This document shows, in pieces, positions 1 to 64,000 of a DNA stretch of 64,000 nucleotides. Position 1 is the stretch's first letter; each line of letters begins with the position of its first letter. The translations under genes were made by a program, and so were the position numbers. The notes beneath the pieces were generated by a model, which was given only the letters and a program-made list of their open reading frames with translations, made no database searches and was not told the DNA's origin. This DNA is from an uncultured Naasia sp. (GTDB lineage Bacteria; Actinomycetota; Actinomycetes; Actinomycetales; Microbacteriaceae), in the NCBI GenBank assembly GCA_913778905.1, contig CAJYYA010000023.1, forward strand, positions 62,001-126,000. The letters are read 5' to 3'.

Positions 1-407
1 TGGAAGATGGTGAGCGGCAGGTCTTTGTAGGACGAATACAGGTCCTTCACCATCAGGGTGAAGACCTCTTCGTGCGTCGGCGCGAGCAGGTAGTCGGCGT
101 CCTTGCGGTCCTTCAGACGGAAGATCCCGTCGCCGTACTCCTCCCATCGACCGGTCGCCTCGTAGGGCTCGCGCGGCAGCAGCCCGGGGAACAGGACCTC
201 CTGCGCACCCGCGACAGCCATCTCCTCACGGATGATGGCCTCCACCTTGGCGCGCACCCGCAGGCCGAGCGGTAGCCAGGCGAAGATGCCGGGGGCCTGG
301 CGACGGATGTATCCGGCGCGGACGAGGAGCCGGTGGCTCGTCACCTCGGCGTCGGAGGGATCCTCGCGAAGGGTGCGGACGAAGAGCGAAGTCATGCGGG
401 CTGACAC
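1..407 (-). CDS. proS: Prolyl-tRNA synthetase, N-terminal part (cut by window edge)
   Basis: Class II aminoacyl-tRNA synthetase that charges tRNA-Pro with proline in the cytoplasm. Only about the first 135 codons lie in the window; the rest runs off the left edge. The visible protein reads [20 protein letters not shown], then [20 protein letters not shown] and [10 protein letters not shown], which is the conserved N-terminal (motif 1) region of ProS. I chose a GTG start at 407 rather than the ATG at 395. The GTG gives a 16-residue lead-in to TLRED, matching the usual length in actinobacterial ProS, and a TAGACT box ends 8 bases before it, as expected for a leaderless mRNA. It is divergent from poxB. 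Identity is certain; the start is probable. Confidence 0.95.
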
Positions 408-415
408 GGCGACCG

Positions 416-421
416 AGTCTA
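416..421 (-). promoter_or_regulatory. -10 box of leaderless proS promoter
   Basis: TAGACT on the minus strand ends 8 bases before the GTG codon at 407. This matches the TANNNT-plus-6-to-8 pattern seen before many genes in this window. Inferred from pattern only. Confidence 0.55.
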
Positions 422-449
422 TCCGGCAGCGGAACGCATCCACAGACGT

Positions 450-476
450 CCCCGGTCCAGGAGCCTCTCACCGGGG
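450..476 (+). promoter_or_regulatory. Inverted repeat upstream of poxB
   Basis: CCCCGGT (450-456) and ACCGGGG (470-476) form a perfect 7-bp inverted repeat with a 13-base spacer, in the proS-poxB divergent region. It could be a 5'UTR hairpin or a protein-binding site; the sequence does not decide. Confidence 0.3.
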
Positions 477-539
477 GCGCGCAGTGTGGAGGCGTCGATG
501 CCGCGCTGGGCGGTGTCGATCCGGAATGAGGTGCGCACC

Positions 540-2258
540 ATGCCGAAGATCGCCGACGTCCTCGTCGAGACCCTCGCTGCGAACGGGGTGAAGCACGTCT
601 GGGGTGTGCCCGGCGACTCCCTCAACGCCGTGACCGACGCGATCCGACGCACCGACGGGATCGACTGGATGCTCACCCGGCATGAGGAGGAGGCCGCGTT
701 CGCCGCAGCGGGCGAGGCGGCCATGACGAACGATCTGGCGGTCTGCGCCGGCAGCTGCGGACCGGGCAACCTGCACCTCATCAACGGCCTCTACGACGCC
801 AATCGCAGCCGTCAGCCGGTCCTCGCCATCGCTGCGGATATCCCGACCGAAGAGATCGGGAGCTCCTACTTCCAGGAAACCAGGCCGAACGAGCTGTTCC
901 GCGGCTGCAGCGTGTTCTGCGAGCGGGTGTCCTCCGCGGAGCAGATGCCGCGCATCGTCGAGCTGGCCATCCGCACCGCCGTCGAGAAGCGCGGCGTCGC
1001 CGTCATCGTGCTCGCCGGCGATGTGGCCCTCGCGAACATGCCGGGTACGCGCATCCCCGTCGTCCGCCGGACCGAGCCGGTCGTCGTCCCGTCGCCCGGC
1101 GAGCTCGCCGACGCAGCCGCTCTCCTCAACGGCGCGAAGAAGGTCACGATCCTCGCCGGCGCGGGCGTGGAAGGGGCGCGTGAGCAGGTACTCGCCCTCG
1201 CGGACAGGCTCGGCGCTCCGATCGTGCACGCTCTTCGCGGCAAGGAGTTCATCGAATACGACAATCCGTTCGATGTCGGCATGACCGGGCTCTTGGGCTT
1301 CGCGTCCGGATACCGGGCGATGGAGGACTGCGACGCGCTCCTCATGCTCGGCACCGACTTTCCGTACCAACAGTTCTTCCCCGACGACGCATCCGTCGTG
1401 CAGGTCGACATCCGCGGCGAGCAGCTCGGACGCCGTCACCCGGTGGACGTCGGACTCGTCGGCGATGTGGGGGCGACCGGCACGGCGCTCCTGGCGCTGC
1501 TCGAGCGTAAGACGGATCGGAAGCACCTCGAGAAATCGCTCGATCACTACGCTCGCACCCGTGAGAGCCTCGATTCGCTTGAGAAGCCGGGGCACGGCGC
1601 GATCCATCCGCAGTTTGTGACCAGGCTCATCGACGAGCTCGCCGCCGACGACGCGGTCTTCATCCCCGACGTCGGCACCCCGGTCATCTGGGCCTGTCGG
1701 CACCTTCACATCGGCGAGCGCCGACGCCTGATCGGGTCCTTCTGGCACGGAACCATGGCGGCCGCGCCCCCCCTCGCGATGGGCGCGCAGGCGGTGGATC
1801 GCTCGCGCCAGATCGTGGTGCTGGCGGGTGACGGCGGTCTGTCGATGATGCTGGGCGAGCTCATCACCGCGGTGGCACACGACCTGCCGATCAAGGTCGT
1901 CGTCTTCGACAACGCGGCGCTCGGGTTCGTCGAGGTGGAGATGAAGGCCGCCGGCGTCGTGAACTACGGGACCGGACTCGCCAATCCCGACTTCGGAGCC
2001 GTCGCGCGCGCCGTCGGCATGCACGGTGAGAACGTCACCGAGGCGGGCGACCTCGAAGGCGCCCTGCGGAGGGCCTTCGAGCACGACGGCCCCGCCCTCG
2101 TGTCCGTCGCGGTCGAGCGCCAAGAGCTGTCGATGCCGCCGAAGATCGGGCTCGACCAGGCCGGCGGCTTCGCTCTCTACGCGATGCGCACCGTCCTGGC
2201 CGGCAACGGACGCGAGCTCATCGACCTCGCGAAGGCGAACATCCGCCAGCTGCTCTAG
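540..2258 (+). CDS. poxB: Pyruvate dehydrogenase (quinone) / pyruvate oxidase, ThDP-dependent
   Basis: Peripheral membrane flavoenzyme that oxidatively decarboxylates pyruvate to acetate and CO2, passing electrons to quinone. The protein is 572 aa, the same size as E. coli PoxB. The N-terminal ThDP-binding half begins KIADVLVETLAANGVKHVWG, followed by GDSLNAVTDAI and a conserved glutamate in RHEEEAAFAA. A central FAD/nucleotide domain lies at about residues 190-330. The C-terminal ThDP domain has GDGGLSMMLGELITA followed by the FDN of the GDG-(X)n-N signature. I chose ATG 540 because GAGGTG lies just upstream and the protein then aligns with family N-termini; an in-frame upstream start at 486 adds 18 atypical residues. 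It is divergent from proS. Acetolactate synthase is a less likely alternative because the length and PoxB-like N-terminus fit better. Confidence 0.9.
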   Translation: MPKIADVLVETLAANGVKHVWGVPGDSLNAVTDAIRRTDGIDWMLTRHEEEAAFAAAGEAAMTNDLAVCAGSCGPGNLHLINGLYDANRSRQPVLAIAADIPTEEIGSSYFQETRPNELFRGCSVFCERVSSAEQMPRIVELAIRTAVEKRGVAVIVLAGDVALANMPGTRIPVVRRTEPVVVPSPGELADAAALLNGAKKVTILAGAGVEGAREQVLALADRLGAPIVHALRGKEFIEYDNPFDVGMTGLLGFASGYRAMEDCDALLMLGTDFPYQQFFPDDASVVQVDIRGEQLGRRHPVDVGLVGDVGATGTALLALLERKTDRKHLEKSLDHYARTRESLDSLEKPGHGAIHPQFVTRLIDELAADDAVFIPDVGTPVIWACRHLHIGERRRLIGSFWHGTMAAAPPLAMGAQAVDRSRQIVVLAGDGGLSMMLGELITAVAHDLPIKVVVFDNAALGFVEVEMKAAGVVNYGTGLANPDFGAVARAVGMHGENVTEAGDLEGALRRAFEHDGPALVSVAVERQELSMPPKIGLDQAGGFALYAMRTVLAGNGRELIDLAKANIRQLL

Positions 2259-2311
2259 AGGTCTGAGCTGAAAATGCGCCCATCGGCCGGTCCGGATGAC
2301 CCGACCGCCCC

Positions 2312-2317
2312 TACGGT
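2312..2317 (+). promoter_or_regulatory. -10 box, leaderless promoter
   Basis: TACGGT ends 6 bases before the ATG at 2324, as in a leaderless mRNA. No Shine-Dalgarno sequence is seen before this start. Confidence 0.55.
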
Positions 2318-2323
2318 CGGTGC

Positions 2324-2926
2324 ATGGCACCGGATACTTCCTCCGTTGGAGGCGTGGTCGCCCTTCGAGCGCGCTTCCGTCGGACCGAGCGCATAACGGC
2401 CTTCGTCACCCTCTCGGTCGCGGGCGTGTTCCTCGTCGTCGGGCTCGTCGTCGCGGTGTTCGGCGTGTTGACGGTCGACGTGCAGTTCGTGTTCCTCGCG
2501 CTGGGCACGGGATCGGTGGTCGGGAACGTCCTGTTCACCCTCCGGAATGCCGGTGACGAGATCCCCTGGGCTCGCGACGGCGACTCGATGCCGGCGAAAC
2601 CGATCCGCAAAGCGGCGCTCTCGGGTGGTACGTCCGGCTTGAACGACGGGCAGGTAGGCGAGGCTACGCGCTGGGCGGCTCAGGAGAGCCTGCACCTGCG
2701 GGCGAGTGTCGTCAGTGCGATCCTGACGATCGCTGCAATCACGGGCTTCCTCATCGTTCCCCAGCTGGTGACCGGCGCCGTCGGCCCTTTGGGGTGGGGC
2801 TTGATCGCGCTCTACGCGACTCTTCTGGGCCTCACCGTCCCGATGTCTATACGTCAACGTCGTCTCGACGGCTTCGCGTCGCGGATGGGCGCGTGGGACG
2901 GCGCCCGGTCCACCGTCTCTGACTAA
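2324..2926 (+). CDS. Small four-helix membrane protein of unknown function
   Basis: A 200-aa protein I do not recognise. It has a short charged N-terminus, then two hydrophobic segments at about residues 25-48 and 52-70. A hydrophilic stretch follows at about 75-130, including PWARDGDSMPAKPIRKAAL and a helix QVGEATRWAAQESLHLRA. Two more hydrophobic segments lie at about 128-150 and 155-172, with a basic C-terminal tail. The layout predicts four transmembrane helices with a cytoplasmic loop between the pairs. The start is supported by the TACGGT box. It is convergent with the ThrE-like exporter, 26 bases away. No function can be assigned from motifs or context. Confidence 0.7.
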   Translation: MAPDTSSVGGVVALRARFRRTERITAFVTLSVAGVFLVVGLVVAVFGVLTVDVQFVFLALGTGSVVGNVLFTLRNAGDEIPWARDGDSMPAKPIRKAALSGGTSGLNDGQVGEATRWAAQESLHLRASVVSAILTIAAITGFLIVPQLVTGAVGPLGWGLIALYATLLGLTVPMSIRQRRLDGFASRMGAWDGARSTVSD

Positions 2927-2952
2927 AGATGCAGCCAGCGGGCTTGCCCCGG

Positions 2953-4197
2953 TCAGTGCACCGTCGGCATCTGCGTGTCCCACGCGGGGCGGCGGATCAG
3001 CGCGGCGGACAGCGACGAGCCCACGAGAACGCCGAGCATGATCGCGAGGACGGTCATGGCGACGGTGAGAAAGCCCGACGCATCGGCGCGCGTGATCGAG
3101 GCGAGGCCGAGCGACCCCGGGACGAGGAGCCAGAACGTGGGGCGGAACGTCGCGATGGCAGGCAGCTCGGGGCGGAACCGCTCCACCAGGCGCGCGGCGA
3201 CGAGGAGCGTTGCGGCGGTCACGGCGGTGGCGGCGAACGCACCCGTCACCGCGGTCAGCGCGAGGGAGAGCGCATAGGCGACGAGGAGTCCGACGGTCAT
3301 CACCGACCCGAGCACCCGCGGCGCGCTGAGACTGATGGCGACCCCGAGACCGATCACGAGGGTCGCGGGCCACGCGAGCGCGGCCGGGACAGGATCCGCG
3401 GCGGCCTCCACCATGGTCAGATGGCGCACGCCGTCGAGAAGCACGACGCCGGTTGTGGCCCCCGCGGCGAGCATCCCCCAGATGAGCAAGCCCGACAGAA
3501 GGCGTCCGCCTCCCGATACGACGTCGCCACCCGCGATCTCGAGGACCGCGTTCGTGACCGTCGCCCCGGGGATGAGCATCACGATGGGCGCGCACAGCGC
3601 GAGGACCGGGAGCGCGTCCTGCCCCGTCGACACGGCGACGGCGCCCACGGCCAGCGCGGATCCGAGGGCCGCGGCGAACGGCACGACGGCGGCGAGGCTC
3701 GGCATGCGGACCGCGATCAGCAGGAGCAGGCCGACGAGGGCGCCGAGCACGGCGTCGGTCGGCACGGCCCACCACGGCAGGCCGAACACGACGGCGACTC
3801 CCCCGGACATCAGCGCCCCACCGACCGCTCCTCGCCACCAGGAACCGGGTACGGGCGCAGCCGTCTCGCGAGCGACGCGGGCGGCGGTATCGGGAAGGGA
3901 GACGCCGCTCTCCGCACGGGCGGCAAAGTGCGCGATCCGTCCGACCTGCGCGAAGGTCAGCTGCGCACCGGACGCGGGCACGATCGCCGGTCGGGCCGCC
4001 CCCGGGGTGTCGACGATGACCGCCGCGGGGAGCACACCCACGACCGTCTCCCCCTCACCGGAGGCGTCGCGGGCCGCGATCCGTCGCACGATCCCGCCCA
4101 CATCCGTCGTGGCGTATCCGGCGTCGAGGAGTCCCGCGCCGATGACGGCGAGATCGTGCTCACGGGCCGACCGGGTCGCGCCGGCAGTCGATGTCAC
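2953..4197 (-). CDS. Threonine/serine exporter family protein (ThrE-like)
   Basis: Predicted inner-membrane exporter of threonine/serine-type amino acids, with about ten transmembrane helices. The N-terminal about 130 residues form the soluble DUF1212 portion (DLAVIGAGLLDAGYATTDVG and a TFAQVGRIAHFA helix). The membrane part includes GAVGGALMSGGVAVVFGLPW and VPFAAALGSALAVGAVAV. The motif LCAPIVMLIPGATVTNAVLE matches the characteristic ThrE loop, and a second helix bundle similar to DUF3815 follows. The GTG start at 4197 gives 414 aa and lies 7 bases after TAGGGT; a longer frame to 4296 would overlap the MFS gene. Substrate specificity is inferred from the family only. Confidence 0.82.
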   Translation of the reverse strand: MTSTAGATRSAREHDLAVIGAGLLDAGYATTDVGGIVRRIAARDASGEGETVVGVLPAAVIVDTPGAARPAIVPASGAQLTFAQVGRIAHFAARAESGVSLPDTAARVARETAAPVPGSWWRGAVGGALMSGGVAVVFGLPWWAVPTDAVLGALVGLLLLIAVRMPSLAAVVPFAAALGSALAVGAVAVSTGQDALPVLALCAPIVMLIPGATVTNAVLEIAGGDVVSGGGRLLSGLLIWGMLAAGATTGVVLLDGVRHLTMVEAAADPVPAALAWPATLVIGLGVAISLSAPRVLGSVMTVGLLVAYALSLALTAVTGAFAATAVTAATLLVAARLVERFRPELPAIATFRPTFWLLVPGSLGLASITRADASGFLTVAMTVLAIMLGVLVGSSLSAALIRRPAWDTQMPTVH

Positions 4198-4204
4198 GGC
4201 ACCG

Positions 4205-4210
4205 ACCCTA
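4205..4210 (-). promoter_or_regulatory. -10 box, leaderless promoter of the ThrE-like gene
   Basis: TAGGGT on the minus strand ends 7 bases before the GTG at 4197. This decides the start over the in-frame upstream ATG at 4296. Confidence 0.55.
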
Positions 4211-4267
4211 GTGATCGGCGCACCGTCCCGCACCGCCGGACCGACGCGACCGGCCCCCGGATCGTGG

Positions 4268-5518
4268 TCAGACGGGCTGAAGGGAGCGGTCTCCACTGAT
4301 GCTCGTCAGGCGCAGAGCGAGCACGGATCCGATCACGACGAGCACCATCGTCACGGCGTTGAGGCCGGAGAAGCCGATCTGCGACAAGACCAGCCCCGCG
4401 AGAGCGCCGCCGGTCGCGCCGCACAGGCTCATGACGGTGTCCGATAGGCCCTGCACGGACGGGCGATGGGCGATGTCCGTCGACTCGGCGACGATCGCGG
4501 AGCCCGCGACGGTGGCGGCAGACCAGCCGAGACCGAGGAGGATCAGCGCGATCGTCACGGCGAGAGCGGACTGAGACGCCATCCATCCGGTCAGCAGCGA
4601 CGCGGCGAAGAGGATCTCGCCGATCAGCACGACCGTGCCGCGGCCGATCCGATCGCTCAGGGCACCGAAGACGGGTGACAGCCCGAACATCCCGAGGGTG
4701 TGAAGGCTGATGGTCAGGCCGATGACCGTGAGGGTGGCGCCCTGATGCGCCAGATGCACCGGTGTCATGGCCATCACCGCGACCATCGTGGCGTGGGCGA
4801 GCGAGACGATCGCGATGCCCGCCCTTCCTCGGGAACCGGCCGCCCGGAACCCGTCGCCCAGCCTGCGGCGGGTGGTCGTTGTCGGCGCAGCTCCGCTCAG
4901 ACGACGAGCCTCGCGCAGCGGATCGGGACGCAACGCGATGAGGTAGAGCGCTGCAGCTGCGATCTGACACGCGGCGGTAATGAGGAACGGCCCCGTGAGA
5001 TCCGGGAGGCCGAGCGCCGCCCCGAGGGCTTGTCCGGGCCCGACCAGGTTGGGGCCGACGACGATCCCGATGGTCGTGGTCCAGACCACGATCGACAGGT
5101 CGCGCCCGCGATGAATCGAGGATGCCAGGTCGGTCGCTGCGAAGCGTGCCTGGAGGTTGACCGCGGTCCCGACGCCCAGCAGGAGGAGCGCGACGAGGAG
5201 CAGCACGGGGTTGCCGAGCGTCGCGGCGCCGATGACCGCGAAGGCGCCGAGCATAGCGAGACCCGCCCCCGTGGCGAGCGCCGGTCGACGACCTGCGAGG
5301 CTCGCGAGACGCGCCAGCGGAATCGCGAAGACCGCGGCTCCGAGCGTCCCGGCTGTGGCGGCGAGGCCGGAGATGCTCTCATCACCGGCGACGGCGGAGA
5401 GCAGCAGAGCGCCGATCGACACGCCCGCCCCCAGCCCCACACCGGCCAGAACCTGGCCCAGCGAGAGGACGAGGAGGACGCGGCGCTGAACCGCGCGGTC
5501 GGGCGGCGGGAGGCTCAT
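4268..5518 (-). CDS. MFS transporter
   Basis: Major facilitator superfamily transporter, 416 aa, with twelve hydrophobic segments. The inter-helix 2-3 loop carries the basic MFS signature (LARLASLAGRRPAL), and the second half has FGALSDRIGRGTVV at the equivalent place. A hydrophilic central loop (LRPDPLREARRL to about residue 245) separates the two six-helix halves, as usual. It lies upstream of the ThrE-like gene on the same strand, 70 bases away, and has its own TAGCGT box 7 bases before the ATG, so it need not be co-transcribed. Drug or metabolite efflux is plausible, but no substrate can be named. Confidence 0.88.
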   Translation of the reverse strand: MSLPPPDRAVQRRVLLVLSLGQVLAGVGLGAGVSIGALLLSAVAGDESISGLAATAGTLGAAVFAIPLARLASLAGRRPALATGAGLAMLGAFAVIGAATLGNPVLLLVALLLLGVGTAVNLQARFAATDLASSIHRGRDLSIVVWTTTIGIVVGPNLVGPGQALGAALGLPDLTGPFLITAACQIAAAALYLIALRPDPLREARRLSGAAPTTTTRRRLGDGFRAAGSRGRAGIAIVSLAHATMVAVMAMTPVHLAHQGATLTVIGLTISLHTLGMFGLSPVFGALSDRIGRGTVVLIGEILFAASLLTGWMASQSALAVTIALILLGLGWSAATVAGSAIVAESTDIAHRPSVQGLSDTVMSLCGATGGALAGLVLSQIGFSGLNAVTMVLVVIGSVLALRLTSISGDRSLQPV

Positions 5519-5525
5519 TGGTCCG

Positions 5526-5531
5526 ACGCTA
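5526..5531 (-). promoter_or_regulatory. -10 box, leaderless promoter of the MFS gene
   Basis: TAGCGT on the minus strand ends 7 bases before the ATG at 5518. Confidence 0.55.
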
Positions 5532-5582
5532 CCGGCGCGGACGCCCGACCACTCGTACGGAGCAGCCGGAGGTGCGGCCGGG

Positions 5583-6737
5583 TCAGGCGGTGACGACCTC
5601 GACGGTCCCGCTCTCGGCGTTCGGGCCCATCTCGTCCGCGATACGGTTGGCCTCTTCGATCAGGGTCTTCACGATCTCCGACTCGGGCACGGTCTTGATG
5701 ACCTCGCCCTTGACGAAGATCTGGCCCTTGCCGTTACCGGACGCGACACCCAGGTCGGCCTCGCGAGCCTCACCGGGTCCGTTGACGACGCAACCCATGA
5801 CGGCCACGCGGAGCGGAACGCTCATGCCCTGGAGACCCTCCGTCACGCTGTCGGCGAGGGAGTAGACATCGACCTGCGCGCGTCCGCACGACGGGCACGA
5901 CACGATCTCGAGCTTGCGCTCCCGCAGGTTGAGCGACTGCAGGATCTGCAGGCCGACCTTGACCTCCTGCGCGGGCGGGGCGGAGAGGGAGACGCGGATG
6001 GTGTCGCCGATTCCCTCGGCGAGCAGGATGCCGAACGCGGTCGCGCTCTTGATGGTGCCCTGGAACTCGGGGCCCGCCTCGGTGACACCGAGGTGGAGCG
6101 GCCAGTCGCCGCGCTCGGCGAGCAGACGGTAGGCCTTGACCATGACGATCGGGTCGTTGTGCTTGACCGAGATCTTGAAATCGTGGAAGTCGTGCTCCTC
6201 GAAGAGGCTGGCCTCCCACTGGGCGCTCTCTGCGAGCGCCTCGGGAGTCGCCTTGCCGTACTTCTGCAGTAGGCGGGGGTCCAGGGATCCGGCGTTGACA
6301 CCGATGCGCAGGCTGACGCCGGCATCCTTGGCGGCCTTGGCGATGGCGCCGACCTGGTCGTCGAACTTGCGGATGTTGCCGGGGTTCACACGGACCGCGG
6401 CGCAGCCGGCGTCGATCGCCTGGAAGACGTACTTCGGCTGGAAGTGGATGTCGGCGATGACCGGGATCTGGCTCTTCTTCGCGATGATGTGCAGCACATC
6501 CGCGTCGTCCTGGCTGGGCACCGCGACGCGCACGATGTCGCATCCGGAGGCGGTCAGCTCGGCGATCTGCTGGAGCGTTCCGTTGATGTTCGTGGTCGCG
6601 GTCGTGCACATCGACTGGACGCTGACGGGGGCGTCACCTCCGACGAGGACCTTGCCGACCTTGATCTGACGTGACTTGCGACGCGGGGCGAGGACCTCGG
6701 GCGCGGGCTTGGGCATACCGATGTTGACTGCGGGCAC
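5583..6737 (-). CDS. ispG: 4-hydroxy-3-methylbut-2-en-1-yl diphosphate synthase
   Basis: Penultimate MEP-pathway enzyme (GcpE), a [4Fe-4S] protein that converts MEcPP to HMBPP in the cytoplasm. It is 384 aa, normal for bacterial IspG. The TIM-barrel part begins after [18 protein letters not shown] and includes [29 protein letters not shown] and [10 protein letters not shown]. The C-terminal iron-sulfur domain has CPSCGR and GCVVNGPGE, supplying the three cluster cysteines and the conserved NGPGE. I chose the GTG at 6737 (start [10 protein letters not shown]), the usual N-terminus in related genera, with TACCCT ending 6 bases upstream. The nearby dxr and site-2 protease genes are the standard partners. 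Confidence 0.97.
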
Positions 6738-6743
6738 GTCCCC

Positions 6744-6749
6744 AGGGTA
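6744..6749 (-). promoter_or_regulatory. -10 box, leaderless promoter of ispG
   Basis: TACCCT on the minus strand ends 6 bases before the GTG at 6737, supporting a leaderless ispG mRNA. Confidence 0.55.
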
Positions 6750-6785
6750 ATCCCGCCCGGGTGAACAGAAGCCGCGTCTCCCCCA

Positions 6786-6866
6786 GATCGGATGTTCCGG
6801 CACAGCCCGCACGTTCCGGCGGGAAGTGCTCGCCGGAACGTGCGGGCTGTGCCGGAACATCCGATC
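6786..6866. repeat. Perfect 36-bp inverted repeat; dispersed element copy 1
   Basis: Arms 6786-6821 and 6831-6866 are perfect reverse complements around a 9-base loop. The right arm contains GCCGGAACGTGCGG and TGCCGGAACATCCGATC, separated by 4 bases. The same two blocks with the same spacing recur at 9334-9368. The element begins 5 bases after the stop codon of the SHOCT gene, so it would act as a very strong hairpin at the 3' end of that mRNA. I read it as a REP-like dispersed palindrome that may double as a terminator. Confidence 0.85.
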
Positions 6867-6871
6867 GAGGG

Positions 6872-7192
6872 TCAGGAGGGCGATGAGCCGCGCAGGACTT
6901 CGAGACGGGCGCGGTAGTCGACCTCGTCGATGTCGCCGCGTGCGAACCGCTCCGAGAGGATCTGCTCGGCGGACGGACCGCGCTGGGCGGGAGGCTGCCC
7001 GCCCGCGGGCGCGGCCCACGGCCCGACGTGTCCGCGCCGACGAGAGCGGACCAGCATGAAGACGAGCAGTCCGATCACGATGAGCCAGAAGATCGGGACG
7101 AGCAGGTGCAGCCATGGGAAGCCGGGGTGCCCCCACGGGCCGCCGTGGGCGGCGGCGCCGTGTGCTGCGTGTGCGACGGTGACAAGGGACAT
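6872..7192 (-). CDS. SHOCT-domain small membrane protein
   Basis: A 106-aa protein. A histidine/alanine-rich N-terminus ([19 protein letters not shown]) precedes one transmembrane helix at about residues 28-48 ([19 protein letters not shown]) and a basic stop-transfer RSRRRG. A proline/glycine linker leads to a C-terminal SHOCT module ([20 protein letters not shown], then RARLEVLRG) at about 75-102. SHOCT modules are short oligomerisation-type helices found at protein ends. The His-rich N-terminus could bind metal, but that is only suggestive. GAGGAAG lies upstream of the ATG. It sits 3' of the two-component genes on the same strand, 161 bases downstream. Confidence 0.8.
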
Positions 7193-7353
7193 GGGTGCCT
7201 GCTTCCTCTTCGGGTGGCCGCTGCTGCTCGAGCGGCTCGGTCACCAGCCTCGCTTCACACCCCCGCCGGCGAATCGGCCGCGGCGACGCTTGATGACTAC
7301 ACCGTGAGGAGTAGGCGACCGCTCGGCACTCATCCGCGAGATCGGCGCCGCAC

Positions 7354-8019
7354 TCACTTCCAGCCGGGGGCGACGAGGCCCGACTCGTAGGCGAGGACCA
7401 CGAGTTGCACTCGGTCTCGCACGCCCGTCTTGCCGAGGATCCGCGATACGTGAGTCTTCGCGGTGAGAGGTGAGACGAACAACGCCTCCGCGATCTCGTC
7501 GTTGCTGCGTCCGGCGGCGACCTGCAGCAGCACGTCGCGCTCCCGGTCGGTGAGGGAGGCGAGCCGGGCATCGTCGCGAGGCGGACGAGCACCCTCGGCC
7601 ACACGGGAGAGGAGTCGCTTCGTCACCCCGGGCGAGAGCAGGGCGTCACCCGCGGCGATCACACGGACCGCCCGGATGAGCTCCACGGGCTCGATGTCCT
7701 TCACGACGAATCCGCTCGCACCCGCCTGGATCGCGGCGACCACGTAGTCGTCGAGCTCGAACGTCGTCACGACGAGCACCCTGGTCGCTGAGAGGTCGGG
7801 GTCGCCCACGATGCGCTCGGTGGCCTCGATGCCGTCTCCCCCGGGCATTCGGAGGTCCATGAGGACGACGTCCGGATGTTCGGTGCGCGCCACGGCCACC
7901 GCCTCGTCGCCCGTGCCGGCCTCGCCCACCACGCGGATGTCGCCTTCGGCTTCGAGCAGCGCACGGAACCCCCCGCGCACCAGTTGTTGGTCGTCGGCGA
8001 TCGCCACCGTGATGGTCAT
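7354..8019 (-). CDS. NarL/LuxR-family response regulator
   Basis: DNA-binding response regulator of 221 aa. The receiver domain at residues 1-120 has the acidic pair in VAIADDQQ, the phospho-acceptor Asp54 in [13 protein letters not shown], a switch Thr in VLVVTTFE and Lys in FVVKDIEP. A LuxR-type helix-turn-helix at about 150-212 reads [20 protein letters not shown] then [20 protein letters not shown]. Its ATG overlaps the 3' end of the histidine kinase gene by 4 bases, so the two are translationally coupled and form one signalling pair. Target genes are unknown; the adjacent SHOCT gene is a candidate by position only. Confidence 0.93.
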
Positions 8020-9218
8020 TCATTTCCTCCGGGGATCACGGCGTGAACGCGGAACCCTCCGTCGGCGCCGGGCCCCGCGTCGAGGACGCCTCCCAGCAGA
8101 GCGGCGCGCTCGGCCATCCCGGTCAGTCCACCCCCGGGCACGGGAACCCCGGAACGCGGGCCGTCGTCGACGATGATCAGCTCGACGGAACCGGTCGGAG
8201 TGCCCGTGGCCGACACGCGGACGTGCGCTGCCTGCGAGTGGCGCAGCACGTTGGTCAGGCTCTCCTGAACGATCCGGTAGAGCGCGAGCTGCACGGCGGC
8301 GCCGGTTTCCTCGGGTACCCGGATGTCGCTCTGCACCGCGATCCCGGCTGCCCGGAGCGGGTCGGCGAGTGCCCCGATGTCATCGAGTCCCGGCACGGGG
8401 CGACGAGGAGCATCGTCGACGTCGCGGAGCACACCGATCACGCCGCGTACCTCGTCGAGCGCGTTCTTGCTGGCGATCTTGATGGCGGCGAGCGCCTCAC
8501 CGGCCCGCTGAGGCTGACTGTCGAGAAGGTGGAGACCCACCGCGGCCTGGACATTGATCGACGACAGGGAATGGGCGAGCACGTCGTGCAGCTCTCTCGC
8601 CATCCGGACGCGTTCCGATTGGCCGGCTTCGCGGATGAGCTCAGCCTGCGTGCGGCGCTCGCGGTCGAGTCGGTCCCGCCTGCTCCGAACGAACTCCCCC
8701 GCACCCACCGCGATCAGCATCGCGACCCCGAGGAGGCCGAGGCGGCGGGGCGAGGCGACGACGTCTCCGGCGATGAGCAGGGTCAACACGACCGTCCAGG
8801 TCACCGCGAGCGAGACCAGGGCCCACACTCGGGCTCCCCGCACGATGGCGATTGCGGTAGCGAAGACCAGGGCGACCGGAGGGGTGCCGAGCCCCGGACC
8901 GGAACCGGGGCCCACTGCCGGAGCCAGCACGATCCCCGCCATCGCCATGACCGACGCGATCGCGACGACGGGGCCCGGCCACCGGCGCGCTCCGAGCAGC
9001 GCGAGTGGGCCTGCCGCCGCGGCGACCAGGGCGAGAAGCGTTCCCGACGACACCCCGTGGCGCTCCATCGAGATGGCGGTGGCGGGCACCTGAACGATGA
9101 GCGAGACGACGACGGGGATGAGGAGGCGCAGCACCGCCGGTCCGAGCGGATCCGACTCCGCTGACTGCACCCGCTCAGATGCGTCGACGCGCGCGGAAGC
9201 CGGGTCGGACTGCATCAT
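8016..9218 (-). CDS. Sensor histidine kinase, NarX/DesK type (HisKA_3)
   Basis: Membrane histidine kinase of 400 aa. The N-terminal half (about residues 28-185) is hydrophobic, with five or six transmembrane helices and no large extracellular domain, so it probably senses within or near the membrane. The dimerisation/phospho-acceptor domain has [20 protein letters not shown] with His211 as acceptor. The ATPase domain contains [20 protein letters not shown] (N box), IVDDGPRSG and [16 protein letters not shown] (G box). Partner of the response regulator it overlaps. The ATG at 9218 lies 6 bases after TAGCAT; a second ATG follows immediately. Confidence 0.93.
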
Positions 9219-9224
9219 CCGGCG

Positions 9225-9230
9225 ATGCTA
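9225..9230 (-). promoter_or_regulatory. -10 box, leaderless promoter of the two-component operon
   Basis: TAGCAT on the minus strand ends 6 bases before the ATG at 9218. Confidence 0.55.
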
Positions 9231-9307
9231 ATCGCGCCTGTCATGAGCACGCATCGGCCCCTGGGACCGGGTCGGTGTACTCCGATCGATGTACTCCGCT
9301 TACTTTC

Positions 9308-9368
9308 ACCGCACGTTGCGGCGGTATGCACTAGCCGGAACGTGCGGTTTATGCCGGAACATCCGATC
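9308..9368. repeat. Dispersed palindromic element copy 2
   Basis: An inverted repeat of 14 bp with one mismatch (9308-9321 against 9335-9348, 13-base spacer) is followed by a block that repeats copy 1. GCCGGAACGTGCGG at 9334 and TGCCGGAACATCCGATC at 9352 are identical to copy 1, with the same 4-base gap. Its right end touches the stop codon of the site-2 protease gene, so it lies just 3' of that gene, as copy 1 does relative to the SHOCT gene. Confidence 0.8.
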
Positions 9369-10708
9369 TAGCCGAGGGAGATGGGCTTGACGATGTCGGC
9401 GTAGATCAGGAGGGCGCTCATGCCGCCCAGGATCAGGACGACCGTGAACGTCAGGGGCATGAGGCGGGCCGCATCGACCGGGCCGGGGTCGGGGCGGCGC
9501 CGCAGTTTGGCGAAGGCGCGCTTCGTGGCCTCCCACAGTGCCGTGAGCACGTGGCCACCGTCGAGTGGGACGAGCGGGACCAGGTTGAACACGAACAGCG
9601 CGATGTTGAGCGAGGCCAGGATCCCCAGGATCGAGGCCACCTTCGACTCGACCGGGACGCTGTCCATGGCGGCGATGTCGCCCGCGAGGCGGCCGACGCC
9701 GACGACGCTGATCGGACCGTTCGGATCGCGCTCCCCGGGCCCGAACGCGGCCTGCGCGACATCGATGAGACGCTGGGGCAGGTGGATGATGACGCCCACC
9801 ACCGCTTCGACGTTGTTGCCGACCGTGGGGAGCACCGACGAGAGCGGCTGGGGTTGGAGGGTCTGCTGGGATCCGATGCCGAGCACACCGACCTCGGTCG
9901 TCTCCGGTTGCCCGTCGGCCCCGAGCACAGGCTTGCCGTCGTCGCCGTAGACGTAGCGCTCGGTCTGGAGCGGAGTGGCCTGGATCGTCTGATCCGAGCC
10001 GTTCCTGTCGACGACGAACGTCAGATCCTTGCCCGCGGAGTCGCGGATGATGTCCGTCGCGGCGGCCCACGAGTCGATGGGTGTTCCGTCGATGCTCACG
10101 ATGCGGTCGCCCGGTCGAATGCCTGCGGCCGCCCCCGGCGCGGCCGGGAAGGACGGCTCGCACGTCGCCGACGTGCTGGATGCGGGCAGCACGCACTGGG
10201 AGACGGATCCGATGGTCGTCGTCGTCGCGGCGACGCCGAAGCCGGTGAGGACGATCGCGTAGAAGAGGATGCCGAGCAGGAGATTGACGGTCGGACCGCC
10301 GAGCATGATGACGATCCGCTTCCACACCGGCAGCCGGTAGAACGAGCGGCCGTCCTCGTTCTCGCCGATGGTGGACGCGCTCGTGTCTCGGGCGTCCTGC
10401 ACGAGCTGGTTGAAGACCCCGGTCGTCGCGGTCCTCCCCTTGCCCCCCGAGGCGACGGGCGGGTACATGCCGATCATCGCGATGTAGCCGCCGAGCGGGA
10501 TCGCCTTGAGGCCGTACTCGGTCTCACCCCGGCGGAAGGAGAACACGGTTCGGCCGAAGCCGACCATGTACTGGGTCACCTTGACGCCGAAGAGCTTGGC
10601 GGGGATCAGATGCCCGACCTCATGGAGGGCGATCGAGAGCGCGACGCCGATCGCCACCGCGAGCACGCCTCCGATGAATGCGGAGACGGCCGCGATGTCG
10701 AAGTTCAC
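9368..10708 (-). CDS. Site-2 (M50) intramembrane zinc metalloprotease, RseP/Rip1 type
   Basis: Membrane protease that cleaves transmembrane substrates such as anti-sigma factors (regulated intramembrane proteolysis). It is 446 aa. The zinc site HEVGH lies in the first helix (SIALHEVGHLIPAKLFGVKV), and the third ligand region NLVPLVPLDGGHV lies in the C-terminal helices. A single PDZ domain sits between (about residues 190-270; AAGIRPGDRIVSIDGTPIDS). Further family features are FGVKVTQYMVGFG, LGGYIAMIGMYPP and MLGGPTVNLLLGI. The GTG at 10708 lies 6 bases after a strong TAAAAT box. In mycobacteria and relatives this gene (rip1) lies between dxr and ispG; here kinase and two-component genes are interposed. 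Substrate unknown. Confidence 0.94.
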   Translation of the reverse strand: MNFDIAAVSAFIGGVLAVAIGVALSIALHEVGHLIPAKLFGVKVTQYMVGFGRTVFSFRRGETEYGLKAIPLGGYIAMIGMYPPVASGGKGRTATTGVFNQLVQDARDTSASTIGENEDGRSFYRLPVWKRIVIMLGGPTVNLLLGILFYAIVLTGFGVAATTTTIGSVSQCVLPASSTSATCEPSFPAAPGAAAGIRPGDRIVSIDGTPIDSWAAATDIIRDSAGKDLTFVVDRNGSDQTIQATPLQTERYVYGDDGKPVLGADGQPETTEVGVLGIGSQQTLQPQPLSSVLPTVGNNVEAVVGVIIHLPQRLIDVAQAAFGPGERDPNGPISVVGVGRLAGDIAAMDSVPVESKVASILGILASLNIALFVFNLVPLVPLDGGHVLTALWEATKRAFAKLRRRPDPGPVDAARLMPLTFTVVLILGGMSALLIYADIVKPISLG

Positions 10709-10714
10709 GACCGA

Positions 10715-10720
10715 ATTTTA
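10715..10720 (-). promoter_or_regulatory. -10 box, leaderless promoter of the site-2 protease gene
   Basis: TAAAAT on the minus strand ends 6 bases before the GTG at 10708. It is the closest match to a consensus -10 among the leaderless promoters in this window. Confidence 0.65.
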
Positions 10721-10867
10721 GGCTCGCGACGCTATGAGCGCGCTTCGCGGCTCCCAAGGCGCGCGATCGAATAGGTGTTGCCAAGGCACGAGCGGGAGAC
10801 TGTGGGCAGTACCCGGCCGCCTCCGCTTGCGGCCGACACCGTCAGGACCGGAGGAAGGAGAGGCTTC

Positions 10868-12805
10868 ATGACTGCACGATCGGCGGATCCGGTGGCCCTC
10901 CTCGGCGGTCGCTATCGGATCGGGCAGCTCATCGGACGCGGCGGCATGGCCGAGGTGTACCGCGCGACCGACGAACGGCTCGGCCGAGAAGTGGCGGTCA
11001 AGCTGTTCCGCCCGGGCGTCGCCGCCGTCGAGGATCTCCGCCGGGTGCGCTCCGAGATCCGCACTCTCGCCACCCTGGCGCACCCCGGCCTGGTCACGCT
11101 GCACGACGCCGCCGACGGGGACGACGGGACGCCCGCCTACCTGGTGCTCGAACTCGTCCGCGGCTCCGACCTCGGCGCCCTCATCCGCACGGGCGCGCTC
11201 AGCTCCGCCGAGTCGGTCGCGCTGGTCCGCGAAGTGGCCTCGACACTCGCCTACATCCACGCTCGCGGGATCGTGCACCGCGACATCAAACCCGAGAACG
11301 TGCTGGTCGCCCGCGGCGAGGACGGCGCCCTGCACGCCAAACTGGCTGATCTGGGCATCGCGCGGATCCTCGGTGACTCGCGCCTGACCGAGGCCGGGGC
11401 CGTCATCGGAACCGCCGCCTACCTGAGTCCCGAGCAGGTCATGGGCGAGGAGGTCGGCACCGAGGCCGACGTCTACGCGCTCGGTCTCGTGCTGCTCGAG
11501 GCCCTCACCGGGCGCCCGGCGTACGAGGGCGGCAAGCTCGAACAGGCCCTCGCGCGCGTCAACCGACCCCCGGAGATACCGGACTGGCTCGACGACGCGG
11601 ACGCCGTTCTGATCGAGGACATGACGGCCCGGGATCCCGCCGACCGGCCGAGCGCTCGCGACGCGGTCACCGAACTCGCCGCGTGGACATCGGGCGATGC
11701 GCCGTGGGACGAGGACGCTCACCTGGATGCGGCCGCGGGTGTCGCCGGCGCCGCTCACGCGAGCATCGACCGGACCGAGGTCCTCGGTGCCACAGCAGGG
11801 ACTCAGCGCTTCGACGACGAGATCGACGAGTACGACGATGTCGATGACGGCGAGTGGGAGGACGGCGACGAGTCGGGCGATCAGGACGACGTCCGCACCC
11901 GTGTGTTCGAGCATCCCGACGCGACGGAGTCGCCCCGCACGGAGGTCCTAGGCTCGAGCGGAGCCGACGGACGCACCGAGGTGCTGGGACGCCCCCGAGC
12001 CGAGGATCCGACCGCGGTGCTCCCCGTGGCCGGTGCGTACGCGGGCGCTTCCCATCACGGGGGCGACGATGCACGGACCGAACTCCTCGGGGCGGGCCCT
12101 TCCGGCACGCCCTACGAGGCGCCCCGTTCGGCCTATCCCGTCCTCGCCGCTCCCACGGAGAAGCAACTGCGCCGCGCGGAGTCGCGCCGCACCGCCTGGC
12201 GCCGGATCGGCGTGACCGTCGCGGTGCTGACCGTCCTCTCCGGCGCGGCGCTCGCGATCTGGCCCGTTCTCGAAGGCATCGCTCCGACCGCGCAGACGGC
12301 GGCCCCCACCTATCCGACCGTGGAGAACTCGCTGGCCGACGGTGTCGCGGCGCTGGAGGGTTCCGTCACGGGCCGCGGATCGACCGAGAGCGCGCGTGCC
12401 TCCATCGAAGCCGCCATCCTCGACGTCGCGACGACCGCGTCGGCCTCGGACTTCGACGGGACGCAGACGGCCCTCGACTCGCTCGAGGACGTACTGGCGC
12501 GGGCCGTCCTCGACGACCAGCTCACCGGCGCGCGATACGACGCCGTGCGGACCGCGCTGTTCCAGGTGCGCGACGGTCTCGCCCCCGCACGGGAGGAGGC
12601 TGCCGCCGAAGCCGAGCGCGAGCGCCTCGCTGCCGAGGAGGCCGAACGGCAACGACAGGCCGAACTCGAGCGTCAGGCGGAAGCCGAGCGTCAGGCCGAA
12701 CTCGACCGCCAGGCGGAGGAGCAGCAAGGCGGATTCGGTCAGACCCTCGACGACCTCGGTCAGAACATCAGGGACCAGTTCGAGCGGTGGACGCAGGGGT
12801 TCTGA
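10868..12805 (+). CDS. Transmembrane Ser/Thr protein kinase with repeated RTEVLG linker motifs
   Basis: Hanks-type kinase of 645 aa. The catalytic domain at about residues 12-275 has the glycine loop GRGGMAEVYRA, VAVKLF lysine, HRDIKPEN catalytic loop, ADLG in place of DFG, and YLSPEQ. An acidic linker (about 276-440) carries RTEVLG-like motifs at Thr303, 358, 370 and 404, with variants at Thr344 and 382. A single transmembrane helix lies at about 447-468. The extracellular part (about 470-645) ends in a charged Glu/Arg/Gln coiled coil. There is no PASTA domain, so this is not a canonical PknB. ATG 10868 is preceded by GGAGGAAGGAG; an in-frame upstream start at 10775 lacks one. It is inserted between dxr and the site-2 protease, transcribed oppositely. 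Confidence 0.92.
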   Translation: MTARSADPVALLGGRYRIGQLIGRGGMAEVYRATDERLGREVAVKLFRPGVAAVEDLRRVRSEIRTLATLAHPGLVTLHDAADGDDGTPAYLVLELVRGSDLGALIRTGALSSAESVALVREVASTLAYIHARGIVHRDIKPENVLVARGEDGALHAKLADLGIARILGDSRLTEAGAVIGTAAYLSPEQVMGEEVGTEADVYALGLVLLEALTGRPAYEGGKLEQALARVNRPPEIPDWLDDADAVLIEDMTARDPADRPSARDAVTELAAWTSGDAPWDEDAHLDAAAGVAGAAHASIDRTEVLGATAGTQRFDDEIDEYDDVDDGEWEDGDESGDQDDVRTRVFEHPDATESPRTEVLGSSGADGRTEVLGRPRAEDPTAVLPVAGAYAGASHHGGDDARTELLGAGPSGTPYEAPRSAYPVLAAPTEKQLRRAESRRTAWRRIGVTVAVLTVLSGAALAIWPVLEGIAPTAQTAAPTYPTVENSLADGVAALEGSVTGRGSTESARASIEAAILDVATTASASDFDGTQTALDSLEDVLARAVLDDQLTGARYDAVRTALFQVRDGLAPAREEAAAEAERERLAAEEAERQRQAELERQAEAERQAELDRQAEEQQGGFGQTLDDLGQNIRDQFERWTQGF

Positions 12806-12835
12806 CCTGCGTCGTCGACCGGGGCAGCCCGGCGA

Positions 12836-13942
12836 TCAGCTCTGGCGGGCGATGAGCCGATCGGCGGCTTCCCTCGCGTCGCGCTCGACTTCGAGGAGCG
12901 ACTCCACCGTCAGTTCTTCGGCCGGCTCGGCGTGAGAGTCGACGATGGCCTCCACGGTCTCGAGGATGCGCAGGAACCCGATCCGCCCCGCGTGGAAGGC
13001 GTGCACGGCCTGCTCGTTCGCGGCGTTGAACACCGCGGGGAAGGTGCCGCCCAGCCGGCCGACGCGCTTGGCCAGCTCGACCGCGGGGAACGCCTCCGAG
13101 TCGAGCGGCTCGAAGGTCCATGCCGAGGCCGTCGTCCAGTCGAGCGGGACGCCGACACCTGGCACCCGGTTCGGCCAGTCCAGACCGAGCGAGATCGGCA
13201 GACGCATGTCGGGCGGCGAGGCCTGAGCGATGGTCGATCCGTCGATGAACTCGACCATCGAGTGGACGATCGACTGCGGGTGCACCGTGACGGCGATGTC
13301 GTCGTACTCGACGTCGAAGAGCAGGTGCGCCTCGATGACTTCGAGTCCCTTGTTGACGAGCGTCGCCGAATTCGTCGTCACGACGAGGCCCATGTCCCAC
13401 GTCGGATGAGCGAGCGCCTCACGCGGGGTCACGTCGGCGAGCGACTCGCGGGAGCGGCCGCGGAACGGACCGCCCGAGGCGGTCAGCACCAGCCGGCGCA
13501 CCTCCGCCTGCGTTCCCGAGCGGAGGGCCTGCGCGATAGCCGAGTGCTCGGAGTCGACGGGGACGATCTGCCCCGGTGCCGCAAGCCGCGTCACGAGGTC
13601 GCCACCCACGATCAGGGACTCCTTGTTGGCGAGCGCCAGGGTCCGGCCGGCCTCGAGTGCGGCGAGGGTGGGCCCCAGACCGACGGATCCGGTGATGCCG
13701 TTCAGCACCACGTCGGCGTCGACGTCACGGACGAGCTTCGCCGCGTCCTCGGCTCCGAGCGCCGTGCGGGTGACACCGAACGCCTCGGCCTGGCTCGCGA
13801 GACCGGCGGCATCCGTCCCGGCGGCGAGACCGACCACCTCGAACGAGTCGCGGTTCGCCGCGATCACGTCGAGAGCCTGGGTCCCGATGGAACCGGTGGA
13901 GCCGAGGATGAGCACACGTCGCACTCGTCCATCCTGGCCCAT
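12836..13942 (-). CDS. dxr: 1-deoxy-D-xylulose 5-phosphate reductoisomerase
   Basis: MEP-pathway enzyme that converts DXP to MEP with NADPH and a divalent metal. It is 368 aa. The N-terminal NADPH fold has [16 protein letters not shown]. The substrate/metal region has [24 protein letters not shown] (metal ligands Asp and Glu) and [14 protein letters not shown]. The conserved [26 protein letters not shown] and [13 protein letters not shown] follow, then the C-terminal [12 protein letters not shown]. The ATG at 13942 is used; a GTG six codons later (VRRVLILGS) is an equally possible start. It is convergent with the kinase gene (30 bases apart) and divergent from the secreted-protein gene. Confidence 0.97.
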
Positions 13943-13960
13943 CCACGCCGGAGGACCGCC

Positions 13961-13966
13961 TACCCT
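13961..13966 (+). promoter_or_regulatory. -10 box, leaderless promoter of the secreted-protein gene
   Basis: TACCCT ends 8 bases before the GTG at 13975. A TTG in the same frame at 13966 overlaps the box and is therefore unlikely to be the start. Confidence 0.5.
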
Positions 13967-13974
13967 TGACGCTC

Positions 13975-14913
13975 GTGGGGGGAATCATCAGTGGGCTCGT
14001 CGTCGGTGCTCTCGCGGTGGCGACGGCGTTCGCTCCCGCCCTCCCGCTGACGGCGAGCGCTCCGGTCGCCGACTCACCGGCTCCCGCCGTCGCGAGCTGG
14101 TCGACGAACCCGTCGATCGCGACCAGGGTCGCGCAGTCGGCCGACTTCGATCCCGGCTTCCTCATCAGCGACGAGACGTTCTACACCTCGGACAGGATGG
14201 ACGCGGCCGGTATCCAAGCGTTTCTGGAGAGCGTGCCGTGTCAGCCGCAGGACGGTGTCGACTGCCTGAAGGACTTCCGCGAGACCACCCCCGATGTGCC
14301 CGCCGTGGCGACCGGGCACTGCGATGCGTACGCGGGCGACGAGTGGGAATCGGCCGCCGTGATCATCGCGGGTGTCGCGCAGGCGTGCGGCATCAACCCG
14401 CAGGTGCTTCTCGTGCTGCTGCAGAAGGAGCAGTCGCTCCTGACCCGCCCGACCCCGTCGGGATACGAGCGGGCCATGGGCTACGCCTGCCCGGACACGG
14501 CCGACTGCGACACCGAGTACTTCGGGTTCTTCAATCAGACATATAACGCGGCGTGGCAGTTCCGGCAGTACACGCTCTTCCCGGACGACCGGGCCTTCGG
14601 GATCGGCACCGTCGACGTCGGGTTCAACCCGCAGGCCTCGTGCGGATCCGCTCCGGTGGACATCCGCAATCAGGCCACCGCGAACCTCTACCTCTACACG
14701 CCGTATCAACCCAACGAAGCCGCGGTGGCGAATCTGTACGGCGACGGCGACGACTGCTCCGCCTACGGCAACCGCAACTTCTGGCGCATCTTCAGCGACT
14801 GGTTCGGCTCGCCCACGACCGAGAAGTTCCCCTCCTGGATGGGTCAGTGCCTGACCCGCGAGGGCGGCCGTCCCTGCGTCGACGAGTTCTGGATGCCCGC
14901 CGCCCAGCGCTGA
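13975..14913 (+). CDS. Secreted cysteine-containing protein with lysozyme/transglycosylase-like motif
   Basis: A 312-aa exported protein. An N-terminal signal peptide ([20 protein letters not shown]) ends before about residue 30. The mature part starts [20 protein letters not shown] and continues through [13 protein letters not shown], paired cysteines, and [20 protein letters not shown]. Glu152 in QKEQSLL sits where soluble lytic transglycosylases have the catalytic glutamate of (V/I)-x-QES. Further on are [39 protein letters not shown] and [20 protein letters not shown] know this domain from many actinobacterial envelope proteins without a firm function. The muramidase link is inference. 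At least eight cysteines suggest disulfides. Confidence 0.72.
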
Positions 14914-15126
14914 GTCGGCGTATTCGCGTGCCGATGTCCCGTCATCTGGGGATGCTGCGATTAGGCGGCCGGCGGCATGCAGGTCGTCCATGTCGACAAG
15001 TCCGGCCAGATCGCGCGCCCCACCCACTCCTGGGCCTAGAGCCGGATCAGGCTCGGCCCCGTACCTGCGTCTGCGCGGTGCGCGAACACGTCGAGCACAC
15101 GTCGACGGGTGCACGAGCATGGAGGG
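14914..15126. other. Intergenic region without a supported gene
   Basis: 213 bases between the secreted-protein gene and the epimerase gene. It contains a short hairpin (GAGCC/GGCTC at about 15041-15055). A 20-codon frame from 14977 (MQVVHVDKSGQIARPTHSWA) ends at a TAG; I see no support for it as a gene. Confidence 0.5.
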
Positions 15127-16122
15127 ATGCGAATCCTCGTACTGGGTGGGACAGCGTGGCTGGGGCACCGGATCGCGGCGACGTTCGTCGAACGCGGACA
15201 TGACGTCACGTGCGTGGCGCGCGGATCCGCCATCCCCGCGGGCGCGCGTCTGGTGAGTGCCGACCGCGACCATGACGACGCTCTCGAGTCCGTTCGTCGG
15301 GAGCAGTGGGATGCCGTCGTCGACGTCGCCGGCGATCCTGGGCACGTGCGCCGCGCGGTCCGCGACCTCGAACACGTGACCGGACGGTATGTGTTCGTCT
15401 CGACGGTCAATGTCTACGCGTCGCATGACGTCATCGGCGCCGATGAGGACGCACCGATCCTCGACCCACTCGCGGCGAGCGCACCCCTCGGTCCGGCGTC
15501 CTACGGACAGGCGAAGGTCGCCTGCGAGAACTCCATCGTCACGACTTTCGGCAGCGACCGCGTCCTGATCGCCCGCTCCGGGCTCATCTGCGGCCCCGGG
15601 GATCCGACCGGTCGCACGACCTACTGGCCATGGCGCTTCGCTCACCCGGCCGACCGAACCGGTGTGCTCGTCCCTGACTCACCCGGTCTGCCGACGTCGG
15701 TGATCGACGTCCGCGATCTCGCCGATTGGCTGGTCACGTCGACCGAGCGAGGACTCGTCGGGGTGTTCAATGCGACGGGGCACCCCATTCCCTTTCCACA
15801 GCACATCGCGGCGGCTCGTGAAGCCGCGGGAAGCGACGCGATCCCGGTGGCGGCAGACGAGCAGTGGCTCACCGAGCACGGGGTCTCGGAGTGGGCGGGC
15901 GACCGATCGATGCCGCTGTGGTTGCGAGACCGCGCCTGGTACGGCTTCGGTGCACGCTCGAACGCGCGGGCGATCGCGGCCGGACTTGATCTGCGCCCCT
16001 TGGTCGCCTCCCTTCGCGATGGAGCGGCCGCCCGCGAGATCTCGCCTCCGGACGCGCGCGTGGCGGGCCTGAGCGACAACGACGAGCGAGCACTCCTGGC
16101 CGACTGGACGAAGGGGGCCTGA
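15127..16122 (+). CDS. NAD-dependent epimerase/dehydratase family protein (extended SDR)
   Basis: Extended short-chain dehydrogenase/reductase of 331 aa, probably acting on a nucleotide-sugar or similar substrate. The N-terminal Rossmann motif is MRILVLGGTAWLGHRIA (GxxGxxG variant). VVDVAGDPGHVRRAV replaces the usual NAA strand. The active site reads YVFVSTVNVYAS, followed by the YGQAK (YxxxK) catalytic pair. SGLICGPGDPTGRT and PTSVIDVRDLADWL are typical of reductases resembling isoflavone reductase or plant CSP41-type mRNA-binding proteins. I chose ATG 15127, preceded closely by GGAGG; an in-frame GTG lies at 15109. The exact substrate cannot be named. Confidence 0.85.
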   Translation: MRILVLGGTAWLGHRIAATFVERGHDVTCVARGSAIPAGARLVSADRDHDDALESVRREQWDAVVDVAGDPGHVRRAVRDLEHVTGRYVFVSTVNVYASHDVIGADEDAPILDPLAASAPLGPASYGQAKVACENSIVTTFGSDRVLIARSGLICGPGDPTGRTTYWPWRFAHPADRTGVLVPDSPGLPTSVIDVRDLADWLVTSTERGLVGVFNATGHPIPFPQHIAAAREAAGSDAIPVAADEQWLTEHGVSEWAGDRSMPLWLRDRAWYGFGARSNARAIAAGLDLRPLVASLRDGAAAREISPPDARVAGLSDNDERALLADWTKGA

Positions 16123-16147
16123 TCGCCCGTCCGTCCATTCGGGCGAC

Positions 16148-16615
16148 TCAGTCGGCGACGGTGATCGGCTCGTGAAGGACCGGGAAGTTCATCGATGCGG
16201 CGATGAAGCAGTTCTCCGCGGCCTCGGCGTGGATCCGCTGAGCGAGCTCGATCTGAGCCGGGTCCGCGACCGTGACCCTGGGACGCAGCGTGACCTCGGT
16301 GAAGTGGCCCGCGTTCCCCTCCTGCACCATCGTGCCGGTGGCGTCGTCGGTGTACGCCGTGACGATCACGCCGTTGCGCAGGGCCGTGTGGAGATAGGAC
16401 AGCATGTGGCACTCGGCGAGCGCCGCGATGAGCAGCTCTTCCGGATTCCACCTGGTCTCATCGCCGTGGAACACGCGAGCCGAGGACGAGGCGATGGGTT
16501 CCTTGCCCGGAGCCGTCACGACGCCGCTGCGCTCGTAGTCGCGATAGCCGCTCGTGCCGGTGCCGCGGTTGCCGGTCCACTCGATGGACAGGGCGAAGGA
16601 ATGGTCGGCGCTCAT
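16148..16615 (-). CDS. OsmC/Ohr-family protein
   Basis: 155-aa protein of the OsmC superfamily, thiol peroxidases that detoxify organic hydroperoxides in the cytoplasm. Family features are WNPEELLIAALAECHMLSYL, with the first peroxidatic cysteine in AECHM, and the C-terminal EAAENCFIAASMNFPVLHEP, holding the second cysteine. The N-terminal beta region includes FALSIEWTGNRGTGT. The spacing of the two cysteines is that of active OsmC/YhfA-type enzymes. ATG 16615 lies 7 bases after TAGCAT, a leaderless promoter. It is convergent with the epimerase gene. Confidence 0.9.
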   Translation of the reverse strand: MSADHSFALSIEWTGNRGTGTSGYRDYERSGVVTAPGKEPIASSSARVFHGDETRWNPEELLIAALAECHMLSYLHTALRNGVIVTAYTDDATGTMVQEGNAGHFTEVTLRPRVTVADPAQIELAQRIHAEAAENCFIAASMNFPVLHEPITVAD

Positions 16616-16622
16616 ACGGGCG

Positions 16623-16628
16623 ATGCTA
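16623..16628 (-). promoter_or_regulatory. -10 box, leaderless promoter of the OsmC-family gene
   Basis: TAGCAT on the minus strand ends 7 bases before the ATG at 16615. The same hexamer precedes the histidine kinase gene. Confidence 0.55.
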
Positions 16629-16676
16629 GCCGCCGGTGCGACCCCGCCCGAAGGAGGGGCCGCACCGGGACGTCAC

Positions 16677-19520
16677 TCAGGCGCGACGACGACGGCCGAC
16701 CGTGACGGCCGCCAGGCCGGCGAGGAGCAGGACGGCACCGATGCCGATGAACGGGGCGATGTCCGCGCCCGTCGAGGCGAGTGACGCCGCGTCCTTCCCG
16801 GTCGCCCCCGCGGGCATCGGAAGGGGGACCGCCCCGCCGTTCCCGGCCCCGTCGGTTCCGCCGCCTCCCGTTCCCGGGTCGACGATCGGACCCGTGCAGT
16901 CGATGCTGCCCATGCGGAGCGAGAACCCGTCGGTGTCGGCGTCGTCGGCGTAGAACGTCGGCTTGACACCACCGCGGCACTGGCTGTCGTCGGCGACCGC
17001 GAAGCCTTCGTTCGCATAATTGGCTGCCTCGGCCGGGCGCGAATAGAGCGCCGACGGGGTGAAGGAGCCGCTGGCGCCGAGACGGTATTCGGCGATCCGG
17101 CCGCCGCAGGCCTCGTCGCACACGACCCACAGTGATCCTCGGTCGGCGTCGTACTGGACGTCCGCCACCAGGGCGAAGTCGACATCGCTCTTCACGTCGA
17201 TGGTCGCGACCCGGGCGAACGAGCCGTCGTCCATGAGCGCGTAGGCGTAGACGGACGCGGTGCCCTCCACGCCGACGAAGAAGAGGCCGCCCGTGTGTGC
17301 TGCATAACGCGACGGGTCGTAGACGGCATCGGTGGTCGCATCGACGAAGCCACCCGAGACCAGAGCGGAGTCGGGGATCCAGGTGATGCCCTCGAGGCCC
17401 GCGTTGGCTCCGAGGCCGGGGAAGTCGGCCGCGAGATTCCACTCCCGGGTCGCCTGCAGCGAGGTCGCCGAGCCCGACACGTCGAAGCGGAGGACGGAGG
17501 GGCGGCTCACACCCGATGCGGCGTTGTTGCGCTCGGTCGACACGTAGACGCCACCGGCGGAATCGTCACCCGCGACCGTCACGCCCTCGGCATCCACGAT
17601 GCCGGTCTCGCCGTTCGGATAGCCGAGCTTCTTGCCCGCCGACCAACCGTCGGTGGTCGAAGGCGCCCAACCTCCTGCACCGTCCGACTCGATGCGGTAG
17701 AGCAGGCCGTCGCCGTTCTGCACGGCCCACAGCGTCCCCGGCGCACCGGTCCCCGAGGGCTCCCAGTCGAGGCCGCTCAGGTCGCCACTGAAGGTATCGG
17801 CGTCGTCGAGCGTCGTGACGGTCTGTCCTCCCGGCCACGCGACGGGGTTGAGGATGCCGGCGCATTCGTTGACGGCGCCGCGGGTGGGGACCGACGTGGA
17901 CGTGATCGCACCGGTACCGTCCGGGCAGCGTCCGTAGCTGGTGGAGGCGTGATCGGTCCAGGCGTACTGGTCGAGGAGGGTCACGCCGTCCTTCTCGAAC
18001 AGACGCACCGAGTCGGGCGCGCCGAGGCCGAAGTCGAAACCGGTCGTCCCGTCGCCTCGGTCGAGCACGAGATAGGCGCCCGCAGCCACGGTCGTCCCAG
18101 CCGGGATACGAAAGGTGTGCGCGTCGTCGTCGTCACGGAGGATCAGGCCGCTCGCGTCGACGGTTGCCGTTCCGACGTTCTTGAGCTCGACCCAGTCGCC
18201 GGGGGTGCCGCCCTCGGACTCCACCTCGTTGATGACCAGCGGCGTGGAGCAGTTGTTGGGGGCACCCTTCGTCGACACCGTCGTCGTCGTCATGTCGCCG
18301 GTCCCGTCGGGGCAGCGCCCGTAGGTGACGGCCGCGTGGTCGGTCCAGGAATACGACGCGATGGCGGTGACGCCGTCGGCGGCGAAGAGCCGGGCGCTGT
18401 CCGCCTTGCCGAGCCCGAAGGGGAAGCCCGAGGGATTCGCGGCGCTCACCCCGTCGATCACGAAGAACGACTTCGACGGGATGATGCTGCCCGACGGAGC
18501 AACCCAGGGTGCACGGGCGTCGTCGTTGTCACGGAACTGGAACCCCGAGATGTCGACGGCAGCGGACGACACGTTGTAGAGCTCGACCCAGTCGGTGTCA
18601 TCGCCGTTCGACTCGACCTCGTTGATGACGACGGACCCCGCAGCCGCGGGAGCCGCGCAGTCGTTCGGAGCACCCTTGGTCGCGGACGCGGTGACCGCGA
18701 AGTCGCCGCGCCCGTCGGCGCAGCGACCATAGGTCGTGGCTGCATGGCCGGTCCAGGAGTAGCTATCGATGAGGGTCGTGCCGTCGGCCGCGAACAGTCG
18801 CACGGAGTCGGGTTCCCCGAGACCGAAGCCGAAGGTCGCCTGGTCGAGCACGAGATAGGCGCCGGCGGCGATACTCGTGCCCGCAGGGATTGTGTAGACG
18901 TGCGTGTCGTCGGAATCCTTGAGCTGCAGCCCCGAGACGTCGACGGCGACGCGCGCCGTGTTCACGAGCTCGACCCAGTCGCCCGGCGTTCCCCCGCTCG
19001 ACTCGATCTCGTTGATGAGCACCGCGTCTGACGCGTCGACCGCGCAGATGTTCGTGGCGTTCTTGCTGGTGCTACCGGAGACCGAGAAGTCACCCGTGCC
19101 CTCCGCGCAGCGCTGCCAGCTCGTACCCGGGTCCTGGGTCCAGCTGAAGCTGTCGAGAAGCACCGTGCCGTCGGCTGAGAACAGCCGCGCCGAGTCCCGC
19201 TTCCCGAGCCCGAACTTGTTCGCGCCCGCATTGACGTCGGCCGTGAAGTGCCCACCGGCCGCCAGCGTCGTGCCCGAGGGCACGGTGAAGGGCACGTGGG
19301 TGTCGTCGTCGTCGAGAATCCGATATCCGGAGATGTCGACGCTCGTCGACCCGGTGTTGACCAGCTCGACCCAGTCGGCGGCGATCTCCACCTCGTTGAT
19401 GGCGATAGGTCCGGTGGCCGGTGCGGCGGAAGCGGCGGCGGCCGGGATACCGATCGCGAGCGAGGAGAGGAGGGCACCGACGGCGAGCGGTGCGAGGAGG
19501 CGCCGGAGCGTGGCAGACAT
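16677..19520 (-). CDS. Cell-wall-anchored lamin-tail repeat protein with C-terminal propeller and LAxTG signal
   Basis: A 947-aa surface protein. A Sec signal peptide ends near residue 33. Four lamin-tail-type (LTD) repeats of roughly 125 residues follow to about residue 555. Each has INEVE(S)...DWVEL.N.......SG..., a D-D-D/N-D-D loop and a closing SYSWT-H-A.TYGRC.DG.G motif. From about 560 to 880 there is a propeller-like region resembling esterase-like phytase domains (GLDWEPSGTGAPGTLWAVQN, LEGITWIPDSAL). The C-terminus is a sorting signal: LASTGAD, a hydrophobic helix and the tail GRRRRA. LAxTG is the motif recognised by class E sortases of high-GC Gram-positives. GAAGG lies upstream of the ATG. 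Substrate or partner unknown. Confidence 0.85.
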   Translation of the reverse strand: MSATLRRLLAPLAVGALLSSLAIGIPAAAASAAPATGPIAINEVEIAADWVELVNTGSTSVDISGYRILDDDDTHVPFTVPSGTTLAAGGHFTADVNAGANKFGLGKRDSARLFSADGTVLLDSFSWTQDPGTSWQRCAEGTGDFSVSGSTSKNATNICAVDASDAVLINEIESSGGTPGDWVELVNTARVAVDVSGLQLKDSDDTHVYTIPAGTSIAAGAYLVLDQATFGFGLGEPDSVRLFAADGTTLIDSYSWTGHAATTYGRCADGRGDFAVTASATKGAPNDCAAPAAAGSVVINEVESNGDDTDWVELYNVSSAAVDISGFQFRDNDDARAPWVAPSGSIIPSKSFFVIDGVSAANPSGFPFGLGKADSARLFAADGVTAIASYSWTDHAAVTYGRCPDGTGDMTTTTVSTKGAPNNCSTPLVINEVESEGGTPGDWVELKNVGTATVDASGLILRDDDDAHTFRIPAGTTVAAGAYLVLDRGDGTTGFDFGLGAPDSVRLFEKDGVTLLDQYAWTDHASTSYGRCPDGTGAITSTSVPTRGAVNECAGILNPVAWPGGQTVTTLDDADTFSGDLSGLDWEPSGTGAPGTLWAVQNGDGLLYRIESDGAGGWAPSTTDGWSAGKKLGYPNGETGIVDAEGVTVAGDDSAGGVYVSTERNNAASGVSRPSVLRFDVSGSATSLQATREWNLAADFPGLGANAGLEGITWIPDSALVSGGFVDATTDAVYDPSRYAAHTGGLFFVGVEGTASVYAYALMDDGSFARVATIDVKSDVDFALVADVQYDADRGSLWVVCDEACGGRIAEYRLGASGSFTPSALYSRPAEAANYANEGFAVADDSQCRGGVKPTFYADDADTDGFSLRMGSIDCTGPIVDPGTGGGGTDGAGNGGAVPLPMPAGATGKDAASLASTGADIAPFIGIGAVLLLAGLAAVTVGRRRRA

Positions 19521-19561
19521 GGGAGACCTTCGTGCGTGGGGGCGGACGGCGGAGCGTCTTC

Positions 19562-19592
19562 CACCCTCCGGGGCCCGGGTTACCGGAGGGTG
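19562..19592. promoter_or_regulatory. Inverted repeat in the LTD protein / gabT divergent region
   Basis: CACCCTCCGG (19562-19571) and CCGGAGGGTG (19583-19592) form a perfect 10-bp inverted repeat with an 11-base spacer, between two divergent genes. It could be an operator or a 5'UTR hairpin for the minus-strand gene. Confidence 0.4.
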
Positions 19593-19671
19593 AACCGCAG
19601 GGGAAGAGTCCGCTCTAGGGCGGTCCTCCCGACCCGGGCGTCGCTCCCGGGGTGGGCTCGGGTGACGGGCG

Positions 19672-19677
19672 TAGACT
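19672..19677 (+). promoter_or_regulatory. Candidate -10 box of gabT
   Basis: TAGACT ends 9 bases before the ATG at 19687. The mRNA would be leaderless or have a leader of only two or three bases. Confidence 0.45.
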
Positions 19678-19686
19678 CATCCGACG

Positions 19687-21054
19687 ATGACTGAGACCTC
19701 TGCCGCCGCGTCCTCTTCCACCTCCACCGACCTGGTTCTCGAGCGCCGGGTCGTCACGGAGATCCCCGGGCCCCGTTCGCAGGAACTGCACGCGCGCCGC
19801 GTGAAGGTCGTGCCGCCGGGGGTCCACTCGGTGCTCCCCGTCTACATCGAGAGCGCCCACGACGCGATCGTCCGCGACGTCGACGGCAACCAGTTCATCG
19901 ACCTCGGTGCCGGTATCGGTGTGACCACGGTCGGCCACACGCAGGCCGAGGTCGTCGAGGCCGCGAAAGCGCAGCTCGACAAGTACCTCCACACCCTGTT
20001 CACCATCACGCCCTACGAGCCCTACGTGCGCGTCGCCGAGCTGATGGCCGAGCACACCCCCGGTGACTTCGAGAAGCGCACCGTGCTCGTCAACTCGGGC
20101 GCCGAGGCCGTCGAGAACGCCGTGAAGATCGCCCGCAAGTTCACGGGTCGCCGTGCGATCGCGGTGCTCGACCACGGCTACCACGGCCGTACCAACCTCA
20201 CGATGGCCATGAACTTCAAGGCCGCCCCGTACGGCACCGGGTACGGCCCCTTCGCCGGCGACGTCTTCCACGCGCCCAGCTCCTACCCCTACCGCGACGG
20301 GCTGTCGGGTGCCGAGGCCGCCGAGCGCACCTTCTGGTACCTCGAGAAGCACGTCGGCGCGTCCGACCTCGCCGCGCTGGTCGTCGAGCCCGTTCAGGGT
20401 GAGGGCGGCTTCATGGTCCCCGCCGACGGCTACCTGCCCGCGCTCAAGGAGTGGACCGAGAAGAACGGCGTCGTCTTCGTCTCGGACGAGATCCAGAGCG
20501 GTATGGCCCGCACCGGCAAGTACTTCGCCAGCGAGCACTTCGGCATCGTCCCGGACCTCATCACCTTCGCCAAGGGCATCGCCGCCGGCCTCCCCCTCGC
20601 GGGCGTCACCGGCCGCGCCGACATCATGGACTCGTCGCACCCGGGCGGACTGGGCGGCACCTTCGGCGGCAACCCTGTGGCCGCCGCCGCCGCTGTCGCC
20701 GTCTTCGAGATGATCGAGAAGGACGCTCTCCTCGCCGAGGCGACCCGTATCGAGAAGCGCCTCAAGGGCGGCCTCGAAGATCTGCAGTCGCGATTCGACA
20801 TCATCGGAGACATCCGCGGCCACGGTGCCATGGTCGCGATCGAGCTCGTCGAGTCGGGCACGGCTCAGACCACGAAGGTCCCGAACTCCGCCGCCGTATC
20901 GGCTCTGGCCGCACACGCTGCGAAGAACGGCGTCCTGGTGTTGACCGCGGGGACCAACGGCAACGTCCTCCGGTTCCTGCCCAGCCTGGCCATCACGGAT
21001 GCTCAGCTCGACGATGCCCTCGGTGTCCTCGCCGACGGCTTCGCGTCGCTCTGA
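19687..21054 (+). CDS. gabT: 4-aminobutyrate--2-oxoglutarate transaminase
   Basis: PLP-dependent class III aminotransferase, 455 aa, that converts GABA and 2-oxoglutarate to succinate semialdehyde and glutamate. The protein has GVHSVLPVYIESAHDAIVRD, NSGAEAVENAVKIARK (phosphate-binding), DHGYHGRTNLTMAMNFKAAP, and VVEPVQGEGGFMVP. The catalytic region is VFVSDEIQSGMARTGK (cofactor Asp), followed by ITFAKGIAAGLPLAG with the PLP lysine. GGTFGGNPVAAAAAV and the C-terminal LPSLAITDAQLDDAL complete it. It heads a same-strand run with an asparaginase and alanine dehydrogenase, all releasing or moving amino groups. Other omega-amino acids are possible substrates. Confidence 0.92.
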   Translation: MTETSAAASSSTSTDLVLERRVVTEIPGPRSQELHARRVKVVPPGVHSVLPVYIESAHDAIVRDVDGNQFIDLGAGIGVTTVGHTQAEVVEAAKAQLDKYLHTLFTITPYEPYVRVAELMAEHTPGDFEKRTVLVNSGAEAVENAVKIARKFTGRRAIAVLDHGYHGRTNLTMAMNFKAAPYGTGYGPFAGDVFHAPSSYPYRDGLSGAEAAERTFWYLEKHVGASDLAALVVEPVQGEGGFMVPADGYLPALKEWTEKNGVVFVSDEIQSGMARTGKYFASEHFGIVPDLITFAKGIAAGLPLAGVTGRADIMDSSHPGGLGGTFGGNPVAAAAAVAVFEMIEKDALLAEATRIEKRLKGGLEDLQSRFDIIGDIRGHGAMVAIELVESGTAQTTKVPNSAAVSALAAHAAKNGVLVLTAGTNGNVLRFLPSLAITDAQLDDALGVLADGFASL

Positions 21055-21112
21055 GCCGGTTCGTGACCTCTCGCGCGCCGATGGGCCGCATCATGCCCAC
21101 AGGAGATCCTGA

Positions 21113-22123
21113 ATGAGCGCGGCGACACCCCAACGGGGAACCTTCGCGGTGAGCGACGCCGTCGAGCTCGCAGTCGTCGAGCGCGGCGGTTTCGTCGAGT
21201 CCAGGCACATCGGCTCGGCCGTCGTCCTGGACGCCGAAGGGCAGATCGTCCGGGAGCTGGGCGACCCGCGCGCCGCGATCTTCCCTCGTTCGACGCTCAA
21301 GCCCTTCCAGGCGCTCGCGTCGCTGGCGAGCGGCGCCGACCTGTCGCCCGAGCAGATGGTCGTGGCGACGGCGAGCCACCGCGGCACCGTCGAGCAGGCC
21401 AAGCTCGTGCGCCGCATCCTCGGCCGGGTGCGACTCAAGCTCAACGCCCTGCTCTGCCCGCCGGCCTGGCCGGAGGACCTCGAAGCGCGCAACGAGCTCC
21501 TGAAGGGCGGACACGGTCCGCTTCCGGTGTTCATGGAGTGCTCCGGCAAGCACGCGGCCATGCTGCAGGCGTGCGTCGCGAGCCAATGGGACACGGAGAG
21601 CTACCTCAGCCCTGAGCACCCGCTGCAGGAGCGCGTCCGCGAGGTCATCCAGCGGATGACAGGCGAGCACATCACCGCCAGCTCGGTCGATGGTTGCGGA
21701 CTCCCCGTGTACGCGGTCAGCCTCGTGGGTCTCGCCGCGGGGTACGCGCGGATCCGTACGACGACGCACGACTCCCCCTGGCCGCTGTACCGCGACGCCG
21801 CGAGTCTCACGGATGCGGTCCTCGCCCACCCCGAGCTCATCTCGGGCAAGGACGGGGCCGACGCCGTGCTCATCCAGGAGCTCGGCGCACTGGCCAAGGT
21901 CGGCGCGGAAGGCGTCATGGTCGCGGCGCTCCCCGACGGGACCACCGCCGCGGTGAAAGTGCTCGACGGCAATCTCCGACCGGCCGCCGTCGTGCTGGTC
22001 GAGCTGCTCGCCTCCGTGGGGGCCATCGACGAACCCGCCGCCCAGCGCGTCCGCGCGCGTCTCGACCTCGCGGTCCTCGGCGGCGGCCGCCCGGTCGGCG
22101 AGATCCGCGTCACCTGCGTCTGA
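21113..22123 (+). CDS. Asparaginase (AnsA-II / thermolabile type, Asparaginase_II family)
   Basis: Cytoplasmic L-asparaginase of the Rhizobium etli type II family, 336 aa, unrelated to the E. coli amyloid-like folds. Recognisable blocks are VVERGGFVESRHIGSAVVLD, FPRSTLKPFQALA (Ser/Lys pair), MVVATASHRGTVEQ, MECSGKHAAMLQACV (the conserved SGKH) and SVDGCGLPVYAVSLVGLAAG. C-terminal conserved parts are ISGKDGADAVLIQELGALAK and LGGGRPVGEIR. AGGAGAT precedes the ATG. It lies 58 bases after gabT on the same strand and 92 bases before ald, probably transcribed with gabT. The product aspartate would feed transamination. Confidence 0.85.
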   Translation: MSAATPQRGTFAVSDAVELAVVERGGFVESRHIGSAVVLDAEGQIVRELGDPRAAIFPRSTLKPFQALASLASGADLSPEQMVVATASHRGTVEQAKLVRRILGRVRLKLNALLCPPAWPEDLEARNELLKGGHGPLPVFMECSGKHAAMLQACVASQWDTESYLSPEHPLQERVREVIQRMTGEHITASSVDGCGLPVYAVSLVGLAAGYARIRTTTHDSPWPLYRDAASLTDAVLAHPELISGKDGADAVLIQELGALAKVGAEGVMVAALPDGTTAAVKVLDGNLRPAAVVLVELLASVGAIDEPAAQRVRARLDLAVLGGGRPVGEIRVTCV

Positions 22124-22203
22124 GTCGCGGAGTCCGTCCGCCTCCTCCACCGGGTGACTCGGATCCCCTGCGGATTCCAGGCCGCCGAGGCAGCGGACCG
22201 GTC

Positions 22204-22209
22204 TAGCCT
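22204..22209 (+). promoter_or_regulatory. -10 box, leaderless promoter of ald
   Basis: TAGCCT ends 6 bases before the ATG at 22216, indicating that ald has its own leaderless promoter within the gabT-ansA-ald run. Confidence 0.55.
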
Positions 22210-22215
22210 GACCCC

Positions 22216-23334
22216 ATGCGTGTAGGTGTGCCCGCCGAGGTCAAGGACAACGAGTTCCGTGTCGCCATCACCCCCGCCGGGGTCCACGATCTCGTCGCGC
22301 GCGGGCACCACGTGCTCGTGCAGCAGGGTGCCGGTCTCGGCTCGGGTATCGCCGATGAGGATTTCGTCGCCGCCGGCGCGACCCTTCGCGACGAGGCGCG
22401 GGCCGTCTGGGACGAGAGCGAACTGCTCCTGAAGGTGAAGGAGCCCGTGGCGTCGGAGTACGGGTACTTCCGCGACGACCTCGTGCTCTTCACCTACCTC
22501 CACCTCGCTGCCGAACGCGCGCTGACGGAGGCGCTGGTCGAATCGGGAATCACGGCGATCGCCTACGAGACGGTCCAGCAGGCGGGACGTTCGCTCCCGC
22601 TCCTCGCCCCGATGAGCGAAGTGGCCGGCCGGCTGGCACCGCTCGTCGGACAGTCGACGATGCTCAAGCCGAACGGCGGCCCGGGCCTGCTGCTGCCCGG
22701 TGTCCCCGGAACCCGTCCCGCGAGGGTGGTCGTCCTGGGCGGAGGTGTCGCGGGCACGAACGCCGTCTCGGTGGCCGTCGGATTGGGCGCAGCCGTCCAG
22801 GTGCTCGATACCGACCTCGCCCGCCTGCGCCAGCTCGACGCCCACTACGCGGGTCGCGTCTCGACTGTGGCGTCGAACAGTTACGAGATCGAGCGGGCCG
22901 TCACCGAGGCCGACCTGGTCATCGGTTCCGTTCTCATCGCGGGTGCGAAGACGCCCAAGCTCGTCAGCAACGAGCTCGTCTCGCGGATGCGGCCGGGTAG
23001 CGTCCTCGTGGACATCTCCGTCGACCAGGGGGGCTGCTTCGAGGATTCGCGTCCGACGACGCACAGCGATCCGACGTTCACGGTGCACGGTTCGCTCTTC
23101 TACTGCGTCGCGAACATGCCCGGTGCCGTCCCGCACACCTCGACCTACGCCCTCACCAACGCCACGCTCCCGTTCGTCCGTCCGCTCGCCGACCGGGGTT
23201 GGCGCGCCGCGATGGTCGCGGATCCGGCGCTGGCGCTGGGCCTCAACGTGCGTGGCGGACACATCGTCAACGAGGCGGTGGCGGCGGCGCACGGTCTGGC
23301 GGCATCCCCGCTGGAGTCGGCTCTCGCCGGCTGA
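22216..23334 (+). CDS. ald: Alanine dehydrogenase
   Basis: NAD-dependent L-alanine dehydrogenase, 372 aa, interconverting alanine and pyruvate plus ammonia; soluble hexamer. The N-terminus MRVGVPAEVKDNEFRVAITP is diagnostic. Pyruvate/catalytic residues are in LLKVKEP (Lys) and TYLHLAAE (His). The Rossmann fold has VVVLGGGVAGTNAVSVAVGL, and the late nucleotide segment reads LVDISVDQGGCFEDSRPTTH. The VANMPGAVPHTSTYALTNAT signature follows. It is preceded by a leaderless promoter and ends within a hairpin shared with the convergent FtsK-like gene. Confidence 0.96.
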   Translation: MRVGVPAEVKDNEFRVAITPAGVHDLVARGHHVLVQQGAGLGSGIADEDFVAAGATLRDEARAVWDESELLLKVKEPVASEYGYFRDDLVLFTYLHLAAERALTEALVESGITAIAYETVQQAGRSLPLLAPMSEVAGRLAPLVGQSTMLKPNGGPGLLLPGVPGTRPARVVVLGGGVAGTNAVSVAVGLGAAVQVLDTDLARLRQLDAHYAGRVSTVASNSYEIERAVTEADLVIGSVLIAGAKTPKLVSNELVSRMRPGSVLVDISVDQGGCFEDSRPTTHSDPTFTVHGSLFYCVANMPGAVPHTSTYALTNATLPFVRPLADRGWRAAMVADPALALGLNVRGGHIVNEAVAAAHGLAASPLESALAG

Positions 23335-23368
23335 TCCGGAAGTGCTGTCGGAACGGTCGTCCGATCAG
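23331..23368. terminator. Hairpin shared by convergent ald and FtsK-like genes
   Basis: CTGATC-C-GGA (23331-23340) pairs with TCC-GATCAG (23360-23368) with one bulged C and a 19-base loop. The left arm contains the ald stop codon (23332-23334) and the right arm contains the FtsK-like gene's stop (23365-23367). No clear U-tract follows. A bidirectional terminator is the simplest reading. Confidence 0.45.
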
Positions 23369-25962
23369 GGGCACCACCGGGCCCGCTCGACGGGGTGTCC
23401 GGGCTGTGCAAGCCACACCCGGTCTCGGCCCGCCAGCACCGGCGGAAGCGTCCGATCGCGACTGACAGCGCGGTAGTCGATGATCTTGCACCGGTCGTAG
23501 ACGACGGTCGAGCGGCCGATGCGGGGCCACAGCGCCATCGCCGACTGCCAGCCGAGCGGGTCGATGACCGTGACCACGTCGGCACCGTCCGAGTCTCCTG
23601 CCCCGAACGACGTGCTCTCGCGGGCGTCGCGCACGGGGACCCCGGCTGCTTCGAGCGCGACGATCCTCGCGTCGGGACTGGTCGTGACCAGAAGAGTGCC
23701 GACCGGCAGGGCCGCGGGCAGCACGACGGGCTCCGCACCGTCGGTCGCCCCGGAGCCCGTGCGATCCGACCGGGCCCCGGCCGGGACCTCCGCGATCTGC
23801 AGACGGGCGCCGTTCCAGACCCCGCCGCCGGGCCGGAGGCGCGGGTCGTGCGGAATGGCTGAGCCGACGGCAGCGCGGTGGTCGTCGGCGGACGCGAGGC
23901 GGAGGTTCACCCGGGTGCCGGCGACGGCGAACAGGACGCGTGCCGACGGAGTCGCGGGGCTGGCGAGCGAGTAGGCGAAGCGACGGCCCCGCGCACGGAT
24001 GGCGAGCGGCAACTGTTCGAGGAGCGCCGCGCGGTGATCGCCCTCCACCTGGTCCAGGATCGCGTCGAGGTCGTCGATGACGAGCGGACTCGTGTCGTCC
24101 GACGCCAGCGCATCGGCGACCCGCTCGATCGACGCCGGCCCCGCTGCTGCACCGATGAGCTCCGCCCCGAGTTCCGCCGCCACGGTCCGCATCGCGGTGC
24201 TGCGACCGGAGCCCGCCGCGCCGACCACGAGAAGAGCGCCGTCGACGGACGGGATCCATTCGGCGAGAGGCTGGGACTGGCTGGCCGGCAGGTCGGTGAG
24301 GCCGAGCCGAATCGCGTCGGGATGCGTGCGGTGCGGCAACGACTCGAGCGGCAGTCGCGTGGGCAGCGGCGGCAGCCAGCCGACCGTCGACGGGGCGGGC
24401 CACTCACTGCGGCGGGCGGTTTCGCCGGGCACATCGTCGCGAGCCACGCTCGCGACCTGCACGGGGAATGCCGGCTCCCCGTGCATGGCGATGACGCAAC
24501 GCCCTGGAGCGGACCGGGGGATGCGAGCGGCGCTGTCGTCGCCCACCACCGCGATGCTGTCGCTTCGATCGACCACGCGGAGGGAGATCCGCATCGCGCA
24601 ATTGGCAGCGAGCGAGTCGCGCACGACTCCCGCGGGACGCTGCGTGCAGAGCACGAGGTGGATACCCAGCGAGCGACCTCTCGCGGCGACGTCGACGAAC
24701 ACGTCGTGCAGTTCGCGACGCTCCGCGAGCATGGCCGCGAACTCGTCCACCACGATGACGAGGCGTCCCAGCTCGGGCATCTCATCGGCCGACCGAGCGC
24801 CGGCGGTGCGCAGTCGAGCCTCGCGCGACCGCAGCTCGGCGCCCAGAGCCGCGGTGGCGCGGTCGATGTCCGCCCCGTCGAGGTCGGTGACCAGCCCGCG
24901 AACGTGCGGGAGGCCCGCGAGCGGGTCGAACGCGGCACCGCCCTTGAAGTCGAACAGCAGCAGCGCGACCTCGTCGGGCGAGCGACCGTCGGTCAGGGCG
25001 AGCAGCCAGGAGACGAGGAGCTCGCTCTTGCCGCTGCCCGTGGTGCCGCCGACGAGCGCGTGCGGGCCGTCGCGGATCAGATCCACCTCGACGGGGCCCG
25101 ACTCACCCACCGAGAAGATCGCCGATAGACCGCCGGACGACGCGGCGGGGAGGTCGAGCAGCGAGACGAAGTCGGGGACACTGCCCGACCCCTTGCCCAT
25201 ACCGATGAGCTCCCGACGCTCGAGGGTTCCGAGCATCTCCGGCTCGAAGGTGCGCAGGTCGTCGATCGCGCTCGCACGAAGCACCCGCGCGGTGCGCGGC
25301 CCGTCGACCTCGATGAGCAGACGGCAGTGCTCGGGCAGCTCCTCGGGCCGGTCCGCGTGCTCGACCGTGGGGATCCGTCCTCCTCGTCCGGCCCGCCAGA
25401 GCAGCTGGGCCCGGATGGTCTCGGCGAACGCCTCCCGGAGCGCGGAGCGCCCGACCACCCCCACCCCGCCCGCGGCGTCCACGACGAAAGGCGCGTCACG
25501 GAGGACGGCCGCCGCCGCCACCAGGTCTCCGTCCGCCGAGTCCTGCGGTTCGAGATGCACGCCCGAATCGATGTCGGCGCGGCCGACCCGCACCGGACGC
25601 GAGTTGCCGGTGTCGAGAGGGGCCGACGGCCGCGGGAGGTCGACGAGTCGTCGGCTGCTCGGCAGCTCGGCCTCGGCGGCCCTCCGGCGCCGGTCGTGCT
25701 CGGAGTCGATCTCCACGGCGAGCGCGGCCAGAGCAGTCTCGCGGCGCGCGATGTCCCGGCGACGCGCCTTCCGGACATTGCGCCGACCGTCGATCATGGC
25801 CGCCACGGCCGTGATCGGCCCGAGAGCGGCGAACGCGAGCGCGAAGGGCGACTTGGTCACCGCGAACAGGATCGCGGCGGCGGCGACGGGAGCGAGCGCA
25901 CCGAGCCAGGGGAACCCCGGCGGACGGTGCTCGGCGAGCGGGGGCGGCACGACGAGGGGCAT
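23365..25962 (-). CDS. EccC-like FtsK/SpoIIIE-domain ATPase
   Basis: Membrane-associated ATPase of 865 aa. Two hydrophobic segments near the N-terminus (about residues 18-58, WLGALAPVAAAAILFAV onward) precede a basic RRNVRKARRRDIARRE stretch, as in EccC/YukBA proteins of type VII secretion. The first FtsK/SpoIIIE domain has Walker A GGTTGSGKSE (about 305-314), FDFKGGAAFDPLAGLPHV, Walker B RLVIVVDEFA and LVLCTQRPAG. A second ATPase domain has Walker A VGAAGSGRST (about 582) and Walker B PLVIDDLDAIL. The third ATPase domain of classical EccC is not apparent. GGAGG lies 11 bases before the ATG. It is the last gene of the kinase / giant-protein cluster. A role in export is inferred; no WXG100 gene is nearby. 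Confidence 0.88.
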   Translation of the reverse strand: MPLVVPPPLAEHRPPGFPWLGALAPVAAAAILFAVTKSPFALAFAALGPITAVAAMIDGRRNVRKARRRDIARRETALAALAVEIDSEHDRRRRAAEAELPSSRRLVDLPRPSAPLDTGNSRPVRVGRADIDSGVHLEPQDSADGDLVAAAAVLRDAPFVVDAAGGVGVVGRSALREAFAETIRAQLLWRAGRGGRIPTVEHADRPEELPEHCRLLIEVDGPRTARVLRASAIDDLRTFEPEMLGTLERRELIGMGKGSGSVPDFVSLLDLPAASSGGLSAIFSVGESGPVEVDLIRDGPHALVGGTTGSGKSELLVSWLLALTDGRSPDEVALLLFDFKGGAAFDPLAGLPHVRGLVTDLDGADIDRATAALGAELRSREARLRTAGARSADEMPELGRLVIVVDEFAAMLAERRELHDVFVDVAARGRSLGIHLVLCTQRPAGVVRDSLAANCAMRISLRVVDRSDSIAVVGDDSAARIPRSAPGRCVIAMHGEPAFPVQVASVARDDVPGETARRSEWPAPSTVGWLPPLPTRLPLESLPHRTHPDAIRLGLTDLPASQSQPLAEWIPSVDGALLVVGAAGSGRSTAMRTVAAELGAELIGAAAGPASIERVADALASDDTSPLVIDDLDAILDQVEGDHRAALLEQLPLAIRARGRRFAYSLASPATPSARVLFAVAGTRVNLRLASADDHRAAVGSAIPHDPRLRPGGGVWNGARLQIAEVPAGARSDRTGSGATDGAEPVVLPAALPVGTLLVTTSPDARIVALEAAGVPVRDARESTSFGAGDSDGADVVTVIDPLGWQSAMALWPRIGRSTVVYDRCKIIDYRAVSRDRTLPPVLAGRDRVWLAQPGHPVERARWCP

Positions 25963-26067
25963 GCGACCATCTCACCTCCGCGTACACCGTCCGCGATGCG
26001 AAATGGAGGGCCTGTGCTCGGAACACGCGCATCCGGCGGATGTGGAGGAGACGGGTCGGCCCGCTGG

Positions 26068-26637
26068 TCAGCCGACGAGGAAGAACTGCTCTCCGATGTC
26101 GACCCGGGACCCTCGAGCGACGCGGGTGCGGCGACCGCTGGGGCACAGGCGCGGTGAGCGGTCGGGTTCGCGCACGACGGTGCCGTTGGCCGAGAACCGA
26201 TCGCTGATCCAGAGGACCCCGCCGTCCTGACCGAACTCGAGGTGCGTCTTCGATACGGAACGCCCCGGGTCGTCGATGGCGACGTACTCGTCGAAGTACT
26301 CCCCCGGCTGGGCGGTCGGGCGCCGCCCGATGAGCCCCGAACCGGCCACCGTGACCGACTCCCCGGTCGAGAAGTGGAGAACGAATGGGACGGGATCGGT
26401 CCGACGCTCCACGAACCGCGTCGACTCGTCGGGCACCGGAGCGACGGTGCCGGACTCGACTTCGACGAGAGCTTCGGACTCCCGGCCGCCCTCGGCCTCG
26501 ACCTCCACCACCCCCGCGGGTTCCGGCGCGGGAGCGACAACCACCTCGACCTCGTCGCGCGGATACACGGCATTGCCGCACTCCCCGCAGAACATGGCCG
26601 CATCGGGCAGCGGAGCCTCGCAGTAGACGCACCTCAT
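26068..26637 (-). CDS. Zinc-ribbon and FHA domain protein
   Basis: A 189-aa cytoplasmic protein. The N-terminus is a zinc ribbon with two CxxC pairs (CVYCEAPLPDAAMFCGECG, residues 3-20). An acidic Val/Glu/Pro linker follows to about residue 80. The C-terminal FHA domain (about 85-189) has the conserved GLIGRRP, SVSKTHLEF (phospho-Thr-binding Ser and His) and NGTVV. FHA domains bind phospho-threonine peptides, so it could read the output of the kinase encoded in the same cluster. Its ATG overlaps the end of the transglutaminase-like gene by 4 bases, so they are translationally coupled. The FtsK-like gene follows after 105 bases. Confidence 0.9.
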   Translation of the reverse strand: MRCVYCEAPLPDAAMFCGECGNAVYPRDEVEVVVAPAPEPAGVVEVEAEGGRESEALVEVESGTVAPVPDESTRFVERRTDPVPFVLHFSTGESVTVAGSGLIGRRPTAQPGEYFDEYVAIDDPGRSVSKTHLEFGQDGGVLWISDRFSANGTVVREPDRSPRLCPSGRRTRVARGSRVDIGEQFFLVG

Positions 26638-28964
26638 GCGTTCCCTTCCCGTCTCGCCGAGCGGCTCTCGTCACGACGCCTCCGGAAAGACCTGAGCGTC
26701 ACCATCGCCTTGATCCGCTCCCACCGGCCTCGTCCGGCAGTCATCCCCACGCACAGCTCGTCGACGCGCCGCCAGACCTCGGCGGCGTCCTCGTCCGCCG
26801 GCTGACCGGGGGCGAAGGTGGCCCGGTCGACCGTCGCTGCGAGCACGAGCGACTCGCGGGATCCGACCGCTTTGGCGACCTCGTTGCGCGTCGCGTGCGG
26901 GGCCGGCTCGACCCCGTTGTCGACCATGGCGTCGGTGAACTCGGCCCAGGCTCCCGCGATGCGCTGCAGCGGGGGCCCGCGCAGCCTTCTCCGGCGGCGC
27001 CGTGCAGCCTTCGCGGCGATGACGCCGAGGAACGGCGACAGCGCCAGTGCGATGGCCAGCAGCGCCCAGCCCAACACGGCCAGAACCGTCAGCAGGATGC
27101 TCAGCCACACCGGCTCCTGGGCCGGAGGCTGCTCCTCCTCGACCTCCGGTGGGATCTGGATGTCGCTGCGCTGATCCTCCGCGGCGGGCGGCGGGACGAC
27201 CGACTGCGGACGCGCGACCTTGGTCGCGTCGTCGGGCTTCTTCTCCGGGATCTCCCGCACCGGCGGATTCGGATCGATCGCGACCCACCCCTGGTCGGCG
27301 GTGTTCACCTCGATCCACGCGGTCATGTCGGATCCGAGCAGCTCGACGCTCTCCCCCGCGCTCGCCTCGTCCGGGATGCGGAAGCCCATCACCACGCGGG
27401 AGGGGAACCCGAGCTGACGGGCCATGAGCGCGGCGGTCACGGCGTACTGCTCGGCGTCGCCCAGCATGGGGTCGGCGACGAGCAGCTGCGCGATCCGGGA
27501 GACCGAGTGGCCGGACGCGCTGAACGGCTCCCCCGGAGACCCGTGGCTGATGTAGCCGTCCTCTTTGAGGCCGCGGATCGCCGCGAGCAGACGGGCGCCA
27601 TCGGATGACGCGCCCGTCGTCCAGCCGGCGAGCGCCGATGCGAGCTCGTCGGGACTCTGCGCGATCGTCGGCACGGCGGCGCCCCCCGGGCGGAGGCTCG
27701 CGATGTCGTCCTCCGCCACGGACGCGGGGATGACGGTGTCGACCCGGTAGACGTCGCCCTGTGCGAGACCGACCAGGTCGGCGGCGGTTCCGCTGTTGTC
27801 GTTGTAGTAGAAGGCCGACTGCAGATCGGCGGCCCGCGGCCCCTGGAAGTCGACGTACCGCAGTCGTCCCGCTTCCGGGACCCACGGGCCGGAGTACCCC
27901 TGGACGGCCACGTCGAACGTCGCTCGGCGACCTGTGATGTCGCTTCGGTCGAAGGGGAACGGCACTCGGGTGAACGCCCCGGACGCGCTCGATACGGCAG
28001 CGGATCCGACGGTGTAGACGACCCCGTCGTACGTGTCGAGCGTCGCGACGTTCAACCGTTCGCCCGGCTCGAGTCCGGTCACCGTCAGCTGCGGCGCGTC
28101 GGCCCCGCGCGGACCCACCCAGGTGCGGAAGGCCGAGAGGGGGCTGGGGTAGTCGCGGGGATCGAAGGGCTTCTCGATCGCGGCGCGGAGGACGTCACGG
28201 GGGCCGCTGACCGGCACCAGCTGCGTCGCGACGAGCGAGGCGCCGACTGCGGCGATCAGGATGACGGCCGCGCCGGCCGCGGCCCGGCCGCCGATACGGC
28301 GCCGGTCGCCCCCCGCTTGCGCGACCGTGCCCGCCTGCTCGTTGAGTCGGCGGACAGCGGCCTGACGCTTGCGCGCGCGCGTCCAGACCAGGAAGACGGT
28401 CGTGAGGACGAGCAGAGCGAGCAGCGCCGGGAGCGTCCCGGCTCCGGTCAGCGGACCGAACACCGTTCCGATCAGGAACAGGGCGACGGGGCCGATGACG
28501 GCGAACTCGGGAGTTCTGGTCCGGAGCGCGATCGTCAGCGTCGTCACCTGCAGCACCAGAGTCGACAGGAACACCGGGATGAGCAGGCTCTCGTACGACC
28601 CGACAGGGAGGGAGATCGTCAGGAGCTCCTTCCACGACAGCGCCGTTCCCGAAACGAGGTCGAGCAGGCCCGGGACGGTCGGCAGCACCCCGCCGATCGT
28701 CCGGTCGGGTACGGCTGCGGGAACGCCCAGTATCAGGTAGGCGGCAGCGGTCACGCCGATGAGGGTGAGCGCGTTCCATCCGCGGAGCGCACCGGCCACC
28801 GCGATCGCGACGCCCGCCACGATGGCCACACCCGCCGCGATGATCAGGTTGGGGCTCTGATGGATCGGCCAGAAGGCGACCGCCGCCGCCCCGTAGGCGA
28901 TGATCTGCTGGACGACGGTCGGCAGCAGGAACGAGGCGCCGAAGCGCGTCGGTGTGGTGGCCAT
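26634..28964 (-). CDS. Transglutaminase-like membrane protein lacking the catalytic Cys and His
   Basis: A 776-aa protein with about seven N-terminal transmembrane helices (about residues 12-215) and a large extracellular region. The transglutaminase-core fold lies at about 455-570, followed by a C-terminal helix at about 625-648 and a basic cytoplasmic tail of about 125 residues. Members of this DUF3488-TgpA-like family normally have Cys-His-Asp. Here the Cys position is Ala504 (LGDAEQYAVTAALMARQLGF), the His position is Thr548 (DMTAWIEVN), and only Asp564 (VAIDPNPP) remains. The codons read clearly (GCC, ACC). It therefore looks like a pseudoenzyme. It overlaps DUF58 by one base and the FHA gene by 4. 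DUF58-transglutaminase-MoxR sets are common; the degenerate site is the odd part. Confidence 0.88.
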   Translation of the reverse strand: MATTPTRFGASFLLPTVVQQIIAYGAAAVAFWPIHQSPNLIIAAGVAIVAGVAIAVAGALRGWNALTLIGVTAAAYLILGVPAAVPDRTIGGVLPTVPGLLDLVSGTALSWKELLTISLPVGSYESLLIPVFLSTLVLQVTTLTIALRTRTPEFAVIGPVALFLIGTVFGPLTGAGTLPALLALLVLTTVFLVWTRARKRQAAVRRLNEQAGTVAQAGGDRRRIGGRAAAGAAVILIAAVGASLVATQLVPVSGPRDVLRAAIEKPFDPRDYPSPLSAFRTWVGPRGADAPQLTVTGLEPGERLNVATLDTYDGVVYTVGSAAVSSASGAFTRVPFPFDRSDITGRRATFDVAVQGYSGPWVPEAGRLRYVDFQGPRAADLQSAFYYNDNSGTAADLVGLAQGDVYRVDTVIPASVAEDDIASLRPGGAAVPTIAQSPDELASALAGWTTGASSDGARLLAAIRGLKEDGYISHGSPGEPFSASGHSVSRIAQLLVADPMLGDAEQYAVTAALMARQLGFPSRVVMGFRIPDEASAGESVELLGSDMTAWIEVNTADQGWVAIDPNPPVREIPEKKPDDATKVARPQSVVPPPAAEDQRSDIQIPPEVEEEQPPAQEPVWLSILLTVLAVLGWALLAIALALSPFLGVIAAKAARRRRRRLRGPPLQRIAGAWAEFTDAMVDNGVEPAPHATRNEVAKAVGSRESLVLAATVDRATFAPGQPADEDAAEVWRRVDELCVGMTAGRGRWERIKAMVTLRSFRRRRDESRSARREGNA

Positions 28965-30390
28965 CAGACGGCTCTCGCGCGGGCCAGGGACTTCTGGAGG
29001 TCGTCGAGGAATCCCACCGTCAGAACGGTGAGTTCACCCACTCGCGTCAGACCGGGCACGAAGCCCGCGTCGCAGACCACCGCGATCACGTCGACACCCG
29101 GCGGGAATGCGGCGGCTGCGCTCCGCAGACGGGCGACGCTGGGCGTCGACCCCAGAACGAGGTAGGCCACCGAGATGCCGGACACGTCCTCCGCCGCGAC
29201 GCGGGCGAGGTCGCGGATCCCGAGCGCGGCCGACTCCGTCTCGATCCCCGCGAGGTCGTCGAGCAGACGTGTCGGCGTCAGAGTGCGGAGCGGGCGCGAC
29301 GCGAGCACGGCGCGCTTCGCGAATTCCGGGGTGCTCTCGCTGACCACCACCGACACGCTGCGGCCGTCGCGGATCGCGCGGACGCCGAGGGACCCGGCGG
29401 CGCTCACCGCGAGTTCGAACTGCTCGGGACTCTCGTAGTCGCTGCTCGCCAGGGACAGCGCGACGAGCAGTTGGCTGCGACGCGTCTCCTCGAACTGCCT
29501 CACCATGTAGGCGCCCTGCTTGGCGGTCGACTTCCAGTGGATGAAGCGGCGTTCGTCGCCCGGGCGGTAGTCGCGCAGAGCGTGGAAGGCGATGTCGCTC
29601 GAGGTGATGTCCCGTGTCACCTGGCCTTCGAGATCACGCATGAACCCCGTGCTCGACGACGGGATCGACACCGTCGCCGGATGCACGTAGAGCTCGACGC
29701 TGGCGGACCACACGTGCTCTCGGCGGACCAGGCCGATGGGATCGGCGCGAACCGTGCGGACGGGGCCGATCCGGACGACGCCGCGCCGTGAGGTCGGGAC
29801 GGTGAACACCTCTTCGTGCGAGGAACCCGGCCCCAGAGACGGCAGAGGCAGCTCCAGCAGCCCGTCGCCCACCGGCACCTCGATCCCCGCGCCGAGCAGA
29901 CGACGACGGCGCGGGTTGACGACGATGACCGACCCGACGGCGCGTTCCCCCACCACGACGCGGTCGTGCGCCATGACGAGACGCAGGTCGTGGGAGCTGC
30001 CGCCGATGAGGAAGAAGCCGGCGACCGCGATGATGACCGTCAGCCCCCAGCCGACCGCGGCGATCTCGGCGAGCGAGAGGCCGTAACCGAGAGCGAAGCA
30101 CAGGACTGCGGCGCTGAGCATCCCCCACCCGACAGGCGTGACGACGTCGCCGACCTGACGAGCCGCGAGACGGACCCCGCCGAGCGCCGCCCGCCCCGCG
30201 CGGACGAGCAGCACCGTCAGGTCCGCGACGACGCCCGTGCGCGTGCCGACGATCCGCGCGCGCTCGTTGCGCAGCTCCGGTCCCGCGGCCGCCGTCACGG
30301 CCGCGCGGGTCGAGGTCGCGCCCCGGACGGTCTTCGTGACGGTGCGCCCCTTGGCGGGTCCGCGGCCGCTCCGATGACGTGAGGTCGTGC

Positions 30391-30394
<4 letters not shown>
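28964..30394 (-). CDS. DUF58 / von Willebrand A-like membrane protein
   Basis: A 476-aa protein. A basic N-terminal cytoplasmic stretch of about 90 residues is followed by two transmembrane helices (about 92-135; GWGMLSAAVLCFALGYGLSL and AVGWGLTVIIAVAGFFLIGG). A beta-rich region follows (RRRLLGAGIEVPVGDGLLEL, RRGVVRIGPVRTVRADPIGL). The DUF58 signature IAFHALRDYRPGDERRFIHW is followed by KSTAKQGAYMVRQFEETR at about residue 290. A vWA-like domain makes up the C-terminus. DUF58 proteins accompany MoxR ATPases, often with a transglutaminase-fold protein, as here. It overlaps moxR by 4 bases (GTGA) and the next gene by 1 base, so the three are tightly coupled. Confidence 0.9.
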
Positions 30395-31362
<968 letters not shown>

Positions 31363-31432
31363 CGTCGTCTCATTCCGTCGTCGTCGGTGGGGCGTCTCGC
31401 AAGGTTGCACGCGGCCGGTGCGCGCTCGGCTT

Positions 31433-34400
31433 CTAGTTTCGGGCCTGGTAGAGCGGGCTGAGGTACGACGAGCCGCCCACGGTGACCCGCACCTGGAACG
31501 GGCCACCGTCCGGGGCCGCGCAGGTGCCCGGGGTGGCCCCGCCCGGGAGCCAGGTCGATCCGGCGTCGCAGCTGTATTCCACGGCCGAGTAGGCCCCCGT
31601 GGGGAGAGCGGTCCAGCTCCAGGTCCTGAGGGCCGCATCGAAGCGCAGACCGGTCGGGACCGTGTCGACGGGCGTGAGGCCGCCGGTCGCACCGGACCGC
31701 GTCGAGCAGAGCTGGGTTCCGCCGGACCAGGTCTCGCAGACCTCGACTTGGACGGTGCGGCTCGCTCCGAAACCGAGGGACAGCGTGTCGCCGGGCCGGA
31801 TCGCGGTGGCGCCCCCGCCGTCGACGCTGTAGCGGAACTCGGTCGCCACGGGACCGCCGCCGCCGCTCGTGAACCGGGCGCCGTCGAAGCGGAATTGGTA
31901 CCGTCCCTCGCCGTCGTCGCGCGGCCCGGAGACCTCGGGCGTGTCGGGAGTGCCCGGAGTCTGGCGGGTCGTCGCCTCGAGCTGACCGCTCGAGGTGCAC
32001 CCCTGCCCGTTGTAGGCGAACACGACGAACCTGTTGACCTCGTTGGCGTTCACCGCGAACGTGGTGCTGGTGGCGCCCCCCATGTGACGGAACGAGTCGC
32101 TGGGCGCCGGGACGGACACGGACGGCGAGAAGCCCCCGACCCCGTCGGCCGTGCAACTCGGCGGGACGTCCTGATACCGCGCCGCGAAGAACTGCTGGAT
32201 GCCCGCGCCGTTGCCATCGAAGACGCCGTCCCAGCTGACGGTCACGGACCCGGTCGCATCGCCCTGCGTGATGGCGGCGCCGGGGCTGCCGACGAGACCG
32301 GGCGCCCCGGCGGGGGTCGCCGTGGAACGCGCCTCGTTCCACACGCCGACCGACCCGTAGGTGTCGTTCCGAGCGCTCACCGTGTAGTCCACGGCCCCGC
32401 CGTTGCCGATCGCAGGGTTGGTCACGTCGAGCGAGTACTGCGTGCCGGCAGGATCGGCCCGGTTCACGAAACGCGTGCCGGTGAATCCGCCGACGCTCAC
32501 CGCGTAGGAGGTGATGGGGCTTCCGCCGGAGTCGGCCGGCTTGCGCCAGTACACGCGGAGGCCGTGATCGAGCGGACGGGCGTCGAGCTCCGCGGGCGCC
32601 TCGGGAACGACGTCCGACCACACCGCGTCCGCGAGACGCGTCTCGTCCGAGTTGCCGATCTGGTTCACCGCGACCACTCCGACGCGGATGCGGTTGTCGG
32701 GGCCGTTGCCGGGTGTACGGACGTCGCAGCTCGTGGACGCGCAGAGGGAGCTGCCCACAGCTGTCCCCGAGGCGTCGTAGGCGGTCACCTGGAACCCGGT
32801 GATGGCGGAGTTGTTGAAGGCGCCCGGGGTGAAGCCGACGGTGACACGGCGGTCGCCGAACGACACCGCCTGCAGTCCGGTGACCGGATCGGGACGGTCC
32901 TGAACGGAGACCGTGACGGTCCCCCACACGGCCCGGTCGGGGTCCTCGGTCGCATCGACCACCTGGTACTGCAGTGTCACGTCCCGCGGTTCGACGGAGG
33001 CGGACGCCGTCACCTGGAGCGTCGACCGGTCCGCGCTCGGTGTGATCGCGAGCCCGGCAGGGAGTTGCGACGCGTCGATACCGCGTACCGCGTTGACGCG
33101 CAGCGGTTGGTCGGGGAACGGGTTCGTCGCCTGGTCGTTGGCCAGGACGTCGATCGTCGAGGTGCCGCCGCGGCGCGCGACGCCCGAATCCGCCGCCGCG
33201 ACCGCGAGAGGCCGCGTCGAGGCGACCGTCGTCAACTGGATGCGTCCGGCGTCTCCCGCCGTGGTCGCGTCGCGCACCGTCACGATCACCGACGCCGTGG
33301 TGCCCTTGGGCGTCGTCGGATCAGCGCGCACCGACAATCGGTCGCCCTGGATGGACAGCGAGAAGCCCGACGGGACGGCACCGGCGAAGGAGTAGCTCAG
33401 CTCCCCGACGTCGTCCGGATAGGGGTAGTCGGTCAGGCGGGTGAGGTCGACCACCCGCTCGGTACCCGGCTCGAGGTCGAGGACCGCGCCCTGGAAGACG
33501 GGCGGTTGGTTCTCGCGGGGAAGCACCGTGATGGGCAGGACGAGAGTCGCTCGCCGCCCGTTCGGGTCCGCCGCCGACGTGCCGTCGGTGACCTCGAAGG
33601 AGATGGAGGCGGGTCCGAAGTACTGGTCTTCGCTGCGGTAGCTGAGCGTGTCCGAGTCGACGACGAGGGGCGTCCCGTCGGCGTGCGTCGCCCGGACGAG
33701 CCCGGGGTCGGTGAGGCGCACGCCGCGAGCACCCACCGCCACGACGTAGTCGGCGAGGTCGATGGAGAGGGTCTCCCCGCTCACGACGCTCAATCGAGGC
33801 AGGCCCTTGCGCAGCTGCGGGAGCGCATCGTCGAGGCCCGGCACCTTGATGAAGGCGTACGCGACGATCGACGGGTCCTCCGGGTGACGGACGGCGAACG
33901 GGATGACCCGGCTCGTGTCGCCGATCTGCACGCGGACGAGTCCGCCGTCCGTCACCGAGGCGATGTCCGACCATCCGGGCAGCACCTCCAGCGGGAGGTC
34001 TCGCGAGCTGCCCTCGGCGAAGAAGACCTGGCGCAGGACGTCGACATCGATGCTGGTACGGCCGAGGATGTCGCTCAGACCGAGCACCGTGTCGTCGGCG
34101 ATGGGCCGGGTCAGCGGCGCCTCCGGATCGACGACGACCGTGAGGAAGCTCGATGCGGTGCCGCCCCTGCCGTTGGCGATGGAGTAGATGAACCCAAAGC
34201 GGCCGGCTTCGGCCGGTGCCTCGACCCGCACGAGCGTGCCGTCGACGCTCGCCGTGGCCGCCCCCGTGGGCTCGACCGAGGACAGGCTCAGCTCTTCGCC
34301 GTCGGGGTCCGAGTCGTTCGCGAGCACCTGCACGGCGACGGAGGTGCCCGGCCGGACTGTGACCTCGTCGGGGACGGCGACGGGGTTCCGCGCTCCGGAC

Positions 34401-37400
34401 GCTCGGGGCGAGATGCCGATGCGCACAAGGCCTGTCGCCGCGGCTCCCAGGCTGTCCACGACGCGATACTCGAATGAGTCCGTCCCCGCGGAGTAGTCGC
34501 CTGCCTCGAATTCGATCCAGTCCGCCCCGCTCTCGACGACGACGCCCTTGTCAGGCGTGGACTGCGGTCCGAGCAGCTGGACGGGGTCGCCGTCCGGATC
34601 GACGCCCGCGAGCGGGATCGGGATCCGCACCTTCTCGCCCGCGATGACCCTCGCCGTCACGGTGGTCGGCACAGGCGGGTTGTTGGTTCCGCCGTCCGCT
34701 TCGCGCACCGCGATCTGAACCTCCGCGGTCGACCACTGCCCGTCGGGACCGTTCACCCGGTAGGTGGCGCTGTAATCCCCCGCCTGGTCGGAGGCGAGGA
34801 AGCGGAGCTGGTTCTGCGAGGTGAACAGCAGGCCGGCGGCCTCGGGCAGGTTGGAGACGAGGGTCGGGTCGAGGGTGAGGCTCTCCCCGTCCGGTTGTTC
34901 GTCGTTGTCGAGGACGGGGATATCGATGGCCTCGCCGACGCGCACCGACACCCGGTCGGGGACGGCGATGGGGGCCTGCAGGCGCGCCGGCTGCGGGATC
35001 TGCACCACCGTGACGGACCCACGTGTCTCGGCCAACCCGTTGCTGAGGGTGTAGCCGAACGAGACGGGCTCCTGCAGCGGCTCGGCGAGCGATACGCGGA
35101 GGAGTCGCTGTTCGAGCAATTCGACCCGGATGCCGAGGGAGGCCGGAGCGTCGACCTCGGTCACGAGCAGCACGCCACCCGCCGGGTCGATGTCGGTCGC
35201 GAGCACATCGACGTCCTGGGACGCGCCCTCGCGGATGAAGGCCGTGTGGGGCACCGCGACGGGCGGACTCCCGGGGTCCGGCGGCTCCTGCACGTCGACC
35301 CGAACGGTTCCCGTCGCCGTCACCGAGCCGTCGCCGACGATGTAGTCGAGGTAGCGGGTGCCCGCCGTCGAGCTCGTGATGCGGAAGGTCCCGCCCTCGT
35401 AGTCGGGTGAGATCCTGACATCGGCCTTGTCGGGGACGTTCGTGAGCCGGATCGTCCCACTCCCTCCGCGCACGTGCACGAGAGGGTCGACGACCGTCTC
35501 CTCACCCACGTAGGCGAGCACCGCGAAGGGCTCGGCGATGATCGGGACCTCCCCGACGGCTCGCACGGTGACCGCGAGCGTACCGGGGCTGTCGGAGCGA
35601 CCGTCCGACACGACGAGCGACACCTGGGTCACACCCTGGGTCGATGCCGCCTCGGTGAAGACGACCTCTCCGCTCGGCTTGTAGGTGACGCCGTCGGGAG
35701 CCGCGGTGGACGCCCCGGTGAGGAAGAACGGGTCCCCGTCGGGGTCGTACCAGTCGCCGAGCACCTGCGCCGTCGCGCGGCCGCCTGCCGCGACCGTCGC
35801 CTTCGAGGTGCGCACCTGCACCGGCGGGGAGTTCTCGCTCTCGCTGCGAAGGGTGACGACCACGGTCGCCGACGCCGTGCCTCCGCGTCCGTCCGTCACC
35901 GTGTAGCGGAACGAGATGGGCCCCTGGGCTCCCACGGGCACGTCGAGCAGTATCTGCTGCCGGTCCCCCGTCAGCGTCAGGGTGCCGCTGTCGGCCGGGA
36001 TGGGGGTCGTCTCCGTGATGACGAGGACGTCGCCGTTGGGGTCGTAGTCGTTGAGGAGCACGGGGAGGACGTTGGAGCGCCCGGGTCTGGCGCCCAGCTC
36101 GTCGTCCACCGCGATCGGCGCCTGCGGTGTCGTCTCGTAGACGGGCGGGACGTCCTCGTCGTTCTCCTGCTCGTCCCGGGTGTTCTCGTCGCGCGACAGG
36201 AGATCGCCCCAGTTGTCGATCAGCGCGTTGCCGTCCTGCACGGCCCAGCTCGCTCCCCCGCGTGTGTCGTTGAGGAGCACACGCCGCCCGTTCGCCGCGA
36301 ACGCGAGCTGCGCGGTCGCGGCCATGTCGGTCAGGGACGTGACGACGCCGTCGCCGTCCGGATCCACGCCGGTCGCACAGCGCGACCACACGGCCCCCGA
36401 GGCCCACGCGGCCCAGCCGCAGCCGTCGCGCACCAGCGGCGCCGCGGTCGTCCCCTGCCCCGGCTCGCCGTCGGCGGCCATGAGCACCCGCGGATCGGCT
36501 CCGCCGGTCGGCACCTCCACGAGTCCCGCGTCCGAGGCGATGAGCAGCTCGTCACCGGCCCCGCGGCCGCCCTCGTCCGCCGTCGCGGAGATCTGCAGGC
36601 GAGGCTCGTCGTCCAACGCGATGACCGATGACAGGTCCACGGACCCGGCATCCTCCCGGTAGAGGGTGCGGGTCGTCGCATCCAGCAGAGCCCAGCGCCC
36701 CGAGACGGTCGTCACCTGGAACGCGTCCTCCGCGGGCGGCGGGGTGTCGCCTTCGCCGGAGACGGTCCAGGTGCGCGTCACCGCGGCGCCGGCGACGACA
36801 TCGACGAGCGACATCTCGCCGCTCGTCGGCGAGTAGACGACGAGTCGACCCGACGAATCCATCGCGGCGACCGAACCGGGTCCGAACACCAGATCGGGTC
36901 CGGTCTGCGAGTCGAACGAGTCGAGTTGAGAGCTCGGGATGATCCAGGCCTCCCCCGCCCCACCCGAGTGGATGACCGTCGTGCCGCCCGCTGCGCCGGA
37001 GTCGGTCGAGAAGACCTGGGTCCCGTCGGGCGGCACGGGAACCGTCGCCGCGATGGACGAGGTCACCGGATCGACGATGTCGAGCGTGCTGTTGCCGAGG
37101 TCGTGGACGACGACGTTCGCGCCCTGCTGCACGATCTCGAGGGTGCTCGTCGACCCGGTCACGACCGAGTCCAGCTCCCGCACCTGCGTGTTGGCGCGGC
37201 CGACCGCCTGTTCCGACCCGTTGACGACCCAGACCGCCGCGCCGTCGAGGTCGAGACGCTGGCCCCGGTACCCGTCGCTCGCGATGGCGACCGTGGACAC
37301 CACGGCGACGATGGCCACGCCCGCGACCACGGCCGAGACGCTCGCGCCCCGACGGGCGATCAGTTTCGCGAACCGGTTGGCGGCGACCTTCCGCGGCTGC

Positions 37401-37405
37401 TTCAC
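31433..37405 (-). CDS. Giant membrane-anchored surface protein with cadherin/Ig-like repeats and FN3 domains
   Basis: A 1990-aa protein. A short basic cytoplasmic start (VKQPRKVAANRFAKLIARRG) leads into one transmembrane helix at about 24-43; the rest is outside. Residues about 45-415 look like a beta-propeller (repeated strands such as LDLDGAAVWVVNGSEQAVGR). A series of roughly a dozen repeats of about 90-100 residues runs from about 428 to 1500, each with P-x-A-V-x-D...VLxND-x-D-P-D/N-G-D and a closing SF.Y.V.DG.GG. DPDG loops suggest calcium binding. About five fibronectin type III domains fill 1500-1990. No C-terminal sorting signal is present, so the N-terminal helix is the anchor. The GTG start overlaps the kinase stop by 4 bases. 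Confidence 0.9.
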   Translation of the reverse strand: MKQPRKVAANRFAKLIARRGASVSAVVAGVAIVAVVSTVAIASDGYRGQRLDLDGAAVWVVNGSEQAVGRANTQVRELDSVVTGSTSTLEIVQQGANVVVHDLGNSTLDIVDPVTSSIAATVPVPPDGTQVFSTDSGAAGGTTVIHSGGAGEAWIIPSSQLDSFDSQTGPDLVFGPGSVAAMDSSGRLVVYSPTSGEMSLVDVVAGAAVTRTWTVSGEGDTPPPAEDAFQVTTVSGRWALLDATTRTLYREDAGSVDLSSVIALDDEPRLQISATADEGGRGAGDELLIASDAGLVEVPTGGADPRVLMAADGEPGQGTTAAPLVRDGCGWAAWASGAVWSRCATGVDPDGDGVVTSLTDMAATAQLAFAANGRRVLLNDTRGGASWAVQDGNALIDNWGDLLSRDENTRDEQENDEDVPPVYETTPQAPIAVDDELGARPGRSNVLPVLLNDYDPNGDVLVITETTPIPADSGTLTLTGDRQQILLDVPVGAQGPISFRYTVTDGRGGTASATVVVTLRSESENSPPVQVRTSKATVAAGGRATAQVLGDWYDPDGDPFFLTGASTAAPDGVTYKPSGEVVFTEAASTQGVTQVSLVVSDGRSDSPGTLAVTVRAVGEVPIIAEPFAVLAYVGEETVVDPLVHVRGGSGTIRLTNVPDKADVRISPDYEGGTFRITSSTAGTRYLDYIVGDGSVTATGTVRVDVQEPPDPGSPPVAVPHTAFIREGASQDVDVLATDIDPAGGVLLVTEVDAPASLGIRVELLEQRLLRVSLAEPLQEPVSFGYTLSNGLAETRGSVTVVQIPQPARLQAPIAVPDRVSVRVGEAIDIPVLDNDEQPDGESLTLDPTLVSNLPEAAGLLFTSQNQLRFLASDQAGDYSATYRVNGPDGQWSTAEVQIAVREADGGTNNPPVPTTVTARVIAGEKVRIPIPLAGVDPDGDPVQLLGPQSTPDKGVVVESGADWIEFEAGDYSAGTDSFEYRVVDSLGAAATGLVRIGISPRASGARNPVAVPDEVTVRPGTSVAVQVLANDSDPDGEELSLSSVEPTGAATASVDGTLVRVEAPAEAGRFGFIYSIANGRGGTASSFLTVVVDPEAPLTRPIADDTVLGLSDILGRTSIDVDVLRQVFFAEGSSRDLPLEVLPGWSDIASVTDGGLVRVQIGDTSRVIPFAVRHPEDPSIVAYAFIKVPGLDDALPQLRKGLPRLSVVSGETLSIDLADYVVAVGARGVRLTDPGLVRATHADGTPLVVDSDTLSYRSEDQYFGPASISFEVTDGTSAADPNGRRATLVLPITVLPRENQPPVFQGAVLDLEPGTERVVDLTRLTDYPYPDDVGELSYSFAGAVPSGFSLSIQGDRLSVRADPTTPKGTTASVIVTVRDATTAGDAGRIQLTTVASTRPLAVAAADSGVARRGGTSTIDVLANDQATNPFPDQPLRVNAVRGIDASQLPAGLAITPSADRSTLQVTASASVEPRDVTLQYQVVDATEDPDRAVWGTVTVSVQDRPDPVTGLQAVSFGDRRVTVGFTPGAFNNSAITGFQVTAYDASGTAVGSSLCASTSCDVRTPGNGPDNRIRVGVVAVNQIGNSDETRLADAVWSDVVPEAPAELDARPLDHGLRVYWRKPADSGGSPITSYAVSVGGFTGTRFVNRADPAGTQYSLDVTNPAIGNGGAVDYTVSARNDTYGSVGVWNEARSTATPAGAPGLVGSPGAAITQGDATGSVTVSWDGVFDGNGAGIQQFFAARYQDVPPSCTADGVGGFSPSVSVPAPSDSFRHMGGATSTTFAVNANEVNRFVVFAYNGQGCTSSGQLEATTRQTPGTPDTPEVSGPRDDGEGRYQFRFDGARFTSGGGGPVATEFRYSVDGGGATAIRPGDTLSLGFGASRTVQVEVCETWSGGTQLCSTRSGATGGLTPVDTVPTGLRFDAALRTWSWTALPTGAYSAVEYSCDAGSTWLPGGATPGTCAAPDGGPFQVRVTVGGSSYLSPLYQARN

Positions 37406-38823
37406 GCGCTCGCGCACCTCTCCGGGCTGGGCACTCCCGGGCGCCCGTCGCGCAGAACGGTCACGGTGATGCACACGCCGTCGGCATCCGGGCGGTCGAC
37501 CGTGAAGGTGGTGCCGCGCTGGACGCTGGTGCCGCCGTCGTCCGTGCGGATGCGATAGCTCTCCGACCCCGTTCCGCCGACGGCGTCCCAGGTGAAGCGG
37601 ATCGTCGCGCCCGACACCTCGGATCGGATGTCCGACACCGTGGGGATCTGATCGTCGCCCGCGCGGATGAGCGCCAGTGCGGAGGTCGCGCCGATGGCGA
37701 TCACGAGGACGGAGGCGACGACGACGATCCACGCGACGCGGTTCGTCGACTTCGCATCGGCCTGAGCCACGAGAGACCCCACGCCCGCCGATCCGCTCCG
37801 CGCCCCGCGCGCAGCCGCGTCACCGCGCTGACCGCCGGTCGTCTCGGCCACGCGCGAGCGACGACGGCGTCGATCGCGATTCGGGACCGGGCTGGGGATC
37901 GCACGGATCCGCGTCTTGTCCTCGAGGTCGCCCACCGTGGAGAGCGCCCAGTCGTCCATGACGACTTCGAGCGGTGTCTGCGGCAGACCCAGCTCGCTCT
38001 CGATCGACTGCAGCTCGCGGATCAGCTCGAGCATGCTCGCCGGACGCTGGGCCGGCTTCTTGGACATGGCTCGCCGCAGGACCTGTTCGAGCTGCGGTGG
38101 GACGTCGTCGCGCCCGAGCGGTTGCGGCACCGCCCGGTTGATCCGCGAGATGAGGTCGACCGACTTGTTCTCGCCGCCCGCGATCTCGAACGGCGACCGA
38201 CCGGCGAGCAGGCTGTAGACGGTCGCCGCCATGCTCCAGACCTCGCTGGCCACGGTGCCTGCCGTCTCGTCCATCAGCACCTCGGGCGCCGACCACGGAA
38301 TCGACAGACCGATCGACTCGGTGCGCTCCGATTCCGAGAGGGTCGCCGCGATGCCGAAGTCGGAGAGGACCGGGTGGCCGTAGGCCGTGGTCAGGATGTT
38401 CGACGGCTTGATGTCGCGGTGCAGGACGCCGGCGCGATGCGCGGTCTCGACTGCGCTGGCGATGCGGATCGCGATCCGCAGCACCTCGGGGACCGGCACG
38501 CGCTCCCGCCGGTAGCGCTCGGTGAGCGTCGAGGAGCAGTACTCCATGACCAGGTAGGGACGGCCGTCGCTGGACACGCTCGCCTCGTAGACGGTCAGGA
38601 TCGAGGGGTGGGTCGACAGCTGGGCCATGAGGTTGGCCTCGGCCTGGAACATCTGGCGGACGTGGTCGTTGACGACCTCGGCCAGCATGACCTTCACGGC
38701 GACCTGTCGGCGAGGCATGTTCTGCTCGTACAGGAACACATCGGCGAACCCGCCGGAACCCAACGCACGGACGTAGCTGAAACCGGCGAGGTTCGGAGGG
38801 GTCGACGGCAATCGGCGTGCCAT
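37402..38823 (-). CDS. Transmembrane Ser/Thr protein kinase with FN3-like extracellular domain
   Basis: Hanks-type kinase of 473 aa. The catalytic domain (about residues 15-280) has the glycine loop ALGSGGFADVFLYEQ, VAVKVM lysine, HRDIKPSN, DFGIA and a Pro-Trp-Ser-Ala-Pro-Glu substrate loop. A basic linker (RDRRRRRSR) leads to one transmembrane helix at about 362-384. A compact extracellular domain of about 85 residues (IPTVSDIRSEVSGATIRFTW onward) has a fibronectin-III-like pattern and two cysteines. AAGGAGG lies 5 bases before the ATG at 38823; an in-frame GTG two codons upstream is less well placed. The gene overlaps the giant-protein gene by 4 bases, linking sensor kinase and surface protein. 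Confidence 0.94.
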   Translation of the reverse strand: MARRLPSTPPNLAGFSYVRALGSGGFADVFLYEQNMPRRQVAVKVMLAEVVNDHVRQMFQAEANLMAQLSTHPSILTVYEASVSSDGRPYLVMEYCSSTLTERYRRERVPVPEVLRIAIRIASAVETAHRAGVLHRDIKPSNILTTAYGHPVLSDFGIAATLSESERTESIGLSIPWSAPEVLMDETAGTVASEVWSMAATVYSLLAGRSPFEIAGGENKSVDLISRINRAVPQPLGRDDVPPQLEQVLRRAMSKKPAQRPASMLELIRELQSIESELGLPQTPLEVVMDDWALSTVGDLEDKTRIRAIPSPVPNRDRRRRRSRVAETTGGQRGDAAARGARSGSAGVGSLVAQADAKSTNRVAWIVVVASVLVIAIGATSALALIRAGDDQIPTVSDIRSEVSGATIRFTWDAVGGTGSESYRIRTDDGGTSVQRGTTFTVDRPDADGVCITVTVLRDGRPGVPSPERCASA

Positions 38824-38892
38824 GGACACCTCCTTGCACAGCGGATGCTCGGACGCCTGGCGGGCGCGCTCGACGGGGGAAGACGAACCCCG

Positions 38893-38898
38893 AGTCTA
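38893..38898 (-). promoter_or_regulatory. Candidate promoter of the kinase-giant-MoxR operon
   Basis: TAGACT on the minus strand follows a run of Ts, about 70 bases upstream of the kinase ATG, in the 157-base gap after the PP2C gene. It would give a leader of about 63 bases carrying the strong AAGGAGG site. Inferred. Confidence 0.4.
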
Positions 38899-38954
38899 AA
38901 AGACGGGGGCGCGCCACCCTCCGTCTGGGTGTCGAGCCGCCCCGAATGCAGCAC

Positions 38955-38968
38955 CCCCCAATAGGGGG
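38955..38968 (-). terminator. Short GC hairpin after the PP2C gene
   Basis: CCCCC-AATA-GGGGG lies 12 bases beyond the PP2C stop codon, with no U-tract. It could attenuate read-through from the FHA-PP2C pair into the kinase gene. Confidence 0.35.
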
Positions 38969-38980
38969 CAGACCGGCTGG

Positions 38981-39820
38981 TCAGGAGTGGCGGCCCGTGC
39001 CCCGCCTCGGCACCGTCTGGTCGAGATCGAACTCGCTGCTGGTCGAGATCACGTCCACCACGATGACCGTGATGTTGTCCCGTCCGCCGCGGTGGAGAGC
39101 CGAATCGAGCATTGTCGCAGCGGTGTCGTGCGCACTCTTCCCCTCCCCCATCGCCGAGCGGATGTCGTCGTCCGACAACTCCTTGGTGAGGCCGTCGGAG
39201 CAGATGAGGAGCCGCAGCCCCTCGCTGACCGGGATCATCCACAGATCCGGCGAGGGACTGTCGTTGAAGCCGATCGCGCGCGTGATGACGTTGCTGTCGG
39301 GGTGGTGCTCGGCCTGCTCCTTGGAGATCGCGCCGGCGTCGACGAGCTCCTGGACCACGGAGTGGTCGACCGTGACCTGCTCGAACAGGCGGCCCCGAAG
39401 CTGATAGACGCGTGAGTCGCCGATGTTGAAGACGGCCCAATAGGGGTCGGACCCGACGAGCGTGAGGGCAGCCCCGGTCACGGTCGTCCCCGTACCGAGC
39501 GACGTGCGGTGGGAGACCTGCTCGACGTCGCTCGAGGCGGCCGCGAGAGCGTGCTCGACGACATCGAGGTCGATGAAGTCGGTCTCGATGACCTCGGCCA
39601 GCCGCATGACGACGGCGGCGCTCGCGAGATCCCCCGCCGAGTGCCCGCCCATGCCGTCGGCTACCGCGAAAACGGGATTGCAGGCGACGAAGCTGTCCTC
39701 GTTGACGGCGCGTTTGCGACCGACGTCGCTGAGAGCCGCCCACGAGAGGGTGACTTCGAGATCGGGGCGCCGCGGCACCGTCACGGTGTGACGGTGAGTG
39801 CTGCGGCCGATCTGGGTCAC
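38981..39820 (-). CDS. PP2C-family Ser/Thr protein phosphatase
   Basis: Metal-dependent (PPM) phosphatase of 279 aa, cytoplasmic, likely to reverse phosphorylation by the kinase encoded next. Motifs in order are RKRAVNEDSF (Asp/Glu metal ligands), VFAVADGMGGHSAGDLAS, GTGTTVTGAAL, VFNIGDSRVYQLRG, LLICSDGLTKELSD and GRDNITVIVVD. A short C-terminal tail contains DLDQTVPRR, with Thr269 in a setting like the DDTIV sites of the adjacent FHA protein. The start is GTG at 39820 with AGGACC nearby. The FHA gene ends 63 bases upstream; the kinase follows 157 bases downstream. Confidence 0.94.
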   Translation of the reverse strand: MTQIGRSTHRHTVTVPRRPDLEVTLSWAALSDVGRKRAVNEDSFVACNPVFAVADGMGGHSAGDLASAAVVMRLAEVIETDFIDLDVVEHALAAASSDVEQVSHRTSLGTGTTVTGAALTLVGSDPYWAVFNIGDSRVYQLRGRLFEQVTVDHSVVQELVDAGAISKEQAEHHPDSNVITRAIGFNDSPSPDLWMIPVSEGLRLLICSDGLTKELSDDDIRSAMGEGKSAHDTAATMLDSALHRGGRDNITVIVVDVISTSSEFDLDQTVPRRGTGRHS

Positions 39821-39883
39821 GCGGGTCCTGGCCTGTCCTTGTCTGATTCCGGGCCGGGCCCGAGTGCTGGGTCGAGGAGGACG

Positions 39884-41176
39884 TCAGCTGACCGGCAAGA
39901 TCTCGATCACGACACCGTCGCCGATGTCGACCAGTGTCCCCGGCGCGACGACGAGCGATTCCCCCTGTCGCAACTTTACGTGCGACTGCCCGGGTTGCGC
40001 GACGAAGGTGCCGTTGGTGGTCCGCATGTCGGTGACCACCACCCTGTCCCCCTCCTGGCGCAGCTCGATGTGCGTGCCGCTGATCTCGCGGGACGGGGAG
40101 GCGACCTTGAGGAGCCGCGGCACGGTCCCGGTCACGATGCGCGGGCTGCGCGGCTTGCGCCCGATGTAGACGGGGGTGTCCAGACGGTATGCCGCCCCGT
40201 CTCCGACCCGGAAGCCGTGATGCCGGGCGGTCGGGCCGCCCGAGCGGAACCGGGGATCGAGTTCCAGCCGGCCCGGCGACCAGGCGGCCATGGCCGGGGC
40301 GTCGGCGCGATGCCGCTGACGACTCGTGACGATCGTGTCGTCGATGTCGCCACCCGCGCGGTCGACGGACGACGCGAGCTGCTCGGCACGCGTCGCGCGG
40401 CCCAGCAGAGACCAGTTCCCTCCGCCGGGAGGAACGATCGTGTCGTCGGAGGCGCCCTCGCCTCCGATGGGCGAGGAGCCTCTGGTGGCGTCGGTTCCCG
40501 GCATGGCGGGGATGACCGGGATCGGGGTCGTGATGGGCTTCGCCAGGGCGTCCGGAGCCGCCGCGAGCTTCTGCACCGGGATCGATCCGGTGACGGGGCG
40601 CGGAGTGCGTGGCTCGGTGGCCGCAGCCCCGCGGGGGCGGAAGAGTCCCGGTGCGGGATTCGCCCGTTCGACACGAGCGGTCTCCGTGTCGCTCGCCCAG
40701 GCGAGCCAGGGCGCGCGGATGAGCCCGCTCTGCAGCGGGAGGTCCGAGGAGGCCGCCTCGGTCACGGCACCGGCGGGGCGTTCCGCGGATCCGAGGGAGC
40801 CGCCCAGGGCACCGGCGAACTCGGCGAGGTACCAGGGCTGCATGCCGCGCGAGTCGATCCGCCGCTGCCCCTGCGCGGTCTGGATGTCGACCCGAGCCGC
40901 GCCGCGCACGACGACCGTCACCGGGTCGCCGAGCACGACGACCGCGAAGGTGTCGACCGCGTCGGGGCCGCGCGTGGGAATGGAGGCGACGACGGATTCG
41001 ACGGTGGCGTCGCTCGCCGTCGCGAGGCGCCACAGCTCGGCGACCACCGGAGCGGGGGTCGCCGTCTCGAAGCCGGCGAGCACGCGACCCGCGGCGAAGA
41101 ACACCCAGTTGAGTGCACCTCCCACCTCGGCGGCGAGCGGGGAATAGAAGGCGGTGGCGGTCGTCACAGCGCGCAT
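39884..41176 (-). CDS. FHA-domain protein with internal DDTIV threonine motifs
   Basis: A 430-aa cytoplasmic protein. The N-terminal about 150 residues form a folded domain I do not recognise (FYSPLAAEVGGALNWVFFAA onward, then VVVLGDPVTVVVRGAARVDI). A low-complexity Pro/Ala linker contains two near-identical sites, DDTIV at Thr246 and Thr281. The C-terminal FHA domain (about 335-430) has YIGRKP, SREISGTHIELRQEG (phospho-Thr-binding Ser and His) and TTNGTFV. This resembles FHA adaptors that are phosphorylated on threonines and then bind their own or other FHA domains. GGAGGG precedes the ATG at 41176; a longer in-frame start at 41362 has no such site. It is the first gene of the cluster. Confidence 0.88.
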   Translation of the reverse strand: MRAVTTATAFYSPLAAEVGGALNWVFFAAGRVLAGFETATPAPVVAELWRLATASDATVESVVASIPTRGPDAVDTFAVVVLGDPVTVVVRGAARVDIQTAQGQRRIDSRGMQPWYLAEFAGALGGSLGSAERPAGAVTEAASSDLPLQSGLIRAPWLAWASDTETARVERANPAPGLFRPRGAAATEPRTPRPVTGSIPVQKLAAAPDALAKPITTPIPVIPAMPGTDATRGSSPIGGEGASDDTIVPPGGGNWSLLGRATRAEQLASSVDRAGGDIDDTIVTSRQRHRADAPAMAAWSPGRLELDPRFRSGGPTARHHGFRVGDGAAYRLDTPVYIGRKPRSPRIVTGTVPRLLKVASPSREISGTHIELRQEGDRVVVTDMRTTNGTFVAQPGQSHVKLRQGESLVVAPGTLVDIGDGVVIEILPVS

Positions 41177-41230
41177 CGTCCCTCCTGCAGCCTCCACGCC
41201 CGGATGGCGACTCCCGGCGTGATCCCTGCG

Positions 41231-41236
41231 AGTGTA
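41231..41236 (-). promoter_or_regulatory. Candidate promoter of the FHA-PP2C genes
   Basis: TACACT on the minus strand would place the transcript start about 48 bases before the ATG at 41176, leaving a leader with the GGAGGG site. Inferred from the hexamer only. Confidence 0.4.
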
Positions 41237-41374
41237 ATCGTCAGGGCCGACGGGGCCCGGGGGCACGCGGTGGCATCGACGGACCCGCGGATCATCGAGT
41301 CGCGCGCGCCCGAGCACCGGACCCGCAGGACGGTCGATCTCGTCATCGCGGCACGGCAGCATCGACGGAATCGC

Positions 41375-41403
41375 TTGCAGGGCGCGGTCCCCACTGTCAC
41401 AAT
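41375..41403 (+). promoter_or_regulatory. Promoter of the Lrp-aminotransferase operon
   Basis: TTGCAG (41375-41380) and CACAAT (41398-41403) are separated by 17 bases, a good sigma-70-type pair. The -10 ends 6 bases before the ATG at 41410, so the mRNA is probably leaderless. Confidence 0.6.
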
Positions 41404-41409
41404 CGCCGG

Positions 41410-41910
41410 ATGACGGACCCGCTCGGGAACTCTGCGACGACCCGCCTCGGCGCGGCGCGCCCCCTCGTCCTCGACGCGGTCGCCAAGCGGATCATCGAAC
41501 AGCTGCAGATCGACGGTCGCCGCTCGTACGCCGACATCGGCAAGGCCGTCGGCCTCAGCGAGGCCGCCGTCCGACAGCGAGTGCAGCGCCTCACCGACTC
41601 GGGCGTCATGCAGATCGTCGCGGTGACCGATCCGATGCAGCTGGGCTTCCACCGCCAAGCCATGATCGGCATCCGCGCGAGCGGCGACACCCGAGTGGTC
41701 GCCGAAGCCGTCGCCGAGCTCGAGGAGGTTGACTACGTCGTCCTCACCGCGGGGAGTTTCGACATCCTCGCCGAGGTCGTCTGCGAGAACGACGACGAGC
41801 TCATCGCCCTGCTCAACTCCCGCATCCGCACGCTCGAGGGCGTCGCCTCGACCGAGACCTTCGTCTATCTGAAGCTGGCCAAACAGCTCTACAACTGGGG
41901 AACACGATGA
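41410..41910 (+). CDS. Lrp/AsnC-family transcriptional regulator
   Basis: A 166-aa DNA-binding regulator. The N-terminal AsnC-type helix-turn-helix at about residues 22-70 reads AKRIIEQLQIDGRRSYADIG then KAVGLSEAAVRQRVQRL. The C-terminal RAM (ligand-binding) domain covers about 80-155 (VDYVVLTAGSFDILAEVVCE). Such regulators sense amino acids and often control the adjacent gene. The reading frame overlaps the aminotransferase start by 4 bases (ATGA), so the two are made together and the aminotransferase is the likely target. The start is supported by a promoter whose -10 ends 6 bases upstream. Confidence 0.93.
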   Translation: MTDPLGNSATTRLGAARPLVLDAVAKRIIEQLQIDGRRSYADIGKAVGLSEAAVRQRVQRLTDSGVMQIVAVTDPMQLGFHRQAMIGIRASGDTRVVAEAVAELEEVDYVVLTAGSFDILAEVVCENDDELIALLNSRIRTLEGVASTETFVYLKLAKQLYNWGTR

Positions 41911-43349
41911 CCACCACCGAACAGATCGTCGACGAGCCGCTCGAGCCCGAGATCACGGCCGCGGAAGCCGCCCTGCAGAAGAAGGCCCGCGACCACCTCT
42001 GGATGCACTTCACCCGTCAGTCGGTTCTCGAGGACAGCGGCGTCCCCGTCATCGTCAAGGGCGACGGGCACCATGTCTGGGACTCGCGCGGCAAGAGGTA
42101 CTTCGACGGCTTGTCGGGGCTGTTCGTCGTCAACGCCGGGCACGGCCGGAAGCGTCTCGCGCAGGCCGCGGCGAGGCAGGCGGAGGAGCTCGCCTTCTTC
42201 CCCATCTGGTCCTACGCGCACCCGTCCGCCATCGAGCTCGCCGACCGTCTCGCCGACATGGCGCCGGGCGACCTCGACCGCGTGTTCTTCTCCACCGGCG
42301 GCGGTGAGGCGGTCGAAACCGCGTTCAAGCTCGCGAAGCACTACTGGAAGCTGCAGGGCCGCCACACCAAGCACAAGGTCATCTCGCGTGCCGTCGCGTA
42401 TCACGGCACCCCGCAGGGAGCGCTGGCGATCACGGGGATCCCGGCTATGAAGCAGATGTACGAGCCCGTCACGCCCGGCGGCTTCCGCGTTCCCAACACC
42501 AACTACTACCGCTCCGAGGAGGCCGGCTTCGTCTCCGCACTCCCGGAGGGTCCGGACCGCGAAGAGGCTTTCGGTATCTGGGCGGCGAATCGGATCGAGG
42601 AGATGATCCTGTTCGAAGGCCCCGAGACGGTCGCCGCGGTGTTCCTCGAGCCGGTGCAGAACTCGGGCGGCTGCTTCCCCCCGCCGCGCGGTTATTTCCA
42701 GAGGGTGCGCGAGATCTGCGACCGTCACGACGTGCTACTGGTGTCGGACGAGGTCATCTGCGCCTTCGGCCGCATCGGCAATTGGTTCGCCTGCGACACC
42801 TACGGGTACGTGCCCGACATGATCACCTGCGCCAAGGCCATGACCAGCGGCTACTCCCCGATCGGCGCGACCATCGTGTCGGATCGTATCTACGAGCCGT
42901 TCCGCCACGGATCCACCTCCTTCGCGCACGGCTACACCTTCGCCGGACACCCCGTCTCCGCCGCGGTCGCCCTCGAGAACCTGGACATCTTCGAGGAGGA
43001 GGGCCTCAACCGGCGCGTACGGGAGAAGGGCCCGGTCTTCAAGCAGACGTTGCAGCGGCTGAACGACCTGCCCATCGTGGGCGACGTGCGCGGCGACGGC
43101 TACTTCTACGGGATCGAGCTCGTGAAGGACAAGAGCACTCGGGAGACGTTCGACGACGACGAGTCCGAGCGACTGCTGCGCGGCTTCCTGTCCAAGGCGC
43201 TCTTCGACGCCGGCCTCTACTGCCGCGCCGACGATCGCGGCGACCCGGTCATCCAGCTCGCACCGCCGCTCACCATCGGTGAGAAGGAGTTCGACGAGAT
43301 CGAGAACATCCTCCGCGGGGTGCTCACCGAGGCGTGGAGCCGTCTCTAG
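41907..43349 (+). CDS. Class III (omega-) aminotransferase
   Basis: PLP-dependent aminotransferase of 480 aa, cytoplasmic. It has GKRYFDGLSGLFVVNAGHGR, STGGGEAVETAFKLAKHYWK (cofactor phosphate site), SRAVAYHGTPQGALAITGIP, and FLEPVQNSGGCFPPPRGYF. The catalytic region VLLVSDEVICAFGRIG (Asp) is followed by ITCAKAMTSGYSPIGA with the PLP lysine. The C-terminus includes VRGDGYFYGIELVKDK. The sequence style is closer to putrescine/beta-alanine:pyruvate-type aminotransferases than to the gabT in this window. Coupling to an Lrp regulator suggests amine or amino-acid catabolism. The exact donor cannot be told. Confidence 0.88.
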   Translation: MTTTEQIVDEPLEPEITAAEAALQKKARDHLWMHFTRQSVLEDSGVPVIVKGDGHHVWDSRGKRYFDGLSGLFVVNAGHGRKRLAQAAARQAEELAFFPIWSYAHPSAIELADRLADMAPGDLDRVFFSTGGGEAVETAFKLAKHYWKLQGRHTKHKVISRAVAYHGTPQGALAITGIPAMKQMYEPVTPGGFRVPNTNYYRSEEAGFVSALPEGPDREEAFGIWAANRIEEMILFEGPETVAAVFLEPVQNSGGCFPPPRGYFQRVREICDRHDVLLVSDEVICAFGRIGNWFACDTYGYVPDMITCAKAMTSGYSPIGATIVSDRIYEPFRHGSTSFAHGYTFAGHPVSAAVALENLDIFEEEGLNRRVREKGPVFKQTLQRLNDLPIVGDVRGDGYFYGIELVKDKSTRETFDDDESERLLRGFLSKALFDAGLYCRADDRGDPVIQLAPPLTIGEKEFDEIENILRGVLTEAWSRL

Positions 43350-43418
43350 GTTCTCTCATGTTGGCCTCCTAGGGTTCACGAACGCGGATATCCTGCGTGC
43401 GCGACGGACGAAGGCGCC

Positions 43419-43970
43419 ATGAGCTACAGCTCGACCGGTTTGAACGACGGCCTCATCCCTGCGCGCCGTCGTGTCGTCGATGTCCGGTCGGTGGGGATGC
43501 TGGTCGCCTTCCTCGCGATCTCGACGGCTGTCGCGGCCTTCGGAAGCCTCACGACGATCTCCGCAGTCGACGGCTGGTACGCCTCGGCCGCGAAGGTCGC
43601 CTGGAATCCGCCGAACTGGATCTTCGGCCCGGTCTGGACGCTGCTCTACGCCTCGATGTCGGTCGCTGCCTGGCTGGTCTGGCGCCGTCGGCACTTCGTC
43701 GACGTCCGTCCGGCGTTGGCCCTCTACGTCGGACAGCTCGTGCTGAATTCGGTGTGGACCCCGGTCTTCTTCGGAGGTTTCGTGATCGCGGGCGGTTCGG
43801 CACTCTGGATCGGCGCGGTGATCATCGTCCTGCTCGACGTCTGCGTGATCGCGACGATCGTCGCCTTCCGCCCGGTCAGTCGCCCCGCAGCCTGGCTCCT
43901 CGTGCCGTACCTGGCGTGGATCATCTACGCGACGACGTTGAACATCGGCCTGGCGATCCTCAACGCCTGA
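43419..43970 (+). CDS. TspO/MBR-family membrane protein
   Basis: A 183-aa tryptophan-rich sensory protein with five predicted transmembrane helices. The hydrophilic N-terminal about 25 residues are followed by LVAFLAISTAVAAFGSL. The family signature WYASAAKVAWNPPNWIFGPV then WTLLYASMSVAAWLVW is clear, as is YVGQLVLNSVWTPVFFGG. The C-terminal PYLAWIIYATTLNIGLAILN matches the last helix. TspO proteins bind tetrapyrroles and are linked to porphyrin and stress responses. GAAGG lies upstream of the ATG. It stands 69 bases after the aminotransferase gene. Confidence 0.94.
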   Translation: MSYSSTGLNDGLIPARRRVVDVRSVGMLVAFLAISTAVAAFGSLTTISAVDGWYASAAKVAWNPPNWIFGPVWTLLYASMSVAAWLVWRRRHFVDVRPALALYVGQLVLNSVWTPVFFGGFVIAGGSALWIGAVIIVLLDVCVIATIVAFRPVSRPAAWLLVPYLAWIIYATTLNIGLAILNA

Positions 43971-43982
43971 CGCCCGTCCGCG

Positions 43983-44087
43983 CTCTCGATGAGGCCCGGC
44001 TGCCTACTCGACGTCGGTTGATCTTCCGGAGGTCGAGTAGCGAAGCGTACCGAGACCGGCCGAGTAGCCGAAGGCGTATCGAGGCCC
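43983..44087. repeat. Composite GTCGAGTAG-type palindromic repeat array
   Basis: Three related units lie between tspO and tag. One inverted unit ends in CTACTCGAC (44004-44012). Two direct units begin GTCGAGTAG (44032) and GGCCGAGTAG (44059), each ending CGAGACC or CGAGGCC. The first two form a 9-bp inverted repeat with a 19-base spacer. Units of the type GGTCGAGTAGC...GTATCGAGACC are, from general knowledge, abundant intergenic elements in Microbacteriaceae. Function unknown; terminator or nuclease/IHF-type site are options. Confidence 0.75.
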
Positions 44088-44192
44088 CACCCGAGCGATC
44101 CCTCCCGGACACCCACCTCCTCCCCCGCCGTCCCGCCCGCGCGACATCTCCACACCCGCGCCCGCAGCACCGCCCCACCGGGCCCCGCTCCC

Positions 44193-44198
44193 TAGCCT
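44193..44198 (+). promoter_or_regulatory. -10 box, leaderless promoter of tag
   Basis: TAGCCT ends 6 bases before the ATG at 44205; the same hexamer precedes ald. It selects this ATG over the in-frame one at 44238. Confidence 0.55.
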
Positions 44199-44204
44199 CG
44201 CGGC

Positions 44205-44834
44205 ATGACGCTCCCCTTCCCCCGTACCTTTGACCCGATGACCACGATCACTGGCGACGACGGCCGAGCACGCTGCGGCTGGGTCGGCCGCGACCCCGAG
44301 TACCTCCGCTACCATGACGAGGAGTGGGGCGTTCCTCTTCATGGCGATCGCGCCCTGTTCGAGAAAATCAGCCTCGAGGCGTTCCAGTCGGGGCTCTCCT
44401 GGATCACCATCCTCAAGCGCCGCCCGGGATTCCGAGCCGCGTTCGCCGGCTTCGACCCCGACTCCGTCGCCGCCTTCACCGAGCACGATGTCGATCGCCT
44501 GCTGATCGACGAGGGGATCATCCGCAACCGCAAGAAGATCGAGAGCACCATCTCGAACGCACGCGCCCTGCGTTCACTGCTCGATGTCGAGGGCGAGGGT
44601 GCTCTCGACCGTCTCGTCTGGAGCTTCGCTCCCGAACCGCGCCCCGCGGAGGACCGCCCCGGGAGCCTCGATGAGGTCGTCGCCCGGTCGCCCGAGTCGC
44701 TCGCGCTGAGCAAGGCCTTGAAGTCCGTGGGGTTCAGCTTCGTGGGCCCGACCACCGTCTACGCCCTCATGCAGTCGGCCGGGCTCGTCGATGATCACGT
44801 CGTCGGATGTTGGCGAGCCGGCGCCGGCGACTGA
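44205..44834 (+). CDS. tag: DNA-3-methyladenine glycosylase I
   Basis: Base-excision repair enzyme that removes 3-methyladenine, 209 aa. The N-terminal zinc-site cysteine lies in ARCGWVG, with the conserved YHDEEWGVPLHGD following. LFEKISLEAFQSGLSWITIL, then KRRPGFRAAFAGFDP and RNRKKIESTISNAR, are characteristic. The catalytic-pocket segment is LSKALKSVGFSFVGPTTVYA, followed by LMQSAGLVDDHVVGCW with His and Cys ligands. The start at 44205 rests on the upstream TAGCCT box; ATG 44238 would give a protein 11 residues shorter. It is convergent with the aldo/keto reductase gene, 5 bases apart. Confidence 0.93.
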   Translation: MTLPFPRTFDPMTTITGDDGRARCGWVGRDPEYLRYHDEEWGVPLHGDRALFEKISLEAFQSGLSWITILKRRPGFRAAFAGFDPDSVAAFTEHDVDRLLIDEGIIRNRKKIESTISNARALRSLLDVEGEGALDRLVWSFAPEPRPAEDRPGSLDEVVARSPESLALSKALKSVGFSFVGPTTVYALMQSAGLVDDHVVGCWRAGAGD

Positions 44835-44839
44835 TCGGC

Positions 44840-45796
44840 TCAGAGCGGGAACAGCTCGTCGATGCGAGCCGCGTCCTCCGCCGACGGGCGCCAGGCCGTG
44901 CCCGCCGCGGCGTTCTGCCGCACCTGTTCCGGGGTCGTGGCACCGGCGATGACACTCGACACGACAGGGCGGGAGAGCAGCCACCCGAACGTCGCCTCCA
45001 GCATGGTGACGCCGCGTTCGCGGGCGAGACGCTCGAACTCCTCGACGCCGTCCCACGGCACCGTGTCCAGCAGGGAGCGCTTGCGCTGCATGATGCGGCT
45101 GTCCGCGGGACCGCCTTCGCGGGTGAACTTCCCGGTGAAGACACCGTTGTAGAGGGGGAAGAACGGGAGCAGCCCCAGTCCGAAACGCTCGGCGGCGGGC
45201 ATCAGCTCCCGTTCGGCGTCACGGACGAGCAGGCTGTACTCGTTCTGGGTGGAGACGAAGCGTTCGACGCCGATCTGTCGGGCGATGTGCTCGGCATCGG
45301 CCAGCTGCCAGGCCGCCAGGTTCGAGTGCCCGATGTAGCGGATCTTGCCCTCGCGGACGAGCTCATCCAGGGCCGAGAGCGTCTCTTCGATCGGCGTGAT
45401 CGGATCCGGGGTGTGCAGCTGGTACAGGTCGATCCAGTCGGTCTGGAGTCGCCGGAGCGATCCCTCGACCGCGCGCCGGATGTAGCGACGCGATCCGCGA
45501 GCGCCCCACGCCTCGATCGGCGTCGGATAGTCGGAGTGGCCGAATTTCGTCGCGACGACCGCGTCGTCACGGCGCCCCTTCAGCGCGATCCCGAGCATCT
45601 CCTCGCTTCGCCCGAAGCCGCCTCCGTACATCTCAGCGGTGTCGAAGAGGGTGATCCCCGACTCGAGGGCCGCGTGGACGACGGCATCGACGCCCTCCTG
45701 GGTCTCGGTGGCGGTTCCCGAGCGGCTGAGGTTGTTGCAGCCGAGGCCGGTGACGGAGACGCGGAGGCCGGAGCGGCCGAGTGAGCGGTAGTCCAT
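44840..45796 (-). CDS. Aldo/keto reductase
   Basis: NADPH-dependent aldo/keto reductase, 318 aa, TIM barrel. Catalytic tetrad residues can be read in FDTAEMYGGGFGRSEEMLG (Asp and Tyr), VATKFG (Lys) and YQLHTPDPITPIEETL (His). The cofactor-binding end includes NEYSLLVRDAERELMPAAER and SSVIAGATTPEQVRQNAAA. It resembles the YajO/Tas/potassium-channel beta-like subgroup. ATG 45796 lies 7 bases after TAGCGT, and the protein then starts at MDYRSLGRSGLRVS, the usual family start; an upstream in-frame start at 45826 is disfavoured. It lies 10 bases downstream of yaaA on the same strand. The physiological substrate is unknown. Confidence 0.92.
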   Translation of the reverse strand: MDYRSLGRSGLRVSVTGLGCNNLSRSGTATETQEGVDAVVHAALESGITLFDTAEMYGGGFGRSEEMLGIALKGRRDDAVVATKFGHSDYPTPIEAWGARGSRRYIRRAVEGSLRRLQTDWIDLYQLHTPDPITPIEETLSALDELVREGKIRYIGHSNLAAWQLADAEHIARQIGVERFVSTQNEYSLLVRDAERELMPAAERFGLGLLPFFPLYNGVFTGKFTREGGPADSRIMQRKRSLLDTVPWDGVEEFERLARERGVTMLEATFGWLLSRPVVSSVIAGATTPEQVRQNAAAGTAWRPSAEDAARIDELFPL

Positions 45797-45803
45797 GCCG
45801 ACC

Positions 45804-45809
45804 ACGCTA
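45804..45809 (-). promoter_or_regulatory. -10 box, leaderless promoter of the aldo/keto reductase gene
   Basis: TAGCGT on the minus strand ends 7 bases before the ATG at 45796; it overlaps the last codons of yaaA. Confidence 0.5.
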
Positions 45810-46598
45810 CGCCGGGGCGATCGCACCTCGCACGTCTGGCGACCAGCGCCCGGGCGGGACGACGAGGTCGAGCTCGCCCGGCGCCCCCTCGCTCAGCTCG
45901 ATGCGGTGCTCACCCGCCCAGTCGAGCAGACCGGCGACATCGGCGGGGGCCGTCTCCGCGCACAGGAGGGCCCGGGCGAGCGTGCCCTTCGCCGACTTGT
46001 TGAAGTGACCCAGAGCACGGGTGATCCCGTCCTCTCCGCGGGTCTTGACGCGCAGGTAGCGTCGCTCGCCCGACGGCGACAGGGGCGCGAGGGCCGCATA
46101 CCCCTCGGAACGCATGTCGAGCACCAGGCCGGGGACCGCGTCGAGGGCCTTCCCCGCGCGAGATGCCCAATGGGCCTTCAGCGGGAGGTTTGGGAGGCGT
46201 GAGTCGAACGACAGGCGGTACGCCGGGATCGCGTCGAGAGCGCCGATGGGACCGAGAAGCGCCGACTGGACGACGAGGCTCTCCCTCGCGCGTTCGCGAG
46301 CCGCGTCGTCGAGGGTCGGCGCGTCCAGCGCGTCGTAGAGCACCCCGGTGTAGCGGTCCATCGCCGCCATCGTCGGACCGGTCCTCACTGCACGGTTGCG
46401 GTCGACCTCGCCGCTCTGCCGGGCGCTGAGCTTGAGGACGCGCATCGTGGCGTCCGCGTCCTTCGCCAGCGTCGAGACAGCTCGCACGACCGTGCGGCGG
46501 GCGGCCGTGAGCGACGGGAAACGCAGCACATCGAGATCGAGCGGCACGGCTTCACCACCATCCCGCTTGGTTTCGGAAGGGGGGAGCAGAAGAAGCAC
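45807..46598 (-). CDS. yaaA: YaaA/DUF328-family peroxide stress protein
   Basis: A 263-aa cytoplasmic protein of the YaaA family. In E. coli YaaA limits free iron and oxidative damage after H2O2 stress. It begins LLLLPPSETKRDGG, with the conserved PPSETK. Other family blocks are YTGVLYDALD, LGPIGALDAIPAYRLSFDSR, and DMRSEGYAALAPL. The C-terminal KGTLARALL and HFNKSAKG segment is also diagnostic. The start is GTG at 46598, 6 bases after TAGGCT. The direct role in this organism is inferred from the family. Confidence 0.88.
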   Translation of the reverse strand: MLLLLPPSETKRDGGEAVPLDLDVLRFPSLTAARRTVVRAVSTLAKDADATMRVLKLSARQSGEVDRNRAVRTGPTMAAMDRYTGVLYDALDAPTLDDAARERARESLVVQSALLGPIGALDAIPAYRLSFDSRLPNLPLKAHWASRAGKALDAVPGLVLDMRSEGYAALAPLSPSGERRYLRVKTRGEDGITRALGHFNKSAKGTLARALLCAETAPADVAGLLDWAGEHRIELSEGAPGELDLVVPPGRWSPDVRGAIAPA

Positions 46599-46604
46599 CG
46601 CAAC

Positions 46605-46610
46605 AGCCTA
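46605..46610 (-). promoter_or_regulatory. -10 box, leaderless promoter of yaaA
   Basis: TAGGCT on the minus strand ends 6 bases before the GTG at 46598. Confidence 0.55.
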
Positions 46611-46743
46611 GAGCCGGCCCACACCTCCGGCTGGTGACCGGACGACGACCCCGGAGCGTCCTCCCGACGACATTTCGGTGTCATGTCAACAATTTTCGGC
46701 GTGTCCGGGAATAGCCCTCTTTCGGATGCGATTGCATGGAGTC

Positions 46744-47298
46744 ATGACCACTTCATCGATTCACCCCGCGTACCGTACCGGCACCTGGAAGCTCGACCCG
46801 ACCCACTCGGAGCTGTCGTTCTCGGTTCGCCACCTCGCGATCAGCAAGGTCAAGGGCACCTTCGAGTCCTTCGACGCGACCCTCGTGACCGGCGAGACGC
46901 TGGAGGAGAGCTCGCTCGACGCGACGATCGACATCGCGTCGGTCAACACCAACCAGAAGGACCGCGACCAGCACCTCCGCACGAGCGACTTCTTCCTCAC
47001 GGACGAGCACCCCACCGCGACCTTCACGTCGAAGCAGTTCACCGTCGACGGTGACGACTTCACCGCGACCGGTGACTTCACGCTCCGTGGCGTGACCAAG
47101 CAGGTCGTCCTCAAGGGCGAGTTCGGCGGCATCGTCACCGACGGCTACGGCCAGACCAAGGCCGGTGTCAGCGCGAAGACCAAGATCAATCGTCACGACT
47201 TCGGTGTCAACTGGAACGCTGCACTGGAGGCCGGTGGCCTGACCCTCGGTGAGGACGTCACCATCAACCTCGAGCTCCAGTTCGTTCTCCAGCCGTAA
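46744..47298 (+). CDS. YceI-family lipocalin-like protein
   Basis: A 184-aa protein of the YceI family, beta-barrel isoprenoid/lipid-binding proteins. No signal peptide is present, so it is cytoplasmic here, as in many actinobacteria. Motifs are WKLDPTHSELSFSVRHLAIS, VKGTFESFDATL, the conserved RDQHLRTSDFF, HPTATFTSKQF and the C-terminal LGEDVTINLELQFVL. ATG 46744 follows TGGAG closely and gives the expected N-terminus; an earlier in-frame start at 46678 is unlikely. It is convergent with the alpha-galactosidase gene, with a strong hairpin between them. Ligand unknown. Confidence 0.92.
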   Translation: MTTSSIHPAYRTGTWKLDPTHSELSFSVRHLAISKVKGTFESFDATLVTGETLEESSLDATIDIASVNTNQKDRDQHLRTSDFFLTDEHPTATFTSKQFTVDGDDFTATGDFTLRGVTKQVVLKGEFGGIVTDGYGQTKAGVSAKTKINRHDFGVNWNAALEAGGLTLGEDVTINLELQFVLQP

Positions 47299-47327
47299 GC
47301 CACGGCCGACAGGCCGCCCACGGCGAA

Positions 47328-47364
47328 GACGGGGCTCACTTTCATGACGAGAGTGAGCCCCGTC
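47328..47364. terminator. Bidirectional terminator hairpin between yceI and the alpha-galactosidase gene
   Basis: GACGGGGCTCACT (47328-47340) and AGTGAGCCCCGTC (47352-47364) are perfect 13-bp arms around an 11-base loop, between two convergent stop codons. A short T-rich stretch (TCTATT) follows on the plus strand. Confidence 0.8.
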
Positions 47365-47389
47365 TCTATTCAGGGGCGGTGCAGAGCGG

Positions 47390-49357
47390 TCAGCAGCTCA
47401 GTGCGCTCACGGGCGCCTTGACTTCGGCCCGATCACCCGTCGATGTCACCGCGGCCGCCGTGACCGTCGACGCGGCGATCGACCGAGCCCGTGTGGTGAA
47501 GCTCTGACTCACGCTCTTTCCCGATGCGACGTCGACCGACGGCTTCCGGCCCCAAGGAGAAGAGAGGGACACCGCCGCGGACGTGGCCCCGGTGTTGGTC
47601 GCCGACACGACGACCACTACACGACCGGAGACGCACCGCCGAGTCGCGGACGCCGTGAGCACTCCCTGCGGAGCAGCCGCCGCCTCTCGGGTCACGCTGG
47701 ACCAGCGCTGGTTCGACTGACCGTTGCACTCCCAGATCAGCAGCTCCGATCCGGCGGTGAGGCCCCCGTTGTCGACGTCCAGGCACTTGCCGGATGACGT
47801 GCTGCGGATCGACCCGTCCTGCTGCACGACCCACTGCTGGTTGATCTGCGAGTTGCACTCCCAGAACAGAACCGCCGTGCCGTTCGCCGTGCCTGCGTGA
47901 TCGACGTCGAGGCACATGCCCCCCATCATGATTTGACCGTCACGCAGGGCTGCACGCTGGGTCTGGGACGCCTCGTCACAGGTGTTGACCACGCCACGCG
48001 TTCCGAGGTCGAGCTGGCCACCCTCGCCGTCGAGACACCGCCCGGACTGCTCACCTTTCAGAGACACGACCGTACTGGCCACCGTCCCGGCCGCGACGCG
48101 GAGGAGCGTGAGGCCGTGGCGCGGAACAGACGCGGAGAGCGTCCCGGTCGAGTTCGACTTCCCACCCGTGTAGAGATCAGAGACCGCGTAGTTCGGAGCG
48201 CTCGACAGTCCGACCTGAGCAGCCGTCGTCGTGACGGTCACACTCGAGCCTCCCCGATTGAGCAGTCCGACCGCGTATGAACCGTCCGACATGCGCTTCG
48301 ACCAGATCTCCACGTCGCCGTCGTCGCGCACTCGCGCCGCCTGAAGTCCGAGCTCGTCCTGGTCGACGGCGATGATGTCTTTGTTGGTCAAGATCGAACG
48401 AGTGTCCTCGTTCATCGTGGTGATGTCGTTGCCGGCGATGAGCGGGGAACCCATAAGAGCCCACATCCCGAAGTGGGCTCGGTTCTCCGTCGGGCTCAGG
48501 ATGTTGTTCTTGCCGACTTCCAACATGTCGGGGTCGTTCCAATGTCCGGGGCCGTTCCAGGACGTCAGGCCCGCCTGCACGTCCAGGATCTCGGTCACAC
48601 CCATGAAGCAGTCCGCGGTGCATCCCGACGACCAGGCCGCCGTGATGTCTTCCGTGGTTCGCCACATGTCGGCGATAGCGCCCCAGTCGTACTCCGCACC
48701 TCGGTTGGGCCGGATGCTGTTGGGATTGATGGAGTAGACGATGTCCCGACCGGTTGCGCGCAGGGCATCTCGCATGAGGGTGAACGCGTCGATCTGCTCC
48801 TGCAGGGTTCCCTCATCCGAGCACCAGTCGTACTTCAGGTAGTCGACACCCCAGGAGGCGAAGGTGTTCGCGTCCTGCCTCTCATGCCCCTGTGCCCCGG
48901 TCGCACCAGGGGTGGCGCCGAAGAACTGTGCGCACGTCTTCTGCCGCGGGGCCTGGTAGATGCCGAATTTGAGCCCCTTGGAGTGGATGTAGTCGCCGAG
49001 CGCCTTCATACCCGAGGGGAAACGGTCCGGATCAGCCTGCAGGCTGCCGTCGGCGGCACGCTGGGGCGACTGCCAGCAGTCGTCGACGACCACGTACTCG
49101 TAGCCGGCGTCTCTCATTCCGCTGGACACCATCGCATCGGCCGCGCCGCGGATCTTGCCCTCGTCGATATTGCAGTAGAACGTGTTCCAGCTGTTCCATC
49201 CGAGAGGCGGCGTGAGCGCGGGGCTGCCTTCCGCAGCCTGGGCCAACGGAGCCGGCCCGGCCGTGAACGAGACCACCGCGCCGGTCAGAGCCACTGTTCC
49301 CGCGACCGCGAGCGTGACTATGCGTCGCATCATGCTTCGGGTAATCGGAATCGTCAT
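47390..49357 (-). CDS. Secreted GH27 alpha-galactosidase with ricin-type lectin domain
   Basis: Extracellular glycoside hydrolase of 655 aa. A signal peptide (MMRRIVTLAVAGTVALTGAV onward, ending near AQA) precedes the GH27 barrel from about residue 40. The barrel shows LTPPLGWNSWNTFYCNIDE, YEYVVVDDCWQSPQR, GLKFGIYQAPRQKTCAQFFG and YLKYDWCSD with nucleophile Asp177. WNDPDMLEVG carries the acid/base. A beta-sandwich follows, then two or three ricin/CBM13-type repeats (GKCLDVDNGG and QSNQRW motifs) at about 425-560, and a C-terminal Ig-like sandwich. Start choice among GTG 49372, ATG 49357 and ATG 49333 is uncertain. It is an accessory sugar-utilisation gene next to the ATP synthase operon. Confidence 0.9.
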   Translation of the reverse strand: MTIPITRSMMRRIVTLAVAGTVALTGAVVSFTAGPAPLAQAAEGSPALTPPLGWNSWNTFYCNIDEGKIRGAADAMVSSGMRDAGYEYVVVDDCWQSPQRAADGSLQADPDRFPSGMKALGDYIHSKGLKFGIYQAPRQKTCAQFFGATPGATGAQGHERQDANTFASWGVDYLKYDWCSDEGTLQEQIDAFTLMRDALRATGRDIVYSINPNSIRPNRGAEYDWGAIADMWRTTEDITAAWSSGCTADCFMGVTEILDVQAGLTSWNGPGHWNDPDMLEVGKNNILSPTENRAHFGMWALMGSPLIAGNDITTMNEDTRSILTNKDIIAVDQDELGLQAARVRDDGDVEIWSKRMSDGSYAVGLLNRGGSSVTVTTTAAQVGLSSAPNYAVSDLYTGGKSNSTGTLSASVPRHGLTLLRVAAGTVASTVVSLKGEQSGRCLDGEGGQLDLGTRGVVNTCDEASQTQRAALRDGQIMMGGMCLDVDHAGTANGTAVLFWECNSQINQQWVVQQDGSIRSTSSGKCLDVDNGGLTAGSELLIWECNGQSNQRWSSVTREAAAAPQGVLTASATRRCVSGRVVVVVSATNTGATSAAVSLSSPWGRKPSVDVASGKSVSQSFTTRARSIAASTVTAAAVTSTGDRAEVKAPVSALSC

Positions 49358-49427
49358 CGATATCACCACCACAATCCGCCCACTGCGATGTGGGCTCAGC
49401 GCGGGCCACCTCGCCCGCCGGAATGGA

Positions 49428-49441
49428 TGTTACCGGGAACA
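49428..49441. promoter_or_regulatory. LacI/GalR-type operator upstream of the alpha-galactosidase gene
   Basis: TGTTACCGGGAACA is a 14-bp palindrome around CCGG with one mismatch, typical of LacI-family operators in actinobacteria (TGTTACCGGTAACA type). It lies 71 bases upstream of the ATG at 49357. Repression lifted by the sugar substrate is the likely control. The regulator gene is not in this window. Confidence 0.6.
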
Positions 49442-49470
49442 CGAAAAGTGAGCTAGGCACACGACGACAA

Positions 49471-49501
49471 AGGGTGCGGGATCCGATGGATCCCGCACCC
49501 T
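49471..49501 (-). terminator. Terminator of the ATP synthase operon
   Basis: Perfect 14-bp arms (49471-49484 and 49488-49501) around a 3-base loop, starting 19 bases after the atpC stop. On the minus strand the stem is followed by TTTGTCG. It would stop atp transcripts before the divergent-looking gap to the alpha-galactosidase gene. Confidence 0.85.
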
Positions 49502-49520
49502 CCGAATCGTTCGCGACGAG

Positions 49521-49781
49521 TCAGCTCACCAGGCTGGCGTTGCGTGCGACCACGGTCACGACGTCACCGGCGACCGAGACGAAACCGTCCTCGGCGTTCG
49601 CGACGATCTTGCGACCGCCGGACTGCGTGACACGCACCTCACCGCCGGCGAGGATGGCCAGCATGGGGACGTGTCCGGGGAGCACACCGATCTCGCCCTC
49701 GGTGGTGCGGGCGACGACCATGTCGGCCTCGCCCTGCCACACCTGCTGGTCGGCGGAGACGACGTTGACCTGAAGCGGCAT
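49521..49781 (-). CDS. atpC: ATP synthase epsilon subunit, short form
   Basis: Central-stalk subunit of F1, 86 aa. The N-terminal beta-sandwich is complete (PLQVNVVSADQQVWQGEAD, ARTTEGEIGVLPGHVPMLAI, VRVTQSGGRKIVANAEDGFV). The protein ends right after it (VVTVVARNASLVS), lacking the C-terminal helical hairpin of about 45-50 residues that gives inhibition in many bacteria. The terminator hairpin follows the stop by 19 bases, so there is no room for a lost extension. The ATG at 49781 starts 2 bases after the atpD stop; an in-frame upstream start at 49814 is inside atpD. Confidence 0.95.
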   Translation of the reverse strand: MPLQVNVVSADQQVWQGEADMVVARTTEGEIGVLPGHVPMLAILAGGEVRVTQSGGRKIVANAEDGFVSVAGDVVTVVARNASLVS

Positions 49782-49783
49782 GA

Positions 49784-51280
<1,497 letters not shown>

Positions 51281-51285
51281 TCAGG

Positions 51286-52176
51286 TCAGCCTGCGAGGGC
51301 GTCGGCTCCGCCGACGATCTCAGCGATCTGCTGGGTGATCTCGGTCTGGCGCGCGTTGTTCGCCAGGCGGGTGTAGTCGGTGATGAGCTTGTCGGCGTTG
51401 TCGCTCGCCGACTTCATCGCCCGCTGACGCGCGGCGTGCTCTGCAGCAGCCGAGGCGAGCATGGCGTTGAAGATGCGGCTCTCGATGTACACCGGCAGGA
51501 GCGCGTCGAGCACGGAGTCGGCGTCGGGCTCGAACTCGTAGAGCGGGAGCACGTCGGCCTCGGGCTCCTCCACACCGTCGACGACCTCGAGAGGCAGCAG
51601 GCGCACGACCTCGGGGGTCTGCGTCACCATGCTCACGAAGCGCGTGTACACGATGTGGATCTCGTCCACGCCGCCCTCGTCCGTGTCCCGCACGAAGGCC
51701 TCGACGAGCTCGTCGCCGATCTCCTTCGCGGTCTCGAACTGCGGCTGGTCGGTCCCCCCGATCCAGCTGCGCAGGTAGTCGCGCTTGCGGAAGGTGAAGT
51801 ACCCCACCGACTTGCGACCCACGAGGTAGTAGACGACCTCCTTGCCCTGGCTGCGGAGGAGCTCGCTGAGCCCCTCCGCCTCCTTGAGCACACTGGCGCT
51901 GAACGCACCGGCGAGACCGCGGTCCGAGGCGAAGATCACCACCGCCGCGCGGCGGGGGTTCTCTTTCTCGGTGGTCAGGATGTGGTCGACGTTGGAGTAG
52001 GTCGCGACAGCCGACACAGCCTGGGTCACGGCACGCGAGTAGGGCGTGGAAGCCGCCACCCGCTGCTGTGCCTTCTGGATGCGCGATGCCGAGATCAGCT
52101 CCATGGCGCGAGTGATCTTCTTGGTCGTCTGCGCCGACCGGATCCTCTGCCGGTAGACGCGAAGTTGAGCGCCCAT
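51286..52176 (-). CDS. atpG: ATP synthase gamma subunit
   Basis: Central rotor shaft of F1, 296 aa. The N-terminal coiled-coil helix reads [20 protein letters not shown] then [19 protein letters not shown]. The Rossmann-like middle has [20 protein letters not shown]. The C-terminal helix is [20 protein letters not shown] then [20 protein letters not shown], ending in [18 protein letters not shown]. An acidic insert [20 protein letters not shown] resembles the loop found in actinobacterial gamma subunits. It begins 4 bases after the atpA stop. Confidence 0.98.
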
Positions 52177-52180
52177 CTAG

Positions 52181-53818
52181 TTAGCGCCGCCCCTTGACGA
52201 TCTTCTCCTGGTTGACGTCGGCTGCATCGATCTTCTCGAAGCTCTCCTTGCCGACCGAGGCGAGCGGCTTGCCCTCGCCGGTCTGGAACTCGAGCTTGAA
52301 CTGGTCGACCGCCTTGCCGAGAGCGTCGACGGTGTCGTCGCTCAGCTGGTTGGTCTCACGCAGGGTGGAGAGGATGTCGGTGTTGCGACCCAGGTAGTCG
52401 AGCAGCTCGCGCTCGAAGCGCAGGACGTCCTCGACCGGGACCTCGTCCAGCTTGCCGTTGGTACCGGCCCAGATCGAGACGACCTGGTCCTCGACCGGGT
52501 ACGGCGAGTACTGGGGCTGCTTGAGCAGCTCCGTGAGGCGGGCACCACGGGCGAGCTGACGACGGCTGGCGGCGTCGAGGTCGGAGGCGAACATCGCGAA
52601 CGCCTCGAGCGAGCGGTACTGGGCGAGCTCGAGCTTGAGCGTTCCGGAGACCTTCTTGATGCTCTTGACCTGAGCGTCACCGCCGACTCGCGACACCGAG
52701 ATACCCACGTCGACCGCAGGACGCTGGTTGGCGTTGAAGAGGTCGGACTGGAGGAAGATCTGGCCATCGGTGATCGAGATCACGTTGGTCGGGATGTAGG
52801 CCGAGACGTCGTTCGCCTTGGTCTCGATGATCGGCAGACCGGTCATCGAACCGGCGCCCAGCTCGTCCGAGAGCTTCGCGCAACGCTCGAGCAGGCGGGA
52901 GTGCAGGTAGAACACGTCGCCGGGGTAGGCCTCGCGTCCCGGGGGACGACGCAGGAGCAGCGAGACGGCACGGTAGGCCTCGGCCTGCTTCGACAGGTCG
53001 TCGAAGATGATCAGGACGTGCTTGCCGCCGTACATCCAGTGCTGGCCGATGGCCGAGCCGGTGTAGGGGGCGAGGTACTTGAATCCGGCGGGGTCGGAAG
53101 CCGGCGCCGCGACGATCGTCGTGTACTCCATGGCTCCGGCGTCCTCGAGCGCACCCTTGACGGAGGCGATCGTGGAGCCCTTCTGACCGATGGCGACGTA
53201 GATGCAACGAACCTGCTTGGTGACGTCGCCCGACTCCCAGTTGGCCTTCTGGTTGATGATCGTGTCGATCGCGATGGCCGTCTTACCGGTCTGGCGGTCG
53301 CCGATGATCAGCTGACGCTGGCCGCGGCCGACGGGGATCATGGCGTCGATGGCCTTGATGCCGGTCTGCATGGGCTCGTGCACGCTCTTGCGCTGCATGA
53401 CGCCGGGCGCCTGGAGCTCGAGCGCACGACGACCCTCGGACGCGATGTCGCCCAGGCCGTCGATCGGGTTGCCCAGCGGGTCGACGACGCGACCGAGGTA
53501 GCCGTCGCCGACGGCGACCGAGAGCACCTCGCCGGTGCGGTGCACCTCCTGGCCCTCTTCGATTCCGGCGAACTCGCCGAGGACGATGACACCGATCTCG
53601 GCCTGGTCGAGGTTCTGCGCGAGACCGAGAGTGCCGTCTTCGAAACGGACGAGCTCGTTGGCCATGACGCTCGGGAGGCCCTCGACGTGCGCGATACCGT
53701 CGGCCGCGTCGATGACGTGTCCGATCTCGGTCGCCTTGGCGCCGGTGGGCTCGTAGCTGCCGACGAAGTCCTTGAGCGCGTCGCGGATCTCGTCGGGGCT
53801 GATGGTCAGATCTGCCAT
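52181..53818 (-). CDS. atpA: ATP synthase alpha subunit
   Basis: Non-catalytic nucleotide-binding F1 subunit, 545 aa. Motifs are [20 protein letters not shown], the P-loop [29 protein letters not shown]-like segment ([20 protein letters not shown]), and [20 protein letters not shown] (Walker B). The arginine-finger region is [15 protein letters not shown]-like ([18 protein letters not shown]). A C-terminal extension beyond the usual about 510 residues ([20 protein letters not shown] onward) is typical of actinobacterial AtpA. The gene lies 37 bases after atpH. Confidence 0.98.
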
Positions 53819-53855
53819 GTGGATGCTTCGTTCCTTGTAGGAGGTGACGTCGGCG

Positions 53856-54637
53856 TCAGCCGGCGAGTTGGAGTCGGAGGTCGTTCAACCGGGTGGCGAC
53901 GCTGCCGTCGATGACATCGTCACCGACCGAGATGCGAACTCCACCGATGAGAGTCGGGTCGATGACCTGGCTGATGCTCAGGCGGCGGCCGTAGCGGGAG
54001 TTGAGGGCGGCCTCGAGGCGCTGCAGCTGCGCGTCGCCGAGAGCGACGGCGGTGCGGACGACGGCGACCGACTGGCCCGACTGGTCCGCGACCGCCGCAG
54101 CGGCCCGGCGCAGGGACTCCGCGAACCGGCGACGTCCGAGGGACGCGACGATGTGGCGGACGATCACGCGAGTCTGCTGCGATGCTCCGGAGAGCAGACG
54201 GTCGACCAGGGCGAGCTTGGCCTCGGGCGTACCGAGCGAGGTGCCCATCGCGAGCTCGAGCTGCGCGTCCGAGCGGACGATCTGACCGAAGGCGGCCAGC
54301 TCCGTCTCGATGCCGTCACCCTGGGCGGATGCGGCGACGGCGCGGTAGCCGAGGGTCTCGAGACCGTCGACCAGCTCCTCGCCGTTCGACCAGCGCTGAG
54401 CGACGACCGTGTCGAGGACCGGGAGCACCGCGGTGAAGCCGCCGAAGACACGACGGATGACACCCGACTTGCCCTGCTCCTCGATCCCGGAGTCCGCGAG
54501 CAGCGCGCGCAGCTGAACGGAAGACGCGATGGCCCGGGTCGCGGCCAGGAGCTGCTCCCCCGTCGCGAGATCGGTGCTGTGCTGGGCGTCGAGAGCGGCG
54601 ATGCCGGCCTCGAGAGCCTTTCTGCTCGCTGAGCCCA

Positions 54638-54638
<1 letters not shown>
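53856..54638 (-). CDS. atpH: ATP synthase delta subunit
   Basis: Peripheral-stalk subunit linking F1 to the b dimer, 260 aa, longer than the about 180 residues of many bacteria but normal for Micrococcales. The N-terminal about 75 residues form an extra helical part. The OSCP/delta core covers about 80-260, including [20 protein letters not shown]-like helices and the conserved C-terminal [20 protein letters not shown]. It overlaps the atpF stop by one base, so translation is coupled. Confidence 0.96.
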
Positions 54639-55470
<832 letters not shown>

Positions 55471-55484
55471 TTATGCGGAGTCGC

Positions 55485-56312
55485 TCAGTGCTCTTCGGCG
55501 ACGGCGAGCTGGATGTAGACCGCCGTCAGGAGGGTGAAGATGTAGGCCTGCAACACGGCGACGAGGATCTCGAACAGCGTGAAGAAGATTCCGAACGCGA
55601 ACGTGCCGACGCTGAAGAGGCGGAGGCCTCCGTCGACCGAGGCGTTGAAGAGGAAGAAGTCGGTCGCCGCGAAGCACAGGACCAGCAGCAGGTGGCCGAC
55701 GACCATGTTCATGAGCAGACGCAGCATGAGCGAGATCGGCCGCAGGATGAAGGTCGACAGCAGCTCGATGGGCGTGAGCAGCAGGTAGAGCGGCTTCGGC
55801 ACCCCGGGCGGGAAGAGCGCGGTCTTGAAGAACGCTCCTCCGCGATCCTTGATACCGGCGTAGATGAACGTGACGTACGCCACGAGCGCGAGCACCAGCG
55901 GGAGGCCGATGATCGACGAACCCGCGATGTTGAGCAGCGGGATGACGCCCGTGATGTTCGTCACCAGGACCAGGAAGAAGATCGTGGTCAGCAGCGGCAG
56001 GAAGCGGCGCCCGTCCTTACGGCCGAGGATCTCCTCGCCGATGTTGGTGCGGACGAACCCGAAGAGGAGCTCGACGACGCTCTGCCCGCGCCCCGGCACG
56101 ACGCGCATGCGTCGGGTGCCGATCCACAGGAGGAGGATCAGGAGAGCGACCGCGATGAGGCGCACCATGATGATGCGGTTGATCTCGAACGGCGTGCCCT
56201 CGAAGAGGATCGCCGGCGGGAAGAACTCGTCAAGGGTCGGAGCATGGAAGCCCCCGCCATCTTCGGCTCGGGGCAACAGTGGAAGGACGGCGTTAAGCAG
56301 CTCGTTCTCCAA
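55485..56312 (-). CDS. atpB: ATP synthase a subunit
   Basis: Membrane stator of the Fo proton path, 275 aa. The N-terminus reaches GGGFHAPTLDEFFPPAILFE, a common actinobacterial start. The key helix contains the essential arginine in LLSTFILRPISLMLRLLMNM. The last helices (FFTLFEILVAVLQAYIFTLL, then TAVYIQLAVAEEH) carry the conserved Glu and Gln. The only in-frame starts upstream of the conserved part are TTG at 56312 and a TTG about ten codons further in, since a stop codon lies upstream; no ATG or GTG and no clear Shine-Dalgarno site is available. Start therefore uncertain. Confidence 0.95.
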   Translation of the reverse strand: MENELLNAVLPLLPRAEDGGGFHAPTLDEFFPPAILFEGTPFEINRIIMVRLIAVALLILLLWIGTRRMRVVPGRGQSVVELLFGFVRTNIGEEILGRKDGRRFLPLLTTIFFLVLVTNITGVIPLLNIAGSSIIGLPLVLALVAYVTFIYAGIKDRGGAFFKTALFPPGVPKPLYLLLTPIELLSTFILRPISLMLRLLMNMVVGHLLLVLCFAATDFFLFNASVDGGLRLFSVGTFAFGIFFTLFEILVAVLQAYIFTLLTAVYIQLAVAEEH

Positions 56313-56359
56313 TATCGGGGCGCGGCGAGCGCGCGGCGATGGAAGTGGTTACCGGTTAG

Positions 56360-56365
56360 ACCCTA
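56360..56365 (-). promoter_or_regulatory. Candidate promoter of the atp operon
   Basis: TAGGGT on the minus strand lies in the 114-base gap between the atpI-like gene and atpB, giving a leader of about 40 bases. No good -35 is visible at 17 bases. Confidence 0.4.
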
Positions 56366-56426
56366 TCAATGATGTGAGGATGCCGGGTACCGATTTCTAC
56401 ACGAGATCGAAATCACCTGGGGCGAA

Positions 56427-56879
56427 TCAGGCCTTCGGGTCGGAGACGTAGCCGATCCGGGCCTTCGCGATGACGACTCCGTCGATGACGAGACCGCCCA
56501 ACAGCCCCACGACGAGCGTGATGAACAGAGCGACCGGCGACAGCCACGGCTGATCGCGCAGGATCAGCAGGGCCACGATGAAGACGACCAGCTTGAGCAG
56601 CCACCCGCCCAGCACGATGCCGAAGAAGATCTGAAGGTAGGCGGGTGACGCGGTGTAGCGGTTGGCGAGCACCATGCTGATCGCGGTCACGCTGACGAGG
56701 AGCAGAGACAGGACGGCGCCGGCGATCGCCCCCGCGAGTCCCTCCCCGCCCGCCACGACGAGTCCGACGATCGCTCCCACCACCGCGAGGACGAGGCAGA
56801 AGATCGACCCCAGAACCGCGATACGGCGGAAGACGGGGTCTGAGCTGGGGCGGCCGGCGCGGGGCGTCGTGTCGGTCAC
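56427..56879 (-). CDS. AtpI-like four-helix membrane protein
   Basis: A 150-aa membrane protein with four hydrophobic segments at about residues 20-46, 50-72, 84-108 and 114-136. Position directly upstream of atpB, between wecA and the atp genes, is the usual place of AtpI/Fo assembly-type proteins in actinobacteria. The sequence itself (VLANRYTASPAYLQIFFGIV, LGGWLLKLVVFIVALLIL) is consistent with that family but not diagnostic. The GTG start overlaps the wecA stop by 4 bases, so it is translated with wecA. Confidence 0.75.
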   Translation of the reverse strand: MTDTTPRAGRPSSDPVFRRIAVLGSIFCLVLAVVGAIVGLVVAGGEGLAGAIAGAVLSLLLVSVTAISMVLANRYTASPAYLQIFFGIVLGGWLLKLVVFIVALLILRDQPWLSPVALFITLVVGLLGGLVIDGVVIAKARIGYVSDPKA

Positions 56880-58201
56880 GAGAGGTTCTCCTCGGTCTTG
56901 CGGTCGGTGTCGGTCGGACGACCGGTGCGGAGGGGGCGCTGGACGGGCACTCCCCCGGTGGGGAGCGGGATGGCTCCGGTCTCTATGCCGACGAGGTCGG
57001 CATGCTCGTCGAGCGGATCCATCGCAGCGGCTTCGACCTCGGTGTCATCTCGGTACGGGGTCGACTGGGCGGCGGCCTCACGGGCCTTCCTGCGCGACAG
57101 CGGCGCGAGGGTCAACGCTGCGCAGATCACCATGCCGACGAGGATGACGGCCAGAGCCCAGATCCAGGGGCGGACCACGAAGAAGAGGAGCGAACCCACC
57201 GAGATGACCGCCGTCCAGGCGTAGAAGATCCACACCGCGTGCTGGTGCGAGTGGCCCATGTCGAGCAGCCGGTGGTGGAGGTGCTGACGGTCGGCCGTGA
57301 AGGGCGACTTGCCGGCGCGGAGGCGCCGGAAGACCGCGAGCGCGAAGTCGAGGAACGGGATCACGAGGATCGCGAGCGGCAGGAGGATCGGCAGGAAGGC
57401 GGGCACGAGCGAGGCGCGGCCGAACGAGGTGCTGAGCTGCACCGGATTAATCTGACCGGTCACGGCGATGGCGGACGTCGCCATGAGGAGCCCCACGAGA
57501 TAGGCGCCCGCGTCACCGATGAACAGGCGCGCCGGGTGTTTGTCGCCGAAGCGCGAGTTGAGCGGCAGGATCCCGAGGCAGATGCCGATCGCGATGGCGG
57601 ACAGCAGCGACGCCAGGTTGAAGTAGTTGAACGGCGAGATCTCCTGGGCGAGGAGATAGCTGTACAGGAAGAACACCGAGTTGGCGATGAGAGCGACACC
57701 CGAGACGAGTCCGTCGAGGCCGTCGATGAAGTTCACCGCGTTCATCACGAACACGATCGCGAAGACCGTGAGCGCCAGCGACATCCACGCGGATCCGACC
57801 GTCAGACCGCCGATCGGCAGGGACGCGATCGCGAAGCCCTGCCAGGCCAGTAGAGCCGCGGCGAGCAGCTGCCCGCCGAGCTTGATCATCCAGTCGAGAT
57901 CGAGGAGGTCGTCGATGACGCCCATGACCACGATCAACAGAGCCGCCCCGACCAGGACCCAGATCTTCACCGGCTGGGCGAAGACGAGCGAGAAGAACGG
58001 GATCTGCGACGCGATCGCGAGGGCGACGAGCATGCCGCCGAACATCGCGATCCCGCCGAGGCGCGGCGTCGGCGTGGTGTGCACGTCGCGATCGCGGATC
58101 TGCGGATGGATGCGGTACCGGACGCCGACCTTGCGCACGATGACGGAGAGGACGAACGTCAGCACCGCCGCGATGAGAGCGACGATGCCGTATTGGGTCA
58201 C
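56876..58201 (-). CDS. Undecaprenyl-phosphate N-acetylglucosamine-1-phosphate transferase family (WecA/MraY superfamily)
   Basis: Polytopic membrane glycosyl-1-phosphate transferase of 441 aa, about eleven helices. It attaches a sugar-phosphate to a polyprenyl-phosphate carrier to start cell-wall polymer synthesis. Motifs are HTTPTPRLGGIAMFGG, VVMGVIDDLLDLDWMIKLGG (Mg-binding DD), VMNAVNFIDGLDGLVSGVAL (NFIDGLDG signature), FIGDAGAYLVGLLMA, and TADRQHLHHRLLDMGHS. The C-terminal cytoplasmic tail (about 375-441) is hydrophilic. The GTG start overlaps the tsaC stop by 4 bases. Its place between tsaC and atpI is conserved in actinobacteria, where it acts in arabinogalactan or teichoic-type linker synthesis. 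Confidence 0.93.
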   Translation of the reverse strand: MTQYGIVALIAAVLTFVLSVIVRKVGVRYRIHPQIRDRDVHTTPTPRLGGIAMFGGMLVALAIASQIPFFSLVFAQPVKIWVLVGAALLIVVMGVIDDLLDLDWMIKLGGQLLAAALLAWQGFAIASLPIGGLTVGSAWMSLALTVFAIVFVMNAVNFIDGLDGLVSGVALIANSVFFLYSYLLAQEISPFNYFNLASLLSAIAIGICLGILPLNSRFGDKHPARLFIGDAGAYLVGLLMATSAIAVTGQINPVQLSTSFGRASLVPAFLPILLPLAILVIPFLDFALAVFRRLRAGKSPFTADRQHLHHRLLDMGHSHQHAVWIFYAWTAVISVGSLLFFVVRPWIWALAVILVGMVICAALTLAPLSRRKAREAAAQSTPYRDDTEVEAAAMDPLDEHADLVGIETGAIPLPTGGVPVQRPLRTGRPTDTDRKTEENLS

Positions 58202-58863
58202 GCGAGAGCCTCGAGGTGATCGCCGACGAGTCCGGCGATCACCGCGTGGCTGAGGACGCCCTCGCGCACGATGCGCAGGCGCCCGGTTCCCGCGGCGAGC
58301 GCGGTGGCGTCGACGATGGTCGACGGGAGATTGCCGGCGGTCGGCCCGCCGTCCAGATACACGGACACGGACTCACCGAGCTCAGCGAGGGCGCCTGGCG
58401 CGGTCGTGGCCGCGGGATTGCCCGTGAGATTCGCGGACGAGACAGCGAGGGGGCCCGTGTCGTTGAGGAGCTCGAGCGCCAGGTGGTTGTCCGGCATCCG
58501 CAGGGCGACCGTGCCGCCGGTGTCTCCGAGATCCCAGGCGAGGGAAGGGCGGGCCGGGAGGATCACGGTGAGCGGACCGGGCCAGTGGGCGGCGACGAGC
58601 GTGCGAACGGCCTCCGGGACCTGCTCCGCCAGAGCGTCGAGCGTGGCCTCCCCCGGCACCAGCACGGGCGGCGGCGACTGGCGCCCGCGTCCCTTGGCAT
58701 CGAGCAGCTTCTGCACCGCGGACGGCGAGAAGGCGTCGGCGGCGATCCCGTAGACCGTGTCGGTGGGGATGACGACGAGCTCGCCGCGTCCGATGGCACC
58801 GCGAGCGAGACGCATCCCGGTCAGCAGATCGGAGGCGACGGAACAGTCGTAGATACGCGCCAT
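58198..58863 (-). CDS. tsaC: L-threonylcarbamoyladenylate synthase (Sua5/YrdC/YwlC)
   Basis: Enzyme that makes threonylcarbamoyl-AMP from threonine, bicarbonate and ATP, the first step of tRNA t6A37 modification. It is 221 aa. The YrdC fold has LVVIPTDTVYGIAADAFS, KGRGRQSPPPVLVP (the conserved KxRxxxxP), WPGPLTVILPARP, VALRMPDNHLALELL and GPLAVSSANLTGNPAATTAP. STIVDATALAAGTGRLRIVR closes it. TACACT lies 10 bases before the ATG, giving a very short leader with GGAAG. It follows prmC in the conserved order, though a HAD gene and repeat array now lie between. Confidence 0.95.
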   Translation of the reverse strand: MARIYDCSVASDLLTGMRLARGAIGRGELVVIPTDTVYGIAADAFSPSAVQKLLDAKGRGRQSPPPVLVPGEATLDALAEQVPEAVRTLVAAHWPGPLTVILPARPSLAWDLGDTGGTVALRMPDNHLALELLNDTGPLAVSSANLTGNPAATTAPGALAELGESVSVYLDGGPTAGNLPSTIVDATALAAGTGRLRIVREGVLSHAVIAGLVGDHLEALA

Positions 58864-58966
58864 ATCGCTTCCGAGTGTAACGGGGCACCGTAGCGGACCT
58901 CCGCGGGGCGCGCTTGGAATCGCCTAGGGGCGCCGTGGGACGCGCGATGCGGCGCTGACAGAATGG

Positions 58967-59596
58967 ATGCCGATGAGCCTGCTTTTCGCCTTCGACATGG
59001 ACAACGTCCTCTACGACTACCGCTGGCGGGAGCGCATGGACTCCCTCGCCGAGCTCACGGGGACACCCGTGTCGCGACTTCGCGAACTGTGGTGGCTGCA
59101 CCCGGAGGGCGAGGCCTTCGCGGAGGCGGGCGGCTACCCGGACGGCACCGCCTACCTCGCAGCGTTCGCTGCACGAACCGGCCACGAGGTCTCCCCCGAC
59201 GCGTGGCTGACTGCCCGCGGAGCTGCGATGACTCCCCTGCCCCAGTCGATCGAAGCCGCCCGGCGAGCGTCGGAGCTCGGCCGCGTGACGCTCCTCACCA
59301 ACAACGGCCCCCTCGTGGGAGCGGCCCTCCCCCGGATCGCTCCGCTACTGGTCCCGATCTTCAGCGACGAGCACCTGCGGGCGACCAGCTTCTACGGGGC
59401 CCGCAAGCCCGATCCGACCGTCTTCGAACGCCTGCTCGAGGAGTACGACACTCTCGCGTCGGATGCGTTCTTCGCCGACGACCTCATCGAGAACGTCGAA
59501 GCTGCAGCGTCCGTCGGGATCACGGTGCACCACTTCACCGGCGACGCCGCTCGAATGCGTGCCGACATCGAGGCGTTCGCCGCGGCCCGCGCCTGA
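58967..59596 (+). CDS. HAD-superfamily hydrolase
   Basis: A 209-aa haloacid-dehalogenase-like phosphatase, cytoplasmic. Motif I is FAFDMDNVLYDYRW; the usual DxDGT is DMDNV, with both aspartates kept. The motif II Thr is in VTLLTNNGPLV. The motif III Lys is in GARKPDPTVFERLLEEY, and motif IV is AFFADDLIENVEAAASVGI. A helical cap of the subfamily-I type lies at about 16-85. ATG 58967 is followed by ATG 58973 (MSLLFAFD), which is an equally possible start. It interrupts the usual prmC-tsaC adjacency and is transcribed oppositely. Substrate unknown. Confidence 0.9.
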   Translation: MPMSLLFAFDMDNVLYDYRWRERMDSLAELTGTPVSRLRELWWLHPEGEAFAEAGGYPDGTAYLAAFAARTGHEVSPDAWLTARGAAMTPLPQSIEAARRASELGRVTLLTNNGPLVGAALPRIAPLLVPIFSDEHLRATSFYGARKPDPTVFERLLEEYDTLASDAFFADDLIENVEAAASVGITVHHFTGDAARMRADIEAFAAARA

Positions 59597-59642
59597 CCGG
59601 TCGGCGCCTGGACCCACGTCTGCTTCTGCTTCTGCTGATCAA

Positions 59643-59793
59643 ATGCAGGAACTGAGTGCGGAATGCAGGAACCGACGGACCCGCTAGCCCTCAGAACCGC
59701 ATGATTCCGGGCATCTCCAGGGGCGGGTCCTGCATTCGGCGCCGAAAGTCCTGCACTTGTTTTTCCGACTCCTGCATTTGTTCAGCTGCAGGA
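59643..59793. repeat. Array of TGCAGGA / TCCTGCA units with 20-21-bp periodicity
   Basis: Between the convergent HAD and prmC genes. TGCAGGA occurs at 59644 and 59664 (20 apart). After a 57-base spacer, TCCTGCA occurs at 59728, 59749 and 59770 (exactly 21 apart), and TGCAGGA again at 59787. The left pair and right triplet face each other, so the region can fold into alternative hairpins such as AAATGCAGGA with TCCTGCATTT. The remaining bases in each unit vary, so it is not a simple tandem duplication. Confidence 0.75.
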
Positions 59794-59807
59794 GTTCGAG
59801 CCGGGTG

Positions 59808-60731
59808 TCAGCGGAGGGCGCTGGTGGTGCGGGGGCGACCGGTGAGGTCGGGATGCGTCGCCGTCGCGCGCCACCCGTCGGCGGTGAGGAGATCGCGGAT
59901 CTCCTCACCCTGCAGCTCGCCGTGCTCGATGAGCAGCGCCCCGCCGGACCGGAGCAGGCGACGCGCGGTCGCGGACACGTGACGGACGACGTCGAGACCG
60001 TCCTCCCCGCCGTAGAGAGCCGCGTGCGGATCGTGCAGACGCACCTCGGGATCGCGCGGGATCGCTCCGAGCGGGATGTACGGCGGGTTGGAGACGACGA
60101 CCGAGACGGTTCCGTCGAGATCCGGCAGCGCGTCGGCGAGGTCGACGAAAACGATGGTCGCGTTGTCGGCGCCGGTCTCACGTTGGTTCTGAGTGGCCCA
60201 GATGAACGCCTCGGGCGAGTTCTCGACGCCCCACACCCGTGCATGCGGGACCTCGACGGCGAGCGACAGCGCGATGGCGCCGCTCCCGGTGCCGAGGTCG
60301 ACCGCCCGCGGTTCGGGCTCAGCGGATGCCAGCAACGCATCGATCGCCAGGCCCGCGACGCCCTCCGTCTCGGGACGGGGCACGAAGACACCGGGACCGA
60401 CCGCGAGGTCGAGACGGCGGAAGGCCGCGCGCCCCGTGATGTGCTGCAGCGGCACCCGCGCCGCACGACGCTCGACCAGCTCGGCGACCTCGACCGCCTC
60501 GGACGCCGCCATGACCGATCCGGTCAGGGCGAGCGCCTGGATGCGCCCCCGCCCGACGCCGAGGACATGTCCGATGAGCAGTTCCGCGTCCACCCGCGGG
60601 TTCGGGACCCCGGCGCGCGCGAGGACGTCCGTCGAACGGGCCAGCACCTGATCGACTGCCCCGGCGTGCGCGGCGGACGCGCTCGAGGTGGCCGAAGGAT
60701 CCGCAGCGAACGCGGACTCGGCGGCCGTCAC
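59808..60731 (-). CDS. prmC: Peptide chain release factor N5-glutamine methyltransferase
   Basis: SAM-dependent methyltransferase, 307 aa, that methylates the GGQ glutamine of release factors; its substrate RF1 is encoded just upstream. An Ala/Ser-rich N-terminus leads to a helical domain ([20 protein letters not shown]). [20 protein letters not shown] and [13 protein letters not shown] follow. The Rossmann motif is [20 protein letters not shown], and the catalytic NPPY is in [15 protein letters not shown]. The GTG start at 60731 overlaps the prfA stop by 4 bases; the frame stays open upstream, but only inside prfA. It ends 15 bases from the repeat array. Confidence 0.96.
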
Positions 60732-61804
60732 GAGTCGGAGCCCACCGCCGCCAGACGCGCCTCCTCGTCGGCCTGGATGGCGCTGCGCACGATGGGCTCG
60801 AGCGAGCCGTCCATGACCTGGTCGAGGTTGTACGCCTTGTACCCGGTGCGGTGGTCGGCGATGCGGTTTTCCGGGAAGTTGTAGGTGCGGATCCGCTCGG
60901 AGCGATCGACCGTGCGGATCTGCGAGCGACGCGCCGCCGAGGCCTCGGCGTCGAGGGCCTCCTGCTGGGCCGCGAGCAGACGAGCGCGGAGAACGCGCAT
61001 GGCCGCCTCGCGGTTCTGCAACTGGCTCTTCTCGTTCTGCATCGACACGGTGATGCCAGTGGGGACGTGCGTGATGCGGACGGCGGAGTCGGTCGTGTTG
61101 ACCGACTGACCGCCGGGACCGGAGGAGCGGAACACGTCGATCTTGAGATCGTTCTGGTTGATCTCGAGCTCCTCGGGCGCATCCACCTCGGGGAAGACCA
61201 GGACTCCCGCTGCCGAGGTGTGGATCCGTCCCTGCGACTCGGTAGCCGGCACCCGCTGGACGCGGTGGACGCCGCCCTCGTACTTGAGGTGCGCCCACAC
61301 GCCCTCCGGGCCGGAGCCCGGGTTCTTGATGGCGATCTGCACGTCCTTGTAGCCGCCGAGATCGCTCTCGGTGCGCTCCAGGAGTTCGGTCTTCCACCCC
61401 TTGCTCTCGGCGTAGTGGAGGTACATGCGCAGGAGGTCGGCCGCGAAGAGCGCGGACTCCTCGCCGCCCTCCCCCGCCTTGATCTCCATGATCACGTCGC
61501 GTCCGTCGTCGGGGTCGCGCGGAATCAGCAGACGCCGGAGCTTCTCCTGCGTCTTCTCCACCTCGGCTTCGAGACCGGGCACCTCGGCCGCGAAGGCCGC
61601 ATCCTCCGAAGCGAGCTCGCGGGCCGCCTCGAGGTCGTCGACCGACTGCGTCCACGCCTGGTGGGCGAGCATGATCTGCGACAGCTCCGCATAGCGTCGG
61701 TTGATCCGACGCGAGCGTCCGGCATCGGCGTGGACCGCCGGGTCGGACAGCTGCTGCTGCAGGTCTTCGTGCTCGGCCAGCAGCGAGGCGACCGATTCGA
61801 ACAT
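60728..61804 (-). CDS. prfA: Peptide chain release factor 1
   Basis: Translation termination factor that reads UAA and UAG, 358 aa. The N-terminal coiled coil begins [20 protein letters not shown]. The stop-recognition segment is within [20 protein letters not shown] (PxT region). The peptidyl-hydrolysis GGQ loop lies in [20 protein letters not shown], whose Gln is the PrmC target. The C-terminus has [20 protein letters not shown]. It begins 5 bases after the rho stop and overlaps prmC by 4 bases, giving the classical rho-prfA-prmC order. Confidence 0.97.
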
Positions 61805-61809
61805 GGCGC

Positions 61810-64000
61810 TCAGCGGCCCTGGCCGCCACCCACTGCGGGCGTCGGCATCGACTTCTGGACCTGCATGAGGAACTCGACGTTCGAGCCGGTCTCCTTCAGC
61901 CTGTCCAGCACCGTCTCGAGAGCCTGCTGCTCGTCGGAGCCGGCGAGGGCGCGACGGAGCTTCCAGATGACCTCGACCTCCTCGGCGCCGAGCAGCATCT
62001 CCTCGCGGCGGGTGCTGGAAGCGCTGATGTCGACCGCCGGGAAGATGCGCTTGTCGGCGAGGCCGCGCGAGAGCCGCAGCTCCATGTTGGCCGTGCCGGC
62101 GAATTCCTCGAAGATCGCCTCGTCGGCGGCCGATCCGGTCTCGACGAGAGCGGTGGCGAGGATCGTGAGCGATCCGCCGTTCTCGACGTTGCGGGCGGCA
62201 CCGAAGAAGCGCTTCGGCGGGTAGAGGGCGGTCGAGTCGACGGTCGCCTGGGCGGCTCCGCGACCTGCCGGGGGCGCCACCGTGTTGTAGGCGCGGCCGA
62301 GGCGGGTGATCGAGTCGAGGAGCACGACGACGTCGTGACCCAACTCGACGAGACGCTTGGCGCGCTCGATGGCCAGCTCGGCCAGAGTCGTGTGATCCTC
62401 GGCGGGACGGTCGAACGTCGAGGCGATGACCTCGCCGCGCACCCGACGCTGCATCTCGGTGACCTCTTCGGGACGCTCGTCGACGAGGACGACCATGAGG
62501 TGGACCTCGGGGTTGTTCTTGACGATGGCGTCGGCGATGCCCTGGAGCACGAAGGTCTTGCCCGAACGCGGGGGCGCGACGATGAGGCCGCGCTGACCCT
62601 TGCCGATGGGGGTGATGAGGTCGATGGCACGCGTGGCGAGGGTCGCCGCGTCGGTCTCGAGACGCAGACGGTCCTGCGGATACAGCGGCACGAGGGCACC
62701 GAACTCGACGCGCTCAGCGGCCTCGTCGACGGCCGAACCGTTGATCGAGTCGATCTTGACGATGGCGTTGTACTTCTGGCGCCCGCCGTCGTTGTCCCGA
62801 GGCTGACGGATGGCGCCGACCACGGCGTCGCCCTTGCGCAGGTTGTACTTCTTGACCTGGCCGAGCGAGACGTAGACGTCGCTCGGGCCCGGGAGGTAGC
62901 CGCTCGTGCGGACGAACGCGTAGTTGTCCAGAACGTCGAGGATGCCGGCGACGGGGATCAGCACGTCGTCATCGGACAGCTCGGGCTCGAAGTCGTCGTT
63001 CTGGGCACCGCGGCCGCGCTTGCGGTCACGGTAGCGGCTGCGGCCGCTGCGCTCCTGGCGGTCCTCGAAGCCCTGGTCGTTCTGGTCGCCGCGGCCGTTC
63101 GGGCGGCCCTGACCCTGGTCGTTCAGACGGTTCTGGTCGCCCTGACGGTTCTGACCCTGCTGGTTCTGCTGCGCCTGATCGTTCTGGCGACCCTGGTCGT
63201 TCTGGCGACCCTGCTGCTTCTGCTGGCCCTGCTCGCCCTGACGGCTCTGCTCGCCCTGACGGTTCTGGTCGCCCTGAGCCGCCTGCTCGCCCTTGGCGGC
63301 GTCGGAGGAGTTCTGGTCGCCACCGCCACGGTTGCGGTTGCGGCCTCGGCCACGACGGCCGGTGCGCTCACCCTCGGCGGGTGCCTCGGCGCTGTCGCCG
63401 TTCTCGGGCGCCGTCGACTTCTCGGACGCGTCGGACTGCTCCGTGGCGCTCCCCTGGGGGTGGGTGCCGTCGTGCTGCCCCTCGGCGGGTGCCTCGACGG
63501 ACGAGACCTCGGATGCCGCGCTCTCGATGTCGGCGGTGATGCCGGTCTCGCCGTGATTGACGTGGGCGAGGGCGCTCTTCGGGGCCGGGGCCTCTTCGCC
63601 TTCACCGGCCGTGACCTGAGCGTCGCCGCTCTCGGCGGATGAGTCGGTGGCCGCTTCGACGGGAGCCTCGGCAGCGGGTGCAGCCTCGACGGATGCGGAC
63701 GTCGCACGGCGCGAGCGACGGGCGCGGGGCTTGGTCGCGGGGACCTCTGCCGCAGCCAGTGCCTCCGCGGGCACGGCGTCGGCGGCCTGCTCGGCCGGAG
63801 TCTGCTCGCTCGAATCCTGGTCGGCGACGACCGCCTTCGCTTCGGCGGGCGCCCCGACGTCGGACGAGGTCTCGACGTCGGCCTCTTCAGCCTGGACCTC
63901 GGCGAGGGAGTCGGCGATCGACTCGACCGGGATGTCAGCGGCCGGCAGAGCCGACGCGTCCTCAGCGTCACCCTCGCCCTGGGCGGGGGCGTCCACAGCG
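61810..64000 (-). CDS. rho: Transcription termination factor Rho (5' end outside window), with Q/N-rich N-terminal extension
   Basis: Hexameric RNA helicase that terminates transcription. The visible 730 residues lack the true start, which lies beyond position 64000. An acidic Ala/Glu-rich stretch is followed by [13 protein letters not shown] and about 75 residues (encoded at about 63060-63310) in which Gln and Asn make up about half. The RNA-binding cold-shock-like domain follows ([20 protein letters not shown]). The ATPase domain has P-loop [35 protein letters not shown] and [20 protein letters not shown] (Q/R loops). [20 protein letters not shown] and the C-terminal [17 protein letters not shown] complete it. 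The long N-terminal insertion is common in actinobacterial Rho, but this one is unusually Q/N-rich. Confidence 0.96.

Follow-up and report, generated by a model that had tools for sequence, protein, structure and literature searches.

Gene content of the locus

The window, i.e., the whole stretch of 64,000 nucleotides analyzed from an uncultured Naasia sp., contains nine minus-strand open reading frames (ORFs) between positions 23365 and 41176, with a coding-like GC content by codon position (Table 1). The ORFs, their coordinates, coding GC, and Pfam domains bear out the contiguous nine-gene set proposed in the initial annotation. The short junction overlaps reported there are also recovered from the coordinates, with 4 bases between the kinase and giant genes (37402-37405), 4 between MoxR and DUF58, 1 between DUF58 and the gene for the transglutaminase-fold membrane protein (TGM), and 4 between the latter and the second FHA gene. 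The giant gene starts with a GTG at 37405 and does not overlap the MoxR gene, since the probable start of MoxR (MTMTPEQ) lies at 31362. The domain assignments stood for both FHA proteins, PP2C, Pkinase, the Big_9/cadherin giant with one fn3 domain, AAA_3, DUF58, Transglut_core, and FtsK_SpoIIIE, while the zinc ribbon is borderline in Pfam (23 bits for a cut-off of 25). DUF4129 on the TGM protein is likewise subthreshold (21.2 versus 24.8 bits).

Table 1. Positions of the genes and protein features of the cluster in the window
Feature	Coordinates	Strand	Evidence
FHA protein, first gene, 430 aa	39884..41176	-	Pfam FHA 4.4e-07
PP2C phosphatase	38981..39820	-	NCBIfam Stp1_PP2C 205.5 bits, cut-off 230
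Ser/Thr kinase, one TM helix, outer domain of ~100 aa	37402..38829	-	Pfam Pkinase 6.3e-43
Giant surface protein, 1990 aa (FN3 of PFNA)	31433..37405	-	Big_9 4.2e-70; fn3 3.5e-08 on C-terminal piece
N-terminal TM-like helix of the giant, aa 24-42	37280..37336	-	AlphaFold2, low pLDDT there
Beta-propeller of the giant, aa 52-403, probably eight-bladed	36197..37252	-	
MoxR AAA+ ATPase	30391..31362	-	Pfam AAA_3 3.9e-62
DUF58 protein	28964..30394	-	Pfam 4.5e-12
Membrane protein with TgpA-like transglutaminase fold (TGM)	26634..28964	-	Transglut_core
TGM site of the absent catalytic Cys (Ala504 in GDAEQYA)	27453..27455	-	
FHA protein, zinc-ribbon-like N terminus	26068..26637	-	FHA 1.5e-04; Zn_Ribbon_1 below cut-off
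EccC/EssC-like membrane ATPase, two P-loops	23365..25962	-	EssC model 205.8 bits, cut-off 778.4

The signaling proteins retain the residues expected of active members. The Lys, HRD, and DFG motifs of the kinase are kept in 59 to 61 of 61 sequences and a transmembrane (TM)-like segment in 129 of 131; the metal-site Asp of PP2C is kept in 48 relatives, and the phosphothreonine-binding residues of FHA (G-R, S, H, and N) in at least 125 of 130. These intact residues in all three proteins support the proposed phosphothreonine circuit. The Walker A and B residues of MoxR are kept in all 60 sequences, and Pkb2 of Bifidobacterium longum is described as phosphorylating MoxR (PMC8430577). No MIDAS motif, taken here as DxSxS, was seen by eye in the aligned region of 62 DUF58 sequences.

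The giant begins with a predicted membrane helix

As for the giant, 126 of 129 such proteins carry a TM-like segment at the N terminus, which fits the initial annotation of a surface protein, and neither a C-terminal TM segment (hydropathy) nor an LPxTG motif was found in any of the 129. Pfam reports no fn3 on the full-length giant, only on its C-terminal piece. In the AlphaFold2 model, the predicted membrane helix is followed by a beta-propeller, an architecture that is new here.

The core gene order is shared with the PFNA operon and recurs in other actinobacteria

The initial annotation knew of no described function for this gene set. That statement does not hold, as the PFNA operon of Bifidobacterium, pkb2-fn3-aaa-atp-duf58-tgm-prpC-hyp-fha (PMC8430577), is a described relative (see also PMC6803598). 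Five core genes, encoding the kinase, the FN3 giant, MoxR, DUF58, and TGM, stand in identical order in the window, and both clusters have a TM kinase, MoxR, accessory PP2C and FHA genes, and an FN3-bearing giant with a homologous N-terminal propeller region. They differ in that FHA and PP2C precede the kinase in the window, a second FHA gene and the EccC-like ATPase follow TGM, and the host belongs to the Microbacteriaceae. A profile of the N-terminal region of the giant gave one match per genome (E values from 4e-57 to 1.6e-72), 6 to 8 kb from the cluster DUF58, in all 10 genomes that we take to be Bifidobacteriaceae from a 16S primer site (present in 8 of these 10 and in 0 of 11 others). The core order was found in all five Bifidobacteriaceae loci fetched.

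Across relatives, the giant-MoxR-DUF58-TGM order is kept at 70 of 80 named loci, all 10 exceptions being cut by contig ends, and at 57 of 62 loci of another set. The latter was chosen by hand from search matches and comprises 60 fetched pairs, the window, and the paralogous cluster C14 of the same genome, with G158, G047, G142, and G100 left out; since it overlaps the named set (e.g., L174/G004 and L246/G012b), the two counts are not independent. Its five exceptions are G173, a labeling artifact in which giant and MoxR share one open frame; G143, with two giants behind TGM; G090 and G043, without a MoxR match; and G017, where an extra TGM frame interrupts the order. Gene order is thus conserved far beyond chance. 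The predicted conservation in related genera is supported, with all nine genes ordered as in the window at 26 of 80 named loci and, counting the window, at 7 of the 62.

Of 159 genomes sampled from the order, 85 carry the cluster-type DUF58, as do 16 of 296 at the phylum level, 8 of which belong to the window's order; both counts include the genome of the window. The module is present in Naasia, Cryobacterium, Agromyces, Arthrobacter, Oerskovia, and Demequina, as well as in other classes of the phylum, and judging from genus names these are mostly not gut bacteria. A host role would therefore be, at most, a late addition to a module that predates it, and the function becomes testable in tractable free-living hosts. 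The 85 genomes also contradict the claim that PFNA is restricted to Bifidobacterium (PMC10688814), and the premise of PFNA as bifidobacterial and host-born falls away. It has been proposed for Bifidobacterium that the operon serves host-immune communication, the giant binding host cytokines and the kinase sensing host ligands; a B. longum FN3 fragment is reported to bind TNF-alpha in vitro, and TNF to raise expression (PMC8430577, PMC10688814). With the module also present in the genera listed above, we regard this explanation as very unlikely. Instead, the window cluster may well be a Microbacteriaceae form of the PFNA operon, itself an actinobacterial envelope-assembly module, a proposal on which we are evenly balanced.

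The transglutaminase fold has lost its catalytic cysteine

The TGM protein belongs to the TgpA-like fold, as the initial annotation suggested in calling it a transglutaminase-fold membrane protein, but the catalytic Cys is absent from every readable copy: 62 of 62 in the fetched set and 79 of 79 named-locus ORFs with a readable motif. The other 5 of the 84 ORF hits (L175, L223, and three frames of L230) are unreadable there, and another frame is readable at each of these loci. The His is kept in only 11 of 62, while the E-Q pair is invariant (62 of 62). By comparison, TgpA of Pseudomonas aeruginosa keeps its Cys-His-Asp triad, and three other transglutaminase-fold proteins encoded by the genome of the window keep the Cys and a His; the control motif was readable at 5 of 6 loci, with no match in L259. 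The match to Transglut_core and the TgpA-like fold would suit an active transglutaminase that cross-links the giant to the wall, yet the loss of the Cys and mostly of the His, set against the three intact paralogues, makes such an enzyme extremely improbable. This degenerate site, without its Cys in a cluster that retains those of the kinase, phosphatase, MoxR, and FHA proteins, is new here. The PFNA “transglutaminase” is thus predicted to be a pseudoenzyme, one that, with its invariant E-Q pair, could still bind or use an unknown chemistry.

The terminal gene encodes a shortened EccC/EssC-like ATPase

By models and PDB chains, the window ATPase is nearer to EccC/EssC than to FtsK, its best PDB match being Thermomonospora curvata EccC (4nh0, 5.3e-48, versus 1e-15 for FtsK). 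Its membership of the FtsK_SpoIIIE superfamily and its absence from some loci could be read as an unrelated DNA pump lying by chance at the operon end, but given these scores and its retention in place in 29 of 37 rows of the tree clade that includes the window (a single fork with a support of 92), we find this highly improbable. It is absent from the other 8 rows, one being a cut contig. We use this count because the corresponding figure for “window-type” named loci, 38 of 46, leans upward, the groups having been hand-picked with ATPase labels in view. No ATPase was found within ~20 kb of the cluster in the five Bifidobacteriaceae loci either; therefore, the core does not need the ATPase in cis. 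Of the proposed machine, the single conserved gene set is supported, with the ATPase as a separable part.

Like EccC/EssC, the window ATPase has a TM hairpin and an ATPase module 1 whose Walker A and B motifs are intact; the active-site motifs of this module are nearly invariant. It differs in having two P-loops (aa 306 and 581) instead of the three of EssC from the same genome, and no fused FHA: Pfam finds none in it, whereas the C14 paralogue carries one. A third P-loop pattern match at aa 166 precedes the first module, and among 45 short ATPases, 9 show either one or three P-loop-like motifs. In a local alignment, the sequence follows modules 1 and 2 in register, and the lost module is most likely the third, which in EccC recognizes the WXG100 signal and is described as binding EsxB (PMC6954902). 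Scores fall far under the curated EccC/EssC cut-offs (Table 1 for EssC; also 177.6 versus 509.15 bits).

Linkage to type VII secretion

Since EccC-like ATPases occur in 152 of the 159 genomes of the order, co-occurrence across genomes is uninformative, and linkage was used instead. An EccC/EssC-like ATPase lies within 20 kb at no fewer than 30 of 99 DUF58 loci, at 25 or more of which the frame reaches at least 1465 aa, for ~1.25 expected under uniform placement in 3.5-Mb genomes. Roughly two in three of these 99 loci have no ATPase within 20 kb among the matches listed. In the genome of the window, the paralogous cluster C14 adjoins a WXG100 gene and a full-length EssC. A T7SSa system in this genome was also considered and rejected, as a search with the window ATPase returned only itself, the C14 EssC, and one FtsK-family place on C17.

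A WXG100 match lies within 25 kb at 0 of 16 window-type loci, versus 11 of 22 other loci (p = 7e-4; 38 DUF58 places down to an E value of 3e-33, with loci outside the tree typed by identity). Of the 11 nearest matches, 6 are above the Pfam cut-off and those of G015, G002, G003, G031, and G019 below it. A local WXG100 profile detected none in 50 named window-type loci; this profile is weak, and the count therefore uses the Pfam-based places. An EccC/EssC-like ATPase with two of three modules and no WXG100 nearby is new, and loci of this type amount to a natural experiment on the shortening of a type VII-like motor where no WXG100 gene is present. The proposal that an EccC-type ATPase drives type VII secretion here accordingly holds for the EccC kinship, but the function cannot simply be transferred, owing to the two P-loops, the sub-cut-off scores, and the lack of a nearby WXG100.

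The module might still be the regulatory, envelope-spanning part of a normal T7SS, the window locus serving a WXG100 encoded elsewhere. Its linkage to EssC and WXG100 would fit, as would an orphan WXG100 next to groEL in the same genome and the finding that 38 of 40 relatives have one or more WXG100 matches. Nevertheless, with a window ATPase one module shorter than EssC of the same genome and no WXG100 near window-type loci by either method, we judge this rather unlikely.

The closest likeness among type VII variants is to T7SSd and T7SSe, which combine a kinase, an FHA domain, an Ig-like giant, and an FtsK-type ATPase in a single locus (PMC11217815); the paralogous cluster extends it by a WXG100 and an FHA-EssC. 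MoxR, DUF58, and the transglutaminase are absent from the main text of Garrett et al. 2024 (PMC11217815), and the window ATPase lacks the FHA and one P-loop module. T7SSd is characterized by an Ig-like giant that has a signal peptide and a C-terminal TM helix; such a helix is present in TsdI but in 0 of 129 giants here, which have an N-terminal segment instead. Homology of TsdI to the giant is further disfavored by the single propeller-giant match per Bifidobacteriaceae genome, seen also in the three genomes that encode a long EssC; no protein was assigned as TsdI. The module joins PFNA and type VII variants, two literatures without a meeting point in the publications searched.

A model for the module

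We favor a module for phosphorylation-controlled envelope assembly, historically tied to type VII secretion, which seems to us an even call. The kinase would sense the envelope via its outer domain and phosphorylate MoxR, PP2C would undo this phosphorylation, and the FHA proteins would act as phosphothreonine readers; we infer that the giant is under kinase control. MoxR and DUF58 would remodel a complex onto which the giant, predicted to be membrane-anchored and to cross the wall, docks by way of the transglutaminase fold, a subunit without catalytic role. The ATPase, putatively derived from a type VII secretion system, would probably energize the export or assembly of a single dedicated partner rather than of Esx substrates. 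More tentatively, the module is possibly an ancient trans-envelope machine of actinobacteria. The catalytically dead TGM, together with DUF58 and MoxR, would provide the platform, gated by phosphorylation, on which a propeller/Ig pillar is assembled. This machine would have been at first the envelope part of a T7SS and later have taken a WXG100-free form with a two-module motor in Microbacteriaceae and a form without a motor in the operon in bifidobacteria, the latter being put to use at the host surface only afterwards.

The cluster is related to the bifidobacterial PFNA operon

All nine genes that the initial annotation had listed on the minus strand were found, in the order FHA, PP2C, Ser/Thr kinase, giant (a 1990-aa FN3/Ig surface protein), MoxR, DUF58, transglutaminase-fold membrane protein (TGM), zinc-ribbon-like FHA, and FtsK/EccC-like ATPase, and its overlaps of 1 to 4 bases at four junctions agree with our reading. 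That annotation knew of no described function for the set, yet a described relative exists in the PFNA operon of Bifidobacterium, ordered pkb2, fn3, aaa-atp (MoxR), duf58, and tgm, with tgm followed in some species by prpC, a hypothetical gene, and fha (PMC8430577, PMC6803598, PMC10688814). According to these papers, PFNA is found only in bifidobacteria, or without orthologues elsewhere, and is interpreted as a host-immune interface; a review points out that it resembles the moxR operon of mycobacteria (PMC12067865). The window cluster is this known set, seen here outside bifidobacteria.

Ten genomes (1.8 to 2.7 Mb) of a family identified as Bifidobacteriaceae were examined. The order kinase-giant-MoxR-DUF58-TGM occurred in all five loci fetched, and PP2C followed the core in two of them, with an FHA gene on the same strand (G044) or the other strand (G117). 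The giant N-terminal profile matched exactly one place in each of the ten genomes, adjoining DUF58. The family was recognised by the Bifidobacterium 16S primer site, present in eight of the ten genomes versus none of 11 others. On these grounds, we regard the window operon and bifidobacterial PFNA as homologous.

The core gene order is conserved in most loci examined

A profile made from the DUF58 proteins of 18 clusters matched 85 of the 159 genomes in a sample of the order (E ≤ 1e-45) and, phylum-wide, 16 of 296, eight of them outside the order. In four of these eight (G309, G285, G375, and G274), a giant with a frame above 2100 aa lies 6 to 8 kb from DUF58; giant matches were weaker, with shorter frames, in G383 and G341, and weak and on other contigs only in G268, while the giant N-terminal profile found no match in G385.

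Among 62 hand-chosen loci, selected from the cluster-DUF58 matches, profiles for the giant N-terminus, DUF58, and TGM each matched in all, with kinase in 61, MoxR in 60, FHA in 56, PP2C in 48, and EccC-like ATPase in 26. The initial annotation had expected the gene set to be conserved in related genera. The order giant-MoxR-DUF58-TGM was kept in 57 of these loci; of the five exceptions, G173 is due to a labelling artefact. It was also kept in 70 of 80 named loci, an overlapping set whose ten exceptions are all truncated by contig ends. Genera with the module, among the best 80 of the matches listed, include Naasia, Leifsonia, Cryobacterium, Frigoribacterium, Agromyces, Planctomonas, Microcella, Curtobacterium, Clavibacter, Arthrobacter, Oerskovia, Cellulosimicrobium, and Demequina.

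In Naasia aerilata (L175), the short ATPase is split between ORFs of 488 and 337 aa, and the giant ORF has 554 aa, reflecting broken genes or sequencing errors. Clavibacter michiganensis (L230) also carries the module; its TGM match is spread over four ORFs, which would fit a broken or misread gene.

A shortened EccC-like ATPase accompanies most window-type clusters

Across the sampled genomes of the order, at least 30 of the 99 places with DUF58 have an EccC/EssC-like ATPase within 20 kb, versus about 1.25 expected; 25 of these are in frames of at least 1465 aa and five in frames of 868 to 1164 aa. The window ATPase matched the EssC model at 8.9e-61 (205.8 bits; cut-off, 778.4) and the EccC model at 5e-52 (177.6 bits; cut-off, 509.15). 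Its top PDB match was T. curvata EccC (5.3e-48, versus 1e-15 for FtsK), and its transmembrane hairpin resembles that of EssC in local alignment. It carries two P-loops, versus three in its EssC paralogue from this genome. P-loop-like motifs numbered two in 36, one in 5, and three in 4 of 45 short ATPases, and three in 16, four in 2, and two in 1 of 19 long ones. In a DUF58 tree built by a quick method and with many open forks, the short type occurs mainly in Microbacteriaceae related to the window, and the long type is dispersed. Within the window's own fork, 29 of 37 rows have an ATPase; the rows that lack one include Agreia, Frigoribacterium (2), and Curtobacterium (2), and three Leifsonia loci outside the fork are likewise without one.

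No WXG100 gene was found within 25 kb of the 16 window-type loci (typed by the DUF58 tree or, outside it, by identity), versus 11 of 22 other loci, six above the Pfam cut-off (p = 7e-4). Since the third module of EccC binds the EsxB signal (PMC6954902), we infer that the loss of an ATPase module, probably the third, goes together with the missing WXG100.

Among open papers, titles and abstract openings gave no tie between PFNA and type VII secretion, and the phrase "type VII secretion" occurs zero times in the PFNA papers searched. The T7SSd system is described as comprising WXG100, an FHA-ATPase, a kinase, a protein with a single TM, and an Ig-like giant bearing a C-terminal TM (PMC11217815). 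Several of its features are absent from the window locus, and the main text of that paper mentions no MoxR, DUF58, or transglutaminase, whereas the window cluster has all three.

In each of the ten Bifidobacteriaceae genomes, an EccC-like ATPase is encoded away from PFNA (frame, 591 to 761 aa), with two P-loops in the three read (L263, L264, and L266). Judged by eye, it adjoins an LCP-type gene and, in one genome, also a WhiB-like gene. In three of the ten, a long EssC also lies on the PFNA contig, at a distance of about 33 to 48 kb.

Proposed mechanism

In B. longum, MoxR is phosphorylated by Pkb2 (PMC8430577). With moderate support, the kinase and PP2C would control the phosphorylation of MoxR and of the partners that the FHA proteins read. 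MoxR and DUF58 would drive assembly onto the anchored giant by way of the TGM fold in the membrane. More weakly supported is the last part, in which the two-module ATPase, where present, could power a transport or assembly step.

A paralogous cluster in the same genome includes WXG100

Contig C14 of the same genome holds a second cluster with PP2C, FHA, kinase, giant, MoxR, DUF58, TGM, FHA, and WXG100; its EssC, a paralogue of the window ATPase, lies on the opposite strand (1553 aa, with FHA).

Coordinates of the window cluster, its paralogue, and nearby or related genes
Feature	Location	Content
Window cluster	41176 to 23365, minus strand	nine genes
Paralogous cluster	L034:580-17680 + L035:1398-6489, contig C14	WXG100, small helical protein, full-length FHA-EssC
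Gene between C14 kinase and giant	L034:4429-5160	243 aa, no Pfam match; FHA-like look, C-terminal helical part (by eye)
Gene near C14 cluster	~L034:19977 onwards, minus strand	N-terminal helical region, later hydrophobic segments (by eye)
Orphan WXG100 gene	L036:8927-9220, contig C1	adjoins groEL and a two-component pair (neighbours by eye)

The gene near the C14 cluster is a possible type VII substrate. A search of the genome with the window ATPase gave no further EccC, despite the orphan WXG100. Among relatives, 38 of 40 have at least one WXG100 match.
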